Under the pieces are notes generated by a model. The model was not told the origin of the DNA and searched no databases. It saw only the letters and a program-made list of their open reading frames with translations. The translations under genes and the position numbers were made by a program. Below, one piece after another: positions 1-64,000 of a stretch of 64,000 nt of DNA; the stretch's first letter is position 1, and each line of letters opens with the position of its first letter. This DNA comes from Paludibacteraceae bacterium (GTDB lineage: Bacteria > Bacteroidota > Bacteroidia > Bacteroidales > Paludibacteraceae), in the NCBI GenBank assembly GCA_017464475.1, contig JAFTZQ010000015.1:16091-80090 (forward strand), given 5' to 3'.

Positions 1-125
1 ATTTTGGCAATAAAACTCATAATACGCCATCCATTGCAGGTAATAGGATGGCAAACCGTACTCTTTGATGAGAATGCTCAGTTCTCCCTCCTGTTTTTTT
101 TGAGCAGGAATTGATACTTGGTCAT
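1..125 (-). pseudogene. Edge fragment of a coding region with an apparent frameshift
   Basis: Read on the minus strand, an ATG at 125 opens a 15-codon frame that stops just after a run of eight A. A second frame, open from the same A run to the window edge, continues with protein-like sequence (for example KEYGLPSYYLQWMAYYEFY). Joining the two at the A run needs a +1 or -2 change. This could be a pseudogene, a slippage site or a sequencing error. The product is not recognised because only about 40 residues are visible. Confidence 0.35.
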
Positions 126-160
126 AGAAATGATAAATGATGGATTATAGATTAAAAATT

Positions 161-197
161 AAAAGGCCCACTGTTGTTGTCAGTGAGCCTTTTTAGG
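161..197 (-). terminator. Intrinsic terminator of the surface-protein operon
   Basis: On the minus strand a 9-bp stem (GGCTCACTG / CAGTGGGCC, one G-U pair) with a 7-base loop is followed by TTTTAATTTTT. On the plus strand the same pair becomes a C-A mismatch, so minus-strand use fits best. It lies about 100 bases after the lipoprotein stop codon. Confidence 0.7.
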
Positions 198-294
198 AAT
201 CAGATTGATTATATGTTAACGGTTTATATAGTATTCTACAAAAGTTAACGCACCAGCAGTAATTTGACTTAAAGAAAAACGGCAAAGCCCGCAG

Positions 295-759
295 TTACGG
301 AGCGCAGACAAAGGCAGGGATGAACGGTTCGTCAGCATTGCCTTGCTGGGTGTCAGATACGTACGGGAAAGCGTCCTTGGCCTCAAAGAGGTTCTTATAA
401 TGCGCGGAATAGTAACGGAGCGTAACGGAAGTCGGTGTTACGCCTATAGGCGCACCGATATACAAATAGAAGAACCCCTCATTAGGAGACGCCACACCGA
501 GACATGTTTCACCGGAGAAAGCAGCAAGGAGGTCGTTGTCCATAAGGACAAAGTCTGCTGCGATATCCGGATATTGCGCTGCAAGATCCACCTTAATCAC
601 CGCCGTCATGGAAGAGGTGAAGTCATGGTTTGAAGATGTGGTCCATGCAGGACGAGCCACGTTGCCATTGAACGACTCAGGAGCGTTCTTATCTTTGCAG
701 CCGACTAAGGTGCAAAGGAACAATGTACAAAGTACTAAAACAGATACATATTTCCTCAT
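295..759 (-). CDS. Small lipoprotein, last gene of the surface-protein operon
   Basis: The 154-residue product starts with a lipoprotein signal (MRKYVSVLVLC...) ending in the lipobox LVGC with the lipidated cysteine at residue 21, so it should be anchored to a membrane, probably exposed at the outer membrane. The mature part is beta-rich. It contains the string LLAAFSGETCLGVASP, which resembles the segment VLAICNNECVGMANV near the C-terminus of the 3246-residue protein upstream, so both probably carry the same beta-sandwich module. It follows the 41-residue peptide gene by 35 bases and is followed by a terminator. Function unknown; assignment as a lipoprotein is firm, the shared module is an inference from reading the two proteins side by side. 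Confidence 0.8.
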   Translation of the reverse strand: MRKYVSVLVLCTLFLCTLVGCKDKNAPESFNGNVARPAWTTSSNHDFTSSMTAVIKVDLAAQYPDIAADFVLMDNDLLAAFSGETCLGVASPNEGFFYLYIGAPIGVTPTSVTLRYYSAHYKNLFEAKDAFPYVSDTQQGNADEPFIPAFVCAP

Positions 760-794
760 TTTTTCACAGATTTATCGGATTTAACAACTGTATA

Positions 795-920
795 TTACCA
801 AGCTTTTATTTGTTTGTCTCCTCCGCTGATAGGAGCGGTTTGCTTACCACTAACGGAGAGGAGAGCAGAAGTGAGTTGTACAGAAATGACATCTGTACGG
901 GGAGATGTATATTTTCTCAT
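795..920 (-). CDS. 41-residue peptide of the YxxP...SG type
   Basis: A small ORF of 42 codons begins with ATGA overlapping the stop codon of the LRR gene (start 920, LRR stop 917-919), the usual sign of translational coupling. The product reads MRKYTSPRTDVISVQLTSAL and ends LSVSGKQTAPISGGDKQIKAW. It resembles the short Bacteroidales peptides that begin with K-x-Y-x-x-P, have a hydrophobic middle and an S-G step followed by a Gly/Ser-rich tail. Those are common next to surface-protein genes and have no known role to my knowledge. No signal peptide is evident. The placement between two exported proteins suggests a function with them. Confidence 0.6.
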   Translation of the reverse strand: MRKYTSPRTDVISVQLTSALLSVSGKQTAPISGGDKQIKAW

Positions 921-2176
921 AATTTCTGACCGTTTAACGAGAACGTTTGACCGTTCCGAATGATTACAAGTTGGCCGTTGCGCAGGACTATGGTAGCAGC
1001 CTCACCCCGACCCTCCCCTGAAGGGAAGGGAGAATCTATGCCGGTAGGGGTAGCGATGATGCGTAGCGTTGCGGGCATGCCACGGCGGACAGGCGAGTAC
1101 GAAGCACCGCTATTGGCTATTTGGAACCACGCACGGAAGCCTAACATCTTCGCCGATTCGTCTTCTCCGTCCGTAGGCCAGAAGAGTTCGTTACCGCCGC
1201 CTAAGAAGAGGTTAAGGTGCTGCTCCCCGTCGGTGGCATCGCCGATGTGCGTCTTGCCGTAAAAACCGTGGTAGGTTACTCCTGTACCGTTCGTGGTCTC
1301 GGCGGTGTTGTCATCGTCCCAACCGTCTATGTCCGTGAAGTCCATACGCGTGATCACTTCGCCGGTATTGTTCCATTGGATCAGGTAGGGCACCCCTGCC
1401 TCGAGGCGGTTGGTGTTCACCTTCGTGATGTCAAAGACCAGCGTTCCATTCTCCACAGCAGCGTCGGTGAAGGTATAGACCTCTACGTTGTCTCCGCCAA
1501 GGGGCGAGGCTGCCAAGTCGGATACATTGAACGGCAAGGTCAGGGTATTGAAACACCCTGCCTTGCGAAGCGTCCGGAAGAGCGTGACAGAGGTGAGGGA
1601 CGTACTGCGGTAATCGTTGATTTTCGCCTCCGTATTGCTCAGCTCATCGCTCTCGTCAAGGAATTGACAATCTGTCAGTACCGTATTTTCGTTATAGCTG
1701 TTCCAGTTGGTCTGGTCTCTATAGGTACCGAGCGCAGGGACACAGATATGCAGACTGGTGTGGCATTGGGTAAAAGCATCCGTGCCCAGGTCCGGTGCAT
1801 AATACGGTCGGCAGAGGACGTGTTGAAGCGCCGTACAAGCGTAGAATGCATACGCACCGATGTTAGTCACCGTAGGCGGGATAACCACATTATTGAGTGA
1901 CGTGCATCCTTCAAAAGCATAGGAACCAATCTCCGTCAGGTTATCAGGGAAGATAACCGCTGTGATATTCGTACAGTCCTTAAACGCCTGCGAATAAATC
2001 GTCGCCGGTTGGGTGGGGTCGGGCGATGTCAGAACAAGCGTAGTGCTATTCATCGCGTAATCCAAGTTGTCGCCGTATGGCGGATCACTCGCGAAAGCCG
2101 TACTTACTGCCCCAACGAGCAGGGCAGTAAGTAGCAGTTGATTAAAGTTTCTTACCTGTAACATCATATTTTTCAT
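917..2176 (-). CDS. BspA-like leucine-rich-repeat secreted protein
   Basis: The 419-residue product has a signal peptide (cleavage after about residue 29, AFA), then three to four LRR_5 (BspA/TpLRR) repeats at about residues 55-135 of the type FxxCTxLxxVxIPxxVTxIGxxAF. A long middle region of unknown fold follows, and the protein ends with a short tail (LVIIRNGQTFSLNGQKL) that also ends two other large secreted proteins in this window. It is probably cell-surface exposed. Its start overlaps the stop of the 3246-residue gene by 35 bases (an ATG at 2167 or 2164 would shorten the overlap), so the two are translationally coupled. Near the C-terminus the residues SPFPSGEGRGEA come from a GC-rich palindromic insert and separate the body from the tail. 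Confidence 0.85.
   Translation of the reverse strand: MKNMMLQVRNFNQLLLTALLVGAVSTAFASDPPYGDNLDYAMNSTTLVLTSPDPTQPATIYSQAFKDCTNITAVIFPDNLTEIGSYAFEGCTSLNNVVIPPTVTNIGAYAFYACTALQHVLCRPYYAPDLGTDAFTQCHTSLHICVPALGTYRDQTNWNSYNENTVLTDCQFLDESDELSNTEAKINDYRSTSLTSVTLFRTLRKAGCFNTLTLPFNVSDLAASPLGGDNVEVYTFTDAAVENGTLVFDITKVNTNRLEAGVPYLIQWNNTGEVITRMDFTDIDGWDDDNTAETTNGTGVTYHGFYGKTHIGDATDGEQHLNLFLGGGNELFWPTDGEDESAKMLGFRAWFQIANSGASYSPVRRGMPATLRIIATPTGIDSPFPSGEGRGEAATIVLRNGQLVIIRNGQTFSLNGQKL
1001..1032. repeat. GC palindromic insert, copy 1 (in LRR gene)
   Basis: Core CCCTCCCCTGAAGGGAAGGG preceded by CTCACCCCGA. In frame; read as SPFPSGEGRGEA on the minus strand. Confidence 0.75.
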
Positions 2177-5100
2177 TGTTGCGGATAATTATTACGTGGT
2201 TGTCTTCAATTATCTTGTAGGGACGATGCTCATCCATGCGGAGCATAACAGGAGCATTGAGCGAACCGGCATGTGCATCCGAGGCATACGAAATCGGTTG
2301 TTCTGCTGTGAGCAGCGTGCCATCCTCTGTCTCGAAGCGGAGAGCACCCGACTTGTCGCTCTGGATCGTAATGAAGTAATGAGCCTCCTCCTGCTCCCCA
2401 TGAAGGGAGAGAGGTTCAGCTACGCCTACCAACTCATCGCCGATGAAGACCTTGATAATTGGTAATTGATCATTATCCTTTGTACTTTGTACATTGTCAC
2501 TTTGTACTTTCGCTATCATGGTCATGTTGGTGGCGGCGCTTGGGTTGGTAAACTCGGAGCCGTTGTTTGTAGCCTCCGCCGAAACGACGCGTTTGGGCGC
2601 TTTAGCGCTCTTGTCGTAGAAGTTCACTGTGACGTTGCCTGCTCCCATGCGGCGGAAGAGGTATCCTTCGCCCGGACGGACGGTTGTGAGGTTACCTTCC
2701 CATTTCTTATCCTCAGAGAAATACGCGAAGCGGTCATGACTCTTCAGTAAGTCTCCCGGCGTAGCTTTGTCATAGTAGTCAGACAGTGCTTCCATGACCG
2801 TTGTTGCCTGATTGAGCAGACACGGCATGGCATTCCACCTACCGTCGCCACGGAGCGTGATATGCATTGAGTCCGGCGCCAATTGATCACCGGCTATGCG
2901 CATCATGTTGCCATTCTTAGCATAAACCATATATATCAGCGAGTGATGCAGATGGTCAATATCTCCTTCGAAGCGGTCTCGTATCTGCGAATAGGTAGAG
3001 AACAGCTGTGAAGCGGGATCCTTGATGATGTCACCTTTCGTCCATGGATCGGAGCTGTTTATGCACTTGCTTAGCACGCCCTGCGTTTGGGTCAAGTCAA
3101 GGTTGACGGATATCCACGACCAGCCTGCTTTCAGCGGAATTGACATCGTCTCGGTGCCGGTGGTGGTGAGATAGAGCGGTGTGGCATCACCGCAGCCATA
3201 TACTTGTCCGTGGGCGAAGAGGACGTTGCGATCCGCGGAGAGTTCATAGACCTTACCTGTGGATGCTTGCCATAACTGGAATCGTACAGTCTTACCGCTC
3301 ATTGCCTCGGAGCCGTAGACGGTAAGGAATACGGCAGACTTGTTCGTCTGGTTATCGAAGGCAACGTTCGCCATGCCGACGCACTCGTTGTTGCATATCG
3401 CCAAGACCTTGTCGTTCGGATCGGAGTCATAGACATTCCCTATCTTCACTTGTCCGCAGAGCGACATGTTGTACGGATACTTGCCTGTTTCGGGTTCGTT
3501 GTACGGGCATTCGGTCGTTACTTCTACCTCTATGAGGAGTGGTTCAGACAGTCCCTGATCGTCTGTCAGATAGACGATGTGGTTATGCAGACCGGGTTTG
3601 AGAACTTCCTTGACGGTGAAAGTAACCGTCTTCTCATCCTCTGCTTCGAGTGTACCTTGTGCGGGCGAGACAGAGAGCCAAGTAGGCAGGTGGTCAATCG
3701 TATATTGACGCGTCATACCGGTTTGGTTCATTATAGTGGTCGTGTTACGCGCTACGGAAGACTGTTCATAGTCGGTCACGATCTGCAATGAGCGCCCGCC
3801 CCATACAATGCTGTTGAGGTTAGCATAGACGGTCTGCATGACAGGCGACGGCAAGCGGTTGCCGTTGAGGTCTTCGACGTCACGTACGGTGAGGTACATC
3901 GTGCGTTTGTTGATCTCGCGCGGCTGCGCCTTGATATTGATGAGCAGTTCGGATTCCTGATAGGTCCAGTTGAACGGCAGGTTGGTGAGCAGTCCTCGGT
4001 CTCGGACAGGCGCATAGTTGCTCTTGTCGGCTTGCGAAGCGAGATCGTCCACGAGCAGCGGTTGTACTTTCTCTACCACCTTGCCGTTAGCGTCGCGGAA
4101 GACGCGCTGGTTATCGGTGCTGAAGACTTGCTCCATAACGCCGGAAGAATTGCGTTTAACGCGCGAGAAGGTAAGGAGGTTGATCAGACCCATCTCCTCG
4201 CCGTTAGGAGTTTGCTTGCCGAACTCGGCGATGAGTTCCGCGGGCAGCGCCTGCTCGAAGAGACATACATCGTCGATGTTACCCTCCAGTCCGTCTGCCA
4301 TCCAAACGGACGTACCGGCAAGTGCACCGATACCGATGGTGGGGAACATAAGGATGAGTCGGTTGTCGATATAGAGCGTACCGCTGTTGTAAGTCTTACT
4401 GATGACGAGCACGCAGTGATGCCAGTTGCCGTCAGTCAGATCCGCAGAAGCGAACTGATCCACATCGCCTGCCGTAAAGCGGATAGCCCCGTCGCTGAAC
4501 GCGAGCTGCATGGTGACGGAGTCGCCCATAGCGGTACCGAAGAGCGAAATGTTATCCTGCTTGGCATTATCGCTACGGAACCAGCACATGAAGGTGTAGT
4601 CCTCAGCTTCAGTGCGCGAGAAAAGCGTCGGCTGCAGGCGCACCTTGTTACCGTTGGTAGCGAGGGATATACCTTGCGGATTGGTCCACGAGAGCCCCTT
4701 GGCTGTAAGTGTAGCACCGGAGGCGAGATCGTCCATCGTGTTACCCTTGCTCTCCGAGAGCGGATAGTATGCCAGCAGTCCGTGCTCATAGCCGGTGAGG
4801 CGACGCAGGTGGGTGTTAGCTATCTCGGCGGGGCTGAGTGCCTTGGTCCATATGCGCACCTCCATCATGTTGCCATGGAAGGGGTTTTCGCCGTTTAGGC
4901 CGCAACCGAAACGCAACGGAGCTGCTTCGTTCTGCAGCACCCATCCGATGAAGTCATTATCGGTGATATCCTTCGTTCCGGCATAGAAACGGATGGTGTT
5001 CTCGAACAGCTCATAGGACATGATGACACGCGTGAAGTCGGTGGACGACAATTCGTCCATTGGCTTGGAGAGGTACTCCTTATGGCTTCCGTCGGACTCG

Positions 5101-8100
5101 GTAGAGAGTTTGAGACAGTTGTCCGCCGTGAGGCTGAAGGTGAAGGAGTATTCCTCATTACCATGGGCAAAGAGGATCATCTCGCGTCCTTTCTCGGCGG
5201 GTTTGATGAGCATGTCGATGGTAAGATCGGTGATGGCCAACTCACGCGAAGCCTGGCTGGCGGCGTAGTGGTCGGCCTGGCCGTCGAAATAGAGCGAGGT
5301 GGTCTGCGTGATACCGGTGGCATTGGTCACACCGAGCACCTGGAAGTTGTTATCCTCGTCGAGCCAGTTACCGGCAATCGGTTCACTGAAGCGCAGCTTG
5401 ATATCCCCGTCGAGTTTGAGGATACCGTTAGCGGGCAGCGGTTTGCCGAACAGGACAGGCGGACGGGTATCTTTGATACCGCTGATGACGGGTGATTCCT
5501 TGGTGACGAAGCCCGAGCCGTAGCGGCAGAAGGAAACGGCACGCAGGTCGTAGTTGAGTTCTTTCGGATCACGCTCTCCGTAGAAGCGGAAGGGAGTGAT
5601 ACGTCCGTTCTCGATCATGGCTTTGTTACCCGTAGCCTGGTTATAGAGGCTGTCGTCGGCGAAGAAGGAGCACTGGGTTACCCATGCGTCGTTGTTCTCC
5701 GTGGAGAGCTTGTATTGGAATTCGATATGGTCGAAGTTCTTATGGTGGATATCGAATCCGTCGATGGTAATGGGCAGGTAGTAGCCGAGCGAGTCACGCG
5801 CCGAGAGGGTGTTCATCACCCATTTGTCTCGTGGATAAGCGATCTCGACGGGCGAGGACTGCGGCAGATAATGCACGGAGAACTTGAGCGAACTATATAT
5901 CTTCTCACATGCATCGAGGCTGAGTTGGAGCTCCATATCGTTGTAGTCATCGGCTTGTCCGCGATAGACCTCCATGGTCTTGACAACGGGTTTGCCGGCC
6001 ACGAGATAGAGCGGATAGCCTGCTGCGATAGGCACGCCGTCGATGAATACTTTCGCACCATCGGGATTGCCGCCCGCGAGCGAGAGATGCATGTATTCGC
6101 CGGTCTGGAAAGGAGTCTGCATGTCCGCATTGTTCATCAGCGTGAGGCGGAAGATAGCGGGTTTGTCGGATGCTACATTGGTCTGCTCGTAGGTGTTGAT
6201 TGCCATCTCCGGTTTGGCTGCATAAAGCGTACCATTGCCGATAATGGAGGTACCGGCATTGTAGAACTTGGTACGCTCTTCGCCCTCATGCGGACAGTAG
6301 GAACTACCGCCTTCGGTGTAGAAGACATAACTGCCGTAGCACAAGGAATCATTCTCCATTTGGGTTTCCTCACGAGATACTGCCGAACCTTTGTAGAAGA
6401 CGCTGTCCAGATTGGCGCGGAAGACGGAAACGGAGATGTCTCCGTGCGGGTCAGGCGAGAGGGTAAAGCCCACTTTGCGGCTGACTACTGCTTCGGTGGA
6501 GCGATACTCGTCGTTGGTATAGGACAGCACCGGTTCAAAGACAATCTTCCATTTTGCGGTAGAGGTTTTTCCCTCCAGTTCTTCCGGTTTGTAGGTCATA
6601 TTATCGCTAAACAAATCCGTTGCGTAATTGGTGAAGTTATCAGCAATGATCTCGCTTACCGATTCACCGATAGCCTTACCTGAACTTTCCCAGAAACTTT
6701 TCATATTTTTCAGATTAGCGAGTGTTAGGCGCTCTGCCACAGCTGTTCCGGTCTGTGACAAATTGTACAACCACAATCCTTCCTGCGGCATGACGGTGTA
6801 AGAAGCGCCGTAAGCATAGTTGTCATTGCGGGTGTAGGTATTACTGCCGCTGACGGAGTACGTGCCGAGTCTTTGTCCCGACATACGCGCCATGATTTTC
6901 TCCTTCTCGTTGTTGGAGATGATGGTGATCCATTGCATGACACGTTTGTTGATTGTCGCCACCTCATCGGGGAAGGGTTGCTCGGAGATCTTGGGTGCAA
7001 TCATCTCGTAGTCCGTGGTCTTGAGCGTATCGGAAGCAACAATCTTCTCCTGCAGCCCCTTGTACCAATAGACAGGAACACCGCGTTGGTTGGCAACGGT
7101 CTGTGCCGTTTCCCGATCGGGGAAGTTCTCCAGCAAGTTCAGACGTTGCATCGCGAGCGTCGGAATGATCGATTCAAGGATGTATTTCTGCGAGTAGATG
7201 AAGGTATTGTCGATTATTGAACCGATGACGGATTTCTCTCCGGTGACGAGGTAGAACTTGTGTCCGTCGGCATCTGTACCTTGCGCCAGGAGCTTGATGG
7301 CTCCACCTTGATAAGCGGTCTGACGTGCCTGCCAGAGACTATCAGAGATGACGGAAACAGATTTCGCCAGACCGGTAACGATACTACGTGTCGCACCAAG
7401 GTACACATCTGCGTTAGCGCCTACTCCTGAATAGGAGGAACTCGTCGCTATACGCGAAGAGGTGGTAAACTCATAGCTGTACTTGTTCGTCCAATCCCAT
7501 TCCCAAGTGAAGGGGATAGAGAGGGTGATAGCACGATTGGTCTCAAAATCCGATCCGGCATACGTACCAGTGCCTGCCGGGGCCGATACGACACCGACAC
7601 TCTGGGTGATACCATCACCCCATTTGAGACCAATCTCCGCACCTCCTTCCCAATGGGTACGAGAACTATAGCCGAACTTATAGGTACTACCCTGCTCGAG
7701 CCATGAGCTACTGCCCATTCCACCCGGGTCACGAACGATATCGAGCAGTACTATATCCGCTGACGAAGAGCGAAGGGTCTTGTTGCGTACCACATCTCCG
7801 CTGACGAAGGCTTGGAAGAGGTCGGTCTCGACAGTGTTGCCTTCGGTCTTGAGGGCAGCGCTGACGCTGCGCAAAGCAGCCACACCGGAGTTAGTGAAGT
7901 CGATATTGTCACTCTTGAGCAGAACAGACGTGTTCTTGCCCTCATTGTCGAGTTCGTAGGAACGACTCTCGGTAGCCGAATGGAGACCATTGCGGATGGT
8001 AACTGAACCGCTGCGGACAGGCACGCGGTCGATAATACCGGTCTGTTTGTTGTTATTATAGCAGTATTCCTCATAAGCCGATACCATGAACTGGTACTGA

Positions 8101-11100
8101 CGGTTGTATAAAAAGACAGGATAACCCAAGGTATATATGGCTTCGCCGTTCTGCTCGGTATAGAACGACAGGTCGTATGTCTTACCATCCATGTCGGTAT
8201 ATTCGCCCGTTTGCTCTCCATATCCGGCTTTCTCCATACCATAGAGGAGTTGGGTCATCTTGATCTGGACAGGCGCACGGTAGATGCGGTCGTAAACGGC
8301 GTTATAGGTAATCGTGCTGTCGTTGTAGGTATCGTAGATATGATTCAGCGGCGCATTGGTCAGATCGAATGTCTCGCTGCCCGTACCTGTGGGGAAGAGA
8401 GTGGCATAGCCGTTGGCAGTAGCCTGCACCACTTTGTACTTGACGGGGAAGAGGTCTGCCGCATATTCACCCGTCGCGACATCCGGACGGATGATGATAC
8501 GTTTCTGCTCGAAGAGGATATCCGTACCTTGGAGGGATTGCTGCAGCGTATCATGCGTCAGGTCGTCCGGATCATGGACGATATGGGCGGTGTTATCGCC
8601 TTCGAGCATGAGCACCAGTTGAAGGTCATCACCCAAGTTGTTCTTTCCCAACCCGAAGCCGTGCTTGAGGTCTTTCTGGTCATTACCTCCGGCTACTCGT
8701 CCTACAAGACGCACTTTGGTGGTGTCGTAGAAACGCACGCCGTCGAGCGCCTTGACGAGCGAGAAGGTCGTGTCCGTGCCTGTGACGAAGAGCCAGCCGT
8801 CGTTCTTGAACGTATGTCCGGGTTTGGCTACTTGCAGGCGGCAAGGCATGGATTTGGGAACAACCAGTTCGAAATTACCGTCCGTGCCGGTGCGATAGAT
8901 GATATCGCCTCGGCGGATGGTATCGCCGTTGAGAATGAAATAGGCATCAGTTACCGGGATGGTCGAGAGGTCGTAGAGCACACGACCGGTGAGCCGAACG
9001 GAGCTGGTATTGACGAAATGGATTGCCGACGCGACGGGATGACTCGCATCCAGCGCCACGGTAGCCACGCCGGAGGAGGTGTTGCTATAACTGAAGGTAC
9101 CGTACTGCGAGGTAGGTGTGACGGTATAGATCGTACCCGTTGTGAGATCATAACTCAGACTGTCAAACAGATAAGCACCGGTGGCATCCGTTGTGAGGGT
9201 CGCCAAGGTCTGCCCATTCGAGGAGAGAATGACCTGTACGCCTGCCATGCCGGTATTATCCGGCATTTGGATCATACCGGATATCTGTCCGTAGGGCGAA
9301 CGCCAGCCTTCGGCGGTCTTGTAATTCGTCGAAGCATTGCCATTACAGGTATAGTACGCCGTGACGGTATACTCGTAGTGCTGATCGGGCACGGCGGTCT
9401 CGTCGAAGAAATAGTTATCCTCTCCCCGATAGATGATCTCGGGAGCCTCGGTGGAGCCTTTGATCACACGCTTGACCACAAACGAATCGACTGCCGTCGA
9501 GTTGACGGTCCATTGAAGTTGTACACCGGACTTGAGTTTATCGCGGGCGTCGCCCTGCGAAGCCATGAAGGACGTCACTCTTGCCGCTTCCGAGACGTAG
9601 AACTTCGTACCGCTGATGGCTACCGGCCGCAGATAGATAGAATCCGGGAGACGGAGGGTGGCATTGGTCGGGTCGATTAGTACTTGGTAACTATAATGGG
9701 TACAAGGAGCATCAGCCACATCGGATATATGCGCCATCCAGCTACCGTCCTCCATGCGGACGATGCTGTCTTGTGGCACGATGATATCCACGCTCTGACC
9801 GGTCTCCTGCATATTGCGGCGCAGGATAAGACGCGCGGTGCGATCCCAGGTACAGCGGCCGTAGTCGCCGTTGAGCGCACTCAATTTAGGATACAGAAGT
9901 TCCTTGATCTCCGAGGCTTTAGCGGCAATAAGACTATCCTGCGCCGGAGAGAGCTCCGGAGAAATCGTTTTCCATTTATTCGTTATCCTCACGTGCTGCC
10001 CATAATAAGGGTCGGTCGGAAAGTAAGTGAACTCTATTTTATCATAGTTGTCGCGGTTATCGTACGGGCTGAAGTAGGTCGTGGCAGTAGAGTAACAATT
10101 ATAGAACCTTGTGGGAAAAACTGCATCGTTGGTCGCGATGAGATATTTCACTTCACCACGGCAAGGAACGCGGTGTTTGGTTTTGCCGGGTGATGCCGGC
10201 TTACCCGGATACGGACCGTACGGCTCCTGACCATCCGGATACTTGAGGTAGATATATACCTGGCACCCGTGTGGTACAAGATTACCATCCTCATCTATCA
10301 CCTTGTCATTATATTCGAGGATATAGTTGCGAGAGCCGTCATCGACATAGTTGTGCGCATTCTCGTAGGTCAGTTCGCATTCATCCAGCGAGAGGGGACG
10401 CGGACCAATTTGCATATTGTCGATAGCAATGGAAAAATGCAGCTTTTTGTTTTTCGCAAAGTCGGGGTCAATGGTATAGTTCGGCTGCGTTTGTTTGAGA
10501 GGCGCGAGATAGGTCGTTTTGTAGAGCTCGTAGGACTTAGCGAAATCATGGTCCCACTCCCAGATAGCAGACGAGGTACGACGTACACGATAGTACACCG
10601 GAGCGGACGGTTTCTTCAGTTTCAAGGCCGTCAGCTTCAGATCAACCGATGCCACGGGTTTATTCTCTGCATTGTACACCGTATAGTCTTCTAAGGTAGC
10701 ATATAGCTGGGTATCTATCGTATCGGTTCGCAGCTCTGTGCCGTTCCACGCGATGCGGTTATCGTCCACGAACTGATAGAGACTGTCGGTGGTTTTCATC
10801 GACATCAGTTGAACGGTTTGCGCATCGGAGAAATCGCTTTGGAAGGCACGCTGGATCTCGAAATAGTCACCCTGAATCAAATCCTTGGCTTGCGGGTATT
10901 TCGTATGCCAGGTCACAATATTCGCACCGGTATAGCTGCCGTATTCATCCTGCTGCGCCGTTGCCTGAAAATCATAGATACGGTGGTATGCCGGAACATG
11001 TACGGCATTCGAACGAATGGTCTCTATGTCTTCTGTTTCCTCGTTGCGATAGACCTTGAAGGCGGCATCAAACGCGTAGTAGCCCGAGTCGGAAGTAGGT

Positions 11101-11882
11101 ACATACATCGTACCGCTGTTCTCCTGGATTTGCACCGTTTCACTGGAAAGCGGATGGGTATAGGATATCGGTTTCGCCTGCGAATAATAGGGAATAGCCG
11201 CCAATCCGCGTCCTGTAACGCCCGACTCATTGACCATATACAGATACGGCGTATAGAGTTGCGGCGCCGCCGTGTTATCACCACCGGTGAAGGTGGTGGG
11301 GAAAGTGAAGAGCGGATTGTAGTCCGCACTTGAGGCACTCTTGGTACGAATATCGGTTTGAATAGAGATCGTGAATTTCTTATTATTGAGCTCAACAGGC
11401 GGATACCAATCGAACTCCAGGATCGTCACGCGCTTGCAGTCGTCATCCGCCACCTGCTTGAGGTCGATCATAGTATAATCATCGGTACGGTCGATCTGCA
11501 AACGATTACCGTTGTACTCGTTGGTAACTACAATCACGCCGCCTTTGGACTCAGAACTATTGGCTTTCTTATACATCTTAACGGACGCATTACCACGGTC
11601 ATTGTCCTGACGGTTGACGCCATACGCAGGACCGCCCACGTACATAAACGGCTCCACAGACTGTCCTTTGACTTGCCAACGGATCGTCGTGAAGGTGGAG
11701 TCCAAATGATAATCATTGATTCGTCCGTACGCCCATACGGGGATCTTAAAGTGAATCGAATTGCGGCCGTTGCTATAGACCTGGTAGTGACGCTGCACCT
11801 CCAGATAGTCATTGGCCTGTACATGTAGCGGCAGCGATACCGCTACGAGAGCTAAAAGTAATAAAAACGTGATCTTTTTCAT
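2142..11882 (-). CDS. Giant secreted multidomain protein (FN3, LamG, BACON-like)
   Basis: This 3246-residue protein has a clear signal peptide (residues 1-23, ending VQA). Parts that can be recognised by eye are an FN3-like domain (about 785-845), two or three carboxypeptidase-regulatory-like beta domains (about 860-930, 960-1030 and 1055 onward, e.g. GQISGMIQMPDNTGMAGVQV), an SbsA-type Ig-like strand set (about 2150-2190), two LamG/concanavalin-like domains (about 2190-2560, with FDGQADHY and NWHHCVLVISKTYNSGTLYID) and a BACON-like domain (about 2727-2790, HLPTWLSVSPAQGTLEA). The end holds an ECVG-type module (about 2815) and the tail HVIIIRNNEKYDVTGKKL. Such proteins are surface adhesins or matrix proteins in Bacteroidota, and the tail may direct export. 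It is 12 bases after the 51-residue membrane peptide gene and overlaps the LRR gene. A heptad-repeat tract encodes VQSDNVQSTKDN near residue 3130. Function unproven. Confidence 0.85.
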   Translation of the reverse strand: MKKITFLLLLALVAVSLPLHVQANDYLEVQRHYQVYSNGRNSIHFKIPVWAYGRINDYHLDSTFTTIRWQVKGQSVEPFMYVGGPAYGVNRQDNDRGNASVKMYKKANSSESKGGVIVVTNEYNGNRLQIDRTDDYTMIDLKQVADDDCKRVTILEFDWYPPVELNNKKFTISIQTDIRTKSASSADYNPLFTFPTTFTGGDNTAAPQLYTPYLYMVNESGVTGRGLAAIPYYSQAKPISYTHPLSSETVQIQENSGTMYVPTSDSGYYAFDAAFKVYRNEETEDIETIRSNAVHVPAYHRIYDFQATAQQDEYGSYTGANIVTWHTKYPQAKDLIQGDYFEIQRAFQSDFSDAQTVQLMSMKTTDSLYQFVDDNRIAWNGTELRTDTIDTQLYATLEDYTVYNAENKPVASVDLKLTALKLKKPSAPVYYRVRRTSSAIWEWDHDFAKSYELYKTTYLAPLKQTQPNYTIDPDFAKNKKLHFSIAIDNMQIGPRPLSLDECELTYENAHNYVDDGSRNYILEYNDKVIDEDGNLVPHGCQVYIYLKYPDGQEPYGPYPGKPASPGKTKHRVPCRGEVKYLIATNDAVFPTRFYNCYSTATTYFSPYDNRDNYDKIEFTYFPTDPYYGQHVRITNKWKTISPELSPAQDSLIAAKASEIKELLYPKLSALNGDYGRCTWDRTARLILRRNMQETGQSVDIIVPQDSIVRMEDGSWMAHISDVADAPCTHYSYQVLIDPTNATLRLPDSIYLRPVAISGTKFYVSEAARVTSFMASQGDARDKLKSGVQLQWTVNSTAVDSFVVKRVIKGSTEAPEIIYRGEDNYFFDETAVPDQHYEYTVTAYYTCNGNASTNYKTAEGWRSPYGQISGMIQMPDNTGMAGVQVILSSNGQTLATLTTDATGAYLFDSLSYDLTTGTIYTVTPTSQYGTFSYSNTSSGVATVALDASHPVASAIHFVNTSSVRLTGRVLYDLSTIPVTDAYFILNGDTIRRGDIIYRTGTDGNFELVVPKSMPCRLQVAKPGHTFKNDGWLFVTGTDTTFSLVKALDGVRFYDTTKVRLVGRVAGGNDQKDLKHGFGLGKNNLGDDLQLVLMLEGDNTAHIVHDPDDLTHDTLQQSLQGTDILFEQKRIIIRPDVATGEYAADLFPVKYKVVQATANGYATLFPTGTGSETFDLTNAPLNHIYDTYNDSTITYNAVYDRIYRAPVQIKMTQLLYGMEKAGYGEQTGEYTDMDGKTYDLSFYTEQNGEAIYTLGYPVFLYNRQYQFMVSAYEEYCYNNNKQTGIIDRVPVRSGSVTIRNGLHSATESRSYELDNEGKNTSVLLKSDNIDFTNSGVAALRSVSAALKTEGNTVETDLFQAFVSGDVVRNKTLRSSSADIVLLDIVRDPGGMGSSSWLEQGSTYKFGYSSRTHWEGGAEIGLKWGDGITQSVGVVSAPAGTGTYAGSDFETNRAITLSIPFTWEWDWTNKYSYEFTTSSRIATSSSYSGVGANADVYLGATRSIVTGLAKSVSVISDSLWQARQTAYQGGAIKLLAQGTDADGHKFYLVTGEKSVIGSIIDNTFIYSQKYILESIIPTLAMQRLNLLENFPDRETAQTVANQRGVPVYWYKGLQEKIVASDTLKTTDYEMIAPKISEQPFPDEVATINKRVMQWITIISNNEKEKIMARMSGQRLGTYSVSGSNTYTRNDNYAYGASYTVMPQEGLWLYNLSQTGTAVAERLTLANLKNMKSFWESSGKAIGESVSEIIADNFTNYATDLFSDNMTYKPEELEGKTSTAKWKIVFEPVLSYTNDEYRSTEAVVSRKVGFTLSPDPHGDISVSVFRANLDSVFYKGSAVSREETQMENDSLCYGSYVFYTEGGSSYCPHEGEERTKFYNAGTSIIGNGTLYAAKPEMAINTYEQTNVASDKPAIFRLTLMNNADMQTPFQTGEYMHLSLAGGNPDGAKVFIDGVPIAAGYPLYLVAGKPVVKTMEVYRGQADDYNDMELQLSLDACEKIYSSLKFSVHYLPQSSPVEIAYPRDKWVMNTLSARDSLGYYLPITIDGFDIHHKNFDHIEFQYKLSTENNDAWVTQCSFFADDSLYNQATGNKAMIENGRITPFRFYGERDPKELNYDLRAVSFCRYGSGFVTKESPVISGIKDTRPPVLFGKPLPANGILKLDGDIKLRFSEPIAGNWLDEDNNFQVLGVTNATGITQTTSLYFDGQADHYAASQASRELAITDLTIDMLIKPAEKGREMILFAHGNEEYSFTFSLTADNCLKLSTESDGSHKEYLSKPMDELSSTDFTRVIMSYELFENTIRFYAGTKDITDNDFIGWVLQNEAAPLRFGCGLNGENPFHGNMMEVRIWTKALSPAEIANTHLRRLTGYEHGLLAYYPLSESKGNTMDDLASGATLTAKGLSWTNPQGISLATNGNKVRLQPTLFSRTEAEDYTFMCWFRSDNAKQDNISLFGTAMGDSVTMQLAFSDGAIRFTAGDVDQFASADLTDGNWHHCVLVISKTYNSGTLYIDNRLILMFPTIGIGALAGTSVWMADGLEGNIDDVCLFEQALPAELIAEFGKQTPNGEEMGLINLLTFSRVKRNSSGVMEQVFSTDNQRVFRDANGKVVEKVQPLLVDDLASQADKSNYAPVRDRGLLTNLPFNWTYQESELLINIKAQPREINKRTMYLTVRDVEDLNGNRLPSPVMQTVYANLNSIVWGGRSLQIVTDYEQSSVARNTTTIMNQTGMTRQYTIDHLPTWLSVSPAQGTLEAEDEKTVTFTVKEVLKPGLHNHIVYLTDDQGLSEPLLIEVEVTTECPYNEPETGKYPYNMSLCGQVKIGNVYDSDPNDKVLAICNNECVGMANVAFDNQTNKSAVFLTVYGSEAMSGKTVRFQLWQASTGKVYELSADRNVLFAHGQVYGCGDATPLYLTTTGTETMSIPLKAGWSWISVNLDLTQTQGVLSKCINSSDPWTKGDIIKDPASQLFSTYSQIRDRFEGDIDHLHHSLIYMVYAKNGNMMRIAGDQLAPDSMHITLRGDGRWNAMPCLLNQATTVMEALSDYYDKATPGDLLKSHDRFAYFSEDKKWEGNLTTVRPGEGYLFRRMGAGNVTVNFYDKSAKAPKRVVSAEATNNGSEFTNPSAATNMTMIAKVQSDNVQSTKDNDQLPIIKVFIGDELVGVAEPLSLHGEQEEAHYFITIQSDKSGALRFETEDGTLLTAEQPISYASDAHAGSLNAPVMLRMDEHRPYKIIEDNHVIIIRNNEKYDVTGKKL
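2469..2512. repeat. Short tandem repeat CTTTGTA type (in giant gene)
   Basis: Degenerate 7-bp units CTTTGTA / CATTGTC / CTTTGTA, in frame, encoding VQSDNVQSTKDN. Confidence 0.7.
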
Positions 11883-11894
11883 ATGCTAAATGAA

Positions 11895-12050
11895 TTACAT
11901 TTTCAGTTTGGAGAGAGGTTTGAGTCGTGCCCAACCGATGGAGAGCAGCAGGATGATGATACCTACCACTAACAATCCCCACTGGCCGAGTTGCAGCTCC
12001 ATACAATCCGTCATGATGGCCCGTACTACCCACAATTTGATTTGCCTCAT
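11895..12050 (-). CDS. 51-residue single-pass membrane peptide
   Basis: A 52-codon ORF starts with ATG at 12050 and ends 12 bases before the giant gene. The product has one strongly hydrophobic segment at residues 24-40 (WGLLVVGIIILLLSIGW) followed by a basic tail ARLKPLSKLKM, as expected for an N-out/C-in single-pass protein. Internal starts at Met13 or Met17 would still leave the membrane segment intact. It is the first gene of the operon, which suggests a role in export or anchoring of the surface proteins that follow; that is inference. No family recognised. Confidence 0.6.
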   Translation of the reverse strand: MRQIKLWVVRAIMTDCMELQLGQWGLLVVGIIILLLSIGWARLKPLSKLKM

Positions 12051-12185
12051 TGTTAGAATGTTTTTAAATATTTATTGTAAAAAATGGTTTTGTTTGTCGC
12101 ACTACAAAGTAAAGGCGACAAGTGCATACCGCACCTGCCGCCAAAAGCCGGTTATTCTATTCTCCTCTTCTTCGCGTAAGCGCGC

Positions 12186-12210
12186 ACATACATACATACA
12201 TACATACATG
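12186..12210. repeat. Tetranucleotide microsatellite (ACAT)6
   Basis: Six perfect units of ACAT in the probable 5' leader of the giant surface-protein operon, about 135 bases upstream of the first start codon. Confidence 0.9.
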
Positions 12211-12307
12211 AGCCGCCGCGCTTGTCATTAAGAGGTTATATGTAAGGAATTGATCCAAAATCATGTTTACAAAGTGAGTACTTAGACTCTTTTATCAAAA
12301 ATCGCTA

Positions 12308-12338
12308 CAAAGGTATAACTTTTTTCGGAATTACGCAA
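12308..12338 (-). promoter_or_regulatory. Promoter of the surface-protein operon
   Basis: Minus strand: -33 TTGCG (12334-12338), 18 bases, -7 TACCTTTG (12308-12315). About 34 bases around it are identical to the promoter of the broken sigma factor at 15320-15350. Confidence 0.6.
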
Positions 12339-12424
12339 GACTTTTAGAAGAAAAATAAGTTTTTGTAAGATATTTTGTCGGATTTAAAGTCAATAAATCG
12401 GGTTTATTGTATTTTGGTTTTGAT

Positions 12425-12475
12425 AGTTATTCTAGTCTTCCTAGACCGCTTACGCTATCCTAGATGTTCCAGGTA
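12425..12475. repeat. CTAG-containing degenerate tract
   Basis: Repeated CTAG and CCAG steps at about 10-13 base spacing (ATTCTAGTCTTCCTAGACCG and onward). Weaker relative of the CTAGGTAT arrays at 26361 and 44855. Confidence 0.45.
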
Positions 12476-12487
12476 TTCTTGGGCATA

Positions 12488-12533
12488 CAAAAAGCGGTAG
12501 TCCGCTTTATATCAGATTACCGCTTAAAAACTG
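12488..12533 (-). terminator. Terminator of the ATPase gene
   Basis: AAGCGGTA ... TACCGCTT stem with a 20-base internal part, followed on the minus strand by TTTTTG. It starts 15 bases after the ATPase stop codon and has AAAAA on the other side, so it may work both ways. Confidence 0.65.
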
Positions 12534-12547
12534 TAGTATATGTATGT

Positions 12548-13759
12548 TTAATAGAGGAAGCCGAACAGCCAGAGTGGGATTCGATTCCGGCTGCCTATTT
12601 CTGTCTCGTCCACAGCTAAGAAGCTGTTTTCAATATCTTTGATTTGCTCAAAGGTCTTGTTACTACCACCTACCTCAAACAGATATTTGTCTGCTACCAA
12701 AAAATCTCCCTTTGCCGGATAGTGCACTTCATACACCTGACTGACTTGGTTGAAGAAGAAAGTCTCGCGAATGGTGCCGATGTTGGTCTTGCTTCCCAAG
12801 GCATACATCAAGTTCGGGTTGTTCAAGAAGATTTTCTCCGGACGTGACAGTACCTTGAGACTTTTCACCTTGTCGGTCAGAAGAGCCAGCAATCCACCTC
12901 TTTCAAGGGCTTCAAGCATTTTCAGGCCTTGCACTCTGTCGGTCTCCAATTGTGCATACAAAGTATTCATCGTCGGCATCTGCGGCACATGTTCAGCCAA
13001 CACCATCAACATCTTTTTGGCTTTGCGGATTGTAGAAATAGTTACCTCGTCAATAGCCGGATAATCCACTTCCAAGACATGGTTGACCACCTTCTGCAGA
13101 CGATTTTCAAAACCTGTCTTAGCTACCTTGTAGAACGGATAATAGCCATGATGCAGGTACTGCTCAAACAAGGGTTGGATAGAAGGGATTTTGCCTTTTA
13201 TATCCATCGCTATCTGCACATGGTTGCTTAATAGCTCGTCCAACGATACGCTCGGCAGCGAAACCACTCCTTCGTATTCCAGAAACTCCCGGAATGACAG
13301 TCCTGCCATCGTATAGTCCAACAAGCGTCTGGACAAGTCTCCTTCTCCGCTTTTGAGACGTAGCATGGATGAGCCGGTATAAACGATTTGCAAATCCGGG
13401 TAGGTATCATAGAAATTCTTAAGCAAGGTTTGCCAATGCAGGTAATGATGCACCTCATCCATGAAAAGGTGTCTTCCTCCATGAATGTAATAGTACTTGA
13501 CAAAGTCTTGCAAGGAATGGCTTTGAAACCATAGATTATCCAACGATACATACATCGCATCATCAGGATTATCGAAATGCTCCTTGATGTATTGCAGCAT
13601 CATGGTTGTTTTGCCGACACCCTTCGGACCTTTTATTCCCACCAGTTTATCAGTCCAGTCAATGGACTCATAAATGTACCGATGAAAATCCGTTGGCGTA
13701 CTTTGCAGTCTCAAATGGTACTGAAGCAGTAAATCTTCAATTTCTGTAACAGGCTCCAT
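12548..13759 (-). CDS. AAA-type ATPase with DUF4143-like C-terminus
   Basis: The 403-residue product has a P-loop GPKGVGKT at residues 44-51, a Walker B LFMDE at 98-102 and a sensor-like YTGSS at 128-132, the layout of the archaeal/bacterial ATPase family with a C-terminal DUF4143 nuclease-like domain. The C-terminal third (about 300-403) contains the ETFFFNQV and LFEVGGSNKTFEQI strings typical of that domain, where a restriction-enzyme-like fold is expected. These ATPases are frequent, multi-copy accessory genes in Bacteroidales, with no defined substrate. It is a single-gene unit with its own promoter and terminator. The start at 13759 follows the promoter by about 25 bases. Confidence 0.85.
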   Translation of the reverse strand: MEPVTEIEDLLLQYHLRLQSTPTDFHRYIYESIDWTDKLVGIKGPKGVGKTTMMLQYIKEHFDNPDDAMYVSLDNLWFQSHSLQDFVKYYYIHGGRHLFMDEVHHYLHWQTLLKNFYDTYPDLQIVYTGSSMLRLKSGEGDLSRRLLDYTMAGLSFREFLEYEGVVSLPSVSLDELLSNHVQIAMDIKGKIPSIQPLFEQYLHHGYYPFYKVAKTGFENRLQKVVNHVLEVDYPAIDEVTISTIRKAKKMLMVLAEHVPQMPTMNTLYAQLETDRVQGLKMLEALERGGLLALLTDKVKSLKVLSRPEKIFLNNPNLMYALGSKTNIGTIRETFFFNQVSQVYEVHYPAKGDFLVADKYLFEVGGSNKTFEQIKDIENSFLAVDETEIGSRNRIPLWLFGFLY

Positions 13760-13784
13760 AACATGTGTTCATTAAAAATCGCTG

Positions 13785-13815
13785 CAAAGGTACTGCTTTT
13801 TTTTCATATAGGCAA
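13785..13815 (-). promoter_or_regulatory. Promoter of the ATPase gene
   Basis: Minus strand: -33 TTGCC (13811-13815), -7 TACCTTTG (13785-13792), 18 bases apart. Confidence 0.75.
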
Positions 13816-13833
13816 GTCTTTATGGCAAAAAAA

Positions 13834-13880
13834 GAGTTTCCAAACTCGTTTTTTTTATATTTTTTAGAGTTTCCAAACTC
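13834..13880. repeat. Two identical 14-bp palindromes
   Basis: GAGTTTCCAAACTC occurs at 13834-13847 and 13867-13880 (33 bases apart), both followed on the plus strand by G and five or more T. The first copy is also followed by seven T on the minus strand. They may be terminators of the regulator fragment or paired operator sites upstream of the ATPase promoter. Confidence 0.6.
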
Positions 13881-13900
13881 GTTTTTGAACAAAAGAAAGA

Positions 13901-13926
13901 AGTTTCGATACTTCTTTTTACGGTAA
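13901..13926. terminator. Possible bidirectional terminator
   Basis: Stem AAGAAGT / ACTTCTT with loop TTCGAT and T runs on both sides, 65 bases after the regulator stop codon. Confidence 0.5.
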
Positions 13927-13989
13927 TCCAATATGTCAAAGATCGTGCGTATATACGCTGAAGCGGCACACACTATTCGTGCGTACCGC

Positions 13990-14899
13990 TTATGGGTTTG
14001 CGAATTCGGGGTGTTCGTCCGTTATGCCGCCCTTCGCCGGTGGGGGGGTGATAAATTGCTGGTTGTCAATGCGTTGCAGACGCATCTCACTCGGTTTCAT
14101 GCCGAAATAGCGCGTGAAAGCACGAGTAAAATTAGGCAGTTGGGTATAACCGCACTGCTCCGCCACCTCGGCAATCGTTATATCCCGGTAGTTGAGCAGC
14201 AGGTATTTCGCTTTCTGCATACGTACCTGCGTGAGATAAGCCTGCGGCGTGACGGCGAAGGTCTTGGTCATCCGTCGTTGCAGCGTCCGTGGGGTGATAT
14301 GCATATGCTGCGCGATAGATTCCGCGTCCACTGTACCTTTCTTCATCATCTCTTCCATCGCCTGCTTCAGTTGTTCTACGACACCTTGTCATCCTCCGTC
14401 AGCGCGGATGCCTCCGGAAGAGTATCCATGATGATGTTCCGGTACTGCTGGCTGATCTCTGCGTATTGCGTCTGCAGCGTCTGGATTCCTTGCTCGTATT
14501 CCTGCTCCTTCTGTCTATGGCACCCATAAGGCTATAGACATCGCCCTTGGCGTTCGCTTCCACCTTGTCTGTGCAACGCTCGGCGGCACGTTGGCAAAAG
14601 TCCACCGCCTCGCTGTAATCGCCCTCGCCGTAATGCCATTCGGCGATATAGTAATACACATTCACATCCACCGAGTCCATGTGCGCGCCGGCAGGGAAGA
14701 CTATCGGCTCGTCGATGTAGTCTGTCTGATGCAGATAAACGAAGAAGTCATTCGCCAGCCGCAAACGGTTTGTTGCGTTGGTGGCAGCAGGATAAGCGGT
14801 TTCATAGTGCTTTATCTGCTCCCTGCTATCCCCCGCTGCCCATGAAGGCAGGCACAAAAGCAATGTCAGAAGGAAGATGATATGTCGTGTTTTTCTCAT
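13990..14899 (-). pseudogene. Broken TPR/AraC-family transcription regulator
   Basis: The N-terminal part starts at 14899 (MRKTRHIIFLLTLLL, a signal peptide, residues 1-21) and encodes TPR-like helices up to about 14520 (YYIAEWHYGEGDYSEAVDFC). The reading then has to change frame near 14520 to continue as KEQEYEQGIQTLQTQYAEIS, and again near 14393 to reach VEQLKQAMEEMM and an intact AraC-type helix-turn-helix domain (13990-14358, TPRTLQRRMTKTF and FTRAFTRYFGMKPSEMR). Full-length relatives (periplasmic TPR sensor, one membrane helix, coiled coil, cytoplasmic AraC domain) are longer; the membrane helix and several TPRs are missing here. I read it as a decayed gene. The HTH domain alone could still be made from a start at 14358 or 14349. 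Confidence 0.75.
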
Positions 14900-14976
14900 A
14901 TCTTTAGATATTAAATCAAAATCCACAAATGGATGATTTTTCTCGTGTCCTTGAGACACTCGATCAAAATCCGGTG

Positions 14977-15005
14977 CAAAGTTACAACTTTTTTCTGATA
15001 TATCA
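14977..15005 (-). promoter_or_regulatory. Promoter of the broken AraC regulator
   Basis: -7 TAACTTTG on the minus strand at 14977-14984; the -33 element is weak. About 78 bases upstream of the ATG at 14899. Confidence 0.5.
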
Positions 15006-15125
15006 CTTATCATTTTCATTAAAAAATTTATCATTTTCGGACAAAAGCACCGAAAATGACAAATTTTACATGGGGGAACCTTGATATAGTGCCAACTGAA
15101 TGCGCGTAGCACTAAGTTTATATGT

Positions 15126-15299
15126 CTAGCCTTGCTTTATTATTTCCCAGTGACCTCCGTTTTTCTCGTCCTGGGTTACCGCCATAGCAAACGCTTTCAG
15201 ACGATTATACAGACTCCTGAACATTTGCTCGAAAGCCTTTTGGTCGCCCGATATCACTGCTTCCGTCAATTGGCGGTCATTATACGAGAACTCAACCAT
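15126..15299 (-). pseudogene. N-terminal remnant of an ECF sigma factor
   Basis: A 57-residue ORF with the N-terminus of a sigma-70 family (ECF) factor: LTEAVISGDQKAFEQMFRSL followed by YNRLKAFAMAVTQDEK, the usual start of region 2. After about 45 residues the sequence leaves the family and stops, so regions 2.3 to 4 are absent. The promoter just upstream is intact and is almost the same sequence as that of the giant surface-protein operon. No downstream anti-sigma or SusC/D genes follow; the broken AraC regulator comes next. Probably non-functional, although a short region-2 peptide could still be made. Confidence 0.6.
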
Positions 15300-15319
15300 T
15301 CAATATTGGATTGGGACTA

Positions 15320-15350
15320 CAAAGGTATAACTTTTTTCGGAATTACGCAA
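15320..15350 (-). promoter_or_regulatory. Promoter of the sigma-factor remnant
   Basis: -33 TTGCG (15346-15350), -7 TACCTTTG (15320-15327) on the minus strand. Confidence 0.65.
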
Positions 15351-15388
15351 GAGATATATAAGAAAAAAACAAAGTAGGTGGGATTTTA

Positions 15389-15420
15389 TTTGCATATTTG
15401 CAAAAAAAGCAGTACCTTTG
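15389..15420 (+). promoter_or_regulatory. Promoter of the rRNA methyltransferase gene
   Basis: -33 TTTG at 15389-15392, -7 TACCTTTG at 15413-15420. It excludes any start codon before 15431. Confidence 0.8.
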
Positions 15421-15430
15421 CAGCGGATTT

Positions 15431-16774
15431 ATGTTACCTGTAGATTTCATAGAGAGCATGCACCAGCAGTTGGGACCGGAAGCGGAGCTGCTGATCCGGG
15501 CGCTGGAGACGGAGCCTGTAACCTCTATCCGTCTGAACAGCAAGCTGGACGTGCTGACGTTTGAGGGCGACACGGAGGAGGTGCCGTGGCATATAGACGG
15601 CTATTATCTCAGCGTCCGTCCGCAGTTCACCTTGGATCCACTCTTTCACGCCGGCTGCTACTACGTGCAGGAAGCCAGTTCGATGTTCCTACAGCAGGTG
15701 CTCGAGCAATACCTCGACACTTCGTCCCTTGTATTGGACCTGTGCGCCGCTCCGGGCGGCAAGAGTACGCTGATCAGCGAATACCTCGGTCGCGACGGAC
15801 TATTAGTGAGCAACGAGGTCGTTCGACAGCGCGTGTTCATCTTGTCGGAGAATATCCAGAAATGGGGCAACGGCAACACCGTCGTCACCCATAACACCGC
15901 GGAGGAGTTCGGCGAGCGGTGCAAGCATTTGTTCGACTGCGTGGTAGTGGATGCGCCGTGTTCGGGAGAAGGTATGTTCCGCAAGGATCTGCAGGCGCGC
16001 GAGGAATGGAGTCCGAAGGCTGTGATGCTGTGCGCAGAGCGGCAACGGTCTATTCTGATGGACGTTTGGGACGCGTTGAAACCCGGCGGGATACTGGTCT
16101 ATAGCACCTGCACGTTCAACGAAGAAGAGAACGAGAAGAACGTGGAATGGCTATGCGACATCTTGGGCGGCGAAGTGCTGGAGGTGGATTACGAGCCGGA
16201 ATGGGGTATCACCGAAGGTCGCGCAGGCTACCATTTCTACCCGCATAAGACGAAAGGCGAGGGTTTCTACCTGTGCGCCATCCGCAAGAGCGAGCGCGAG
16301 TCATTGAATCCCGCCAAGATCAAGGCTCCGAAGCGCGACACGTCTATGGCTCATCCCGAATACATGGCCGCTATGCGGAGCTGGTTGCAGCACCCGGACG
16401 AGTGGGCAATCCGCTATTCGGACCGTTTTGCCACCGCCTATCCGTTGAAATGGAAAGAGATCATCGATTGGTTAGGCACCCGAATGACCTGTATCTCGAC
16501 GGGGTTCGGCATCGGCGAAGAGCGCGGCAAGGGGATTGCGCCGCAGCATAGTCTGAGTATGGCGAAAGAGTTGCGGAAAGAGGCGTTCCCGAATATCAGT
16601 TTGAGCCGCGAGCAGGCTTTGAGTTACCTCCGTTGCGAGGCTTTGAGCCTGAGCGACGTCCCTTTGGGGCTCGTCCTCCTGACTTACGAGGGTGTCCCCC
16701 TCGGTTTCGCGAAGAATGTCGGGAACCGGCTGAACAACCTTTACCCGAACGAGTGGCGGATCCGGCACCTTTGA
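15431..16774 (+). CDS. rsmF: rRNA cytosine-C5 methyltransferase (RsmF/NOL1-NOP2-Sun family)
   Basis: The 447-residue product methylates a cytosine in 16S rRNA using S-adenosylmethionine. The SAM-binding motif LDLCAAPGGKST lies at about residues 102-113, the DAPCSGEGMF motif with the release cysteine at about 177, and the STC motif with the catalytic cysteine at about 227. The C-terminal part ends with GVPLGFAKNVGNRLNNLYP, the RNA-binding end common in the RsmF branch. The start at 15431 is chosen because the upstream in-frame ATG at 15398 falls inside the promoter. The last 179 bases overlap the end of the DEAD helicase gene on the other strand. The family is certain, the exact target base is inferred. 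Confidence 0.9.
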   Translation: MLPVDFIESMHQQLGPEAELLIRALETEPVTSIRLNSKLDVLTFEGDTEEVPWHIDGYYLSVRPQFTLDPLFHAGCYYVQEASSMFLQQVLEQYLDTSSLVLDLCAAPGGKSTLISEYLGRDGLLVSNEVVRQRVFILSENIQKWGNGNTVVTHNTAEEFGERCKHLFDCVVVDAPCSGEGMFRKDLQAREEWSPKAVMLCAERQRSILMDVWDALKPGGILVYSTCTFNEEENEKNVEWLCDILGGEVLEVDYEPEWGITEGRAGYHFYPHKTKGEGFYLCAIRKSERESLNPAKIKAPKRDTSMAHPEYMAAMRSWLQHPDEWAIRYSDRFATAYPLKWKEIIDWLGTRMTCISTGFGIGEERGKGIAPQHSLSMAKELRKEAFPNISLSREQALSYLRCEALSLSDVPLGLVLLTYEGVPLGFAKNVGNRLNNLYPNEWRIRHL

Positions 16775-17867
16775 GAAACGATTCGATTTTCGACCAATAA
16801 TGTCTATCAGCGGCGGAGACCAGCGTCAGGGCTTCTCCGCTGTTTTCAGCTCTGGCAGTCCGTCCGATTCGATGGACATAGTCTTCCGGGTCATGCGGCA
16901 CGTCATAATTGATGACGAGCGGCACATCGTTGACGTCAATGCCCCGCGCAACGACATCGGTCGCAACCAACACCGCCACTTTGCCATTCCTGAAATCGAG
17001 CATAACTTGATCCCGCTCATTCTGCTCCAGATCGGAATGCATTGCGCGCGCGTCAATATGGAGCGCGCGCAGCGTGCGCGTGAGTTCCTTCACGCGCTGT
17101 TTCTTGCCCGCAAAAAGGATGACCTTTTTTAAGGTTGAATGATGATTGTGTAGAGTGGAGAGGACGGCTTCGACTTTGTCGGTCTCCTCCAGGAAGAGAT
17201 GTCGCTGGGTGATCGTCTCCGGCGGTCGCGAGACGGCAATCTTGATCTCCACCGGATCGCGCATGATAGCGCGCGCCATGCGGCGGATATTCTCCGGCAT
17301 GGTAGCGGAGAACATAATGGTCTGGCGGTCTGCAGGCAGCCGGCGGACGATCGTCATGATGTCGTCATAGAAACCCATGTCCAGCATCCGGTCGGCTTCA
17401 TCGAGGATAAAATACTTGACGCCGGAGAAGTCGATATCGTATATGTTCATCTGGCTCAGCAGCCGTCCGGGCGTAGCAATGACGATGTCCGCTCCTCGTT
17501 GCAAGCCGTTGACCTGGTTTCCCCACGCGCCGTTATCCCGTCCGCCGTAGATAGCGACGGAGGAGAAGGGAACGTAGAAACCGAATCCCTCCATCTGCTG
17601 GTCTATCTGCTGCGCGAGCTCGCGCGTCGGCGCCATAATGATGGCATTGAGTTTGTCGGGGTCGTGGTCGTCGAAGGCGAGGTTGGTCAACAGCGGCAGG
17701 ATATACGCCGCCGTCTTTCCTGTGCCGGTCTGGGCACAAGAGATGACATCCCGCCGATCCAAGATCACAGGTATCGTCTGCTCCTGGACGGGCGTGCATG
17801 TATCGAAATGCATGTCCCACAGGGCGTCCAGGACTTCGTCAGAAAGTGCTAATTCATCGAAGAACAT
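16596..17867 (-). CDS. DEAD-box RNA helicase (RhlE-like)
   Basis: The 423-residue ATP-dependent RNA helicase shows all core motifs: Q-motif FDTCTPVQEQTIP, Walker A AQTGTGKT (45-52), PTREL (80-84), DEAD (156-159), SAT (187-189), VARGID (306-311) and HRIGRTAR (332-339). It should act in ribosome assembly or mRNA decay. From about residue 364 the protein is a Gly/Ser/Arg/Lys-rich tail (GHPRKSGGRAPKGRRSGSKP), the sort of RNA-binding tail usual in RhlE-like enzymes. Here the tail is encoded entirely antisense to the end of rsmF. It is the last gene of a thioredoxin-antiporter-epimerase-helicase unit, 29 bases after the epimerase... start of transcription lies upstream at 21589. Confidence 0.92.
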   Translation of the reverse strand: MFFDELALSDEVLDALWDMHFDTCTPVQEQTIPVILDRRDVISCAQTGTGKTAAYILPLLTNLAFDDHDPDKLNAIIMAPTRELAQQIDQQMEGFGFYVPFSSVAIYGGRDNGAWGNQVNGLQRGADIVIATPGRLLSQMNIYDIDFSGVKYFILDEADRMLDMGFYDDIMTIVRRLPADRQTIMFSATMPENIRRMARAIMRDPVEIKIAVSRPPETITQRHLFLEETDKVEAVLSTLHNHHSTLKKVILFAGKKQRVKELTRTLRALHIDARAMHSDLEQNERDQVMLDFRNGKVAVLVATDVVARGIDVNDVPLVINYDVPHDPEDYVHRIGRTARAENSGEALTLVSAADRHYWSKIESFLKGAGSATRSGKGCSAGSRHSSRNRGGHPRKSGGRAPKGRRSGSKPRNGGNSKPARGSN

Positions 17868-17869
17868 CT

Positions 17870-17898
17870 ACAATTTGACATTTGACATTTGACCATTT
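17870..17898. repeat. Short tandem repeat ATTTGAC type
   Basis: Units ATTTGAC ATTTGAC ATTTGACC ATTTA fill the spacer between the epimerase stop and the helicase start. Confidence 0.65.
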
Positions 17899-19459
17899 AT
17901 TTCTCCCAGCCGTCGAAGATCTCAGGACCGTAGATGTTGTTCTCCGAGGGGTCATGCAGCGGTGCCCATAGTTGCGCGAAGAAGGGGTTCTCCTTTGCCA
18001 CTTCGTCCCAATGCCAAGGGGAAGGTGAAAGATGAAAGGAGAAAGGCGAAAGGGTATTCCCGGAGTACGGGAGCGGCATGTCGTACGGCGACCAATGACC
18101 GCCGAGGAGGACCAGGCGACGCGAGGCGTGGAACGAACGTCCGTGCGCATCTTCCCAGGTGTCATTGCCGAGGTACTTACCGCCGCGGAAAGCTGCCGCT
18201 TTCTGCAGCTCCGCATCGGTGAGGGCGTCCACATCCTTGGACTCGTCGTAGCCGTGATCGAGCAGTACGGGCGTCGTAGAAGGGTGCGAGAGGTCAAAAT
18301 GCTCCCAGTCGGGTATAGCCCTGTAAGCATCAAGCGAGCCGTAATAAGCCGATACACGCTGGAGGGCACGCTCTTTGTCCTTTGTACTTTGTCCCTTTGT
18401 ACTTTGTTTGATCCACCATTGGGTGCCGTGCTCTTGGCTGTTCGCCATAAACCACATGGCGGCTTTGACGCAATGAGGGAAGAGTTTGGCAATATGGGTC
18501 TTGGCGGCGAACTTGATTCCCGCCGGCAGCGAAGGTGCTTTTGCCATCTGGGCGAAATACTCCTTGACGGGCACGTTCGCACGGAAGTGAAGATAAGACT
18601 CCAGCACGTCGCCGTCAATATACCACATACCGTGGAAATTGCGGGTGGTAAACCAATTGGCGTTGAAGATCTTCTCCGGCGCCGGACATCCGATGGCGTC
18701 GAGGAGCAGCACTTCGAACTCATAGTTCGAGAGCCGGTATTGGTCACCGGAGCCGATGTTATAATAACGGTTCCAGAACTCCGCCGGCACTTCGGGCCGG
18801 CAGACGCGCTCCAGCAGCCGTCCGCTGTCCTCGACAGTAGCCCACTCCAGCACACCACGGATCGGGACATGGAACATAATCGGGTCGTAGTTCTTCAGGA
18901 TCGCCGGATAGAGAATACCGGACTGGCGCAGAGAGACCCAGGTCTTGATGCCCGAATCGGTAATGATCCGTTCTGCAAGGGCTTTGGTAACACCATAATG
19001 GTCATAAGCAGAGACGCAGATCGGGTCTCCTGCCCTGCCCCAATGAAGAGGTTCACGGCGGTCTCCCATCTGCGCTACCGAACCGATATAAACCACTTTG
19101 GGTTGCTTGTCCTCGGGTTGCGCCAGTACAGCCTTGGTAATATTCTGCGCCGCAGTTATATTCGTGCGGAAAGTTGCTTTGGGTCGGTAGTCCGCTTGGG
19201 GCGAGACCATGCCGCCGACATGCAGCACTATATCTGCTCCCGTGACACCGCGAAGGACATCGTCGTAGTTCGTGAGATCGCCCCAGACGATGGACAGTTG
19301 GGGGTTACAAGAGGAGAGAGGCGCGAGCAGTTCTTTATTTTTCTTGCTGGGTCGGGCAAGGATACGGAGGTCGTAACGGTCGGGGTAACGGAGTATCTCG
19401 GTCATTCCGGCGAAACCCATCGTGCCTGTTGCTCCGGTGAGGAAAACGGTAGTCTTCAT
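17897..19459 (-). CDS. NAD-dependent epimerase/dehydratase (extended SDR)
   Basis: From the ATG at 19459 the product is 520 residues and starts with the Rossmann motif FLTGATGTMG (residues 5-14). The SDR active-site pair lies in SAYDHYGVTKALAE. The SDR part covers roughly the first 330 residues; the C-terminal part (AKTHIAKLFPHCVKAAMWF onward, about 190 residues) is not a usual SDR end and is not recognised. The ORF could be extended upstream by 37 codons, but that would run into the antiporter gene, so 19459 is preferred. Substrate unknown. Two heptad-repeat tracts sit in the C-terminal part (STKGQSTKDKE and SPFSFHLSPSPW). It follows the antiporter gene by 19 bases. Confidence 0.8.
   Translation of the reverse strand: MKTTVFLTGATGTMGFAGMTEILRYPDRYDLRILARPSKKNKELLAPLSSCNPQLSIVWGDLTNYDDVLRGVTGADIVLHVGGMVSPQADYRPKATFRTNITAAQNITKAVLAQPEDKQPKVVYIGSVAQMGDRREPLHWGRAGDPICVSAYDHYGVTKALAERIITDSGIKTWVSLRQSGILYPAILKNYDPIMFHVPIRGVLEWATVEDSGRLLERVCRPEVPAEFWNRYYNIGSGDQYRLSNYEFEVLLLDAIGCPAPEKIFNANWFTTRNFHGMWYIDGDVLESYLHFRANVPVKEYFAQMAKAPSLPAGIKFAAKTHIAKLFPHCVKAAMWFMANSQEHGTQWWIKQSTKGQSTKDKERALQRVSAYYGSLDAYRAIPDWEHFDLSHPSTTPVLLDHGYDESKDVDALTDAELQKAAAFRGGKYLGNDTWEDAHGRSFHASRRLVLLGGHWSPYDMPLPYSGNTLSPFSFHLSPSPWHWDEVAKENPFFAQLWAPLHDPSENNIYGPEIFDGWEK
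18018..18053. repeat. Short tandem repeat GTGAAAG type (in epimerase gene)
   Basis: Units GTGAAAG ATGAAAG GAGAAAG GCGAAAG, in frame. Confidence 0.75.
18372..18410. repeat. Short tandem repeat CTTTGTA type (in epimerase gene)
   Basis: Two blocks of CTTTGTA-CTTTGTC, in frame, encoding STKGQSTKDKE. Confidence 0.75.
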
Positions 19460-19478
19460 ATAATTGGTAATTGGTGAT

Positions 19479-21089
19479 TTATTTTTTATGCATCCATCGG
19501 GTGAGGCGGAGCCAGCGTTTATGCGCACGCTGGCGCACTTCGGCACGCCAGAGCGCTTCTTCCTCCGCATCGGAGATCATGTGCTGGTACGTAGCTTCGG
19601 CATCCTGATCGCTGATAGCGAGGAGTTGGTCTCCGACCTGCAGGACGGAAGTTCCGGTGGGAACGAAGAAGTCTTCGCCCCTGCGGACCATAATGATCAG
19701 GGTATGCGGAGGTATTTTCATTTCCCGGAGCGTTGCCCCGGGTTCCAACATCTTCGGAGTTACCTCCACCTCCCGTGCGGAGGACTGGATCTCGTCCGGC
19801 AGATCCATGTCGAAATGCTCCAAGGTGCGCGTTTCTGTTTGCGGCAGGTCGAGTTTCAGTCTGCGCGCTATCCACGTCAAGGTAGTACCTTGAACCAAGA
19901 GAGAAAGGATCGTACAGAGGAATACTACATTGAAGATCGAGTCGGCAAAAGGCACATTCTGCGCCTTGCACATGATAGCAAAAATGATCGGCACAGCGCC
20001 CTTCAGTCCAACCCAAGAGAGCAGCAACTTATCGCGCTGGCGGTATTGGCGGAAAGGAAGCATACAGATCCACACCGAGAGGGGGCGTGCAATAAAGATC
20101 ATTGCTATCGAGATCAACAACCCCGGCAGCCAGACATGGTAGTCCAGCAAGTCGGTCGGGTTAACCATTAGACCGAGCATAAGGAACATAACAAGCTGGG
20201 AGAGCCAAGTCAGTCCGTTGAAGAAAGAGCGCGTCTGGCGTTTGCGGGTGAACTTATTATTCCCGATAATGAGTCCGCCGACATAGACCGCGAGGTACGT
20301 ATTGCCCTGCAGGTAATACGTGATTGCAAAGATAAAGATACATGCGGTCAGGATCATGATCGGATAGAGGGATTCGTTGCCCAGTTTGACCCTTCTCATG
20401 AGTGCGACCAGCCCTTCTCCGAGGACGAAGCCGAGGACCGTACCCATAACGAGCTGGATGACGATCGTCTGGATAATGGGCAGTGCTGTCACCGGCGCAG
20501 CCAGCCCTTTGATCGTATGGACGGAGACGACGACCGAGATCAGGGTAGTTGTCAAGACATACGCCATGGGGTCGTTCGCTCCGGATTCGAGTTCCAAGAG
20601 AGGTCTGAGGTTATGTTTGAGTCCTATTCCGTTGGTACGAAGGAGCGAGAAGACGGACGCCGAGTCGGTAGAAGACATCGTTGCCGCCATGAGTAGCGCC
20701 AGCCAAATCGACATAGACGAGAGGGCAGAGAGCCAGCCGTAAAGGAAATAAATGATGACGCCGGTAATAACGCAGGTCAGGAAGACCCCAAGGGTCGCCA
20801 GCGTGACGCCGGGCGCAAGGACGGATTTGATGTCCGACAGCTTGGTCTCCATTCCTCCTGTGAAGAGGATAATACACATAGCGACCGTGGAGAGCGCCTG
20901 CGCGCTACCAATATCAATCGTTACTCCCTCCATACCGAAGAGAGACGTCATGGTATGGGAGCCAAAGAGCATACCGACCGCCAGGAACAGAAGGAGCGCC
21001 GGTACACCGTATTTATATCCGATCTTGTCTGCAAAAATAGAGACAAAGAACAGGAGAGAGAGGATAAGAAGGATCAATTCAACCTGCAT
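19479..21089 (-). CDS. K+/H+ or Na+/H+ antiporter with RCK_C domain (CPA1, NhaP2/CvrA-like)
   Basis: The 536-residue inner-membrane protein has about 12 hydrophobic segments over residues 1-400, with the CPA1 signature region MSSTDSASVFSLLRTNG (the TDSASV acidic site) near residue 140, and a soluble C-terminal RCK/TrkA_C domain at about 435-510 (PPHTLIIMVRRGEDFFVPTG). The layout matches NhaP2/CvrA antiporters, which expel K+ or Na+ in exchange for protons and help with osmotic and pH control. It starts 5 bases after the thioredoxin gene. Which cation it prefers cannot be read from the sequence. Confidence 0.9.
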   Translation of the reverse strand: MQVELILLILSLLFFVSIFADKIGYKYGVPALLLFLAVGMLFGSHTMTSLFGMEGVTIDIGSAQALSTVAMCIILFTGGMETKLSDIKSVLAPGVTLATLGVFLTCVITGVIIYFLYGWLSALSSMSIWLALLMAATMSSTDSASVFSLLRTNGIGLKHNLRPLLELESGANDPMAYVLTTTLISVVVSVHTIKGLAAPVTALPIIQTIVIQLVMGTVLGFVLGEGLVALMRRVKLGNESLYPIMILTACIFIFAITYYLQGNTYLAVYVGGLIIGNNKFTRKRQTRSFFNGLTWLSQLVMFLMLGLMVNPTDLLDYHVWLPGLLISIAMIFIARPLSVWICMLPFRQYRQRDKLLLSWVGLKGAVPIIFAIMCKAQNVPFADSIFNVVFLCTILSLLVQGTTLTWIARRLKLDLPQTETRTLEHFDMDLPDEIQSSAREVEVTPKMLEPGATLREMKIPPHTLIIMVRRGEDFFVPTGTSVLQVGDQLLAISDQDAEATYQHMISDAEEEALWRAEVRQRAHKRWLRLTRWMHKK

Positions 21090-21094
21090 AGCTG

Positions 21095-21571
21095 CTAGTT
21101 GTTTGTTTTAGTGTCAGTTTTAGCGTCCGTTTTAGTGTCCGTTTTCGCAGCGTCCTGTTTAAGGAGAAACTCGTCTATTATTTGGACGATGTTCTCTTTC
21201 GGCATGAGCCCTTTGAGCAAAGCGGGTTTGCCTTCTACAGGGATATAGAGGACCTGCGGAATGGACTGGATGTTGAATATATATGCAAGCTCGCGCTCAC
21301 GCTCGGTGTCGACCTTGTAGAAATACACTTGGTCACAATAGGTCTGGCTGAGTTCCTCCATGATCGGCGCAAGGCGTTTGCACGGTCCGCACCGAGTCGT
21401 ATAGAAATCAATGACGCAGGGTTTATCGCCTTTATAGACCCAGCCACCCTTGCTTGCCCGGTAGTCGCAGACGCGTTGGAGGAATTGCTCCGTAGTGAGA
21501 TAGACTACATCCTCGGCAAAAGCAGTAAGAGCCATACAGGCGAGGAGGGATATAATTAGAATTTTTCGCAT
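21095..21571 (-). CDS. Periplasmic thioredoxin-fold protein
   Basis: From the ATG at 21571 the product is 158 residues with a signal peptide (residues 1-19, TAFA) and a thioredoxin fold with the active site CGPC at residues 61-64, so a thiol-disulfide reductase or oxidase in the periplasm is likely. The ORF extends 32 codons further upstream, but that region contains the promoter. The C-terminal tail KTDTKTDAKTDTKTNN comes from a 12-bp repeat (TTTTAGTGTCnG type). It heads a four-gene unit with the antiporter, epimerase and helicase genes. Confidence 0.88.
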   Translation of the reverse strand: MRKILIISLLACMALTAFAEDVVYLTTEQFLQRVCDYRASKGGWVYKGDKPCVIDFYTTRCGPCKRLAPIMEELSQTYCDQVYFYKVDTERERELAYIFNIQSIPQVLYIPVEGKPALLKGLMPKENIVQIIDEFLLKQDAAKTDTKTDAKTDTKTNN

Positions 21572-21588
21572 AGTACACAAAATTTGCG

Positions 21589-21619
21589 CAAAATTACAAA
21601 ATAATTTTGACATACGCAA
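21589..21619 (-). promoter_or_regulatory. Promoter of the thioredoxin-antiporter unit
   Basis: -33 TTGCG (21615-21619), -7 TAATTTTG (21589-21596) on the minus strand. It overlaps the aroB promoter. Confidence 0.7.
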
Positions 21620-21636
21620 AAAATGTTGTAACTTTG
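21606..21636 (+). promoter_or_regulatory. Promoter of aroB
   Basis: -33 TTTG (21606-21609), -7 TAACTTTG (21629-21636). The -33 boxes of this and the divergent promoter interleave. Confidence 0.75.
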
Positions 21637-21656
21637 CAGCGAAAATAGAGAAAAAA

Positions 21657-22727
21657 ATGTTTTGCAAAGATATACAGAGCGCATTATCGCCAATTTTGAG
21701 TCATTATGATCCGGATCAGGTCGTATGGATCATGGACGAGCACGTGCGTAGTTTTTCGTTGTTTTCTCGTGGTAGCTCCGTGGTTGTTCCGTGGTATGAA
21801 TCCATTTCAGAGGACGACAAATCGCTCCAAACGGTAGAGCGGATTTGGGATTTGTTGCTGGAGAAAGGCATTACACGCCGCGGTCTGCTGGTCGCCGTCG
21901 GAGGAGGTGTATTGACCGACGTAGCGGGTTTTGCCGCAGCTACCTACAGACGCGGGATCGACTGGGTGGCGGTTCCGACTACTTTGCTGGCGATGGTGGA
22001 CGCAAGCACGGGAGGCAAGACCGGGATCAATTACAAGGGGATGAAGAATATGATCGGTGCGTTCTATCCGCCGGTGGAGACCATTATATGGTCCGGGTGG
22101 CTGGAGACCCTGCCGGCGAAGGAGATGCTGAGCGGATTCGGAGAGATGCTGAAAACGGGACTAGTAACCCCACCCGCCCTCCCCTCAAGGGAGGAGAATG
22201 CTTCACTATGGGAGGCGTTGATGCGTTATGACTTGGACACCATGCCAATAGAGAGCCTGACACCGCTGATCAAGGCATGTGTGGAAGCGAAGGAGCGGAT
22301 AGTAGCAGCAGACCCGAAAGAGGAAGGACTGCGGAAGGTTTTGAATTTCGGGCACACGTTCGGGCACGCATTGGAGGAAGCCCCCCTTGGTCCCCCCCTG
22401 GAGGGGGGAAAAAAGGAGAGGATTCCTCATGGCTATGCTGTGCTCTATGGCATGATAGCGGAGTTGTATCTGAGCGTCGTCAAACTCGGTTGCCCGAGAG
22501 AACCGCTGCAGCAGTTGACGCAGATGGTCATTCATTATTACGGCAAGCCGGAGTGCAAATGTTCCGACCGAGGCAAGTTGATTGAATTGATGAAGCAGGA
22601 CAAAAAGAACGAGCATGCAGGAGAGATCAACTGCACGCTCATTCGCGGTATAGGTGAACCGGTGATAAACCAAGTGATCACAGAGGCGGAAGCCGAGGAG
22701 GCTTGGGAGTACCTGTTCAGTCTTTAG
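21657..22727 (+). CDS. aroB: 3-dehydroquinate synthase
   Basis: The 356-residue enzyme makes 3-dehydroquinate from DAHP, the second step of the shikimate pathway, with NAD+ and a divalent metal. Visible signatures are GGGVLTDVAGFAA, PTTLLAMVDASTGGKTGIN and the metal-site histidines in FGHTFGHALE. Two GC palindromic inserts interrupt the family sequence: TPPALPSREEN at about residue 171 and PLGPPLEGGKK at about 243, directly after the FGHTFGHALEE metal motif. Both keep the frame. The gene is convergent with phoH and overlaps it by 11 bases. Confidence 0.95.
   Translation: MFCKDIQSALSPILSHYDPDQVVWIMDEHVRSFSLFSRGSSVVVPWYESISEDDKSLQTVERIWDLLLEKGITRRGLLVAVGGGVLTDVAGFAAATYRRGIDWVAVPTTLLAMVDASTGGKTGINYKGMKNMIGAFYPPVETIIWSGWLETLPAKEMLSGFGEMLKTGLVTPPALPSREENASLWEALMRYDLDTMPIESLTPLIKACVEAKERIVAADPKEEGLRKVLNFGHTFGHALEEAPLGPPLEGGKKERIPHGYAVLYGMIAELYLSVVKLGCPREPLQQLTQMVIHYYGKPECKCSDRGKLIELMKQDKKNEHAGEINCTLIRGIGEPVINQVITEAEAEEAWEYLFSL
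22166..22197. repeat. GC palindromic insert, copy 2 (in aroB)
   Basis: AACCCCACCCGCCCTCCCCT followed by CAAGGGAGGAG; encodes TPPALPSREE. Confidence 0.85.
22380..22412. repeat. GC palindromic insert, copy 3 (in aroB)
   Basis: Variant CCCCCCTTGGTCCCCCCCTG followed by GAGGGGGG; encodes APLGPPLEGGKK. Confidence 0.75.
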
Positions 22728-23649
22728 ACTCGTACGCCGCTACGATCCGTTTCACCAGCGGATGGCGGACGATGTCTTTTTCGTTGAAGGTAATGATTTT
22801 GATTCCTTTGATGCCTTGGAACCGTTCCAGAGCGTCGCGGAGTCCTGATTTCTGGGTAGGCGGCAGGTCTATCTGGGTCATGTCGCCTGTGACGATCATT
22901 TTGCCGCCCATTCCAAGGCGGGTAAGGAACATTTTGAGTTGGAGCGCCGTAGTATTCTGGGCTTCATCGAGAATGACGACGGCGTCGGAGAGCGTGCGTC
23001 CGCGCATAAAAGCGAGGGGCGCAATCTGGATCGTCCCTTTCTCCATGTATTCGGTCAGTTTCGCTCCGGGGATCATATCCTGGAGGGCGTCATAGAGAGG
23101 CTGCAGGTACGGGTCTATTTTCTCCTTCATGTCTCCCGGAAGGAAACCGAGTTTTTCTCCGGCTTCGACGGCAGGTCGGGACAGAATGATTCGTCGTACT
23201 TCTTTGTTTTTGAGTGCCCTTACGGCAAGTGCGATTGCCGTATAAGTCTTACCGGATCCGGCAGGTCCAACGGCGAAGAGAAGATCGTTCTCTTCGTACG
23301 CATTGACAAGTGCCTGCTGGTTGAGAGAGCGGGCATAGATGGACTTTCCGTTGACACCGTGGAGGATCAAGTTATCGGTAGCCCGCTCCTGTGGTTTATC
23401 GCCGTGGAGGAGCAGGAGGATGTCTTGTTCCGAGAGGCGGTTATTGCGGATACAGAACTGCTCGCAGAGAGCGAGAGAGTGCTGAAAATGAGCAATCGCG
23501 GTTTCCGAACCGGTTACTTTGACTTGGTATCCCCGTGCAACGATGCGTACATCGGGGTGTTGGTTTTTGAGACAGAGGATGTTCGAATTATTGACCCCGT
23601 AGAAGGTCGGCGTATCGAGGGCATCCTGAAGATTGATGATCGTTTCCAT
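22717..23649 (-). CDS. PhoH-family ATPase
   Basis: The 310-residue protein has a P-loop GPAGSGKT (128-135) and Walker B VVILDEAQN (224-232), with the PhoH string SRPAVEAGEKLGFLPG at about 157-172 and an N-terminal KH-like part. PhoH ATPases are linked to RNA metabolism and stress; the biochemical role is not settled. Its first 62 bases overlap the end of the HsdR-N gene and its end overlaps aroB on the other strand by 11 bases. Probably co-transcribed with glnS and the HsdR-N gene. Confidence 0.92.
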   Translation of the reverse strand: METIINLQDALDTPTFYGVNNSNILCLKNQHPDVRIVARGYQVKVTGSETAIAHFQHSLALCEQFCIRNNRLSEQDILLLLHGDKPQERATDNLILHGVNGKSIYARSLNQQALVNAYEENDLLFAVGPAGSGKTYTAIALAVRALKNKEVRRIILSRPAVEAGEKLGFLPGDMKEKIDPYLQPLYDALQDMIPGAKLTEYMEKGTIQIAPLAFMRGRTLSDAVVILDEAQNTTALQLKMFLTRLGMGGKMIVTGDMTQIDLPPTQKSGLRDALERFQGIKGIKIITFNEKDIVRHPLVKRIVAAYESKD

Positions 23650-24055
23650 TCACATAAATTGCCTGTATTCCATTGTATAACAATAGGTGAGGCACGTTAA
23701 GTTTTCTATTATATGTTAATGCTTGGTCAAGCGTTTTTTGGGTAAGGGGCACCGTCTCTGCCTTACATTCGATGAGCATGAGAGGAACAACCCCACCCTT
23801 GCCCTCCCCACAAGGGAGGGAAGTCTTAGCATAGACGACTGCGTCACACCGCTGCTTAATTGAGAATTGAGAATTGACAATTGACAATTTCTCCAGCGGC
23901 ACTTCTACCGCAATAAGCGAAGCGGGATAGTCCAGTTGCTCCACCAGATGGTGAAGCAACTGTTGCCTGACCCACTCTTCGGGTGTTAGTCGCACCCAAC
24001 GGTGACGCCATTCGCAGAATATCTGCTCCTTATTTTGGTTTATGCGGGTGCGCAT
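23588..24055 (-). CDS. HsdR N-terminal-domain protein with two repeat inserts
   Basis: The 155-residue product matches the small Bacteroidales family with a type I restriction HsdR N-terminal nuclease-like domain. Visible family parts are RWVRLTPEEWVRQQLLHHLV, RCDAVVYAK, LMLIECKAE (the PD-(D/E)xK-like strand) and TLDQALTYNRKLNVPHLLLYNG. Between them sit two foreign segments: KLSIVNSQFSIKQ from heptad repeats and TSLPCGEGKGGVV from a GC palindromic insert. Thus about 25 of 155 residues come from repeats. It lies between glnS (32 bases) and phoH (62-base overlap). There are no hsdM or hsdS genes nearby, so this is not a restriction system. Confidence 0.8.
   Translation of the reverse strand: MRTRINQNKEQIFCEWRHRWVRLTPEEWVRQQLLHHLVEQLDYPASLIAVEVPLEKLSIVNSQFSIKQRCDAVVYAKTSLPCGEGKGGVVPLMLIECKAETVPLTQKTLDQALTYNRKLNVPHLLLYNGIQAIYVNGNDHQSSGCPRYADLLRGQ
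23787..23821. repeat. GC palindromic insert, copy 4 (in HsdR-N gene)
   Basis: AACCCCACCCTTGCCCTCCC, then CACAAGGGAGGG. Almost identical to the glnS copy. Encodes SLPCGEGKGGVV. Confidence 0.85.
23858..23890. repeat. Short tandem repeat GAGAATT type (in HsdR-N gene)
   Basis: Units GAGAATT GAGAATT GACAATT GACAATT, in frame, encoding LSIVNSQFSI. Confidence 0.8.
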
Positions 24056-24069
24056 AAGGACAGAGGGCT

Positions 24070-24097
24070 AGTCTTCTAGTTTACTAGTTATTTTAGG
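24070..24097. repeat. CTAG-type repeat at the glnS 3' end
   Basis: CTAGTCTTCTAGTTTACTAG: three CTAG steps 8-9 bases apart, starting in the spacer and reaching the glnS stop codon. Confidence 0.55.
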
Positions 24098-25860
24098 TAA
24101 TTATCCTTGAGCGAGCAGGTGCGGTTGAGTACCAGCTTCTCTGCTGTAGTGTCCGGATCCACGACGAAGTAACCTTGTTTCAAGAGCTGGTAGTGGTTTT
24201 CCTGCTCTATTCCGTCTTTGAGTACCGGTTCGTGCATCTCGCTGCGGAGGGAACCTTCCACTTTGGCGGTAACGACCTTGAGACTATCAGGGTTGAGGAG
24301 GTCACGGAAGTCTCCTTCTTCAGCAGAGGGGTTCTCTACCGCGAAGAGACGGTCGTAGAGACGTACCTCGGCATCGATGCAGGAGTTGCACTCCACCCAG
24401 TTGATGGTTGCTTTGGTCTTACGGTTGCCTCCTTCTGTTCCCGATTTGGAGTTGGGATCATAAGTCGCATAAACGGTGGTAATATTGCCGTTTTCGTCCT
24501 TCTCGCAGCCGGTAGCCTGGATGATATAAGAAGCTTTAAGTCGCACTTCGCGTCCGCCGGGAGAGAGGCGATAGAACTTATTGTCCGCTTCCTCCAGGAA
24601 ATCGCCGCGTTCTATCCAGAGTTCCTTTCCGAACTTCATTTCGCGCGTACCGAGTTCCTCATGCCCGTCGATGTTTTCCGCTATCAGGGTTTCACAAACC
24701 CCACCCTGGCCCTCCCCACAAGGGAGGGAAGAAGGATAATTAGTAATGACCAGTTTGACGGGATCGAAGATGGCACACACACGCGGAGCGGTCTCTTTGA
24801 GGTCTTCGCGGATGGTGTGCTCCAGCAGCCCTTGGTCGATCATTCCTTCCACCTTGGTGTAACCGATCTTGTCCATGAACGTACGGATGGCGGAAGGTGT
24901 GTATCCGCGCCGGCGGAGACCACAGACGGTCGGCATTCGCGGATCGTCCCAACCTGCTACGAGACCCTCTTTGACGAGCTGGAGCATTTTGCGTTTGGAC
25001 ATAACGGTATAGGTAATGTTCAGACGGTTGAACTCCCGCTGTTTCGGACGGTAGTCCGGTCCGTAAGGTGAGAGTCCGGCGAAGTTCTCTCCTGTGATTT
25101 GATCCAAGAAATAGTCATAGAGCGGACGGTGTACCTCAAATTCGAGTGTACAAATGGAGTGGGTCACACCCTCGAAATAGTCGCTCTGTCCGTGTGCGAA
25201 ATCGTACATCGGATAGACGTTCCAGCGGCGACCCGTACGGTGGTGCGGATGGGAGGTGATGATTCGATACATGATCGGGTCGCGGAAGTGCATGTTGGGG
25301 TTCGCCATGTCTATTTTGGCACGAAGAACCATCTTTCCTTCCTCTATCTCGCCGGCTTGCATAGCTTCAAAGAGACGCAGGTTCTCTTCGATCGGACGGT
25401 CGCGATAAGGGGACGCTACACCGGGTTCGGTCGGCGTACCTTTCTGCTCGGCTATCTGTTCCGCGGTCTGCTCATCGACATAGGCCTTGCCCTCTTTGAT
25501 GAAGCGGATGGCAAGTTCATAGAGTTGCTCGAAATAGTCGGAGGCATAGAAGATCTTGCCCCATTTGAATCCGAGCCACGCGATGTCGCGCTCGATAGTC
25601 TCTACGTACTCGGTGTCCTCTTTGGCAGGGTTGGTGTCGTCGAAACGGAGGTTGCAGACGCCGTTGTATTTCTCTGCGATGCCGAAGTCCATGCAGATGG
25701 CTTTGACGTGGCCGATGTGCAGGTATCCGTTCGGCTCCGGCGGGAAACGGGTCTGAATACGTCCGTTGTTCACTCCCTCTGCGAGGTCTTTTTCCACGAT
25801 CTGCTCAATAAAATTGAGACTACGAACCTCGGGGTCATTTTCACATTTATTCATTTCCAT
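24088..25860 (-). CDS. glnS: Glutaminyl-tRNA synthetase
   Basis: The 590-residue class I enzyme charges tRNA-Gln. The HIGH region is PEPNGYLHIGH (41-51) and the KMSKS-like loop is VMSKRK at about 286-291; LRFDDTNP and YDFAHGQSDYFEGVTHS are family landmarks of the catalytic core. In the anticodon-binding beta-barrel region a GC palindromic insert adds SSLPCGEGQGGVC at about residues 378-390 between VKLVITNYP and ETLIAENIDG. Start could be Met1 or Met3. It follows the 141-residue gene by 36 bases. Confidence 0.95.
   Translation of the reverse strand: MEMNKCENDPEVRSLNFIEQIVEKDLAEGVNNGRIQTRFPPEPNGYLHIGHVKAICMDFGIAEKYNGVCNLRFDDTNPAKEDTEYVETIERDIAWLGFKWGKIFYASDYFEQLYELAIRFIKEGKAYVDEQTAEQIAEQKGTPTEPGVASPYRDRPIEENLRLFEAMQAGEIEEGKMVLRAKIDMANPNMHFRDPIMYRIITSHPHHRTGRRWNVYPMYDFAHGQSDYFEGVTHSICTLEFEVHRPLYDYFLDQITGENFAGLSPYGPDYRPKQREFNRLNITYTVMSKRKMLQLVKEGLVAGWDDPRMPTVCGLRRRGYTPSAIRTFMDKIGYTKVEGMIDQGLLEHTIREDLKETAPRVCAIFDPVKLVITNYPSSLPCGEGQGGVCETLIAENIDGHEELGTREMKFGKELWIERGDFLEEADNKFYRLSPGGREVRLKASYIIQATGCEKDENGNITTVYATYDPNSKSGTEGGNRKTKATINWVECNSCIDAEVRLYDRLFAVENPSAEEGDFRDLLNPDSLKVVTAKVEGSLRSEMHEPVLKDGIEQENHYQLLKQGYFVVDPDTTAEKLVLNRTCSLKDNYLK
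24696..24729. repeat. GC palindromic insert, copy 5 (in glnS)
   Basis: AAACCCCACCCTGGCCCTCC, then CCACAAGGGAGGG; encodes SSLPCGEGQGGV. Confidence 0.85.
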
Positions 25861-25896
25861 ATTTTCACATTTATTTAATTATTTTCTTATTAGTTT

Positions 25897-26322
25897 TTAT
25901 TGCTCGTGTGCCTGTTGGCGGAGGCGGGAATAGATGAGGGCATAGACGAAGCGGTCAAACTGGGTGTAGATCTTCTGCTTGCCTGTTTTCTTGAGGACGG
26001 GTGCTTCGGGGTCGGGTTTGCCTGTAGCCAGTTGGCGGTCAAAGCGTGCGCGGAGAGCCGTCAGGTCCGTCGAATCGGAGGAGAGTAGTTGGTTGGTAAG
26101 ACGTTGCGCCTGCTGCATGAGTTCCATATTCCGTTTTTCGTCTCCCCGTGGCGGTTTTTTTTTGAAGTTCCGTTTATCGACCTGGGTATAAGCGTGTCTC
26201 TTATCGAGTACGACGCGCCCGCGTGCATCGTACCTGCGCGTTCCTCGAAAAATAACTTCATCTTTGTGATTGAGTTTGCCCGTCAATCGCTCAAACATTG
26301 CTGTGAGACTAAATTTTGCCAT
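25897..26322 (-). CDS. 141-residue protein, paralogue of the 144-residue protein at 44.9 kb
   Basis: A basic 141-residue protein with no signal peptide or membrane segment. It shares a pattern with the product at 44912-45346: an N-terminal LTGxL step (ERLTGKLNHKDEV against DKLTGALDSKQYG), RR/SRYRK, a Tyr followed by Arg/Lys (YTQVDKR / YFLRKHE), a RNxELxxxAQR helix (KRNMELMQQAQRLT against TRNRELIKAAQKRA), RF, and a final YTQFDRFVYALIYSRLR (against YTYTYVQIYREMR). The similarity is weak residue by residue but the order and spacing agree. Its leader also carries a CTAGGTAT-type 11-bp repeat like that of the paralogue. I do not recognise a function; a small DNA- or RNA-binding protein is possible. 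Confidence 0.7.
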   Translation of the reverse strand: MAKFSLTAMFERLTGKLNHKDEVIFRGTRRYDARGRVVLDKRHAYTQVDKRNFKKKPPRGDEKRNMELMQQAQRLTNQLLSSDSTDLTALRARFDRQLATGKPDPEAPVLKKTGKQKIYTQFDRFVYALIYSRLRQQAHEQ

Positions 26323-26360
26323 ATTGTCGTTGGTTTATCGTCATACTCCGGGGCCGACAA

Positions 26361-26404
26361 TAACCTAGGTATAACCTAGGTATCACCTAGGTATCTCCTA
26401 GGGT
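26361..26404. repeat. 11-bp CTAGGTAT array in the leader of the 141-residue gene
   Basis: Four units of the type AACCTAGGTAT (the last degenerate), ending 39 bases upstream of the start codon at 26322. Confidence 0.85.
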
Positions 26405-26423
26405 TGACCCGAAAGTTATAGTA

Positions 26424-27140
26424 TTATGCACGGACGATGCCTCTTGTGGAGGCACGTACGAAATCCAGGATGAGGTTCCGTTCGGGCGAAGCGGGTATTT
26501 CCGCTTCGATGCGTTCGAGCGCCTGCGAGACGATCAAGCCGGAGTTATAGATGAGCCGGTACGTCTCCTGGATCGTGTGTATCTGTTCGGGCGTGAAGCC
26601 GCGGCGGTTGAGTCCGACAGAGTTGATGCCGCAGAAAGCGATCGGATCTCTGGCGGCAATTACGTACGGCGGAATGTCCTTGTTGATCTTCGATCCGCCC
26701 TGAATCATGACGTGCGAGCCGATATGCGAGAACTGGTGGACGAGCGTTCCGCCGCCAATGATGGCGAAGTCATCCACTTCCACTTCTCCGGCTAACTGGG
26801 TCGCATTGGACATGATGATGTTGTCATGCAGGATGCAATCGTGCGCGACATGGCAGTACGCCATGATGAGGTTGTTGGAGCCAATGACCGTTTTGCCTTT
26901 GGAGGCAGTACCGCGATGGACGGTAACGAACTCACGGAGGACACAGTTATCGCCGATGACGGTCCAAGTCTCTTCGCCGCGGTACTTGAGATCCTGCGGG
27001 ACCGCGCCGATGACGGCGGAAGGGAAGACATGGCAGTTATCGCCGAGAATGACATTATCGTCGATATAGGCAAAGGCGTCGATGGTGACATTCCTGCCGA
27101 TTTGAGCTTTGGGGCTCACATAAGCTAAAGGAGAAATCAT
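26424..27140 (-). CDS. lpxA: UDP-N-acetylglucosamine acyltransferase
   Basis: From the ATG at 27140 the product is 238 residues, a left-handed parallel beta-helix built of hexapeptide repeats (IGRNVTIDAFAYIDDNVILG) with the catalytic-histidine region YCHVAHDC and the C-terminal helical part (GFTPEQIHTIQETYRLIY). It transfers an acyl chain from ACP to UDP-GlcNAc, the first step of lipid A synthesis. The start overlaps the lpxC stop (TAATG), giving tight coupling; the 13-codon upstream extension lies inside lpxC and is rejected. Confidence 0.95.
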   Translation of the reverse strand: MISPLAYVSPKAQIGRNVTIDAFAYIDDNVILGDNCHVFPSAVIGAVPQDLKYRGEETWTVIGDNCVLREFVTVHRGTASKGKTVIGSNNLIMAYCHVAHDCILHDNIIMSNATQLAGEVEVDDFAIIGGGTLVHQFSHIGSHVMIQGGSKINKDIPPYVIAARDPIAFCGINSVGLNRRGFTPEQIHTIQETYRLIYNSGLIVSQALERIEAEIPASPERNLILDFVRASTRGIVRA

Positions 27141-28042
27141 TATTCGGATAGTATTTGGTTTCTTAATCGGCGGACGCACTGGGTATTGAAAGTGTGTCCG
27201 GGTTTATAGGCTTTGACACGTCCCTGAAGCCGCAGCCCGAGGAGAGAGAGGTCTCCGATGACGTCCAGCAGTTTGTGCCGCGCAGGCTCGTTGGGATAAT
27301 TGAGCGGCGAGAGGTAACCGAGCTTCTTCGCATCCAGATGCGGCTGTCCCAGTTTGTCGCAGAAATAATCCATTCCGTCCTGGGAGAGTTCGGTTTCGTA
27401 GATGACGAGTGCATTCTTGAGGTCTCCGCCTTTGATGAGTCCGACGCGGAGGAGGGGTTCTATCTCGCGCACGAAACAGAAGGTCCGCGCCGCCGCCATG
27501 TCCACGGGGTAATCCGCGAGGTTTTTCAGCGTCGCATGCTGCTCGCGCAGGAGCCGCGAGTCGAAGGCGATGGTGACATCAATCTCGTAGTGGTCGCAAG
27601 GCTCGATACGCATCATGTGTCCGTGCTCGGATATATACTCGATGGGTTCGCGCACGACATAGACCTGTTGCTCGGCATCCTGCTCGACCAAGCCGACACG
27701 CTGGATCTCCTGCACAAAGAGTTTGGCAGAGCCATCGAGGATCGGCATTTCGGGTGCATCGACATCGATGATACAATTATCGACTCCCAGCGCGTAGAGG
27801 GCAGAGAGGGCATGTTCGACTGTGGAGATTTTCCATTTTCCCCGTTCGAGAACGGTTCCTCGCTCGGTAGCGGAGACATATTCCGCGAGTGCTTGGTGGC
27901 AAGGCTGTCCGGGCAAGTCCACGCGGCGAAGACAAACGCCTGTGTTCTCCGGCGCAGGACGGAAGGTAGCGGTCACAAAGAGACCTGTGTGCAGTCCGAC
28001 CGAAGAGAGGGTAAAGCTATCTTTTAGGGTATGCTGTTTCAA
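27140..28042 (-). CDS. lpxC: UDP-3-O-acyl-N-acetylglucosamine deacetylase, not fused to FabZ
   Basis: The 300-residue zinc enzyme removes the acetyl group in the committed step of lipid A synthesis. The zinc ligands are visible in STVEHALSAL (His near 77) and RHKLLDVIGDLSLLG (His and Asp); GLHTG and PEMPILDGSA are family marks. In many Bacteroidota LpxC is fused to FabZ (about 460 residues); here the protein ends right after the LpxC domain and lpxA begins at once, so fabZ is not part of this locus. It follows lpxD by 34 bases. Confidence 0.95.
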   Translation of the reverse strand: MKQHTLKDSFTLSSVGLHTGLFVTATFRPAPENTGVCLRRVDLPGQPCHQALAEYVSATERGTVLERGKWKISTVEHALSALYALGVDNCIIDVDAPEMPILDGSAKLFVQEIQRVGLVEQDAEQQVYVVREPIEYISEHGHMMRIEPCDHYEIDVTIAFDSRLLREQHATLKNLADYPVDMAAARTFCFVREIEPLLRVGLIKGGDLKNALVIYETELSQDGMDYFCDKLGQPHLDAKKLGYLSPLNYPNEPARHKLLDVIGDLSLLGLRLQGRVKAYKPGHTFNTQCVRRLRNQILSE

Positions 28043-28076
28043 GGTAATAATAATGAATAATGATTAATGAATATTT

Positions 28077-29096
28077 TTAGTGTTTGCCGCTTTGTTTGAA
28101 GCGTACAACGGCGCGTCGCCAGACAGAGGCGTCGATGGCAGGAGTGCCCATGTACGTGCCGGGTGCTTTGACTGTGTTCGGTACACCGGATTGCGCGCCA
28201 AAGACACAGTGGTCGGGTATCTCGATGTGTCCGGCTATGCCGACTTGTCCCGCGAGGACACAATGTGCGCCGATCTTGGAACTGCCGGCTATACCAACCT
28301 GTGCGCAGAGGAAAGAAGACGCGCCGACCTCGACGTTATGCCCGATCTGGACAAGATTGTCCAGTTTGGCGTTGGTGCGAATGACGGTCGAACCCATCAT
28401 AGCGCGGTCGATCGTAGTGTTGGCTCCGATCTCCACATCGTCTTCTATGATGACATTTCCTATCTGCGGGATCTTCCGGTTGATCCCCTGTGCGTCGGGT
28501 TCGAAACCGAAGCCGTCCGAGCCGACAACTGCTCCGGCATGGAGGATACAGTTCGCTCCAATGAGGCAGTTATAATAGACTTTGACGCCGGCATAGAGGA
28601 CGGTATTGTCGCCAATCGTCACATTATCGCCGATATAGACATGCGGATAGATCTGCACGCCTTTGCCGAGACGTACGTTCCGCCCGATGTATGCGAATGC
28701 GCCGATATACGCATCGGATGGGATCTGTACACCTTCGGCGACGAAGGACGGCTGTTCAACGCCTTTGCGGGGCGGGTTCATCGCTTTGGAGACGATGGAG
28801 AGAAGTTGCGCCATCGCTCCGCGTGCGTTAGGAACGAGGATGAAAGCGCCGGAAACCCCACTCCGCCCCTCCCCACAAGGGAGGGAGTTCGGATCAGAGA
28901 TGAGGGATTGGGTGATGAGGACCACGCCGGCTTTGGTGTTAGCGAGGAAAGGGAGATATTTCTCCTCCGTGACGAAGGAGAGATGCTTGGGTTCCGCAGC
29001 CTCGATGGGCGCTACGTCGCAGACCATCGAAGACGCGTTTCCGTATAGTTCTCCGCCCAAGAGAGCGGCTATTTGCTGTGCACTAAACTGAATCAT
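28077..29096 (-). CDS. lpxD: UDP-3-O-(3-hydroxyacyl)glucosamine N-acyltransferase
   Basis: The 339-residue enzyme adds the second acyl chain in lipid A synthesis. It has the N-terminal uridine-binding domain (FSAQQIAALLGGELYGN), then a hexapeptide beta-helix (about 110-300) with VGSDGFGFEPD and the catalytic-His region NLVQIGHNVEVG. A GC palindromic insert adds NSLPCGEGRSGVSG at about 70-83, between ITQSLISDP and AFILVPNARGAM, in the N-terminal domain. It is followed by lpxC and lpxA on the same transcript. Confidence 0.95.
   Translation of the reverse strand: MIQFSAQQIAALLGGELYGNASSMVCDVAPIEAAEPKHLSFVTEEKYLPFLANTKAGVVLITQSLISDPNSLPCGEGRSGVSGAFILVPNARGAMAQLLSIVSKAMNPPRKGVEQPSFVAEGVQIPSDAYIGAFAYIGRNVRLGKGVQIYPHVYIGDNVTIGDNTVLYAGVKVYYNCLIGANCILHAGAVVGSDGFGFEPDAQGINRKIPQIGNVIIEDDVEIGANTTIDRAMMGSTVIRTNAKLDNLVQIGHNVEVGASSFLCAQVGIAGSSKIGAHCVLAGQVGIAGHIEIPDHCVFGAQSGVPNTVKAPGTYMGTPAIDASVWRRAVVRFKQSGKH
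28852..28887. repeat. GC palindromic insert, copy 6 (in lpxD)
   Basis: GAAACCCCACTCCGCCCCTC, then CCCACAAGGGAGGGAG; encodes NSLPCGEGRSGVS. Confidence 0.85.
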
Positions 29097-29116
29097 TTAC
29101 ACATTTACTTATTTTC

Positions 29117-30427
29117 TCATTTATACATTTCTAATGGGTCAAGGCGATATTTGAACAAATACCTCTTTGTCGGTTTTCGTGTGAGTGCGGCGAGGTCGAG
29201 GATTTCGGAGGCTTCGGCTATGTCGCGCACGGTACCATCGTTATACAAGATGTCGATTGAGTCCGCTTTCTCGGAATAGGTATTGCTGGTGGATATATGC
29301 TCGGACCAGCAGTAACGTGCGTCCTCTTCGCTGATATGCAGGGCTTCGGCATATTCTCGGTTGAGGGCTTGTTTCCGGGCATCGGTAAGCGGCTCTGAGA
29401 GCAGTTCTCCGCGGAAAAGGCGGCGGTTGATGAAGCTCTCGGAAAGAGCGGAGAGCACTTTGTCGCCGCTGCTGATCCACGCCTTGATGGCGCAGAGCAC
29501 GTCGTTATCGTCCAGCAGGGCATAGCGGTCCAGCGCTTCGCTATGAACGGCAAAATCCGCAAACGTGATGTGATTATACAGGAAATAATGAAGCGCAGGG
29601 GAGCAGAATAATTGAGAATTGAGAATTGAGAATTGAGAATTGACAATTGACAATTGAGAATTATCTGATCCTTGCGCCAGTTCCTTTGCGCGGGAGAGGA
29701 TCTGAATGAGTTGCTGTTCGGCGGCGACGGAGGTCTTATGGAGATAGACCTGCCAATACATGAGCCGGCGTGCGACAAGGAATTTCTCTACGGAGTAGAT
29801 TCCTTTGACCTGCACGACGAGGCGGTCGTTCCGTACGTCGAGCATCTTCAGGAGCCGTTCACTCGCCACACGCCCCTCCTGCACACCCGTGAAGAAGGAG
29901 TCGCGGCAGAGGTAATCCATCCTATCCACGTCCAGTTGGCTGGAGATGAGCTGGTGGAGGAAATGCTTGTGGTACTCATTCTTGAAGATCGCAATCGCCA
30001 TGTCGAGCGGTCCCTGTTCGTTGCGTGCCTTGCTGAGGTCGGCGTTGATACGCTCCATCATCAGGAGAGATATATCTTCGTGTGTGACGCCATCGACGAG
30101 GGTGTGTTCGAGGACATGGGAGAAAGGTCCGTGGCCGATGTCATGGAGGAGGATCGCAATCATAGCGGAAGTTGCTTCTTCGTCCGTTATTTCAACGCCT
30201 TTGAGCCTCAGCGAAGTAATTGCTTCTTGCATGAGGTGCATCGCTCCGAGCGAGTGCCCGAAACGGCTGTGCATCGCACCGGGATAGACCAGATAGGAGA
30301 GTCCCAGCTGGCGGATCCGGTTGAGACGCTGGACATAGGGATGCTGCAGCACATCGAATATCAGTTCATTCGGAATCGAGAGGAAACCGAAGACAGGATC
30401 GTTAATAATTTTCAGTTTGTTAGCCAT
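29117..30427 (-). CDS. HD-domain phosphohydrolase (dNTPase/SAMHD1-like)
   Basis: From the ATG at 30427 the product is 436 residues and has the HD motif in ILLHDIGHGPFSH with upstream His in MHSRFGHSLG, the pattern of the dGTPase/SAMHD1-like HD family. These enzymes hydrolyse nucleoside triphosphates or related phosphates. A tract of seven 7-bp repeats adds NSQLSIVNSQFSILNSQL at about residue 270-290. It is the first gene of the lpxD-lpxC-lpxA unit (20 bases before lpxD), a common arrangement in Bacteroidales. The 16-codon upstream extension overlaps the promoter and is rejected. Confidence 0.88.
   Translation of the reverse strand: MANKLKIINDPVFGFLSIPNELIFDVLQHPYVQRLNRIRQLGLSYLVYPGAMHSRFGHSLGAMHLMQEAITSLRLKGVEITDEEATSAMIAILLHDIGHGPFSHVLEHTLVDGVTHEDISLLMMERINADLSKARNEQGPLDMAIAIFKNEYHKHFLHQLISSQLDVDRMDYLCRDSFFTGVQEGRVASERLLKMLDVRNDRLVVQVKGIYSVEKFLVARRLMYWQVYLHKTSVAAEQQLIQILSRAKELAQGSDNSQLSIVNSQFSILNSQLFCSPALHYFLYNHITFADFAVHSEALDRYALLDDNDVLCAIKAWISSGDKVLSALSESFINRRLFRGELLSEPLTDARKQALNREYAEALHISEEDARYCWSEHISTSNTYSEKADSIDILYNDGTVRDIAEASEILDLAALTRKPTKRYLFKYRLDPLEMYK
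29610..29663. repeat. Short tandem repeat, seven GAGAATT-type units (in HD gene)
   Basis: Four GAGAATT, two GACAATT, one GAGAATT: 49 bases in register, in frame. Confidence 0.9.
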
Positions 30428-30445
30428 ACGCACATAAATCGGGCA

Positions 30446-30476
30446 CAAAGGTACGAAAAATATTTCGAAATTCAAA
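30446..30476 (-). promoter_or_regulatory. Promoter of the HD-lpxDCA unit
   Basis: -33 TTTG (30473-30476), -7 TACCTTTG (30446-30453) on the minus strand; 19 bases upstream of the start codon. Confidence 0.75.
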
Positions 30477-30580
30477 ATAAAAATTAAAAATTAGCGAGAA
30501 AGACAAAAAAAACTATACTAAAAGGGTAGTAACACGTCCGTAATGGTCGCGGAGTGGTCACGGAGGTGAGGGGGAAAAGT

Positions 30581-30612
30581 GAAAGGTGAAAGGTGAAAGG
30601 TGAAAGGTGCGG
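30581..30612. repeat. Short tandem repeat GTGAAAG, four units
   Basis: Four perfect GTGAAAG units in the non-coding gap upstream of ssb. The gap 30477-30755 otherwise holds the nested inverted repeat listed next and no gene. Confidence 0.9.
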
Positions 30613-30615
30613 GGG

Positions 30616-30710
30616 GGTGGAGCGGTGGAGCGGCTCAATTATTAAATCTTACACACCCACACGTATGTGTGTGTGAGGAATATATAAAAGAGCTGCTCCA
30701 CCGCTCCACC
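30616..30710. repeat. Nested inverted repeat (large cruciform)
   Basis: A 20-base arm (30616-30635, GGTGGAGCGGTGGAGCGGCT) pairs with 30691-30710 at 19 of 20 positions. Inside the loop lies a second inverted repeat, CACACCCACA / TGTGTGTGTG, at about 30653-30676. Not followed by a T run. Confidence 0.8.
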
Positions 30711-30755
30711 TAATTAGCGTTTGGGAAGCAATATGCAAATTTTTGGTACATTTTT

Positions 30756-30787
30756 TTGCGTATTTCAAAAAAAAGCAGTACCTTTGC
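30756..30787 (+). promoter_or_regulatory. Promoter of ssb
   Basis: -33 TTTG (30756-30759), -7 TACCTTTG (30780-30787). Confidence 0.8.
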
Positions 30788-30848
30788 AGGCACAAAGGTT
30801 TATGAATCATTTTAAAACAAACAAAAACAACAAATTTAAACAATTTTT

Positions 30849-31310
30849 ATGTCAAGCGTAAACAAAGTAATTTTAATTGGTAACGTTGGTGCAGATCCGG
30901 AAGTACGTTACCTGGACAGAGGTGTAGCGATTGCAACATTCAATTTGGCAACCACCGAACGCGGTTATGTAATGCAGAACGGTACTCAGGTGCCTGACGT
31001 GACGGAATGGCACTCGATCGTATTATGGCGCAATCTGGCGGAATGGGCGCAGCAGAACCTGAAAAAGAGCATGAAAGTGTATGTAGAAGGCAAACTGAAA
31101 ACGCGCAGTTGGGAGAAAGACGGACAGATCCGCCGCAAGACAGAGGTGGTAGCAGAGAACATTCAGATCCTTTACCGTCCTGAGATTTACAGGAATCAGC
31201 CATCAGCCATCAGCAGTCAGCCGTCAGACGAGGCAGTAGCACAGAATGACGGAGCAGAGGAGCCGAAGGAAGGCAGCCAGGGCGGATTCTTTGACGGCAT
31301 ATTCAGATGA
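30849..31310 (+). CDS. ssb: Single-stranded DNA-binding protein
   Basis: The 153-residue product has the OB-fold of SSB: VNKVILIGNVGADPEVRY, FNLATTE, EWHSIVLW, and the strand-end VYVEGKLKTRSWEKDGQ (residues 1-110). It coats single-stranded DNA in replication and repair. The C-terminal linker contains a heptad-repeat tract (NQPSAISSQPSDEA) and the protein ends GGFFDGIFR rather than the usual acidic D-D-x-P-F tip that recruits partner proteins. Its stop overlaps the next gene (ATGA), so it is the first gene of a unit with an acyltransferase and two glycosyltransferases, which is unusual for ssb. Confidence 0.93.
   Translation: MSSVNKVILIGNVGADPEVRYLDRGVAIATFNLATTERGYVMQNGTQVPDVTEWHSIVLWRNLAEWAQQNLKKSMKVYVEGKLKTRSWEKDGQIRRKTEVVAENIQILYRPEIYRNQPSAISSQPSDEAVAQNDGAEEPKEGSQGGFFDGIFR
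31194..31230. repeat. Short tandem repeat TCAGCCA type (in ssb)
   Basis: Units TCAGCCA TCAGCCA TCAGCAG TCAGCCG TCAGACG, in frame, in the flexible C-terminal linker. Confidence 0.85.
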
Positions 31311-32263
31311 GTAACAAAGAGCGATATAGCGAATGGGTAGCGGCTCAGGAGTACGTGCCGATTTTCATGCAGCCGTGGTGGATGGATGCCGTCTGCGCGG
31401 GCAAGGAATGGGACGTGCTGCTGGTTGAGCAGGAAGGCGAAATCGTCGGAGCTATGCCTTATTTATTACGCAAGCGCGCGTGGTTTCGGTATATCGTCAT
31501 GCCCCAGCAGACCCAGATCGGCGGTATATGGGTGACGCCGGAGATCACGGCTGACCGATGGAAGACCGCAGAAGTGTGCCGGCTGATCAAAGAGCAGATA
31601 GACGGGTTAGGTATCGCTTATTACTACCAGCAATACCTGCCCGGCAGTCTTTGTGTAGATCCGATGCGTGCGTTAGGGTTCAAGACCAAAGAGCGCGTGA
31701 CGTACCGAATGGAGAATCTGAGCAATCTGGACGAGGTGATTGCGGGCTTCAGCAAGAACAAAAAAAGGCAGTTGCAGAAGGCGTTGAGTCTGCATGCCGA
31801 GCACGGAATGGAGATCGAAGATTTCTACCGGTTCCATGTCCGCTGCCTGGCGGAAAAGAAGCGTAAGATCAGTTACAGCCGCGAGTTTTTGCTGGTGCTG
31901 GAGCGCAAAGCAAGGCGGTTAGGGCAATGCGAAGTGCTGAGTATCTGCAACGCCGACGGCGTGCCGTACGCAGCTGCGTTCCTCGTCTGGGACAAGCACT
32001 ATCTGTATTACCTGATACCGGCTTACGATCCGGCTTTCGGTGAGAGCGGTGCAGGTGCTTTGCTGGCGCTGGAGGCGATGAAACTGGCCCGTGAGAAACA
32101 GGTGCAGTTCGATTTCGAGGGTTCGATGGAGCGCGGTACCGCGAAACATTACAAGCAGTTCGGTTCCGTTCCGGCGACCTATTACAGCGTAGAGAAATAC
32201 TACAAACCTATTTTCCGGATCGCGATCTGGATACAACGCCTCCGCGAGATAGGCATGCATTGA
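31307..32263 (+). CDS. FemAB/GNAT-like acyltransferase
   Basis: A 318-residue cytosolic protein of the peptidoglycan-bridge/FemAB-like GNAT group: the N-terminal half carries FMQPWWMDAVCAGKEWDVLL and the C-terminal half the GNAT acceptor strands (YAAAFLVWDKHYLYYLIPAYDP, FDFEGSMERGTAKHYKQFG). Such proteins transfer an acyl or aminoacyl group, often to envelope polysaccharides or lipids. Neighbouring glycosyltransferases support a role in surface glycan assembly, which is inference. Start overlaps the ssb stop by four bases. Confidence 0.75.
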   Translation: MSNKERYSEWVAAQEYVPIFMQPWWMDAVCAGKEWDVLLVEQEGEIVGAMPYLLRKRAWFRYIVMPQQTQIGGIWVTPEITADRWKTAEVCRLIKEQIDGLGIAYYYQQYLPGSLCVDPMRALGFKTKERVTYRMENLSNLDEVIAGFSKNKKRQLQKALSLHAEHGMEIEDFYRFHVRCLAEKKRKISYSREFLLVLERKARRLGQCEVLSICNADGVPYAAAFLVWDKHYLYYLIPAYDPAFGESGAGALLALEAMKLAREKQVQFDFEGSMERGTAKHYKQFGSVPATYYSVEKYYKPIFRIAIWIQRLREIGMH

Positions 32264-33336
32264 TGCGAGTTCTTTTTCTCACACCGTGGTATCCGTCTGA
32301 GCAAGACGCGATGAGTGGTCTCTTCGTGCAAAAACACGCGGAGGCAGTTCGTGCGCAGGGATGCGAAGTGCGGGTGATTCATTCGGAGAGTTGGCGCGAA
32401 CTGCTCTTTGCTTGGCGAGACTTGCGCCGCGAAGGATGGATGCCGGATGTGGTGCAGTTGAATGTGCTTCAGAAACAGGGATTTTTGGCGCTCTGGCTGA
32501 AACGGCGATATGGGATTCCGTATGTGATCGTAGAGCACTGGAGCGGGTACCTGCCGGAGAACGGGATGTTCGGGCGACTGAACATTCTCAAAAAGAAACT
32601 CTACAAACACATTGCCGCAGAGGCTTCTGCAATCCTGCCGGTAAGCAACCGGTTAGCCGAAGCGATGCAAGAATGCGGCATAGAAAACCGCAAGTGGCTG
32701 AGGATCAACAATGTAGTGGATGACTTCTTTTTCGATAAATCGACATATCGAATTATCGATACATCGAACCGTCCCAAAAGGTTTCTCCATGTAAGTTGTT
32801 TTGACGAGCGGGCGAAGAACGTATCGGGTCTGCTACGGGCGGCAAAGATGCTGAGCGAAAAAAGGCAGGATTGGCAGTTGGTGATGGTCGGAACCGGTAT
32901 TGATTATGAGGAAATGCGCGCGTACGAGCGGGATTTGGAGATCCCTGAAGGTCTGATCCGCTGGACGGGTGAGTTGACGCCACGCGAAGTGGCGGACGAG
33001 ATGCACCGTGCGGATGTGTTTGTGCTCTCCAGCCGGTACGAGACGTACGGCGTAGTGCTGGCGGAAGCGGCAGTCGCAGGCATGCAGATTGTGAGTACGC
33101 CGGTGGGGATAGCCGAAGAAGTGGGTGCACTCATTGTGTCGCAAGAGATTGCGCAAAACAAACCCGGTAAGTTTGCGGAGTTCCTGGAATCGGCGATGTG
33201 GAAGCCGTCGGAGGGTAGCCGTCAGAAGTCAGCTATCAGTTGTCAGCCGTCAGAGGTCAGAAGCCAGTATTCGGCAGAAAGTATAGGAAAGAAACTCAAA
33301 GAGGTCTATGATAGCTGTTTGCATCGCGACATATAA
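32263..33336 (+). CDS. Glycosyltransferase family 4
   Basis: From the ATG at 32263 (sharing its A with the previous stop, TGATG) the product is 357 residues. The N-terminal Rossmann part begins VLFLTPWYPSEQDAMSGLFV; the C-terminal part has the nucleotide-sugar site SSRYETYGVVLAEAAVAG, the E-x7-E signature of GT4 retaining transferases. It should act on the cytoplasmic side of the membrane on a lipid-linked or protein glycan. Two repeat tracts lie inside: an 8-bp TCGA-type tract giving DKSTYRIIDTSNR at about residue 157-169, and a heptad tract giving RQKSAISCQPSEVRSQYS near the C-terminus. Confidence 0.88.
   Translation: MRVLFLTPWYPSEQDAMSGLFVQKHAEAVRAQGCEVRVIHSESWRELLFAWRDLRREGWMPDVVQLNVLQKQGFLALWLKRRYGIPYVIVEHWSGYLPENGMFGRLNILKKKLYKHIAAEASAILPVSNRLAEAMQECGIENRKWLRINNVVDDFFFDKSTYRIIDTSNRPKRFLHVSCFDERAKNVSGLLRAAKMLSEKRQDWQLVMVGTGIDYEEMRAYERDLEIPEGLIRWTGELTPREVADEMHRADVFVLSSRYETYGVVLAEAAVAGMQIVSTPVGIAEEVGALIVSQEIAQNKPGKFAEFLESAMWKPSEGSRQKSAISCQPSEVRSQYSAESIGKKLKEVYDSCLHRDI
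32732..32768. repeat. 8-bp TCGA-type tandem repeat (in GT4 gene)
   Basis: Units TCGATAAA TCGACATA TCGAATTA TCGATACA TCGA, in frame. Confidence 0.8.
33216..33270. repeat. Short tandem repeat GTCAGAA/GTCAGCC type (in GT4 gene)
   Basis: Seven or eight degenerate 7-bp units of GTCAGnn, in frame. Confidence 0.8.
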
Positions 33337-34222
33337 CCACGAGGCTTTTATCGCCGAGGCGATCGAGAGTGTGCTCTCGCAGCAATGCGATGAGGCGATG
33401 TGCATCTATATAGGCGACGATGCTTCCACGGACGGTACCTCATCGGTATGTCGTCGGTATGCGGGGCAGGACAAACGGATCGTGTATATACGGCGCGAGA
33501 CGAACATGGGGCTGGTGCGCAACACGATTGATTTATACCGCCGGATCATAGCGGACGGAGCGGATTATATCGCGATGCTGGACGGAGACGATTTCTGGTG
33601 CCACAAGGGGAAACTGCAGATGCAAGTGGAGTACCTGCGCGCGCACCCGGAATGCGGGTTTGTGCATACCGGCGGCAGGGTGCTCTCCGGCTGCAATAAA
33701 TGGACTTTCGGTCAACGCGAAGGGGTCTATGGCATCGATTCACCGGGGTTCGCCAACTGCACGGTGGTTTTTCGGACAAAGTTGCTGGACGAGAAGGTGT
33801 TAGAGACAATAGAAGCACAGGATTTTCGATGGTTGGACTACCCGCTGTACGGCGTTTTCTACCAGAAGACGAAATGGGTTTACCTGCCGGAGGAGACTGC
33901 GGTCTGGCGGGATCATGAGTCCGTTTCGCAACCCCGAGAGGCGAAAGCGATCTTACGCAACCGCGAAGAGCGATGCCGGATGTGGAAATGGCTGGACACA
34001 CAGTTTCCCGGAAAAGTGGGCTATTCGGAGACGGAAGCGCAGAATTATTTATACGAACAGCGATTGAATTTGATTTACCAATTCGGCGACCTTAGTCTGG
34101 TCACTCCGGAGTTGCTAAACGCGTATCAACCGAGGAGTTGGAAGCTAAGAATGAAGAAAATAGGGCTCAAAAACAAGATATTTTATTCTATTTTGCGAAA
34201 ATTTTCACAAAAATTTGCATAA
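33308..34222 (+). CDS. Glycosyltransferase family 2
   Basis: The 304-residue GT-A enzyme begins MIAVCIATYNHEAFI, with the nucleotide-binding DDASTDGT at about residues 37-44 and the DxD-type metal motif MLDGDDFW at about 92-99. It should add one sugar from a nucleotide-sugar donor. It overlaps the GT4 gene by 29 bases, so the pair is translated together. The last codons overlap the -33 element of the tonB promoter. Confidence 0.9.
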   Translation: MIAVCIATYNHEAFIAEAIESVLSQQCDEAMCIYIGDDASTDGTSSVCRRYAGQDKRIVYIRRETNMGLVRNTIDLYRRIIADGADYIAMLDGDDFWCHKGKLQMQVEYLRAHPECGFVHTGGRVLSGCNKWTFGQREGVYGIDSPGFANCTVVFRTKLLDEKVLETIEAQDFRWLDYPLYGVFYQKTKWVYLPEETAVWRDHESVSQPREAKAILRNREERCRMWKWLDTQFPGKVGYSETEAQNYLYEQRLNLIYQFGDLSLVTPELLNAYQPRSWKLRMKKIGLKNKIFYSILRKFSQKFA

Positions 34223-34245
34223 ATCGCAAAAAAGCAGTATCTTTG
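34214..34245 (+). promoter_or_regulatory. Promoter of the tonB-like gene
   Basis: -33 TTTG (34214-34217), -7 TATCTTTG (34238-34245). Confidence 0.8.
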
Positions 34246-34307
34246 TAGCCGATTTTGAAATCTGAGTGCCTGCGGGCGGAAGATAAACGACCTAAAAAAC
34301 ACAAGAT

Positions 34308-34988
34308 ATGCAAGTAAAGAAATCAGAAAGTGCCAGCTTAGAGAAGGACAAACTCGTCTATGTATTGATGGGTTTGGTATTCGTACTCAGCGTTATTTAC
34401 GTAGCGCTGGAGTGGACTGAGCGCGAGGTCACGAAGTATGAGGTGACCGACACAGAGTTCCTCTTTGAGGAAGAGGTAGAGATTCAGCAGACGAGTCAAG
34501 AGACTCCTCCCCCTCCCCCACCCCCTGCCGTACAGGAAGTGGAAGTGCTGAACGTAGTAGAGGATAACGTAGAGACCGAGTCGATCGAGGTGAACACCGA
34601 GGACGACAAGGAGACCGAAGTGGTTATCGCTGCGCCGGTAGAGGCTCCCGTAGAGGAAGAGGAAGAAGAGGTTATCTTCGTCGTTGTAGAGAAGATGCCG
34701 GAGTTCCCGGGTGGACAGCAGGCATTGTTCAAATACCTGAGCGAGAACGTGAAGTATCCGGTTATTGCACAGGAGAACGGTATCCAAGGTCGTGTGATCT
34801 GCCAGTTCGTGGTTAACCGTGACGGTTCGATCGTGGATGTAGAGGTCGTTCGTTCGGGTGGTGATCCTTCGCTGGACAAAGAGGCTATCCGCGTCATCAA
34901 ATCGATGCCGAAATGGAAACCGGGTCAGCAACGTGGTAAACCCGTCCGCGTGAAATATACCGTGCCGGTTAACTTCAAACTCCAATAA
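34308..34988 (+). CDS. TonB-family energy transducer
   Basis: The 226-residue protein has one N-terminal membrane helix (about 17-37, LVYVLMGLVFVLSVIYVAL), a periplasmic linker with a proline run (about 67-73) and an acidic Val/Glu-rich stretch, then the TonB C-terminal domain (about 129-226, EFPGGQQALFKYLSENVKYP and GRVICQFVVNRDGSIVDVEV). It links the inner-membrane proton motive force to outer-membrane receptors. No exbB/exbD nearby. It has its own promoter; spacer to recG is 112 bases and contains a TTTGAAAG-type repeat. Confidence 0.9.
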   Translation: MQVKKSESASLEKDKLVYVLMGLVFVLSVIYVALEWTEREVTKYEVTDTEFLFEEEVEIQQTSQETPPPPPPPAVQEVEVLNVVEDNVETESIEVNTEDDKETEVVIAAPVEAPVEEEEEEVIFVVVEKMPEFPGGQQALFKYLSENVKYPVIAQENGIQGRVICQFVVNRDGSIVDVEVVRSGGDPSLDKEAIRVIKSMPKWKPGQQRGKPVRVKYTVPVNFKLQ

Positions 34989-34989
34989 T

Positions 34990-35045
34990 CGGTTTGAATG
35001 TTTGAAAGTTTGAGCCCTGCGGGCTTGGTTTGAAAGTTCGAACGC
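34990..35045. repeat. Short tandem repeat TTTGAAAG type
   Basis: Units GTTTGAAT GTTTGAAA GTTTGAG, then a GCCCTGCGGGC hairpin and GTTTGAAA GTTCGAAC, in the tonB-recG spacer. Confidence 0.65.
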
Positions 35046-35100
35046 GCTGCCAAACAAGGACGAAGTCCCAAACAAACGAAGTCAAACTTAAAACCTCCTC

Positions 35101-37221
35101 ATGGAGCTATCTCACAGAGATATAACGTATTGTAAGAATGTCGGTGCGAAGCGTGCCGACATTCTTCGTAAAGAATTGAAGGTGAATACCGCGCTGGACA
35201 TGGTGCGGCAGTATCCGTATAAGTATATCGACCGCAGTCGGTTCTATCGGATTGCGGAGATAGAGGACGAGGATACGTATGTGCAGATCGTTGGCGAAGT
35301 GACGGAATGGCACACGATCGGCATCGGTCGGGCGCAACGACTGAGCGCCACCTTCAATGACGGAACGCACCAATGCGAGTTGGTGTGGTTCAAGGGCGTG
35401 CAGTATGTCAAGTTACAGCGCGGGATCAAATATCTGCTGTTTGGAAAGCCGAGCCGGTTCAATCACACCTATAATTTCGTTCATCCGGAGTTGACGCCGT
35501 GGAGCAAAGTGACGCCGGAGATGACGCAGGGTCTGGAGCCGTATTATAATACGACGGAGACCATGAAGCGGCATGGACTGAACTCCAAAGCGATACGAAA
35601 TATCATTGCGGAGCTGATGCCGGAGTTGAAGATGGGTGTGCCGGACACGATGGGTGCCGATATCTTGCAGCGATACCGTCTGATGGGCTTGACCGATGCG
35701 CTGGTGAATGTGCATTTCCCAAAAGACACACCGACGATGCAGGCGGCGCGGGCAAGGCTGAAATTCGAGGAGTTATTCTATATCCAGATGCAGCTGCTGC
35801 GGCAGATGAAGCGCAGGGAGCAGAACCCGGGCTTCGCGATGCCGATGGTGGGCAGCCGTTTTCACGCCTTGTATAAGTCGCTGCCTTTTGACCTGACGGG
35901 TGCGCAGAAAAGGGTGATTCATGAGATCCACGACGACCTGAAGTCCGGACGCCAGATGAACCGGTTGCTGCAAGGCGATGTGGGTAGCGGCAAGACCTTA
36001 GTGGCATTGCTCTGCTGTCTGCTGGCTGTTGACAACGGCTATCAGACTTGTATCATGGCGCCGACGGAGATATTAGCGAACCAGCATTACGAGACCCTGA
36101 AGGCGTTCTTGGCGCCATTAGGCGACGCAGTACATATCGCTCTGTTAACCGGTTCGACGACCGCCAAGCAACGGGTGCCGATCCATGAGGGACTGCTGAA
36201 TGGCACAATCCATATATTAATAGGTACGCACGCGCTCATAGAGGACACGGTGCAGTGGCAGAACTTAGGGTTCGTCGTGATCGACGAGCAGCACCGTTTC
36301 GGCGTGGCGCAGCGGGCGAAGCTATGGGGGAAGTCAGCCGTCAGAAGTCAGCCGTCAGAAGTCAGTATTCCGCCGCATATCCTCGTCATGACCGCTACGC
36401 CTATTCCGCGTACCCTGGCGATGACCGTCTATGGCGATCTGCATGTGAGTATCATCGATGAGCTGCCGCCGGGACGCAAGCCGGTGCAGACCATCCATTA
36501 TAATATCAATCGCCGGGCGCAGGTGTATGCCTTCGTGCGCAAACAGATCCAAGAAGGGCGGCAGGTCTATGTGGTTTATCCGCTGATTAAGGAGAATGAG
36601 AAACTGGACCTGCAGGACTTGCAGAACGGTTTTAATGAGTTATGCGAGGCGTTCCCGGAATATAAGATTTCCATGGTCCACGGTCAGATGAAGGCGGCGG
36701 ACAAGGACCTGCAGATGCAGCGGTTTGCGAGCGGCGAGACCCAGATTCTGGTAGCGACGACCGTCATTGAGGTGGGCGTGAACGTACCGAACGCGACGGT
36801 GATGATGATCCAGAACGCGGAGCGGTTCGGTCTGAGCCAGTTGCACCAGTTACGCGGACGTGTGGGGCGCGGCGGAGACCAGAGTTACTGCCTGCTGCTG
36901 ACCGATATGGAGATCAGCGGCGATACGCGCAAGCGGATGGATATCATGGTGGCTACCAACGACGGATTCCGCATCGCGGAGGAGGACTTGCGGCTGCGCG
37001 GCGCAGGCGATATAGACGGCACCCAGCAGTCGGGAATCCCGTTTGATCTGCATATAGCGAACCTGTCCACGGACGGTCAGTTGCTGACGCTGGCACGACA
37101 GGCTGCGATGGATATTCTGGACAAAGATCCGCTGCTGGAGGACGAGATGAACCGGATATACAAAAGAAGACTCGACACCTTGCGGATCGAGTCTCCTCAG
37201 AATTGGAGCGAAATAAGCTGA
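35101..37221 (+). CDS. recG: ATP-dependent DNA helicase RecG
   Basis: The 706-residue helicase remodels stalled forks and Holliday junctions. It has the N-terminal OB wedge domain (about 60-150), Walker A GDVGSGKT (about 291-298), the DEQH box VVIDEQHRFGV (about 391-401), TATPIPRT (about 430-437), TTVIEVGVNVPNA and QLHQLRGRVGRG. A heptad-repeat tract adds KSAVRSQPSEVSI between the DEQH and TATP motifs (about 411-423), a place where family members have a short loop. The stop codon is directly adjacent to the rpsU stop on the other strand. Confidence 0.95.
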   Translation: MELSHRDITYCKNVGAKRADILRKELKVNTALDMVRQYPYKYIDRSRFYRIAEIEDEDTYVQIVGEVTEWHTIGIGRAQRLSATFNDGTHQCELVWFKGVQYVKLQRGIKYLLFGKPSRFNHTYNFVHPELTPWSKVTPEMTQGLEPYYNTTETMKRHGLNSKAIRNIIAELMPELKMGVPDTMGADILQRYRLMGLTDALVNVHFPKDTPTMQAARARLKFEELFYIQMQLLRQMKRREQNPGFAMPMVGSRFHALYKSLPFDLTGAQKRVIHEIHDDLKSGRQMNRLLQGDVGSGKTLVALLCCLLAVDNGYQTCIMAPTEILANQHYETLKAFLAPLGDAVHIALLTGSTTAKQRVPIHEGLLNGTIHILIGTHALIEDTVQWQNLGFVVIDEQHRFGVAQRAKLWGKSAVRSQPSEVSIPPHILVMTATPIPRTLAMTVYGDLHVSIIDELPPGRKPVQTIHYNINRRAQVYAFVRKQIQEGRQVYVVYPLIKENEKLDLQDLQNGFNELCEAFPEYKISMVHGQMKAADKDLQMQRFASGETQILVATTVIEVGVNVPNATVMMIQNAERFGLSQLHQLRGRVGRGGDQSYCLLLTDMEISGDTRKRMDIMVATNDGFRIAEEDLRLRGAGDIDGTQQSGIPFDLHIANLSTDGQLLTLARQAAMDILDKDPLLEDEMNRIYKRRLDTLRIESPQNWSEIS
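36331..36368. repeat. Short tandem repeat GTCAGCC/GTCAGAA (in recG)
   Basis: GTCAGCC GTCAGAA GTCAGCC GTCAGAA GTCAGTA: five units, in frame. Confidence 0.9.
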
Positions 37222-37416
37222 TTACTTATCGTCGTTAGCGTGCAATGACTGCACATAACGGGCATGTGCCATCTTAACTCGCTTCAGCTCACTCGGTTTG
37301 TCGAATTGCTGACGGCGACGGAGCTCTTTTACGACACCCGTCTTATCGAATTTGCGTTTGAATTTCTTAATCGCGCGCTCGATGTTCTCACCTTCTTTTA
37401 CAGGAACGATAATCAT
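37222..37416 (-). CDS. rpsU: 30S ribosomal protein bS21
   Basis: The 64-residue basic protein MIIVPVKEGENIERAIKKFK... is a typical Bacteroidota bS21. In Flavobacterium ribosomes bS21, with bS18 and bS6, holds the anti-Shine-Dalgarno end of 16S rRNA out of action, and rpsU itself carries a strong Shine-Dalgarno site. The same site is visible here (AAAGGAGGTG, 37423-37432), so autoregulation through bS21 shortage is likely. It is transcribed 20 bases behind tRNA-Leu and ends with no gap against recG. Confidence 0.95.
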   Translation of the reverse strand: MIIVPVKEGENIERAIKKFKRKFDKTGVVKELRRRQQFDKPSELKRVKMAHARYVQSLHANDDK

Positions 37417-37422
37417 TGCTTA

Positions 37423-37432
37423 CACCTCCTTT
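37423..37432 (-). promoter_or_regulatory. Strong Shine-Dalgarno site of rpsU
   Basis: AAAGGAGGTG with 6 bases between it and the ATG at 37416. Almost all other genes in the window lack such a site. Confidence 0.9.
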
Positions 37433-37436
37433 CTAG

Positions 37437-37516
37437 TACCCAGGGCCGGGATCGAACCGGCACGGTTTCCCATTGGTGTTTGAGACCAACGCGTCTACCA
37501 ATTCCGCCACCTGGGC
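37437..37516 (-). tRNA. tRNA-Leu (anticodon CAA)
   Basis: An 80-base class II tRNA: acceptor GCCCAGG / CCTGGGT, anticodon arm TTGGT-CTCAAAC-ACCAA with anticodon CAA, a short variable arm and T-arm GCCGG-TTCGATC-CCGGC. The CCA end is not encoded. It precedes rpsU on the same transcript. Confidence 0.93.
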
Positions 37517-37586
37517 TTCGCGTTCGGCAAGAAGATTGCAATGGTTTATACCGCTCCGCAAAATAAACGGACAACTTCTGCCTCCG

Positions 37587-37632
37587 CTCTCCCCAAAAAT
37601 TAAAATTTTCGGGGACCCCATTTAGGGGTTTA
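37587..37632 (-). promoter_or_regulatory. Two adjacent hairpins in the tRNA-Leu/rpsU leader
   Basis: Minus strand: ACCCCTAAATGGGGT (hairpin 1) directly followed by CCCCGAAAATT...AATTTTTGGGG (hairpin 2), between the promoter at 37658 and tRNA-Leu. Confidence 0.5.
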
Positions 37633-37657
37633 GTGCTTATTCGAGCGAAAAAGCGTG

Positions 37658-37689
37658 CAAAATTACAACAAATATTTGAATTGACCAAA
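37658..37689 (-). promoter_or_regulatory. Promoter of tRNA-Leu and rpsU
   Basis: -33 TTTGG (37686-37689), -7 TAATTTTG (37658-37665) on the minus strand. Confidence 0.7.
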
Positions 37690-37704
37690 TTTTAGGACGT
37701 TTTT

Positions 37705-37736
37705 TTTGCATAAATGCGTTTTTTTTTGTACTTTTG
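37705..37736 (+). promoter_or_regulatory. Promoter of tcdA
   Basis: -33 TTTG (37705-37708), -7 TACTTTTG (37729-37736); start codon 20 bases later. Confidence 0.75.
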
Positions 37737-37755
37737 CACCCTAAATCAATACAGA

Positions 37756-38547
37756 ATGGACGAATTCTTCTCAAGAAGCGAAGCATTATTGGGTGCAGAA
37801 GCGATGGAAGCGCTTCGGACAAAACGGGTGATCCTGTTCGGCGTCGGAGGTGTGGGTTCATGGTGCGCAGAGGCATTAGTTCGGACGGGGTTAACGCATC
37901 TGACTATCGTCGATGGCGACACCGTGCAGCCTTCTAATGTCAACCGGCAGCTGCCGGCGACAAGGGAGACTTTGGGGCGTCCCAAAGTGGAGGTGCTACG
38001 CGAACGGCTCTTGACCATCAATCCCGAAGCGGAGATAGTGGCGATTCATAGAATGTATAACCCCACCCTAATTTGTTCTACGACCGTCCACTGGACGCTT
38101 GATCGGGCAAAGCCCTTCACCCGCACAAGGGAGGGAGAAAAAGAGAAGACATACGATTTTCGAATAGAGGAATATGACTATGTGATTGATGCGATAGACA
38201 GTGTGGCGGCAAAGACAGACCTTATTTTATGCGCGACGCGCACGCGAGGGGTGAAGATATTCAGCTCCATGGGTGCCGCACTCCGCTTCGATCCGACCAA
38301 AGTGACGACAGGCGAACTGATGTCCATCCAAGGTGACGCACTCGCCAGAGCTGTCCGTGCACGCATGAAGAAAATAGGTCTTCATCCGTACAAAAAAGTG
38401 AAGTGCGTCTATTCGACGGGAAATGGACAACCCCTCCCGACCTCCCCTCAGGGGGAGGAGAAAATCAAGGGCAGTCTGATGCAAGTCACCGCCGTCTTCG
38501 GCTGCACGTTAGCAAGCATGGTGATAGAGGATATGAGGAAAAGGTAA
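37756..38547 (+). CDS. tcdA: tRNA threonylcarbamoyladenosine dehydratase
   Basis: From the ATG at 37756 the product is 263 residues of the E1/ThiF-like family that cyclises t6A37 in tRNA to ct6A using ATP. The nucleotide-binding motif VILFGVGGVGSWCAEALVRTG lies at about 26-46; NVNRQLPAT, DYVIDAIDSVAAK and KVKCVYSTG are family marks. Two repeat inserts are present: a long composite one of about 77 bases (about residues 102-127, with PTLICSTTVHWTLDRAKPF) and a short one (PLPTSPQGEEK at about 225-235). The start is set by the promoter, which overlaps the first 14 codons of the longer ORF. Confidence 0.9.
   Translation: MDEFFSRSEALLGAEAMEALRTKRVILFGVGGVGSWCAEALVRTGLTHLTIVDGDTVQPSNVNRQLPATRETLGRPKVEVLRERLLTINPEAEIVAIHRMYNPTLICSTTVHWTLDRAKPFTRTREGEKEKTYDFRIEEYDYVIDAIDSVAAKTDLILCATRTRGVKIFSSMGAALRFDPTKVTTGELMSIQGDALARAVRARMKKIGLHPYKKVKCVYSTGNGQPLPTSPQGEEKIKGSLMQVTAVFGCTLASMVIEDMRKR
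38059..38135. repeat. GC palindromic insert, copy 7, long composite form (in tcdA)
   Basis: Ends match other copies (AACCCCACCC at the left, CACAAGGGAGGGAG at the right) but a 45-base middle with GTCCACTGGAC palindrome is present instead of the short core. Confidence 0.7.
38428..38460. repeat. GC palindromic insert, copy 8 (in tcdA)
   Basis: CAACCCCTCCCGACCTCCCC, then TCAGGGGGAGGAG; encodes PLPTSPQGEE. Confidence 0.85.
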
Positions 38548-38585
38548 GATAACAAGCGTTCATTATAAAATGACCTAAAAACATG

Positions 38586-38622
38586 AAAAATGGCACTTTT
38601 ATTTGCAAGTGTCATTTTTTTT
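38586..38622 (+). terminator. Terminator of tcdA
   Basis: Stem AAAATGGCACTT / AAGTGTCATTTT, loop TTATTTGC, then a T run. The loop and right arm also hold the -33 TTTG of the next promoter. Confidence 0.8.
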
Positions 38623-38633
38623 GTGTAATTTTG
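38602..38633 (+). promoter_or_regulatory. Promoter of the toxin-antitoxin genes
   Basis: -33 TTTG (38602-38605), -7 TAATTTTG (38626-38633), lying inside the tcdA terminator. Confidence 0.75.
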
Positions 38634-38660
38634 CAGCGCAAAATCAATTTAATAACTTCT

Positions 38661-38667
38661 AAGGAGG
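38661..38667 (+). promoter_or_regulatory. Shine-Dalgarno site of the antitoxin gene
   Basis: AAGGAGG with 8 bases to the ATG at 38676; unusual for this genome. Confidence 0.8.
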
Positions 38668-38675
38668 CGAAAATT

Positions 38676-38933
38676 ATGGAAGCAACAATGAAAACATTAC
38701 TAATCACTCTGCCCAGTGCTGACGCTGCTTTCTTGCGGCGCCACTCACACAATATGGGATGGAAGATTACTACTATTCGTACTCCACGCGTCCAAGAACC
38801 TAAAGTAGAGATGACAGAGGAGGAATTCAGAGCCAAATTAGCTCATTCCAGTGCTCAAGCTGCTGCGGGGCACTATGTAGAAAAACTCCCTAACGAAACG
38901 ATGGTTCAATTCCTGGAACGAGTATGTATATAG
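38676..38933 (+). CDS. Probable antitoxin of a YoeB-like module
   Basis: The 85-residue product (start at 38676, chosen by the Shine-Dalgarno site; Met5 is an alternative) lies directly before a YoeB-like toxin and overlaps it by 10 bases, the usual antitoxin position. It does not look like YefM/Phd: the N-terminus KTLLITLPSADAAFLRRHSH and the middle KVEMTEEEFRAKLAHSSAQA are not family motifs I know. The C-terminal acidic and helical part would be the toxin-binding part. Antitoxin role is inferred from position. Confidence 0.65.
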   Translation: MEATMKTLLITLPSADAAFLRRHSHNMGWKITTIRTPRVQEPKVEMTEEEFRAKLAHSSAQAAAGHYVEKLPNETMVQFLERVCI

Positions 38934-39190
38934 TTCGGTTATCTTCTGATGCCCAAGCGGATTTAATCCGTTTGCGTAGAAATCTTCCGCAAGCATTCAA
39001 AAAAGCGGTTCAGTTGCTATCGGAATTAGAAGAACACCCACGCACGGGAACCGGTCAAGTAGAGCAACTCAAACATTTCGATAACGAAACATGGTCACGA
39101 CGCATAAACCGTGAACATAGATTAGTTTACGAAATCCATGATAAAGAAGTGCTTGTTTTAGTAATCTCCGCTTACGGGCACTACAAATAG
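38924..39190 (+). CDS. YoeB-like mRNA interferase toxin (RelE/ParE fold)
   Basis: The 88-residue protein closely follows the YoeB pattern: HPRTGTGQVEQLKHFDNETW, then SRRINREHRLVYEIHDKE and a C-terminal GHYK. The residues that correspond to the YoeB active site are present (Glu47, Arg66, His86, Tyr87 by my count), so it is likely an active ribosome-dependent mRNA endonuclease that binds the A site. It is co-transcribed with the antitoxin gene. Confidence 0.9.
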   Translation: MYIVRLSSDAQADLIRLRRNLPQAFKKAVQLLSELEEHPRTGTGQVEQLKHFDNETWSRRINREHRLVYEIHDKEVLVLVISAYGHYK

Positions 39191-39254
39191 CATATACCCC
39201 TCGTCGCTTGCCGACGTAAAACAGCAAGCATCCCTCACGATGTAAAAAGGAGGA

Positions 39255-39490
39255 CATAATAAAAGGCGTTTATTGACGCTTGTTTTGGAAACCTGGAATC
39301 CTGCAAAATTCTAAACCCCAAAACAAGATTGTGCAATAAGCGTCCTCGTGGGTATGTTAATATCCGTTCGCGCCCTTCATAGGGCGGGAGGGTTAGGCAT
39401 ATCGGGCGTGGACGTTATTGTTTATTCTTGGTTGTAGGGTCTTGCAGGAACCTCAGGTTTGGGAATAGGCAAAGATAAGGTTCCACGCTT
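39255..39490 (+). ncRNA. Candidate structured RNA upstream of the LRR genes
   Basis: A gene-free stretch with many pairings on either strand: CTTGTTTTGG (39279) with CCAAAACAAG (39318), GACGCTT (39275) with AAGCGTC (39338), hairpin CGCCCT-TCAT-AGGGCG (39371), GCGTGG (39406) with CCACGC (39483), GGAACCT (39447) with AGGTTCC (39478), and a long-range match of AACCTGGAATCCTGCA (39290) to the region 39443-39459. Some pairings exclude each other, as in a switching RNA. No family recognised; strand uncertain. Confidence 0.45.
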
Positions 39491-39543
39491 TTCTTATATA
39501 TTAATCCCCTATGCTGGAATCCATAGGATACAACAAATGAACT

Positions 39544-40200
39544 ATGGAAGACCAAGTGTTAAATCCTTATTTGGAGCAGTTCTTGAAATTACTCCAAACA
39601 GAACCTTTCTTATTCCCAGAGACTGACTACGCAAAAACAGCGCAGTATTTTAGAAGAAGAGAGACTATCCCCACCGCTGAAGGTAGAGATCGACTCTATG
39701 AATATCTGTGCAGACATGGGCATTTTAACAAGAGAATGACCGCCAAACAATCTGCCGCTTTCGAAAATCTTATTGAGTATAGAAATACCCATTTCGAACC
39801 ATTTGAATGGCATTTGACAGATGAGGACTACGTAGATAAAGTTTCACAACTATATGACGATATACAAGCCATCCTTCCTTATAAACGTCAGTTATCAGTA
39901 CTCATCTCACAGATAATTTCTGTCTTGTATGGTTGCGCTCCTACATTTGATCACACTCTTTGTAATCTGCTTAATATTGACATAAAAGCTCAATACAAGG
40001 AGCAGTTAATTCAATTTAAGAAAAGTGTGTTATCTATTGGTGCTATGATTGCAATATTATCTATTTGCTCTTATCAACTACCGAGCAGAGACGACCAATT
40101 GAAGGAGATTATTGATGGATTAACTTGTTGTGTAAAAGATGCTCTAGAGGACAAAAAGAAGAAAACAATAATGTTTAACAAAAATACAACAAATCTATGA
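39544..40200 (+). CDS. Hypothetical 218-residue protein before the BspA-like gene
   Basis: A cytosolic, mostly helical protein (no signal peptide) that starts MEDQVLNPYLEQFLKLLQTE and contains two hydrophobic helices near residues 115-130 and 160-175 (LSIGAMIAILSICSYQL). It is AT-richer than the housekeeping genes around it. Its stop overlaps the start of the 1423-residue gene (ATGA), so the two are translationally coupled and probably act together. I do not recognise it. Confidence 0.7.
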   Translation: MEDQVLNPYLEQFLKLLQTEPFLFPETDYAKTAQYFRRRETIPTAEGRDRLYEYLCRHGHFNKRMTAKQSAAFENLIEYRNTHFEPFEWHLTDEDYVDKVSQLYDDIQAILPYKRQLSVLISQIISVLYGCAPTFDHTLCNLLNIDIKAQYKEQLIQFKKSVLSIGAMIAILSICSYQLPSRDDQLKEIIDGLTCCVKDALEDKKKKTIMFNKNTTNL

Positions 40201-43200
40201 AAACAAAAATTTTTACATTATTACTTGCGCTTGCAGCAAGCGTAGGAACTCTTTTCGCCTCCAACACAAAAGTGGGTGACATTTGGTATGACTTCAATAG
40301 TAGTACGCAAACCGCGTCTGTTACATACCGAGGGTCAGATTATAATTCCTACGACAACGAATATTCTGGTTCGGTTGTCATCCCCTCGTCCGTAACTTAT
40401 AGTGGAAAGATATATCGCGTCACAAGCATAGGAGCAAATGCGTTCTCTGGCTGTAGCGGTTTGACCTCTATTACGATTGGTAATAGTGTCACCAGCATTG
40501 GAAGTAGCGCTTTCCGAGGATGCAGTGGTTTAACCACTGTAACAATCCCTAATAGCGTCACTAGCATTGGAGATGGTGCTTTCTATAATTGCAGCGGTTT
40601 GACCTCTATTACGATTGGTAATAGTGTCACCAGCATTGCAGAAGGTACTTTCTTTAATTGCGGCGGTTTGACTCATGTGGACATTCCTAATAGCGTCAAA
40701 AGCATTGGAAATGAGGCCTTCTTTAATTGCATCGGTTTGACTTATGTGACCATTCCTAATAGCGTCAAAAGCATTGGAGGTGGTGCTTTCTTTGAATGCA
40801 AAGGTTTAAATTCCATTGAGATTCCCAATAGCGTCAAAAGCATTGGAAATAGTGCTTTCCATGATTGCAGCGGTTTGACCTCTATTACGATTGGTAATAG
40901 TGTCACCAGCATTGGAAATAGTGCTTTCTATGATTGCAGCGGTTTAACCTCAGTGACGATTCCCAATAGCGTCAAAAGTATTGGAGATGGAGCTTTCTCA
41001 AATTGCAGTGGATTGACTTATGTGGCTATTCCCAATAGCGTCACTAGCATTGGGAGTAGCGCTTTCAATGGATGCAGCGGGTTGACCTCTATTGTAGTTG
41101 AAGATGGGAATGTGGTATATGATAGCCGCAATGATTGCAATGCGATTATAAAAACAGCCACTAATACACTTATAGCAGGTTGTCAAAATACAATTATTCC
41201 CAATAGCGTCACAAGCATTGGAGATAATGCTTTCAATGGATGCAGTGGTTTGACATCTATCGAGATTCCCAATAGCGTCACAAGCATAGGAGATTGGGCT
41301 TTCCAAAATTGCAGCGGTTTGACCTCTGTTATGATTCCTATTAGCGTCACAAGTATTGGGAAATCTGCTTTCGAATATTGCAGCAGTTTGACCTCTTTTG
41401 AAATTCCCAATAGCATCACCAGCATTGCAGAAGGTACTTTCTTTAAATGCAGCGGTTTGACATCTGTTACGATTCCTATTAGCGTCAAAAGCATTGGAGA
41501 TGGTGCTTTTGCCTATTGTAGCAGTTTGATCTCTGTTACGATTGGTAATAGTGTCACCAGCATTGGAATGAGTGCTTTCTATGATTGCAGCGGTTTGACT
41601 TATGTTACGATTCCCAATAACGTCACTAGTATTGGAAGTAGCGCTTTCCGAGGATGCAGTGGTTTAACCACTGTAACCATCGAAGCAGAAACTCCACCTA
41701 CCTTAGGAAGTTCTATCGAGAATGTTTTCGATAGCAGATATTTAACATCCATTTATGTTCCATGCGGGACTTCGGAAACTTATCGAACGGCAGCAGGCTG
41801 GTCAAGTTATGCATCTAAAATCAAAGAACAATCACTACCTTATGCCATTACTACCAATGCTTTGAACGGTACCATATCTATTGACTCTATTTGTTTAGAT
41901 ATTACGCTTACTGCCATTCCCAATGAAGGCTACTATTTCACACAATGGTCCGATGGGAATAAGGATAATCCGAGGAGTTTTGTCCTTACCCAAGACACGA
42001 CATTTACAGCCGAGTTCTCAAATCAATATAGAATCAATATTACTTGCAATGAGGAGTATGGTACTATTATAGGGGAAAATGGAACGTTTGAATATCTTTC
42101 GGAACATACATATGAAGCTGTTCCAAATAGTGGTTATCATTTTACGCAATGGTCCGATGGGAATAAGGATAATCCACGTACAATTATCCTCACCCAAGAC
42201 ACATCATTAACAGCTGAATTCTCAAAACAATATAGCATTCATGTTAGCTGCAATGAGGAACAAGGTTCTATTAATGGAGAAAATGGAATGTTTGATTATC
42301 TCTCGGAACATACATATGAGGCTGTTCCTAATAGTGGTTATTATTTTGTTAAATGGTCCGACGGGAATAAGGATAATCCACGCACAATAGTTCTTACTCA
42401 AGATACTTCTTTAACAGCAATTTTTGACATTTTATACAATGTATCTGTTCTGTCTGATGATCCTACAATGGGTTCTGCTTCTTTTAGCGATCTGTTAGAA
42501 ACACAGAGTTTAAATTATGGTCAATACCCAATAGGAACAAACCTTATTGCCAAAGCAATACCTAATCAAGGTTATAAATTCTCACATTGGAGTGATGGCC
42601 TTTCCGCTAATCCCAGAGGAATAACAGTTCAGTCCGATATCAATTTGAAAGCTTATTTTGAATTAGAGCAGAATAGTTACACCGTCACCGTTTCATCTGC
42701 CAATAGTTCGATGGGTACCGTTTCAGGAGGAGGCACATACGAAGAAGGACAGACAGCAACCGTTACAGCCACGCCTAAGAGCGGCTATAAGTTTACACGC
42801 TGGAGCAATGGTAGTACAACTAATCCTTATTCGTTTACGGTAACACGTGATGTTTCGCTTACTGCTTATTTTGAACAAATACCCGCCTCGCAATCAGAAT
42901 CTAAGTTCTGGAATATAAGTGATGCTGCGTTTAACTCTCTCGGCACAATCACATCTCAAACAACAATCAATGGTTTAACTATTCATGCCACGGCTAACAA
43001 ACCAATAGTGGTAGATGCTGACGCAAGAGAAATAAATGGTTATTCTTTCACTCACCGCCTCAAGTTCGGTGGAACAGGAGCAAGTAACGCACGAATGCTC
43101 TCCTTTAGAGTGGATGGTGATTGCGATATTGATATTTATTTAATGTCCGCTTCCGGAAGTGCAGATCGCACGCTTAATGTAGATAAAGGCAGTTTTGGAA

Positions 43201-44468
43201 ATACAATTCAACAAATTCCTGCATATGGAAGTACTATTTTCAGAGGAAATGTACATTATGTAGGCGGAGCTACGACAATCTATTTATATTCTCCAAGTAG
43301 CGGAGTAAATATCTATGCCATTCAAGTTTCTTATGGTTCTACTCCGACGCCGACAGAACCAATTATGGTAACATGCGCAGAGGCTGCACAAATAGCATCT
43401 TCTTTGTCTCATAATACCCAAACATCCGAAACATATATTGTAACCGGATATATTACAGAAACCGATGGTGTTGTTTCGCGAGGACAACAGATATTCTGGA
43501 TGGCAGATACCCAAAATGGCGGTAAGGTATTCGAGAGTTATTGGGGTAATGTGACAGAAAAAATGCTTGTGGGAGACAAAGTATCAGTAGAAGGAAAGAT
43601 TATGAGATACAACTCTATCTATGAAATTAAGAATGGAGACGTGACCTTAATAGAAAGAGATAGTCCATCACAATCATTCACCGTCACCGTTTCATCTGCC
43701 AATAGTTCGATGGGTACCGTTTCAGGAGGAGGCACATACGAAGAAGGACAGACAGCAACCGTTACAGCCACTCCTAAGAGCGGATATAAATTCACACGCT
43801 GGAGCAATGGTAGTACAGCTAATCCTTATTCGTTTACGGTAGCAAGTGATGTTTCGCTTACTGCTTATTTTGAACAATCAACAACACCGCAATCAGAATC
43901 TAAGTTCTGGAATATAAGTGATGCTGCGTTTAATTCTCTCGGCACAATCACATCTCAAACGACAATCAATGGTTTAACTATTCATGCCACGGCTAACAAA
44001 CCGATAGTGGTAGATGCTGACGCAAGAGAAATAAATGGTTATTCTTTCACTCACCGCCTCAAGTTCGGTGGAACAGGAGCAAGTAACGCACGAATGCTCT
44101 CCTTTAGAGTGGATGGTGATTGCGATATTGATATTTACTTAATGTCAGCTTCCGGAAGTGCAGACCGTACACTTAATGTAGATAAAGGTAGTTTTGGAAA
44201 TACAATTCAACAAATTCCGGCATATGGAAGCACTATCTCCGAAGGAAATGTACACTATGCAGGTGGTGCAACTACTATATATCTATATTCTCCCAGCAGT
44301 GGTGTAAATATCTATGCAATCCGTGTAACATATGGAGGAAAAGAGGAAGGAATTGACGACTTATATGTACAACCTCAAGAGGAAGCAAGCAAAATCCTTC
44401 ATAACGGTCAAATCTTCATCCTCCGTGGTGACAAGACCTATACCCTTCAAGGGCAGGAGGTGAAGTAA
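40197..44468 (+). CDS. BspA-like LRR surface protein, 1423 residues
   Basis: A secreted protein with signal peptide (residues 1-22) and about 18 LRR_5 repeats of 23 residues between about 75 and 505, each of the form FxxCSGLTSITIPNSVTSIG. After a cap (YVPCGTSETYRTAAGWSSY) come four InlB-B/List-Bact-type repeats with WSDGNKDNPR at about 550-820, then two nearly identical 218-residue modules (from about 829 and 1162) that each hold one InlB-type repeat and a beta-sandwich. Between these is a segment resembling an OB-like extracellular domain (CAEAAQIASSLSHNTQTSETYI). The tail ILRGDKTYTLQGQEVK matches the tails of the LRR and giant proteins at 1-12 kb. BspA-like proteins bind host matrix or bacterial partners. 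Lower GC than neighbours suggests transfer or different selection. Confidence 0.88.
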   Translation: MKTKIFTLLLALAASVGTLFASNTKVGDIWYDFNSSTQTASVTYRGSDYNSYDNEYSGSVVIPSSVTYSGKIYRVTSIGANAFSGCSGLTSITIGNSVTSIGSSAFRGCSGLTTVTIPNSVTSIGDGAFYNCSGLTSITIGNSVTSIAEGTFFNCGGLTHVDIPNSVKSIGNEAFFNCIGLTYVTIPNSVKSIGGGAFFECKGLNSIEIPNSVKSIGNSAFHDCSGLTSITIGNSVTSIGNSAFYDCSGLTSVTIPNSVKSIGDGAFSNCSGLTYVAIPNSVTSIGSSAFNGCSGLTSIVVEDGNVVYDSRNDCNAIIKTATNTLIAGCQNTIIPNSVTSIGDNAFNGCSGLTSIEIPNSVTSIGDWAFQNCSGLTSVMIPISVTSIGKSAFEYCSSLTSFEIPNSITSIAEGTFFKCSGLTSVTIPISVKSIGDGAFAYCSSLISVTIGNSVTSIGMSAFYDCSGLTYVTIPNNVTSIGSSAFRGCSGLTTVTIEAETPPTLGSSIENVFDSRYLTSIYVPCGTSETYRTAAGWSSYASKIKEQSLPYAITTNALNGTISIDSICLDITLTAIPNEGYYFTQWSDGNKDNPRSFVLTQDTTFTAEFSNQYRINITCNEEYGTIIGENGTFEYLSEHTYEAVPNSGYHFTQWSDGNKDNPRTIILTQDTSLTAEFSKQYSIHVSCNEEQGSINGENGMFDYLSEHTYEAVPNSGYYFVKWSDGNKDNPRTIVLTQDTSLTAIFDILYNVSVLSDDPTMGSASFSDLLETQSLNYGQYPIGTNLIAKAIPNQGYKFSHWSDGLSANPRGITVQSDINLKAYFELEQNSYTVTVSSANSSMGTVSGGGTYEEGQTATVTATPKSGYKFTRWSNGSTTNPYSFTVTRDVSLTAYFEQIPASQSESKFWNISDAAFNSLGTITSQTTINGLTIHATANKPIVVDADAREINGYSFTHRLKFGGTGASNARMLSFRVDGDCDIDIYLMSASGSADRTLNVDKGSFGNTIQQIPAYGSTIFRGNVHYVGGATTIYLYSPSSGVNIYAIQVSYGSTPTPTEPIMVTCAEAAQIASSLSHNTQTSETYIVTGYITETDGVVSRGQQIFWMADTQNGGKVFESYWGNVTEKMLVGDKVSVEGKIMRYNSIYEIKNGDVTLIERDSPSQSFTVTVSSANSSMGTVSGGGTYEEGQTATVTATPKSGYKFTRWSNGSTANPYSFTVASDVSLTAYFEQSTTPQSESKFWNISDAAFNSLGTITSQTTINGLTIHATANKPIVVDADAREINGYSFTHRLKFGGTGASNARMLSFRVDGDCDIDIYLMSASGSADRTLNVDKGSFGNTIQQIPAYGSTISEGNVHYAGGATTIYLYSPSSGVNIYAIRVTYGGKEEGIDDLYVQPQEEASKILHNGQIFILRGDKTYTLQGQEVK
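42681..43335 (+). repeat. Direct repeat copy 1 in the BspA-like gene
   Basis: About 655 bases, nearly identical to 43680-44334, offset exactly 999 bases (333 codons). Confidence 0.9.
43680..44334 (+). repeat. Direct repeat copy 2 in the BspA-like gene
   Basis: Second copy of the module; a few silent or conservative changes, mostly near the 3' end. Confidence 0.9.
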
Positions 44469-44470
44469 AG

Positions 44471-44671
44471 CCGCACATAAATGAGCGATGCATAAACGCT
44501 AATAAAGCGGAATGTTCGCTTCTCTAATCACTGTGCGGCGGGCGGGATATAATTCCGCGGGAACGGACATACAAGGCGGGCAATCGAATTGCCCTGAAAA
44601 AGAAGAAAATAAAAGCGGAATACAATTCCGCGAAAGTGCCAAGAAAGAAAACTCGCGCAAGGATGCGCGAG
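44471..44671 (+). repeat. Hairpin array, left copy
   Basis: Successive hairpins: CCGCAC...GTGCGG (44471-44538) enclosing AGCG-GAATGTT-CGCT, then GCGGGAT-ATA-ATTCCGC (44542-44558), GGGCAAT-CGA-ATTGCCC (44578-44594), GCGGAAT-ACA-ATTCCGC (44615-44631) and CTCGCGCA-AGGA-TGCGCGAG (44652-44671), joined by A-rich linkers (TGAAAAAGAAGAAAA). A related array follows the next gene. It ends in a terminator. Confidence 0.75.
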
Positions 44672-44688
44672 AAGAAAGCAAAGAAAAT

Positions 44689-44714
44689 CGGCGGGGGAAA
44701 CCTCGCCGGTTTTT
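44689..44714 (+). terminator. Terminator after the BspA-like gene
   Basis: CGGCGGGG-GAAA-CCTCGCCG stem (one G-U) followed by G and five T; last element of the left hairpin array. Confidence 0.75.
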
Positions 44715-44740
44715 GTAAATCACCGGAAATGGGAACAAAA

Positions 44741-44772
44741 TTTGCATATTTCAGACTTTTTTTGTATCTTTG
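44741..44772 (+). promoter_or_regulatory. Promoter of the 144-residue gene
   Basis: -33 TTTG (44741-44744), -7 TATCTTTG (44765-44772). The leader is about 130 bases long. Confidence 0.8.
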
Positions 44773-44854
44773 CAGCGAAAAAACATACAAGGGACAAAAA
44801 GGATTGGTAGAAGCAATGGATCGTGTATCGATCGAATTCACACACCATTTATAT

Positions 44855-44886
44855 TGTCTAGGTATGGTCTAGGTATCGTCTAGCTT
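44855..44886. repeat. 11-bp CTAGGTAT array in the leader of the 144-residue gene
   Basis: GTCTAGGTATG GTCTAGGTATC GTCTAG, ending 25 bases upstream of the start codon; same unit as at 26361-26404. Confidence 0.85.
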
Positions 44887-44911
44887 AATATGCATTCAAA
44901 ACGATAATTCT

Positions 44912-45346
44912 ATGGGAAAAGTAAAGTATCATGTGGTCATAGACAAACTGACCGGAGCACTGGACAGTAAGCAATACGGTGAGAGCCACGGCATGCGGAT
45001 GGTATCGCGTTACCGCAAAGGGAGCGGCGATGAGCACCAGATTTATTTCTTGCGCAAACATGAGGGAGCGTGGTCCGAGGGAGCGACGCGCAACCGCGAG
45101 TTAATCAAGGCCGCGCAGAAACGCGCCCACGCCATAGACAAAGCCGCCCGCAAGCCGGAGGAGTGTACCGCGGAGGCTGTAGCGGAGGCAAAGGAGTGGC
45201 AGGAGCGGTTTCAAGCGTACCGCGCCGGAATAAAAGAAGGCGAAAGAGGGTACGGGAGTCTGTACACGTACACGTATGTGCAGATATACAGGGAGATGAG
45301 AGGGGTAACTCCCGGCTCTAACGCGCCGAGCCCCGAACAAAGCTAA
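44912..45346 (+). CDS. 144-residue protein flanked by hairpin arrays
   Basis: A basic, soluble protein starting MGKVKYHVVIDKLTGALDSKQYG. It seems paralogous to the product at 25897-26322 (shared LTG step, RNRELIKAAQKRA helix and a final YTYVQIYREMR helix). No signal, membrane helix or known fold. It has its own promoter and a leader with CTAGGTAT repeats, and is framed by two related hairpin arrays, each ending in a terminator. High content of Lys, Arg and Glu and a helical middle could mean nucleic-acid binding, which is speculation. Confidence 0.7.
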   Translation: MGKVKYHVVIDKLTGALDSKQYGESHGMRMVSRYRKGSGDEHQIYFLRKHEGAWSEGATRNRELIKAAQKRAHAIDKAARKPEECTAEAVAEAKEWQERFQAYRAGIKEGERGYGSLYTYTYVQIYREMRGVTPGSNAPSPEQS

Positions 45347-45372
45347 GACGCACCAAAAGGGCAAAGAAAAAC

Positions 45373-45509
45373 GGCGGATACAATCCGCCGGAAACAGACA
45401 TACAGGACGGCGGAGGCGGCGTTTGGCAAACGCCTGCAACTACCAAGAATCAGCAGGCGGACAATCGGATTGTCCTGAAAAAGAAGAAAGAAACGCGCAA
45501 GAATGCGCG
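45373..45509 (+). repeat. Hairpin array, right copy
   Basis: GGCGGAT-ACA-ATCCGCC (45373-45389), GGCGTTT-GGC-AAACGCC (45418-45434), GGACAAT-CGG-ATTGTCC (45459-45475), CGCGCA-AGAA-TGCGCG (45494-45509). Linkers GACATACAGG and TGAAAAAGAAGAAA match the left copy while stem bases change in pairs. Confidence 0.75.
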
Positions 45510-45559
45510 GAGAAGGGGGGAACTAAAGGCGAAGGGGGAAGGCAGGAAACAAAACAAAC

Positions 45560-45585
45560 AAGGTACGCGCGTGTGCGCGTACCTT
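45560..45585. terminator. Bidirectional terminator between the 144-residue gene and pgm
   Basis: AAGGTACGCGC-GTGT-GCGCGTACCTT followed by ATTT on the plus strand and by GTTTGTTTTG on the minus strand. Confidence 0.7.
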
Positions 45586-45591
45586 ATTTAT

Positions 45592-45640
45592 ACTAGTTGG
45601 CTAGACGACTAGGAAACTAGGAGAACTAGCCTACTAAGGA
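45592..45640. repeat. CTAG-type repeat before the pgm stop
   Basis: Five CTAG steps 8-9 bases apart (ACTAGTTGGCTAGACGACTA and onward). No gene in 45347-45648 apart from the hairpin array. Confidence 0.7.
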
Positions 45641-45648
45641 GATTCTAT

Positions 45649-47430
45649 TTAGAGACCGAGGGATTTCTTGATCTCCGGAACGCGGGCTTCGGCTTCGGCG
45701 GTGCAACGCTCGTAGTCAGCACCGGTGAATGGTTTGCCGGATTTAACCGGAATCTCGAAATAGAACTTGATCTTCGGCTCGGTACCCGAGGGACGAACAG
45801 AGACTTTCAAGCCGCCCTCGGTGAAGTACTGGAGTACATTGGAAGTCGCGTTCAAAGGCATTTCTATTTTCTCATTTACCCATTTACCATTTTCCAATTT
45901 TTTCTGTTCGAGGAGTTTGAAGTCTTTGATCTTAACCACTTTCTCGCCTGCAATCTCCTGCGGCGGGTTCTCGCGATAGTTCTTCATCATAGCCTGGATC
46001 TCCTCTGCACCCGTCTTACCCGGACGAACGACGTTGATGGTCGTCTCGCGCTGGAAGCCGTAGTCCTCGTATATCTTGAGGAGGTAGTCATAGAGGGTCA
46101 TGCCGTTATCCTTGGCATACGCAGCGATCTCGCAGATAAGGCAGATAGCCGAAGGCGAACATTTATCGCGAACGGCGTCATACGGCAGGAAGCCGAAGGA
46201 CTCTTCGCCGCCACCGATATATTTGCGCTTGCCTTCCCACATACGGATACGGTTGGCAATCCATTTGAAGCCGGTGTATTCATCGGTGAGGGTAACGCCC
46301 TGCGCGTCGGCAATCTTGCGGATGAGCTCGGAGGTAACGATGGTCTTGACGATGAACATATCATCGCGGAACTTGCCCAGACGCTTCATGTTGTTGATGA
46401 TGTAGTAATGGTACATGATGTTGGTCTGGTTACCATTGATGATGACCCACTCGCCTTTGTCGTTACGGCAAACGATAGCGATACGGTCTGCATCCGGGTC
46501 GGAAGCGATCACGAGGTCAGCGCCCAGCTTGGTGCCCAGTTTCATACCGAGGGTCATTGCCTCAGCGTTCTCCGGGTTCGGGGAAACGACGGTCGGGAAG
46601 TTACCATCAATGACCATCTGCTCGGGCACCACGTGGATGTTTTGGAAGCCCCATGAGCGCAGACAGAGCGGCACGATCTGGCGTCCGGCTCCGTGCATCG
46701 GGGTATAGACGATATTGAGGTCTTTCTGGCGCAGGATGGTCTCTTGGTCGATCATAACAGACTTAACCGCCATCATGTAGTCGTAGTCCATCTCGCCGCC
46801 GATGATCTCAATGAGGTCTTTGTCAGCCTCCCATTTGACATCCGCGAGGGTTACTTTGTTGACTTCGTCAATAATTCCTTGGTCATGCGGCTGGAGCACC
46901 TGCGAACCATCCTCCCAATAAGCCTTGTAGCCGTTGTACTCTTTGGGGTTGTGAGAAGCGGTGACGTTGACACCGCCTTGGCATTTGAGTTGACGGATAG
47001 CGAAGGAGACCTCCGGCGTCGGACGCAGGGACTCAAAGAGATAGACCTTGATTCCGTTAGCAGAGAAGATATTGGCTACGGTCTCCGCGAACATACGTCC
47101 GTTATTACGGCAGTCGTGACCTACCACCACTGCTACACGACCGTTCTGGACATGCTCAAAGCCGCCTTGTTTCTGTACCTTGAGGAGGTAGTTAGCATAG
47201 CCCTGGGTAGCCATGGCTACGATGTACTTGTTCATTCGGTTGGTACCCGGTCCCATGATACCGCGCAATCCGCCGGTGCCAAATTCGAGGGTACGATAGA
47301 AAGCGTCGATGAGTTCGGTTTTGTCCTCCGCCTCCATCATAGCTTTCACTTGTGCGCGGGTCTCCGCGTCGAACGGTTCGCGAGTCCAAACCTCAGCGAC
47401 CGACATCACTTGTTTCAATTCTTCGTTCAT
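45649..47430 (-). CDS. Phosphoglucomutase/phosphomannomutase family enzyme
   Basis: The 593-residue alpha-D-phosphohexomutase has the phosphoserine loop TASHNPKEYNG (about 158-168), the metal loop ASDPDADR (about 307-314), the sugar loop GGEESFGFL (about 408-416) and the phosphate loop RPSGTEPKIKFYFE near the C-terminus. It interconverts glucose-1- and glucose-6-phosphate or the pentose/mannose equivalents; long forms like this are usually phosphoglucomutase. A CATTTAC-type repeat tract encodes KKLENGKWVNEKIE at about 510-523. It is the last gene of an hflX-hpt-pgm unit. Confidence 0.9.
   Translation of the reverse strand: MNEELKQVMSVAEVWTREPFDAETRAQVKAMMEAEDKTELIDAFYRTLEFGTGGLRGIMGPGTNRMNKYIVAMATQGYANYLLKVQKQGGFEHVQNGRVAVVVGHDCRNNGRMFAETVANIFSANGIKVYLFESLRPTPEVSFAIRQLKCQGGVNVTASHNPKEYNGYKAYWEDGSQVLQPHDQGIIDEVNKVTLADVKWEADKDLIEIIGGEMDYDYMMAVKSVMIDQETILRQKDLNIVYTPMHGAGRQIVPLCLRSWGFQNIHVVPEQMVIDGNFPTVVSPNPENAEAMTLGMKLGTKLGADLVIASDPDADRIAIVCRNDKGEWVIINGNQTNIMYHYYIINNMKRLGKFRDDMFIVKTIVTSELIRKIADAQGVTLTDEYTGFKWIANRIRMWEGKRKYIGGGEESFGFLPYDAVRDKCSPSAICLICEIAAYAKDNGMTLYDYLLKIYEDYGFQRETTINVVRPGKTGAEEIQAMMKNYRENPPQEIAGEKVVKIKDFKLLEQKKLENGKWVNEKIEMPLNATSNVLQYFTEGGLKVSVRPSGTEPKIKFYFEIPVKSGKPFTGADYERCTAEAEARVPEIKKSLGL
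45862..45904. repeat. Short tandem repeat CATTTAC type (in pgm)
   Basis: Units CTCATTTACC CATTTACCAT TTTCC, in frame; similar tract in miaB. Confidence 0.65.
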
Positions 47431-47440
47431 GGCAATAGTA

Positions 47441-47466
47441 ATTAAAAATTATAAATTAAAAATTAT
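47441..47466. repeat. Short AT repeat in the hpt-pgm spacer
   Basis: ATTAAAAATTATAAATTAAAAATTA; degenerate 7-8 base units. Confidence 0.5.
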
Positions 47467-48008
47467 TTTTTCACTTTATAGATGGCATCAAGGTTTCGCA
47501 TGAAGCCGTCGAAATCGAGTCCGTACCCGATGACGAACTCCTCGGATATCTCATGTCCGACATAGTCGGGTTTGGCATCATCGTACTCCAGTTTAGCGGG
47601 TTTGAAGAGCATAGTAGCCACCCGGACCGAGTTCGCGCCATGCGCACGGAGATGCGCTTTGAGTTGGTGGATCGTCAGTCCCGTGTCCACTATATCCTCC
47701 ACGATGATCACATCGCGCTGGTCCACCACTTGCTGGAGCGGCACGATGAACTCCAGTTGTCCGGTAGTAGCCATACCGAAATAGGAGCTGACGCGGATGA
47801 AGGTCTGTTCGCACCGGATATCCTTATCAAGCGCCCGGATGAGGTCCGCGGCAAAGACAAAAGCGCCGTTGAGGACCACGACAAAGAGCGGTTCCTTATC
47901 CCGGTAGTCCGCACTAATGCGATCTGCTACTTGCTGCACATCCTCCGCTATCTGCTTCGGAGTGAGCCATTCCTCAAAATGATAACCTTGTTCGTCGATG
48001 CTTCGCAT
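47463..48008 (-). CDS. hpt: Hypoxanthine phosphoribosyltransferase
   Basis: The 181-residue purine-salvage enzyme converts hypoxanthine or guanine and PRPP to IMP or GMP. The PRPP-binding motif VIIVEDIVDTGLT lies at about 99-111, and LNGAFVFAADLIR and VIGYGLDFDGFMRNL are family marks. It follows hflX by 53 bases of 8-bp repeats and precedes pgm by 32 bases. Confidence 0.95.
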   Translation of the reverse strand: MRSIDEQGYHFEEWLTPKQIAEDVQQVADRISADYRDKEPLFVVVLNGAFVFAADLIRALDKDIRCEQTFIRVSSYFGMATTGQLEFIVPLQQVVDQRDVIIVEDIVDTGLTIHQLKAHLRAHGANSVRVATMLFKPAKLEYDDAKPDYVGHEISEEFVIGYGLDFDGFMRNLDAIYKVKK

Positions 48009-48060
48009 ATATATTGAGAATTTGAAAATTTGAAGATTTGAAAATTTGAAAATTTGAAGA
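48009..48060. repeat. 8-bp GAAAATTT/GAAGATTT tandem repeat
   Basis: Six units alternating GAAAATTT and GAAGATTT fill the hflX-hpt spacer completely. Confidence 0.9.
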
Positions 48061-48061
48061 T

Positions 48062-49417
48062 TTACTCCTCGTAGTTTTGGAAGAGGAAGTCGTTATACGG
48101 ATAGCGCTGCACATGGATCGCCTTGATGCGGTCATACATGAGCGCGCGCAGTGAGTCTATATTATCTTTGTTTTTCGCCGAAATGAAGATGCAGTCTTCA
48201 CCCAAGCGCGCCATCCATGTCTTTTGGAGGTCAGCGAGCGAGAGGTTCTCACGTTTGACGGGCGTGAGGTCATCTTCTTCTTTCGGCGTATAGGTGAAAT
48301 TATCTATCTTATTGAAGACCACAATACGGGGGATTGAAACCCCACCCGACCTCCCCACAAGGGAGGAGATGTGTTTGCTGCCGGACTCCCTCCCTTGAGG
48401 GGAGGGTTGGGGAGAGGTTATGATTTCATTGAGGGTCTGCTCAACGACCTCGTACTGCTCCTCGAAATTCGGATGGGAAATATCCACGACATGGATGAGG
48501 AGGTCTGCTTCGCGCACTTCGTCCAGCGTCGATTTGAAGGACTCAACGAGGTGGTGAGGCAGCTTGCGAATAAAGCCGACTGTGTCGGAGAGAAGGAAAG
48601 GCAGGTTCTCGATCGTCACCTTGCGTACCGTAGTATCCAAGGTAGCGAAGAGTTTGTTCTCCGCAAAGACATCCGATTTGGAGAGGAGGTTCATGAGGGT
48701 CGATTTGCCCACATTGGTGTATCCGACGAGCGCGACGCGCACCATTTTGCCGCGATGCTGGCGCTGGGTCGCCATCTGTTTGTCAATGGTCTTAAGTTGC
48801 TCACGGAGGAGCGCAATCCGCTGCCCGATCACCCGTTTATCCGCCTCTATCTGGGTCTCACCCATACCGCGGTTGGTGCCTCCACCTCCGCGCTGCCTGT
48901 CCAAGTGGGACCACATACGGGTCAGACGGGGCAACATATATTGAAGGTGCGCCATCTCGACCTGGGTCTTGGCATAAGAGGTCTGCGCACGCTGGAGGAA
49001 GATCTCCAGAATCAAGATCGTGCGGTCAATGACCCGGACGGGAGAAGAAACCCCACCCGACCTCCCCTCAGGGGAGGGGACTTTTTTGTTTAGTTCTTTT
49101 TCCAAGTTGCGTATCTGGCGCGGAGATAACTCATCATCGAAAATAACGACGTCAATGACTGTCTCCCTCCCTTGAGGGGAGGGCTGGGGAGAGGTTACTA
49201 TAAACTGCCTGATCTCCTCCAGTTTGCCCTCTCCGACATAGGTAGAGGTGTTAGGTTGGTCGAGGCGTTGGGTAAAACGCTTCACCGGCACGATCCCATG
49301 CGTGTCAGCAAGAAATGCCAGCTCGTCCAAGTACTCTTTGGTACGATCCTCCGGTTGAGCGGGAGTAATCAATCCCACCAAAACGGCATGCTCTATATAT
49401 GGTTTAATCTCAATCAC
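48062..49417 (-). CDS. hflX: GTPase HflX with four repeat inserts
   Basis: The 451-residue GTPase splits or rescues stalled ribosomes. It has the HflX N-terminal domain (GIVPVKRFTQRLDQPNTSTYVGEGK), the coiled helices with GGGGTNRGMGETQIEADKR, G1 GYTNVGKST, G3 DTVGF and G4 FNKID. Four GC palindromic inserts are in frame: TSPQPSPQGRET (about 75-86), VPSPEGRSGGVSSP (about 113-126) and two back-to-back ones giving TSPQPSPQGRES and SSLVGRSGGVS (about 335-360), just before the strand leading to NKID. Together they make about 50 residues. It has its own promoter and heads the hflX-hpt-pgm unit. Confidence 0.95.
   Translation of the reverse strand: MIEIKPYIEHAVLVGLITPAQPEDRTKEYLDELAFLADTHGIVPVKRFTQRLDQPNTSTYVGEGKLEEIRQFIVTSPQPSPQGRETVIDVVIFDDELSPRQIRNLEKELNKKVPSPEGRSGGVSSPVRVIDRTILILEIFLQRAQTSYAKTQVEMAHLQYMLPRLTRMWSHLDRQRGGGGTNRGMGETQIEADKRVIGQRIALLREQLKTIDKQMATQRQHRGKMVRVALVGYTNVGKSTLMNLLSKSDVFAENKLFATLDTTVRKVTIENLPFLLSDTVGFIRKLPHHLVESFKSTLDEVREADLLIHVVDISHPNFEEQYEVVEQTLNEIITSPQPSPQGRESGSKHISSLVGRSGGVSIPRIVVFNKIDNFTYTPKEEDDLTPVKRENLSLADLQKTWMARLGEDCIFISAKNKDNIDSLRALMYDRIKAIHVQRYPYNDFLFQNYEE
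48337..48368. repeat. GC palindromic insert, copy 9 (in hflX)
   Basis: AAACCCCACCCGACCTCCCC, then ACAAGGGAGGAG. Opposite orientation to copy 10, which lies 16 bases away. Confidence 0.85.
48384..48420. repeat. GC palindromic insert, copy 10 (in hflX)
   Basis: GACTCCCTCCCTTGAGGGGA, then GGGTTGGGGAGAGG; encodes TSPQPSPQGRES on the minus strand. Confidence 0.85.
49048..49080. repeat. GC palindromic insert, copy 11 (in hflX)
   Basis: AAACCCCACCCGACCTCCCC, then TCAGGGGAGGGG; encodes VPSPEGRSGGVS. Confidence 0.85.
49161..49196. repeat. GC palindromic insert, copy 12 (in hflX)
   Basis: GTCTCCCTCCCTTGAGGGGA, then GGGCTGGGGAGAGG; inverted relative to copy 11; encodes TSPQPSPQGRET. Confidence 0.85.
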
Positions 49418-49421
49418 GCTG

Positions 49422-49452
49422 CAAAGTTACACAAAAAAAATGACATACGCAA
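49422..49452 (-). promoter_or_regulatory. Promoter of the hflX unit
   Basis: -33 TTGCG (49448-49452), -7 TAACTTTG (49422-49429) on the minus strand, inside the rpsO terminator. Confidence 0.75.
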
Positions 49453-49465
49453 GCGTATGCCATTC
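49431..49465 (-). terminator. Terminator of rpsO
   Basis: Minus strand: ATGGCATACGC-TT-GCGTATGTCAT followed by eight T. Its right arm contains the hflX -33 box. Confidence 0.85.
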
Positions 49466-49488
49466 TTTTCTCAAAAATTCCGCAAAAA

Positions 49489-49758
49489 TTACTTACGGAT
49501 ACCGAGTTCTTTGATGATTGCACGATAGCGCTCGATGTCTTTCGATTTCAAATAATCCAACATGCGGCGACGTTTACCAACGAGGGCGGTCAGCGCGCGC
49601 TCCGTACCGAAGTCCTTACGATTGTTCTTCAGGTGCTCGGTCAGGTGGTTGATACGGAAAGTAAACAAAGCGATCTGGCTCTCAGCAGAACCGGTGTTTT
49701 TTGCATCGTTGCCGTATTTAGCGAACAACTCAGCTTTTTTCTCAGAAGTTAAATACAT
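49489..49758 (-). CDS. rpsO: 30S ribosomal protein uS15
   Basis: The 89-residue protein has the S15 pattern (NTGSAESQIALFTFRINHLTEH, LVGKRRRMLDYLKSKD). It binds 16S rRNA early in small-subunit assembly. It is a single-gene unit with a leader of about 130 bases; S15 often controls its own mRNA through the leader, and hairpins GGCATAAATGCC and GCGAAGTCGC in the leader could serve that, which is inference. The gap to the MBL gene (49759-49984) holds only this leader and promoter and a repeat. Confidence 0.95.
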   Translation of the reverse strand: MYLTSEKKAELFAKYGNDAKNTGSAESQIALFTFRINHLTEHLKNNRKDFGTERALTALVGKRRRMLDYLKSKDIERYRAIIKELGIRK

Positions 49759-49767
49759 AACATTTTT

Positions 49768-49805
49768 TCATTTGGTCATTTACCATTTGGTCATTTATTG
49801 AGCCA
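49768..49805. repeat. Short tandem repeat TCATTTGG/TCATTTA type
   Basis: TCATTTGG TCATTTA CCATTTGG TCATTTA TTGAGCCATTTGG, directly upstream of the rpsO start. Confidence 0.75.
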
Positions 49806-49895
49806 TTTGGCAAATGCGGGTTAAACAATTACCGCTGAAGCAGAATCTGACATTGCGACTTCGCGGCATTTATGCCTTTTCGCAGAAAAAGCGTG

Positions 49896-49927
49896 CAAAA
49901 GTACTGCTTTTTTCTGAAACCACCAAA
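49896..49927 (-). promoter_or_regulatory. Promoter of rpsO
   Basis: -33 TTTGG (49923-49927), -7 TACTTTTG (49896-49903) on the minus strand. Confidence 0.75.
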
Positions 49928-49984
49928 TTTTTTTGAAGAAAAGTGATTAATATTCGCGTTTTTAATCGCCAAAGGCACGATTAA

Positions 49985-50644
49985 CTATCGTTTTTCTGCT
50001 CCGATTGTGGTGAAATCACCATGTCCGGGATAGACGCGTGTGTCGTCCGGCAGAGTAAACAGACGTCGGAGAGAATCGATCAGTTGCCCCATATCTCCGC
50101 CGGGCAAGTCGGTTCTGCCATACCCCATCCGAAATAGCGTATCGCCGGAGAGCAGCACTTTCTCGTCCTGCCAATAGAGACAGATCGAACCGGGCGTATG
50201 TCCGGGAGTGGGGAGAATCTGAACATCTGAAGATTTGAACATTTGAAGATTTGAAGATTTGATGGGTTCTATGGGGAAGGGTTGGGGCGTAGCACGGATA
50301 CCGAAGAGGTTATATTGCGCTTGCATGGCTTGCGCCATCGGTATATCCGCCTCGTGCATCAGGACAGGAGTATGCCACTGCTCCGTAGCCCACGCGGCAC
50401 CCCATAGGTGGTCCAGATGACCATGGGTGGCGAGGATTAAAACCTCTCCCCGACCCTCTCCACAAGAGAGGGAGTTTATGTAGTCCTTCAAAAGCTGACG
50501 CTCGTACTCATTAGAGCAGGCGGGGTCGATGAGCAGAATTGACGCCTCTCCCCGACCCTCCCCCGCAGAGAGGGAGGAAACAACATAGGTATTCGTTCCG
50601 AAAGAACCAAATTCAAAGGATTTTATCTCCAACATTCCTGACAT
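49985..50644 (-). CDS. MBL-fold hydrolase (glyoxalase II-like) with three repeat inserts
   Basis: The 219-residue metallo-beta-lactamase-fold protein has the metal motif THGHLDHLWG, then PGHTPGS, GDTLF and a final PGHGDFT. Such small proteins are glyoxalase II-like thioesterases, whose substrate is not certain. Three foreign segments are in frame: SAGEGRGEASIL (about 25-36) and SLSCGEGRGEVL (about 58-69), both from GC palindromes, and SSNLQMFKSSDVQIL from an 8-bp repeat tract (about 126-140). Without them the protein would be about 180 residues. The start at 50644 overlaps the radical SAM gene; Met4 (50635) is an alternative. Confidence 0.85.
   Translation of the reverse strand: MSGMLEIKSFEFGSFGTNTYVVSSLSAGEGRGEASILLIDPACSNEYERQLLKDYINSLSCGEGRGEVLILATHGHLDHLWGAAWATEQWHTPVLMHEADIPMAQAMQAQYNLFGIRATPQPFPIEPIKSSNLQMFKSSDVQILPTPGHTPGSICLYWQDEKVLLSGDTLFRMGYGRTDLPGGDMGQLIDSLRRLFTLPDDTRVYPGHGDFTTIGAEKR
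50216..50262. repeat. 8-bp GAAGATTT-type tandem repeat (in MBL gene)
   Basis: Units GAACATCT GAAGATTT GAACATTT GAAGATTT GAAGATTT, in frame. Confidence 0.9.
50440..50474. repeat. GC palindromic insert, copy 13 (in MBL gene)
   Basis: AAACCTCTCCCCGACCCTCT, then CCACAAGAGAGGGAG; encodes NSLSCGEGRGEV directly before the strand carrying the metal motif. Confidence 0.85.
50544..50577. repeat. GC palindromic insert, copy 14 (in MBL gene)
   Basis: GCCTCTCCCCGACCCTCCCC, then CGCAGAGAGGGAG; encodes SLSAGEGRGEAS. Confidence 0.85.
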
Positions 50645-51606
50645 ATTTGAGGGGTTTCACGTAGTGCAGCCCGACGAAAAGCGAGTGCTTTCTCATTACT
50701 AAAGAGTTCGCGCAGGGGTGCGTTCATTATATTTCCATACGCGTACGCGTGCGCCTTGTCATAGCAGCAAGGCAGGACCTTGCCCTCCGTAGTGATCACT
50801 ACTCCGCTCCACACCCGCAGACATCCGCGGTGTAGCGGACGGCGATGGTACGAGGAGGAATTTGCTGTTGCAATATAGCGGCTGTAACGAGGATCGGAAG
50901 GCATGAGCGGATGCCCGTGGGTGTAGTTATAGAGTTGCGCAGTTTTGAAGGTCAGCGTATCCGCTCCGAGCGATTTATATTGGCGCTCAAAATCTTGCCA
51001 CTCCTGTTCGTTCGTACGGAGGCGGAGAACTTGCAGTTCGATAGTGATAGTCGCACGCAGACGCCTTTTAGCTGCACGTAACATCCGCAATGCTTCTTTC
51101 GTCTTCGCGAGACTTCCACCGGCACGATAGGCATTATAACTCTCTTCGGTGAGCCCGTCCATGGAAACGATAATACGATCCAGTCCTGCTCCGACCAACG
51201 CTTCTGCCATCGTCTCCGTCATAGCCTGGGCATTAGTAGAGACGATGGTATAGAGTCCTTCCGAATGAGCCTGCGAAATCATTTGCGGCAGGTTCGGATT
51301 GAGCAGAGGTTCGCCTTGGAAATAGAACTGAACGGTATGAGCATACCTCTTGATCTCGTGCAGCGTCCTCTGCCACACCTCACTACTCATAAAAGGAGGT
51401 CTGACGGCTGAGTTCTGACGGCTGACTCCCCCTTGCCCTACCGGACATTCGGGACAACGGAGTTGGCAGACCGAAGCCGGTTCGACCGAGACAAACATCG
51501 GTCTATGTGCAATATGCACCGAGCCCAAAAGACTCAGTGCATAACTCGCATAGCAACGCATCGCATTGGCAACACGCGAGAAGATATATCGGTTAATGAA
51601 TTGCAA
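50623..51606 (-). CDS. Radical SAM/SPASM-domain protein
   Basis: The 327-residue enzyme has the radical SAM cluster motif CQLRCPEC (Cys47, Cys51, Cys54) and a C-terminal SPASM-like cysteine set (HRGCLRVWSGVVITTEGKVL, PCCYDKAHAYAYGN, ICQECW). This layout is found in peptide- and carbohydrate-modifying radical enzymes, the substrate here being unknown. A heptad-type tract encodes GVSRQNSAVRPPF right after the cluster loop (about 60-72). It overlaps rpiB by 14 bases and the MBL gene by 22 bases. Confidence 0.88.
   Translation of the reverse strand: MQFINRYIFSRVANAMRCYASYALSLLGSVHIAHRPMFVSVEPASVCQLRCPECPVGQGGVSRQNSAVRPPFMSSEVWQRTLHEIKRYAHTVQFYFQGEPLLNPNLPQMISQAHSEGLYTIVSTNAQAMTETMAEALVGAGLDRIIVSMDGLTEESYNAYRAGGSLAKTKEALRMLRAAKRRLRATITIELQVLRLRTNEQEWQDFERQYKSLGADTLTFKTAQLYNYTHGHPLMPSDPRYSRYIATANSSSYHRRPLHRGCLRVWSGVVITTEGKVLPCCYDKAHAYAYGNIMNAPLRELFSNEKALAFRRAALRETPQICQECWR
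51399..51427. repeat. Short tandem repeat CTGACGG type (in radical SAM gene)
   Basis: CTGACGG CTGAGTT CTGACGG CTGACTC, in frame; the reverse complement of the GTCAG heptads in ssb, recG and GT4. Confidence 0.8.
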
Positions 51607-52042
51607 TCTTATTCACGCGACGCTCGTGACGTCCTCCCTCGAAATCGGTCTGGAAGAAGGTACGAACAATATCCAGTGCTTTGGGCGCAGAGATGAAATT
51701 GGCCGGAAGCCCGAGGACATTGGCATTATTATGCGCACGCGCCAACTCTGCAAGACGCGTCTCCCAGCACAAAGCCGCACGGATACCTTGGTGCTTATTC
51801 GCCGTCATGGTAATTCCATTGCCGGTAGAGCAGATCACCACGCCATACTCGAACTCGCCTTTCTCCACCGCCTCAGCCAGCGGATGAGCGAAATCCGGAT
51901 AGTCACAACTCTCGGTATTATAACAACCGAAATCTTTCACTTTGGCTCCATTGTCCTCCAAGAACAATTGAACCTGTTGTTTTAAAGCGAAGCCCGCATG
52001 GTCAGACGCCAACGCGATAGTCATTTCACTAAAACTTTTCAT
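51593..52042 (-). CDS. rpiB: Ribose-5-phosphate isomerase B
   Basis: The 149-residue enzyme interconverts ribose-5-phosphate and ribulose-5-phosphate in the pentose phosphate pathway. The N-terminal IALASDHAGFALK and the phosphate-site VVICSTGNGITMTANK (with the catalytic-base Cys) are clear. Start could be Met1 at 52042 or Met7 at 52024. It lies between marC (25 bases) and the radical SAM gene. Confidence 0.95.
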   Translation of the reverse strand: MKSFSEMTIALASDHAGFALKQQVQLFLEDNGAKVKDFGCYNTESCDYPDFAHPLAEAVEKGEFEYGVVICSTGNGITMTANKHQGIRAALCWETRLAELARAHNNANVLGLPANFISAPKALDIVRTFFQTDFEGGRHERRVNKIAIH

Positions 52043-52067
52043 ATCTTTAATATTTATTCATTATTCT

Positions 52068-52679
52068 TTAAAATACCGCAGCCAAGTTGCCAAACATCAG
52101 TTTGCACGAGATAGCAAGGACGATGATGCCGAAGAACTTGCGGATGATATAGAGCGCCGTAGTACCCAGATATTTGGTAAGCCAGTTGGTACCCACAAGA
52201 ACCAGATACAGGACGAGCATACAGAGGAAGAGGGAGACACAGAGGCTGGCGATACTATACTCGGCGGTGATCGCCAAGAGCGCGGTGAAAGCACCGGGGC
52301 CGGCATACATAGGGAACGCCAGCGGCACGATCGAACTGCCGCTCCCGATCTCGCCCTCCAGTTTGTCATTCTGGAAGATCGTGATATCCAAGATCATCTC
52401 CAGCGCCATCAGGAAGATCACAAATCCGCCGGCGATCGCGAAATACTCGATCTGCACGCCGAAGAGTTTGAGGATCCATTCGCCCAGGAAAAGGAAGGAC
52501 ATCAGGATAACGAGACTCGCGATACAGACCTTGTCCGCATGGATCTTAATACCCTTCTTCTCCATCGCAATCGTGATGGGGATATTGCCGAAAGGATCGA
52601 TGATCGCAATCAAAAAAACAAACGAGGATAATACCTGCCAAATATCAATTGTACCGAAAAAATTCCGTAATGCTTCCAT
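52068..52679 (-). CDS. MarC-family integral membrane protein
   Basis: From the ATG at 52679 the product is 203 residues with six hydrophobic segments and the MarC signature FLIAIIDPFGNIPI near residue 22-35; GGFVIFLMALEMIL and YAGPGAFTALLAI are further marks. The function of MarC proteins is unknown, and the old link to multiple antibiotic resistance was not confirmed. The ORF extends 17 codons upstream over the promoter, which is rejected. First gene of a marC-rpiB-radical SAM-MBL unit. Confidence 0.9.
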   Translation of the reverse strand: MEALRNFFGTIDIWQVLSSFVFLIAIIDPFGNIPITIAMEKKGIKIHADKVCIASLVILMSFLFLGEWILKLFGVQIEYFAIAGGFVIFLMALEMILDITIFQNDKLEGEIGSGSSIVPLAFPMYAGPGAFTALLAITAEYSIASLCVSLFLCMLVLYLVLVGTNWLTKYLGTTALYIIRKFFGIIVLAISCKLMFGNLAAVF

Positions 52680-52699
52680 GATTTTAACGAATTTGGACG

Positions 52700-52731
52700 C
52701 AAAGGTACGATTTTTTTTGCACATATGCAAA
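52700..52731 (-). promoter_or_regulatory. Promoter of the marC unit
   Basis: -33 TTTG (52728-52731), -7 TACCTTTG (52700-52707) on the minus strand. Shares its -33 palindrome with the efp promoter. Confidence 0.85.
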
Positions 52732-52747
52732 TTTTTTTGTACCTTTG
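52716..52747 (+). promoter_or_regulatory. Promoter of efp
   Basis: -33 TTTG (52716-52719), -7 TACCTTTG (52740-52747). Mirror image of the marC promoter around TTTGCACATATGCAAA. Confidence 0.85.
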
Positions 52748-52806
52748 CAGCGAATTTGCGAAAAATTGAATTATAAATTGTAAATAACCAAATTGTAAAT
52801 CACTTT

Positions 52807-53370
52807 ATGATTAACAGTCAAGACATCAAAAACGGCGTATGCATTCGCATGGACGGCCGTTTGTATTTCGTAATTGAGTTTTTGCACGTGAAGCCGGGAA
52901 AAGGCAATACGATTATGCGTGTGAAGTTTAAAGATGTAGTAGATGGCCGCGTATTGGAGCGCCGCTTTAACATCGGTGAGAAACTGGAGGATGTACGCGT
53001 AGAGCGCCGTCCGTACCAATTCCTGTACAAAGAGGGCGATGACTATATCTTCATGAATAACGAGACGTTCGAGCAAGTGCCTATCGCTCACGACCTGATC
53101 ACCGGCGTTGATTTCCTGAAAGAGGGATTCACGGTAGATGTAGTATCGGACGCAACGACCGAGACGATCCTCTTCGCCGAGCTGCCGACCAAGGTAGAAC
53201 TGGCGGTCACGTACACCGAGCCGGGTCTGAAGGGCGATACCGCAACCAACACGTTGAAACCGGCGACGCTGGAGACCGGAGCAGAGATCCGCGTGCCGCT
53301 GTTTATCAACGAGGGCGAGATCGTTCGCGTGGATACCCGCGATGGTAGTTATTGCGAGCGCGTTCGTTAA
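52807..53370 (+). CDS. efp: Translation elongation factor P
   Basis: The 187-residue protein has three beta-barrel domains as in all EF-P. It relieves ribosome stalling at proline runs. The tip of domain I reads HVKPGKGNTIMR, with the lysine that is modified in many bacteria at about residue 32. Transcribed from the divergent symmetric promoter, and followed by a DUF1232 gene after 2 bases. Confidence 0.96.
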   Translation: MINSQDIKNGVCIRMDGRLYFVIEFLHVKPGKGNTIMRVKFKDVVDGRVLERRFNIGEKLEDVRVERRPYQFLYKEGDDYIFMNNETFEQVPIAHDLITGVDFLKEGFTVDVVSDATTETILFAELPTKVELAVTYTEPGLKGDTATNTLKPATLETGAEIRVPLFINEGEIVRVDTRDGSYCERVR

Positions 53371-53372
53371 TA

Positions 53373-53564
53373 ATGCAACAGAGAACAAAATACAAAATGA
53401 ACATTTGGATCAGCGCAATCATTGCGCTGATCTATTTAATTATTCCGGCTGATTTCCTGCCGGATGTTGTTCCTGTGACCGGATGGATAGACGATTTGGT
53501 TGCTATCCTTCTGGCGCTTACGAATGCACTCATTTTTGCCTCTAAACTACGAAAAGGTAACTAA
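53373..53564 (+). CDS. Small DUF1232 (YkvA-like) membrane protein
   Basis: From the ATG at 53373 the product is 63 residues with the DUF1232 signature LIYLIIPADFLPDVVPVTGW and IDDLVAILLAL. These are small membrane proteins of unknown role. It begins 2 bases after the efp stop and ends 16 bases before the peptidase gene, so it belongs to the efp unit. Confidence 0.85.
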   Translation: MQQRTKYKMNIWISAIIALIYLIIPADFLPDVVPVTGWIDDLVAILLALTNALIFASKLRKGN

Positions 53565-53580
53565 TTAATCACCATAGTAT

Positions 53581-55599
53581 ATGAAAAAACTTATTTTTAC
53601 GCTAGCAGCGTTTGCAGTTATGACAACAGCATGCACTACCAAACAACAGACGACCGGTATTAGCCTGGATAATTTGGACACCACGGCGGTGCCGCAGAAT
53701 GATTTCTACCAGTTTGCTTGCGGCGGATGGATGGAGAAAAACCCCTTGACACCGGAATACAGCCGCTTCGGGTCATTCGACAAACTGGGTCTGCAGAACC
53801 TGGAGCAAGTGAACGGGCTGATCCAAGAGATCGCCGCTAAAAAACATCAGCAAGGCTCGATCGAGCAGAAGATCGGCGACATGTATAATCTGGCGATGGA
53901 CACCGCCCGTCGCGAGGGAGAAGGTATTGCGCCGGTAGAGGCGACATTGAAAGAGATTGCAGCCATTGACCGTCGCGAGGATCTGAGCCGCATCTTAGGT
54001 GCCGCTATGGATTTTCAGCTTTGGGCTATGTACGTCGATGCAGACGCGATGAATAGCTCGATGAATATTCTGAACGAGTACCAAGCCGGTTTCTCGCTGG
54101 GAGAGAAAGAGTATTATCTCGACACCGACGAACAGACCACCGCTATCCGGAATGCGTATGTAGCATACGTAGAGAAGATGTTCGGGCTTTTCGGATTTGA
54201 GAACGCCGCAGAGAAAGCGCAGACTATCCTGCGTATGGAGACCCGTCTGGCGAAAGCCGCTTACAGCAATGTCGAACTTCGCGACCCGCAGCGCAACTAC
54301 AACAAGATGAGCGTAGCCGAGTTGCAAGAGTTAGTGCCGCAGGTAGATTGGAAAGTTTATTTCGAGGCATTAGGTGTAGAGTTAGACAGTCTGTCTGTAG
54401 GTCAGATCCCGCACCTGCAGGAAGCCGGCAAGATGCTGGCGGACGAGCCGCTGGAGGATCTGAAGACCCTCTTTGCATGGCAAGTGATTGAGGGCGCAAG
54501 TTCGTATCTGACGAACGAGATCTATATGACTTCCTTTGATTTCTACGGCAAAGTGCTGTCCGGCACGGAAGAGCCGCGACCGCTGTGGAAACGCGCTGTC
54601 GGTATCGTGAACGGTACGCTGGGCGAGGCGGTAGGTCAGATGTACGTCAAAAAATATTTCCCTGAGGAGAATAAGGAACGCATGCTTGCGCTCGTGCATA
54701 ACTTGCAGAAAGCATTGGGCATCCGTATTGAGAACCTGGCATGGATGAGCGACGAGACCAAAGCCAAAGCGCTGGAGAAGTTGAACGCTATCACCATCAA
54801 GATCGGCTATCCGGACGAGTGGCGCGACTATAGCAAACTGGAGATCAACCCCGAGGACACCTATTATGCCAACCTGCAGCGTGCTGCCAAGTTTGAGCAG
54901 GACTACAGCCTCAGTTTCCTCGGCAAACCGGTAGATAAGAAGAAATGGTATATGACGCCGCAGACCGTGAATGCGTATTATAACCCGTCCTCCAACGAGA
55001 TCTGTTTCCCGGCAGGTATTCTGCAATATCCGTTCTTCGACATGGAGGCGGACGATGCGTTCAACTACGGCGCTATCGGCGTAGTGATCGGTCATGAGAT
55101 GACCCACGGATTCGACGACCAGGGATGTCAGTTTGACAAGGACGGTAACATGGTCAACTGGTGGACGGCAGAGGACAAAGCTGCTTTCGACGAGCGCACC
55201 AAAGTGATGGAAGAGGCATTCAACAAGATCGAGGTTGCTCCAGGTGTACACGCCAACGGCGCCTTCACGCTGGGCGAGAATATTGCCGACCACGGCGGAT
55301 TACAAGTAGCCTATCTGGCTTTCACCCTCAATGAGGAAGCTAAGGCTGAGAAAGACCGCTTGCAGACCCGCGACGGGTTCACGCCGGCGCAGCGTTTCTT
55401 CCTCGCATACGCCAATGTATGGGCAGGTAACATCCGTCCGGAGGAGATCCTGAACCGCACGAAGAGCGATCCTCACTCGCTCGGTCGCTGGCGCGTGAAT
55501 GGTGCGCTGCCGCAGATCAACGCTTGGTACGAGGCTTGGAGTGTAACCGAAGAGTCACCGATGTACGTCAAGCCGGAGGAGCGAGTAAGTATCTGGTAA
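53581..55599 (+). CDS. M13-family zinc metalloendopeptidase, lipoprotein
   Basis: The 672-residue protein of the neprilysin/PepO family has a lipoprotein signal with the lipobox TTAC (Cys18). The zinc site is IGHEMTHGFDDQG (HExxH at about 502-506), the third ligand in ENIADHGGLQ, and the C-terminal family mark VNGALPQINAWYEAW. It should cut short peptides in the periplasm or at the cell surface. It is the third gene of the efp unit and ends at a strong bidirectional terminator. Confidence 0.93.
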   Translation: MKKLIFTLAAFAVMTTACTTKQQTTGISLDNLDTTAVPQNDFYQFACGGWMEKNPLTPEYSRFGSFDKLGLQNLEQVNGLIQEIAAKKHQQGSIEQKIGDMYNLAMDTARREGEGIAPVEATLKEIAAIDRREDLSRILGAAMDFQLWAMYVDADAMNSSMNILNEYQAGFSLGEKEYYLDTDEQTTAIRNAYVAYVEKMFGLFGFENAAEKAQTILRMETRLAKAAYSNVELRDPQRNYNKMSVAELQELVPQVDWKVYFEALGVELDSLSVGQIPHLQEAGKMLADEPLEDLKTLFAWQVIEGASSYLTNEIYMTSFDFYGKVLSGTEEPRPLWKRAVGIVNGTLGEAVGQMYVKKYFPEENKERMLALVHNLQKALGIRIENLAWMSDETKAKALEKLNAITIKIGYPDEWRDYSKLEINPEDTYYANLQRAAKFEQDYSLSFLGKPVDKKKWYMTPQTVNAYYNPSSNEICFPAGILQYPFFDMEADDAFNYGAIGVVIGHEMTHGFDDQGCQFDKDGNMVNWWTAEDKAAFDERTKVMEEAFNKIEVAPGVHANGAFTLGENIADHGGLQVAYLAFTLNEEAKAEKDRLQTRDGFTPAQRFFLAYANVWAGNIRPEEILNRTKSDPHSLGRWRVNGALPQINAWYEAWSVTEESPMYVKPEERVSIW

Positions 55600-55600
55600 G

Positions 55601-55640
55601 CCGTCAGCCATCAGCCGTCAGATTTCAGACGTCAGAGAAT
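55601..55640. repeat. Short tandem repeat GTCAGCC/ATCAGCC type
   Basis: Units CGTCAGC CATCAGC CGTCAGA TTTCAGA CGTCAGA immediately after the peptidase stop. Confidence 0.8.
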
Positions 55641-55642
55641 AA

Positions 55643-55675
55643 AAAGATGGAGGCCCGAGGGTCTCCATCTTTCGG
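55643..55675. terminator. Bidirectional terminator between the peptidase and HIT genes
   Basis: GATGGAGGCCC-GA-GGGTCTCCATC stem flanked by AAAA and TTT, serving both converging genes. Confidence 0.85.
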
Positions 55676-55691
55676 AAAAGTTTCCTGTTGT

Positions 55692-56105
55692 TTATTGTTT
55701 ATTTTTCTCTATCGCCTCAGCGATGGAGTTGGCGATGAACGCCATCTCCTCCGCGGGGAGAGAGAGTTTTGGGTTGGTAAAGAGCATGTCCTTCTCCGAG
55801 TTCATCGGCACGAGATGGACGTGCACATGGTTGACCTCCATACCGAGAACCGCTACGCCTACGCGTTTGCAGCCCGTAGCAGCTTTGATTCCGCGTGCCA
55901 CCTTAGCAGCAAAAGTCATCAGACTCTGCAACTGTTCGTCCGAGAGATCGAAGATATAATCCGCTTCCGGTTCCGCCAATTTAGGCACCACCAGCGTATG
56001 ACCTTTTACCAACGGATTGATATCCAGAAACGCATAGTTCTTGTCATCCTCCGCTACCTTGTAGCTCGGTATTTCGCCTTTGATGATACGTGTGAAGATC
56101 GTCAT
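55692..56105 (-). CDS. HIT-family nucleotide hydrolase/transferase
   Basis: The 137-residue protein has the histidine triad HVHVHLVP (about 101-108) and the N-terminal FTRIIKGEIPSYKVAEDD of the HinT-like branch. HIT proteins split nucleotide phosphoramidates or related bonds. It follows greA by 35 bases of a CATTTA-type repeat. Confidence 0.92.
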   Translation of the reverse strand: MTIFTRIIKGEIPSYKVAEDDKNYAFLDINPLVKGHTLVVPKLAEPEADYIFDLSDEQLQSLMTFAAKVARGIKAATGCKRVGVAVLGMEVNHVHVHLVPMNSEKDMLFTNPKLSLPAEEMAFIANSIAEAIEKNKQ

Positions 56106-56145
56106 GTCATTTACTATTTAGTCGTTTACCATTTGGCTATTTAGA
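56106..56145. repeat. Short tandem repeat CATTTA/TTTAG type
   Basis: CATTTACTATTTAGTCGTTT, then ACCATTTGGCTATTTAG, in the greA-HIT spacer. Confidence 0.6.
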
Positions 56146-56611
56146 GGCTAATCTCCAATATTTCAAATTCCAGAATTCCTACCGGCACTTGGATCTTGGC
56201 TATCTCGCCCACTTTCTTGCCCAGCAGACCTTTGGCGATCGGCGTAGCGATAGAGAGTTTACCCTCCGCGAGATTGGCTTCTCCTTCGGTCACCAGTTGG
56301 AATGTTTTCTCCTGTCCGTTGTTGAGTTGACGCACGCGCACTTTGGTAAAAATCTTCACCTCGTCGGTATTCAGCGACGAAGTATCCAATACACGGGCTT
56401 CCATGAGACGGGATTTGAGCACTGCGATCTTTGTTTCCAGCGCACCTTGTGCTTCTTTCGCCGCATCATATTCCGCATTTTCGCTCAGATCGCCTTTCTC
56501 GCGTGCTTCTGCTATAGCGGCAATGATACGTGGGCGCTCCACCGTCTCCAGGAATTGGAGCTCCTCTTTCAGTTTCTTAAGACCTTCTTCGGTCATGTAC
56601 GTTACTGCCAT
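56141..56611 (-). CDS. greA: Transcription elongation factor GreA
   Basis: The 156-residue protein has the N-terminal coiled coil (EEGLKKLKEELQFLETVERP to AEYDAAKEAQGALE) and the C-terminal FKBP-like domain (VRQLNNGQEKTFQLV, ISIATPIAKGLLGKKVG). It makes backtracked RNA polymerase cut the nascent RNA. It follows the 33-residue ORF by 12 bases and precedes the HIT gene. Confidence 0.95.
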   Translation of the reverse strand: MAVTYMTEEGLKKLKEELQFLETVERPRIIAAIAEAREKGDLSENAEYDAAKEAQGALETKIAVLKSRLMEARVLDTSSLNTDEVKIFTKVRVRQLNNGQEKTFQLVTEGEANLAEGKLSIATPIAKGLLGKKVGEIAKIQVPVGILEFEILEISL

Positions 56612-56623
56612 AATATAAATGTA

Positions 56624-56725
56624 TTAATATTTTCGGTTTAAAATCTCCCCGGCAATAATCGCCTTGCGAACCTCGTCCAGGTCCGTCATATCCGGGATAT
56701 TCGTATTTTTCGTTTCCTCAGCCAT
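56624..56725 (-). CDS. 33-residue peptide upstream of greA
   Basis: A 34-codon ORF (start 56725) encodes MAEETKNTNIPDMTDLDEVR followed by KAIIAGEILNRKY. It has the amino-acid composition of a real short helical protein and a sharp C-terminal helix KAIIAGEILNRKY. It sits 12 bases before greA in the same unit, right behind a hairpin with a T run. It may be a small conserved protein or a leader peptide. No family recognised. Confidence 0.55.
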   Translation of the reverse strand: MAEETKNTNIPDMTDLDEVRKAIIAGEILNRKY

Positions 56726-56732
56726 ATAAAAA

Positions 56733-56792
56733 ATAAGGCGTACGCCTTCTTTTTGTTTAAAAGTAATAGGAAACTTCACAGCCTCCTATTAC
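56733..56792 (-). promoter_or_regulatory. Two hairpins in the leader of the greA unit (possible attenuator)
   Basis: Minus strand: GTAATAGGA ... TCCTATTAC (56763-56792), then the palindrome AAGGCGTACGCCTT (56735-56748) followed by ATTTTTT, ending just before the start of the 33-residue ORF. Confidence 0.5.
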
Positions 56793-56834
56793 CATTAAAC
56801 CTAAACCTTAACTATGAAAATTTTGTTTTCGTTG

Positions 56835-56866
56835 CAAAAGTACTGCTTTTATTTGACATAGCCAAA
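56835..56866 (-). promoter_or_regulatory. Promoter of the greA unit
   Basis: -33 TTTGG (56862-56866), -7 TACTTTTG (56835-56842) on the minus strand, starting 20 bases after the miaB stop. Confidence 0.7.
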
Positions 56867-56885
56867 TTTTTTGGCAAAAAAATGC

Positions 56886-58256
56886 TTAAATTGTTTGTTT
56901 TTTTACGATTTCTCCCCGTAAAGTGGCTGCAGAGGCTTCGGATATGCGAACTTTCACAAGATCCCCCACCTTTTCATCCGTTCTCGGGAAGACGACTGTT
57001 TTGTATTGCTCGGTGCGTCCATACATGTCGTCATGGCTTCGTTTGGAGAAGCCCTCTACCAGCACCTTCACCTCTTTTCCCACTTCGCGGAGGTTGGACT
57101 CCAGAGAGAGTTGGGTCTGCAGGGCAATGATCTCATTGAGCCGACGCACTTTCTCTTCTTCGGGGATGTTATCCGGCAGATGTTTGGACGCATAGGTACC
57201 CGGCCGCTCCGAGTATTTGAACATGAACGCCGAGTCGAACCCTACTTCCCGCATCAGGCTGAGGGTCTCGGCATGGTCCTCCAGCGTCTCGTCGTGGAAG
57301 CCGCAGAAGATATCTGTGCTGATCGCCGCGGTAGGCAGTATCCGCCGGATAGCGGCTATGCGGTCCAGATACCATTCGCGGGTATATTTGCGGTTCATGA
57401 GTTTCAGGATATGATTGGATCCCGACTGCACCGCCAGATGGATGAACTTACAGAGGTTAGCATGCCGGCTGATGGCTTCCAGCGTCTTATCCGACATGTC
57501 CTTGGGATGGCTGGTAGTAAAGCGGATACGCATGTCCGGCACCGCTTCGGCTACGATCTCCAGCAGGTCGGCGAAATCAATACATTTACCATTTTCACAT
57601 GTACCATTTACCATTGGAGTGTAGCGGTAGGAATTGACATTCTGACCCAGCAGGGTGACCTCTTTGTACCCCTTGGCTTGCAGATCGCGCACCTCATTGA
57701 GGATCGAATCCACATCGCGGCTGCGTTCGCGACCACGGGTATAAGGCACCACGCAATAGGAGCAGAAATTATTGCACCCGCGCATGATAGAGACGAATCC
57801 GCTGATTGAACGTCCGATGCGGGCAGGAATGATCTGGCGGTAGGTCTCGGTGGTGCTAAGGGTAACATTGAGTGCCTTGTGCCCCTGCTCGCATTGCGCC
57901 AGGAGGTTCGGGATATCCAGATAGGCATCCGGTCCCGCTACGAAATCCACGCCGTACTCATCGATCAGTTCCTGCCCCATCCGCTCTGCCATACAACCGA
58001 TCACGCCGATTATATACCGGCGGTTCGAAGTGCCGGATTGACGATTTCGGATATGCGCTTTCAGTTCGCGGAGGCGGGCTCCCACTTTCTGCTCCGCGTT
58101 GTCACGGATGGAGCAGGTGTTGAGCAAAACGATATCCGCATCCTCCCATCGGTCCGCCATCTCGGCGTCCGTAGTTTGCAAAATAGCAGCCACAACCTCG
58201 CTGTCCGCGACGTTCATTTGGCAGCCATAAGTCTCAATATAGAATTTTTTTGTCAT
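56886..58256 (-). CDS. miaB: tRNA-2-methylthio-N6-isopentenyladenosine synthase
   Basis: From the ATG at 58256 the product is 456 residues. It thiomethylates i6A37 of tRNAs. The N-terminal MTTase domain has the three cluster cysteines in ETYGCQMN, LNTCSIRD and VIGCMAER; the radical SAM cluster is GCNNFCSYC; a TRAM domain ends the protein. A CATTTAC-type tract encodes VNGTCENGKCI at about 220-230, next to the radical SAM part. The longer ORF start would run through tRNA-Pro and is rejected. Confidence 0.95.
   Translation of the reverse strand: MTKKFYIETYGCQMNVADSEVVAAILQTTDAEMADRWEDADIVLLNTCSIRDNAEQKVGARLRELKAHIRNRQSGTSNRRYIIGVIGCMAERMGQELIDEYGVDFVAGPDAYLDIPNLLAQCEQGHKALNVTLSTTETYRQIIPARIGRSISGFVSIMRGCNNFCSYCVVPYTRGRERSRDVDSILNEVRDLQAKGYKEVTLLGQNVNSYRYTPMVNGTCENGKCIDFADLLEIVAEAVPDMRIRFTTSHPKDMSDKTLEAISRHANLCKFIHLAVQSGSNHILKLMNRKYTREWYLDRIAAIRRILPTAAISTDIFCGFHDETLEDHAETLSLMREVGFDSAFMFKYSERPGTYASKHLPDNIPEEEKVRRLNEIIALQTQLSLESNLREVGKEVKVLVEGFSKRSHDDMYGRTEQYKTVVFPRTDEKVGDLVKVRISEASAATLRGEIVKKQTI
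57580..57616. repeat. Short tandem repeat CATTTAC type (in miaB)
   Basis: TACATTTACCATTTTCACAT, then GTACCATTTACCATTG, in frame. Confidence 0.7.
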
Positions 58257-58261
58257 TTTTC

Positions 58262-58292
58262 TTGCATATTTCAAAAAAAAGCAGTACCTTTG
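58262..58292 (+). promoter_or_regulatory. Promoter of tRNA-Pro
   Basis: -33 TTG (58262-58264), -7 TACCTTTG (58285-58292). Confidence 0.75.
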
Positions 58293-58318
58293 CACCCGCT
58301 TTTGAAAATTAAAGCATT

Positions 58319-58392
58319 CGGGGAGTGGCGCAGCCCGGTAGCGCAACGGTCTGGGGGACCGGAGGTCGCGTGTTCGAATCACGTCTCCCCGA
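58319..58392 (+). tRNA. tRNA-Pro (anticodon GGG)
   Basis: A 74-base tRNA: acceptor CGGGGAG / CTCCCCG, D-arm GGCGCAGCCCGGTAGCGC, anticodon loop CTGGGGG with GGG, T-arm CGTGTTCGAATCACG. CCA not encoded. The stem above the loop has one A-G mismatch at its far end. Confidence 0.93.
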
Positions 58393-58446
58393 CAAAAAGG
58401 ATGGCTCTTTGCCGTCCTTTTTGGTTAGACGGATTCGACCTACGCG
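58373..58446 (+). repeat. Direct repeat, copy 1: tRNA-Pro 3' end plus terminator
   Basis: From TTCGAATCACGTCTCCCCGA of the tRNA through the terminator to GGATTCGACCTACG; recurs at 58488. Confidence 0.9.
58394..58422 (+). terminator. Terminator of tRNA-Pro
   Basis: AAAAAGGATGGC-TCTTT-GCCGTCCTTTTT. Confidence 0.85.
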
Positions 58447-58487
58447 TGTTCTTAGCCCAAGGGCACGATTATTGCCAGAGGCAATTT

Positions 58488-58560
58488 TCGAATCACGTCT
58501 CCCCGACAAAAAGGATGGCTTACTGCCGTCCTTTTTGGTTAGACGGATTCGACCTACGGC
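58488..58560 (+). repeat. Direct repeat, copy 2: tRNA 3' remnant and second terminator
   Basis: About 72 bases, identical to copy 1 except for a few bases in the terminator loop; ends at the porW stop codon. The 41-base interval 58447-58487 holds no gene. Confidence 0.9.
58509..58537 (+). terminator. Second terminator copy
   Basis: AAAAAGGATGGC-TTACT-GCCGTCCTTTTT; loop differs from the first copy. It can also end porW/sprE transcription on the minus strand. Confidence 0.75.
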
Positions 58561-61172
58561 TACTTTATAAGTGGCAGGTTCACTTCTGTCACCGGGCGGA
58601 CAGTTACTCCCACGAGTGCACGCTGCATCTCGGCATTCTTTTGCAGCAGGTCAATCCACCACTCTGCTTCATCCATATCGGCAAATCCGCTGACGCGGAG
58701 GGCGCAGCCTGTACCGAAGACCGGCATCTTCTGCAGGTCAAAGTCACGGATCAGGAACTGCGAGAAGTTAAACAGCGCCACTTCGTATTGCAGTTCATTC
58801 AGCGCCGTTTCATCCGCTTTAGGCAAGATCAGCAATACCACAGAGGGCTGGTTGCGGTCCTCGCTCCATTGCTGTTGCTCCTTCTCCGTGTCCTCCGGTG
58901 TATCCGTCTCCGTCTGGTCACGCAGTTCCGCCAGACCTCCTGTCGCGCCGCCTTTCTGGCTCTCCATTCCTTGTCCCATCATCGCCAGCATATCTTTCGC
59001 CATAGCACCCATTTCGCTATCGCCGAACCGCGCTACCAGTTGCTGCAACTCGCGCACAAAAGCATCTTGTCCTTCCGTCCGCGCAACAGCTACGGCATTC
59101 AGGAACAAGAACCGGGGCAGGAGTGCACTTTGCGAGTATGCTGTATCGGCATAGAGCTTATTGGCTTTGACAACAGCGAACTCGCCTTTGGTATAAGCGC
59201 GATAGGTTTGGGCATAGAGCGAATCCTGCTCCGCCAGCATACGCTGCATGCGCGCTATATAGGCTTCGTCGTGGCGCAGCGCCTGCATCCGCCGGTCCTC
59301 GTATATCGGATCGAGAGAAGGATGATTAGGGAACCGGCGCTCCAGTTCGCGCAAGGTCTCCTCCGCCTGCGGCAGGTCCTCCAGACGATCGCGGTAGATG
59401 AAATAGAGCGCTACCATTGCATCCCGCCAGAGACTGTCGCTCAGCGCATAGTCTTGCTCCGTACGGGGGATCTGCTGGAGATAATAGTTCGGATCGTGCG
59501 GATCGGTAGAGCGCGGCAGAGGTTTGGGAGCCAAGGTGTCTACTGCCGCGGCAGTAGAGCCGAGGGTGTCTGTGCCCTGCTCTTCTTCCTCTTGATTTGC
59601 AGGGAAATCGCTCGCTACGACCTGCTTGTTCTGTCTTCTCCAGTTGTCCTCCAGCGGACGGGTGCCCCACCGGCGGCGCCATTCCTGCTGACCTTGTTTC
59701 ACCAGTTGCGGGTTATAGAAATACCATTCGCCTTTCTGAGCCCCTCCGCCGCCGAGCATATTGGCGGTATTGACGCTTCGCGGCATATTGTCGCCTCGCG
59801 CTATTTCGAGTGCTTCTTGCGCCTGGCGTGCGGAATCCTGTTTCTCCGATTCGATCAGGTCGGCTATGATCTTATCCACCACCGCTCGTTGCTCTTCCTC
59901 CGGCATGCGGCTGAGTCGCTGCAGCGAGTCCTGCAACTGGGATTGGGTATAAGACACGATCAGTTCGTCCAGCACCTCGGACCGCTTCTGCACGCGGGCA
60001 TAGTCCTTATGCTCGGCAGTCAGGATAGTGACCGCTTCGCGATAGCACGGCTGCGCCTTCACGTACGCGCGCTGTTCAAAATATATATCGCCCGCGCGCA
60101 CGAGGACGGCGGCTTTGGCTGTGCCGGCTTGGGTGGATTCCGCAATCGCTTTCTCGTACATCTCCAGCGCCTTGGCGGTATCTTTGTTTTGGAGATGGAT
60201 ATTACCCATCGCGCCATAGATCTGGTCCAAGCGGTCTTTGAATTTCGATTGCCGGGTCATGGTCCTGAGTTGGCGCAGCGAACCTTTGCCGCCCAACTCG
60301 GCGATGCGGATTCGGGCATTGAACTCCATCTCGTTGGGCGGAGCCATACGAACCACGGATTTATAGGACTGGATTGCCTCGTCGCGTTTGGAGTCCATCT
60401 CATACAACTGACCTAATACATACGCGAACCGCGGACGGTAAATCTTGCGTTTCTCGTGCGGTATAGCCAGCTTGACAAACGGTATTGCTTCGCGGTAATG
60501 TTCGCCTTTGAGCAGCACGTCCGCTTTGACGGCGGCGTATAGTTTCGCATGCTTGCGGCTGAGCGCGTCTATCTGGACGCGGTTCAGCATATCTTCCGCC
60601 TCGTACTGCCATCCCATCTCGGCATACGCACGCGCTATCCACAGCTGGCATTGCGCAATCATATCCGGGTCGTTCTGGTAATGATTGATGATATAGTTGA
60701 ATGTACTGACGGCGCCCAGGAAATCTCCCTTGTGGAACTCTGCCTGCCCCAACCGCATCCATGCCAGATCCATCGCGGCATTGAATTCCTCGGACTGGAG
60801 CCACAGCTTGTATTTCGGATCGTTCGCCCTTTTGGGGTCGCGTTTGGGTTTCGATTTGATCGAGTGCAGTTTGATACACTTGCGGCATTTCTCGATGGTC
60901 TTGTCCATCTGCGAAGCCGACGCTTCCGCCGCCTGATGGTTAGACACCGGATAGAGATACAGCACGCGGCTGTAATCGTCCGAATTGGCATCCCGGATGG
61001 CTTTCAGCCCTTCTTCGTATGCCACATTGCCGTTATAGAGAATATTATATTTGACTTTCGTCTGGTGGAACGAACGGGTCGCCCATGTGTTTTTCCGGGT
61101 AGCGCAAGAGGTAGCGAGCAGGACGAGAATTCCGGCTAACGCAAAATGTACTATTTTTAAGATTCTACCCAT
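58560..61172 (-). CDS. PorW/SprE-like TPR lipoprotein of the type IX secretion system
   Basis: The 870-residue protein has a lipoprotein signal (LATSCATRKN, lipobox Cys at about 24) followed by NTWATRSFHQTKVKYNILYNG and AYEEGLKAI, the conserved start of SprE/PorW. TPR-like helices run through most of the protein (about 120-430 and 560-740). SprE in Flavobacterium and PorW in Porphyromonas are needed for type IX secretion and gliding. Its presence suggests that the large secreted proteins here could use that route. A 90-base spacer separates it from tsaB downstream. Confidence 0.75.
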   Translation of the reverse strand: MGRILKIVHFALAGILVLLATSCATRKNTWATRSFHQTKVKYNILYNGNVAYEEGLKAIRDANSDDYSRVLYLYPVSNHQAAEASASQMDKTIEKCRKCIKLHSIKSKPKRDPKRANDPKYKLWLQSEEFNAAMDLAWMRLGQAEFHKGDFLGAVSTFNYIINHYQNDPDMIAQCQLWIARAYAEMGWQYEAEDMLNRVQIDALSRKHAKLYAAVKADVLLKGEHYREAIPFVKLAIPHEKRKIYRPRFAYVLGQLYEMDSKRDEAIQSYKSVVRMAPPNEMEFNARIRIAELGGKGSLRQLRTMTRQSKFKDRLDQIYGAMGNIHLQNKDTAKALEMYEKAIAESTQAGTAKAAVLVRAGDIYFEQRAYVKAQPCYREAVTILTAEHKDYARVQKRSEVLDELIVSYTQSQLQDSLQRLSRMPEEEQRAVVDKIIADLIESEKQDSARQAQEALEIARGDNMPRSVNTANMLGGGGAQKGEWYFYNPQLVKQGQQEWRRRWGTRPLEDNWRRQNKQVVASDFPANQEEEEQGTDTLGSTAAAVDTLAPKPLPRSTDPHDPNYYLQQIPRTEQDYALSDSLWRDAMVALYFIYRDRLEDLPQAEETLRELERRFPNHPSLDPIYEDRRMQALRHDEAYIARMQRMLAEQDSLYAQTYRAYTKGEFAVVKANKLYADTAYSQSALLPRFLFLNAVAVARTEGQDAFVRELQQLVARFGDSEMGAMAKDMLAMMGQGMESQKGGATGGLAELRDQTETDTPEDTEKEQQQWSEDRNQPSVVLLILPKADETALNELQYEVALFNFSQFLIRDFDLQKMPVFGTGCALRVSGFADMDEAEWWIDLLQKNAEMQRALVGVTVRPVTEVNLPLIK

Positions 61173-61261
61173 TTTTATAATGTATCGGGGTTTTGTCGTG
61201 GTTGTATCGGGGTTGTTTGCTATGCAGACCGGGTCAAAACGCGGTCAAAAGTTTACTATTT

Positions 61262-62011
61262 TTAAGATTTCAGCCCCTTGACATGGCTCTGCGCCGCAAT
61301 GAACTCCTTCAGGTAATAGGGTTCATAATAAGCCAGTTCCTTATTCCTTTCACCTTTCAACTTCTTCCTTTCCACAATCGCACCCATATACTGCGCCTCC
61401 GGCACGATGCCTGGGACGAAATGCCAATTGGGGGACGTCAGTACGGATTGGCATTTAGCGGCTCCGTCACCGAAATAATAGACAGCCAACCTCTCCCCGT
61501 CCCTCTCCTCAAGAGAGGGCGACAAAATACTATCCTCGCTCTCTACCACAACCGCCTGTGCCCTATTCACCTTATGTTCTTGGTTACTTGGTACTTGGTC
61601 ACTTTGTACTTCCGTATAGACTTCCATCCGCCGCGCATCGATCATAGGAAGGAGGATGGGTGATTGTGAATTGTGAATTGTAAATTGTAAATTGTGAAAT
61701 TTAAAATTCTCCACGAGTATGTCCAGTGTCGGAATAGGGATCAGCGGGACATCGAGTCCGTAGCACAGCCCTTTGGCGGTCGAGGTGCCGATACGCAGTC
61801 CGGTATAGCTGCCCGGTCCTTCGGAGAGGGCTACTGCTTCTATAGCGAGACCTTGCTCCCGTGCGAACGCGAGCAGTTCCTCTATATAACGGGGAAGCAA
61901 CCGCGCATGGTTGCCACCCTCAAGGGATATACACTGCTTAACCGGCACACCATCTTTACAGATCGCCGCCGAACAAACAGAAGTACTTGTTTCTATACAC
62001 AACACCGTCAT
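61262..62011 (-). CDS. tsaB: tRNA t6A synthesis protein TsaB with three repeat inserts
   Basis: From the ATG at 62011 (MTVLCIETSTSVCSAAI) the product is 249 residues. TsaB is the non-catalytic partner of TsaD in making threonylcarbamoyladenosine at position 37 of tRNA. LSEGPGSYTGLRIGTSTAKGL and MIDARRMEVYTEV are family marks. Three foreign pieces are in frame: FHNLQFTIHNSQSPIL (heptads), VQSDQVPSNQEHKVN (CTTTGTA-type) and SPSLEERDGERLAV (GC palindrome). The window also has tcdA, which modifies the same base further. Confidence 0.92.
   Translation of the reverse strand: MTVLCIETSTSVCSAAICKDGVPVKQCISLEGGNHARLLPRYIEELLAFAREQGLAIEAVALSEGPGSYTGLRIGTSTAKGLCYGLDVPLIPIPTLDILVENFKFHNLQFTIHNSQSPILLPMIDARRMEVYTEVQSDQVPSNQEHKVNRAQAVVVESEDSILSPSLEERDGERLAVYYFGDGAAKCQSVLTSPNWHFVPGIVPEAQYMGAIVERKKLKGERNKELAYYEPYYLKEFIAAQSHVKGLKS
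61488..61519. repeat. GC palindromic insert, copy 15 (in tsaB)
   Basis: AACCTCTCCCCGTCCCTCTC, then CTCAAGAGAGGG; encodes SPSLEERDGERL. Confidence 0.85.
61575..61612. repeat. Short tandem repeat CTTGGTA/CTTTGTA type (in tsaB)
   Basis: CTTGGTTA CTTGGTA CTTGGTCA CTTTGTA, in frame. Confidence 0.75.
61661..61700. repeat. Short tandem repeat GTGAATT/GTAAATT type (in tsaB)
   Basis: GTGAATT GTGAATT GTAAATT GTAAATT GTGAAAT, in frame. Confidence 0.9.
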
Positions 62012-62023
62012 TGTTTCACCTTT

Positions 62024-62052
62024 CACCTTTCAACTTTCACCTTTCACTTTCC
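62024..62052. repeat. Short tandem repeat TTTCACC type in the tsaB leader
   Basis: TTTCACC TTTCACC TTTCAAC TTTCACC TTTCACT; reverse complement of the GTGAAAG units at 30581. Confidence 0.85.
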
Positions 62053-62064
62053 CAAAATGCGGTG

Positions 62065-62096
62065 CAAAGGTACTGCTTTTTTTCGATATATGCAAA
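62065..62096 (-). promoter_or_regulatory. Promoter of tsaB
   Basis: -33 TTTG (62093-62096), -7 TACCTTTG (62065-62072) on the minus strand; -33 touches the upstream terminator. Confidence 0.8.
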
Positions 62097-62124
62097 AAAA
62101 AGCACCCCGAGAGGTGCTTTTTTC
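62094..62124. terminator. Terminator of the AlbA_2-type gene
   Basis: AAAAAAGCACC-CCGAGA-GGTGCTTTTTT, T runs on both strands; 50 bases after the stop codon. Confidence 0.85.
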
Positions 62125-62174
62125 TAGTTATCAGAACAGTTTGGAGTCTTTGTATGCAATTATTTATTATTTTT

Positions 62175-63698
62175 CTAAACTTTGGATTGGTTGATTACCC
62201 AGTATCCTTCTTTGCGGCCTCCGACACGGCGAAGGATTCCCAATTCTTGCAATTGCTCTAAATCCCGTTTGATAGTTCTCGTTGCTACATCTGTCTTTTG
62301 TGACATTTCATACGATGTCACAAAAGCGTCATTTCTGATTAGACCCAATATAATCAGTTGTCTTTCAGTTAGTTCTTTGGTGACATCTTTGGTGACATTT
62401 TTTCCGACGACCTCATTCAACACCATCTTATCACTTACAAAATACGGGTGGCAAGGAATGTCTATTAAGAAATAGGTTCGCTCTTCGTCTGTTTCGATAG
62501 TGGCTAATGGTGACCCGTTTTCGCGTAACTGTTCTTGTATGGTCGGAATACCTGTTGCTCTTCCCTCTGTGAGGTCTAACTCTTTCAAGAATTCACCAAG
62601 CCTTCTATTACGGTAACGGCGCGAACGCAAAGAAAGTCCCTTATGAATAGACTCCATTGGTATGGTATGGTTCGGACCTGAGAAACTGAGTATGGAAATA
62701 CGCTGCGGTTCAATAGTTATCTCTACAGGCTCTGGAATAGTCCAATCGCGATGGTACAGACTATTGACAACCGCTTCTTCCAACGCTTGGTATGGATAGT
62801 TGTAGAAAGATATAGATTGTTCCTTGTCTTTGGGCTTGATAATCTGTTTCTTGATAACATTAGTACGCAGGTAATTGAGCACTTCTTTTATCATTGTTGG
62901 TACTGAGCCTCTAATGGGTTCGACCTCAATGAGATTATTAGGATTCGTTTCTCGTCCCTCCGGAAAAAGCACAATATCCACTTGTGCTTGCTTGAAAAAC
63001 CGATCAGGATATTCTGCAAACATCATAGCGGCAACATTCTTTATACGCTTCCCTTCGGGGATAGACTCTAACAAATCCATTTGTTCCAACACCTCTTCTA
63101 TATGGTCCGAGAGGGAGATTTCGGCTAGTCGGCTTTTAACTTTAACCAAATAGTCGCGCAGCAATATAGGGGATATGTCCGTCAAAGCGATATTGTCGTT
63201 TCCTCTATCATCGAAAGGCATACGGTTGGCAAGGTTAAGCAACTCTCGCTCGTATTCGTCTTTGGGAACGATGGAGCTGCTATTGTATCGTATGTAGTAG
63301 TTATAATCTTTCTGCTTGGCTGTAATATAATCCGGCACTTTGTAAGGACGACGCTCACCCGGCGACACTTTTATGACAAGGATTGTCTGTCCATCAGCTT
63401 CTTCTACATATAGCCGTGGCTGATAATAAGGTCTGATTAGATTATTAAAGCCTATCATTTCTTTTTCAATGAGTTCTATCCTATTCGGGTTGATGCCTTG
63501 TACGGGGCGAACGGCATGCCCGTTTGCTTCAACGACTCCTATTATTATATAACCTCCTCCCGTCTCATCAAAATCATTGGCAAAAGCGCAGATAGTGCGA
63601 TATATAGCATCCGGATTCCAGCCTGCTTTATATTCTAATCTATTGTCTTCTACAGCATGCCCGCTAAGTAAATTTTCTATGTTAATGGGGAGTTTCAT
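62175..63698 (-). CDS. AlbA_2 (Schlafen-like) domain ATP-binding regulator
   Basis: The 507-residue protein begins with an AlbA_2-type domain (LEYKAGWNPDAIYRTICAFAN and GGGYIIIGV), continues with a GHKL-like middle (YPYQALEEAVVNSLYHRDW, YRNRRLGEFLKEL) and ends in a winged helix (LTERQLIILGLIRNDAFVTS and TRTIKRDLEQLQELGIL). This is the common bacterial COG2865-type putative regulator; relatives are often accessory genes, and target and ligand are unknown. It has its own promoter and terminator. The predicted C-terminal DNA-binding helix is complete. Confidence 0.85.
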   Translation of the reverse strand: MKLPINIENLLSGHAVEDNRLEYKAGWNPDAIYRTICAFANDFDETGGGYIIIGVVEANGHAVRPVQGINPNRIELIEKEMIGFNNLIRPYYQPRLYVEEADGQTILVIKVSPGERRPYKVPDYITAKQKDYNYYIRYNSSSIVPKDEYERELLNLANRMPFDDRGNDNIALTDISPILLRDYLVKVKSRLAEISLSDHIEEVLEQMDLLESIPEGKRIKNVAAMMFAEYPDRFFKQAQVDIVLFPEGRETNPNNLIEVEPIRGSVPTMIKEVLNYLRTNVIKKQIIKPKDKEQSISFYNYPYQALEEAVVNSLYHRDWTIPEPVEITIEPQRISILSFSGPNHTIPMESIHKGLSLRSRRYRNRRLGEFLKELDLTEGRATGIPTIQEQLRENGSPLATIETDEERTYFLIDIPCHPYFVSDKMVLNEVVGKNVTKDVTKELTERQLIILGLIRNDAFVTSYEMSQKTDVATRTIKRDLEQLQELGILRRVGGRKEGYWVINQSKV

Positions 63699-63735
63699 AA
63701 CTAAGATCTGATATTGTGCAATTGCAATTTTGCTG

Positions 63736-63767
63736 CAAAGATAGTATAAAATTTCGGTATCTGCAAA
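63736..63767 (-). promoter_or_regulatory. Promoter of the AlbA_2-type gene
   Basis: -33 TTTG (63764-63767), -7 TATCTTTG (63736-63743) on the minus strand. Confidence 0.75.
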
Positions 63768-63812
63768 TAAAAATGCTTTTTGTTGTAAAATTTATTCCGG
63801 CACCGTCCACTA

Positions 63813-63848
63813 AAAAAGCCCTCGCGATCTTCTCGCGGGGGCTTTTCT
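63813..63848. terminator. Terminator of the gene at the right edge
   Basis: AAAAGCCCTCGCGA-TCTT-CTCGCGGGGGCTTTT, then CTATT; minus-strand copy ends TTTTTTAG. Confidence 0.8.
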
Positions 63849-63849
63849 A

Positions 63850-63878
63850 TTCACAGCTATCAGCTGTCAGTATTCAGC
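63850..63878. repeat. Short tandem repeat TCAGCTA/TCAGCTG type
   Basis: TCACAGC TATCAGC TGTCAGT ATTCAGC, between terminator and stop codon of the edge gene. Confidence 0.7.
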
Positions 63879-63879
63879 A

Positions 63880-64000
63880 TTACAGCTTCGAGGCTTTGTA
63901 TTTCATCTTCTTCGGAAAGTTGAAGTGGTAAGCCACTTTCACTCCCGCGTCGAAATAACCGAGTTTGTCGGCATACGCACGCGTAGCGGACAGTACATCC
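63880..64000 (-). CDS. C-terminal end of a protein cut by the window edge
   Basis: The last 39 residues are visible on the minus strand (ATRAYADKLGYFDAGVKVAY, then HFNFPKKMKYKASKL and TAA). The alternating pattern in YFDAGVKVAYHFNF suggests a beta-strand of an outer-membrane or secreted beta-rich protein. Nothing more can be said. Confidence 0.7.
   Translation of the reverse strand, partial: DVLSATRAYADKLGYFDAGVKVAYHFNFPKKMKYKASKL

Follow-up and report, generated by a model that had tools for sequence, protein, structure and literature searches.

How does a short GC-rich palindrome come to lie, in frame, inside one gene after another of a bacterial genome, and does it settle there by preference? 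The question is raised by a stretch of 64,000 nucleotides, contig 36, 16091-80090 (hereafter the window), from a Paludibacteraceae genome, here G000, the other G numbers being same-genus relatives that were aligned or searched. A first-pass annotation had listed 15 places occupied by one family of such palindromes, and, when these were read directly in the window sequence, its observation proved largely real and was in part confirmed. All 15 lie in frame inside coding regions, in nine ORFs with a Pfam match in each: LRR_5, DHQ synthase (aroB, two places), HSDR_N, GlnRS, LpxD, ThiF (two), HflX (four), a metallo-beta-lactamase fold (two) and the TsaD family/tsaB. Several of these are housekeeping genes. 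The Pfam match spans both sides of the insert in aroB, HSDR_N, GlnRS, LpxD, ThiF, the metallo-beta-lactamase protein and part of HflX, and the insert lies beyond the matched stretch in LRR_5, tsaB and the rest of HflX. That all 15 belong to one family holds for 12 of them, which fit a strict profile (no more than 2 mismatches to the core CCCTCCCCNCAAGGGAGGG, or up to 4 where 7 or more of the 10 prefix letters also match), but not for 22380, 38059 and 50544, which are divergent or composite (Table 1). An Rfam search of the window returned two tRNAs and no other match.

Table 1. Palindromic units read in the window, with their form and the ORF that holds each.
Feature	Position	Strand	Host ORF and remarks
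Element, long form (AGCCTCACCCC..)	998..1031	+	LRR_5 protein ORF 917-2176 (-); opp1 frame without TGA
Element, short form	22166..22198	+	aroB ORF 21657-22727 (+)
Poly-C hairpin of similar build but different letters, atypical	22381..22408	+	Outside strict profile (listed as 22380)
Element, long form, loop base A	23789..23822	+	HSDR_N ORF 23588-24055 (-)
Element, long form, loop base A	24697..24730	+	glnS ORF 24088-25860 (-); peptide SLPCGEGQGGV
Element, long form, loop base A	28854..28887	+	lpxD ORF 28077-29096 (-)
Composite: prefix AACCCCACCC, then other repeat family, TTCTACGACCGTCCACNGGACGC	38059..38110	+	ThiF ORF 37714-38547 (+)
Element, short form	38429..38461	+	ThiF ORF 37714-38547 (+)
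Element, short form, one half of tail-to-tail pair	48338..48370	+	hflX ORF 48062-49417 (-)
Element, long form, second half of hflX pair	48386..48419	-	Reads ITSPQPSPQGRE
Element, short form	49049..49081	+	hflX; same copy in G018
Element, long form	49163..49196	-	Variable loop of hflX
Element, long form, stem CCCTCTC/GAGAGGG	50441..50474	+	Metallo-beta-lactamase-fold ORF 49985-50644 (-)
Divergent copy, outside strict profile	50544..50577	+	Metallo-beta-lactamase-fold ORF 49985-50644 (-)
Element, long form, stem CCCTCTC/GAGAGGG	61488..61521	+	tsaB ORF 61262-62026 (-)

The unit is a dispersed repeat, as had been proposed: a scan of G000, a MAG of 1.9 Mb in 36 contigs judged 71% complete, gave 101 core matches with at most 2 mismatches, against 3 with the reversed pattern, and relatives hold both occupied and empty sites. 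With at most 1 mismatch the core is present in 21 of 101 genomes examined, G000 included (20 of 61 from the same genus and 1 of 40 drawn from the order's other families), at 1 to 54 copies per carrier and in species-specific variants. Among the titles and abstract openings that searches of an open-licence library listed, we recognised no description of such a family in Bacteroidales, and matching the motif letters to that library gave nothing relevant.

What kind of repeat is it? The unit of about 34 nt consists of an AACCCC(A/T)CCCC block, two variable nucleotides, a CCCTCCC stem, a CTCAA loop, a GGGAGGG stem and a final AG. G000 offered 96 candidate places, of which ten were dropped for having 3-4 mismatches and a weak prefix; the 86 copies kept comprise 65 of a long form with a 3-nt gap, 13 of a short form with a 1-nt gap and 8 with other gaps. 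The stem varies by compensated changes, long copies carrying CCCTCCC/GGGAGGG (41), CCCTCTC/GAGAGGG (12) or CTCTCCC/GGGAGAG (5), and the C-block varies with it. All five copies with the CTCTCCC stem have the C-block AACCCCTCTCC, the T of which recurs in 1 of the 60 others; T at C-block position 4 is found in 12 of 13 copies with T at stem position 5, and also in 13 of the 52 others, which, having C at stem position 5 and T at the partner position of the C-block, go against the pairing rule.

A pyrimidine block in parallel contact is what a triplex requires of its third strand, with a purine motif on the other strand. We scored C.G and T.A contacts between the C-block and the 3' purine arm in the 65 long copies. 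The parallel register gave a mean of 6.12 of 7 (z=7.0, reached by 0 of 2000 permutations), one neighbouring shifted parallel register a weaker signal (z=2.4) and the antiparallel register no covariation (z=-1.9), it being understood that these permutation z-scores, like those that follow, are inflated and are not independent-event statistics because copies within one genome are related by descent. Purine-motif triads are complete (7/7) in 49 of the 65 long copies, the 7-bp stem is perfect in 58, and both hold in 46; the common A at C-block position 6 is also accepted by the purine motif. The same covariation is seen elsewhere: at their best offset the 41 copies of a deltaproteobacterial MAG (L040) give 8.93 triads out of 9, with z=6.3 parallel and -5.1 antiparallel, and for 23 copies from seven other genomes the corresponding z-scores are 3.4 and 1.1, with two genomes lacking a match and the pyrimidine-motif antiparallel score mildly raised (z=2.2). 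The candidate role of the C-block as a direct repeat or alternative stem arm was rejected, the antiparallel register showing no covariation in either G000 or L040.

Intrastrand triplex motifs have been defined in PMC4666352, and, by their order of parts and purine-motif triads, the long copies would count as candidates for class II of these motifs. Our third-strand idea predates our finding of that paper; the covariation tests came after. In that paper the TM_ECO/BoxC/PIT repeat consists of a C-stem, a loop, a G-stem, a 3-nt loop and a G-rich third strand, and forms a triplex in vitro; E. coli K-12 has 23 copies, always between genes and including five inverted pairs, and no mobility genes were found with the repeat (PMC4666352). 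Holder et al. report that in vivo footprinting did not support a stable triplex. The present repeat shares with TM_ECO/BoxC/PIT the class II order of parts, inverted close pairs, a very uneven copy number among close relatives and the want of a known mobiliser (PMC4666352). It differs in its stem (7 nt against 9 nt) and in its location, 62 of 86 copies being inside genes. TM_ECO/BoxC proper was ruled out on that location and on the absence, in 429 kb of G000, of any match to CCCTCNCCC N3-6 GGGNGAGGG N3 GGGNGAGGG with at most 1 mismatch. We nevertheless group the unit with the BoxC/PIT/TM triplex repeats in architecture, because the hairpin can take up its C-block as a third strand, and it is probably best filed as a Bacteroidales variant of the intrastrand-triplex class.

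The annotation had also named the Rickettsia palindromic elements (RPE) as the only comparable case known to it, a claim that gives way before the triplex repeats just described and before the GTAG/CGTC REPs, some of which lie in frame within genes of Opitutus terrae and Rickettsia conorii (PMC3733652). There is nonetheless a likeness to RPE. As described in PMC10969869, these are palindromic repeats of about 150 bp that lie in frame in unrelated genes and encode a conserved peptide. The present repeat is likewise palindromic, is found in frame in unrelated protein genes and has its peptides carried in proteins; on a comparison of descriptions it differs in being 34 nt long and in using both orientations and several frames. 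It behaves like RPE, a likeness that need not mean kinship. With the GTAG/CGTC REPs it shares hairpins of 20-40 nt, dimers and ends that supply stop codons; those repeats are, however, mostly intergenic and tagged (PMC3733652), whereas no RAYT domain was found in G000 at 71% completeness and the consensus AACCCC(A/T)CCCC..AG contains neither GTAG nor CGTC, and membership of the tagged REPs was ruled out on the missing tag.

Does the repeat prefer genes? Placement was assessed in 429 kb of G000, namely the window and 20 stretches picked around matches, with genes called by a simple codon-usage finder that missed some. Predicted genes enclose 62 of the 86 copies, another 10 overlap the end of a gene, and spacers hold the remaining 14. 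Of these last, the copy at window 23802 truly lies within the HSDR_N gene, which the finder overlooked. Random 35-nt windows fall inside genes at a rate of 0.767, so that the repeat shows neither preference for genes nor avoidance of them in G000 (p=0.31), and its share of genes is near random. The statement that no copies lie in spacers is accurate for the window (15 of 15 in genes) but not for the larger sample, and spacer copies in number, which the annotation had named as evidence against its own reading, do occur in part (14/86). The window by itself is mildly unusual, the chance of 15 of 15 being between 1% (finder's genes, 0.738 per place) and 8% (missed ORFs added, 0.847), and a coding preference is not supported by the larger sample.

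A cruder measure, location within ORFs of at least 200 aa, was applied to the 90 copies of other genomes that remained once those within 400 nt of the end of a locus, and one locus from a soil Bacteroidetes, had been set aside. Other Bacteroidales, a set that takes in members of the window's own genus, had 21 of 30 copies in such ORFs where 26.1 were expected; for termite-gut Bacteroidales the observed and expected figures were 4 of 5 and 4.3, and for other phyla 20 of 55 and 44.0. The same core thus avoids genes in other phyla, unlike here. In five element-rich relatives, 30 loci sampled out of 97 matched places held 37 distinct places, 23 of them in genes, 2 partial and 12 in spacers. Pfam matches were also obtained for all ten of the further in-gene host proteins that were hand-picked outside the window; they include DXS, a class II tRNA synthetase, methylmalonyl-CoA mutase, DapB and 4-alpha-glucanotransferase.

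If entry into genes is not favoured, an open reading frame is. Both orientations occur in coding sequence, as had been noted, the 62 in-gene copies being distributed over frames same0 (16), same1 (17), same2 (2), opp0 (17), opp1 (7) and opp2 (3). By consensus, same0, same1 and opp0 are free of stop codons, and the other three carry a stop risk: TAA at the TAACC start in same2, TGA at the loop in opp1 and TAA or TAG at the far end in opp2. The three stop-free frames hold 50 of the 62 copies (p=1.2e-6), a bias that is partly built into the test because copies that close the frame end the called gene, and 17 of 23 in the relatives (p=0.03). The opp1 copies escape the TGA because the loop base is other than T in 6 of 7, compared with 3 of the 55 in-gene copies read in other frames (p=9e-6) and 5 of 24 outside genes, and the seventh has lost the TGA through other changes. 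At gene ends, 7 of 10 copies adjoin or overlap the TAA stop of the host gene. What is supported of the annotation's overall interpretation is that the element is dispersed and that genes tolerate it in frame; a coding preference is not supported.

Comparison of orthologous positions, which the annotation had suggested, revealed occupied and empty sites alike. In glnS the element is present in G000 and G002, and the other 20 aligned members of the genus have a short EGEG-like turn; the insert corresponds in position to NYQGEGE of the solved GlnRS 1o0b, which we take to be the E. coli enzyme. Among 30 genomes aligned over hflX, the tail-to-tail pair was seen in G000, G002 and G021 and in none of the other 27, several of which have a long loop of other sequence at that site. 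G000 and G018 share the hflX copy at 49049, which lies in an identical tract of 56 nt. No longer tract occurs between the two genes, the next being 31 nt, and in G007 the site of this copy holds a related hairpin with a long insert in the hairpin loop. The 43-nt identical tract around the glnS element does not stand out, since elsewhere in that gene there is a run of 44 nt. At 49163 the related copy of G002 encloses another repeat; at the HSDR_N site G002 has a decayed copy and G018 a different GC repeat; and at the aroB 22166 site six aligned relatives are empty or have other sequences. This mosaic of occupied sites calls for loss, independent gain or local recombination.

The insertion sites look permissive and repeatedly struck. 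Other repeats stand at the same positions in some relatives, for example GTCAGCC units in aroB of G018; one site in DXS holds a long-form copy in G000 and an inverted short-form copy in G034; and one site in another gene holds copies in different frames in G000 and G021. The host genes meanwhile stay constrained, with dN/dS of 0.05 for glnS (the two occupied species), 0.04 and 0.06 for two hflX pairs and 0.11 for HSDR_N in a codon test of five gene pairs, in which synonymous sites of the G000-G021 hflX pair were saturated. A MITE would have terminal inverted repeats and a target-site duplication; in the alignments of occupied with empty sites neither a duplication nor a clean insertion boundary was visible by eye. 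Occupied sites replace several native residues, so that insertion itself is inferred, a point against the account that follows.

Taken together, we consider it likely that the repeat is a dispersed hairpin of about 34 nt with triplex architecture, which lands near-randomly and is then filtered by the open frame and by permissive protein loops. The repeat would multiply within a species, its copies perhaps moving as DNA hairpins or as pairs, and genes and spacers would receive copies in rough proportion to their length. Of the copies in genes, purifying selection would then retain those that keep the reading frame open and fall where a loop, turn or linker of the host protein can tolerate a dozen or so additional residues, and remove those that close the frame or fall at buried sites. 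The repeat, its sites, the open-frame bias and the covariation are observed; what we infer in this model is mobility, the formation of a triplex in the cell and the tolerance of the peptide by loops.

The element could instead target genes, as the annotation proposed. The window taken alone would suggest as much, as would the avoidance of genes by the core in other phyla but not here, and random insertion followed by strong purging in genes should leave an excess in spacers; the lack of any excess inside genes nevertheless makes such targeting very unlikely. A better case, though still an unlikely one, can be made for a REP/REPIN moved in trans by a RAYT (Y1 HUH) transposase, the tail-to-tail pair being the mobile unit. 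Paired inverted hairpins are a feature of REPINs, and a RAYT, a Y1 transposase, is a criterion for REP/REPIN status. Close pairs are indeed in excess (8 neighbour gaps below 150 nt against 2.6 expected, 8 being the maximum of 2000 randomisations), and 6 of the 8 are tail-to-tail, REPIN-like, the other 2 being tandem. The RAYT-type domain PF01797 is matched in 8 of 20 carriers, yet it is as common in non-carriers (14 of 41, p=0.78, most matches being weak), so that carriage of the repeat and PF01797 matches are unrelated among the 61 genus genomes. It was not found in G000, at 71% completeness, nor in G021, G034, G041 or G047. These five are among the six genomes richest in the repeat, and in the remaining one, G018, a single weak match scored 23.9 bits. 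The missing tag also speaks against this explanation.

The copies might also have been domesticated, the peptide or an mRNA hairpin having become functional in the host gene. This would be consistent with stems kept as well in genes (6.83 of 7 pairs in long copies, n=46) as in spacers (6.55 of 7, n=11), with the orthologous hflX copy, in which G002 differs from G000 by a paired stem change that preserves 7 pairs (G021 keeps 6), and with the linker, which is AA or AG (a Gln codon) in 11 of 11 same0 copies but in 4 of 16 same1 copies (p=1.8e-4). The linker test, however, was one of several comparisons looked at, and the occupied sites differ between species, are filled in different orientations or frames in DXS and one other gene, and hold unrelated repeats in some relatives, all of which renders domestication quite improbable. 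Chance low complexity or an assembly artefact, for which the single MAG in 36 contigs might speak, is hardly credible: it is already refuted because the same sites are occupied by the same element in other genomes (glnS in G002, hflX in G018), and the 101 matches against 3 in the reversed control argue against it as well. Going beyond the filtered hairpin that we favour, we tentatively raise the possibility of a selfish hairpin adapted to genes, in which a mostly stop-free unit would use coding and spacer sites alike, keep its DNA fold inside coding sequence through paired changes and allow the surface loops of host proteins to turn over, with fold and peptide both under selection.

Repeats of the triplex type occur widely and lack an explanation, and those studied best lie between genes. 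The present lineage carries many within conserved enzymes, at positions left empty or taken by other repeats in close relatives. Such replicated natural insertions offer a test of how these repeats move, of which fold is under selection and of how readily protein loops accept foreign peptides, so that this repeat of gut Bacteroidales amounts to a natural test of mutual tolerance between repeat DNA and proteins.

The core itself extends well beyond the order. Among the matches listed, at least 115 stretches, it occurs in Nitrospirae, Deltaproteobacteria, Gastranaerophilales and others, and the listed copies from other phyla often have a different prefix, CACCCTCCCC, and a longer linker. The core is also present in 24 stretches from viral contigs.

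Genes here host several mutually unrelated repeat families. Besides the element, the GC-rich hairpin repeat of about 34 nt, other repeats also lie in frame within ORFs of the window (see table), their types including the 7-mer GAATTGA, the 8-mer ATTTGAAG, 14-mer GTCAGCC types and CATTTACC; the peptide IVNSQFSI in the HSDR_N protein is an example. The ThiF gene likewise carries in frame a second repeat, TTCTACGACCGTCCACNGGACGC.

In the hflX gene of another genome compared, G002, TTCTACGACCGTCCACNGGACGC is nested within a copy of the element. The hflX of G007 (stretch L192) has an element-like hairpin at the site corresponding to window 49049, and the loop of this hairpin contains an additional insert of about 35 nt, which resembles the nested copy in G002. 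The loops of repeats may thus serve as landing places for other repeats.

Among IMG/VR viral contigs, 24 stretches (L252-L275) contain the core pattern of the element; three of these stretches belong to a single 61-kb contig. At gene ends, a TAA stop adjoins or overlaps the first letters of the element in seven predicted genes. Genome G049 has three tandem copies of the core at a spacing of exactly 36 nt (12 codons).

Further duplications were observed in the window. A 72-nt unit, the start of which is the 3' part of a tRNA-Pro gene, is present twice, the copies being 96% alike; these are perhaps scars of integration or duplication. A 1423-aa ORF consists of tandem units, 69 nt and 204 nt long, together with a 300-nt repeat (95% alike).

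Positions of repeats and duplications in the window and in compared stretches
Feature	Location	Positions
Second repeat	window	38076-38110
Second repeat	L184	1740-1762
Second repeat	L158	16986
Second repeat	L165	3583
In-frame non-element repeats	window	23858-23889, 29610-29669, 31192-31227, 33197-33274, 36330-36365, 45858-45911, 50205-50284, 51400-51432, 61662-61693
Predicted gene ends with TAA at element start	L146, L148, L149, L151, L157, L160, L162	
Tandem core copies	G049, contig 28	18463, 18499, 18535
72-nt unit	window	58373-58444, 58487-58558
tRNA-Pro gene	window	58319-58393
1423-aa ORF	window	40197-44468
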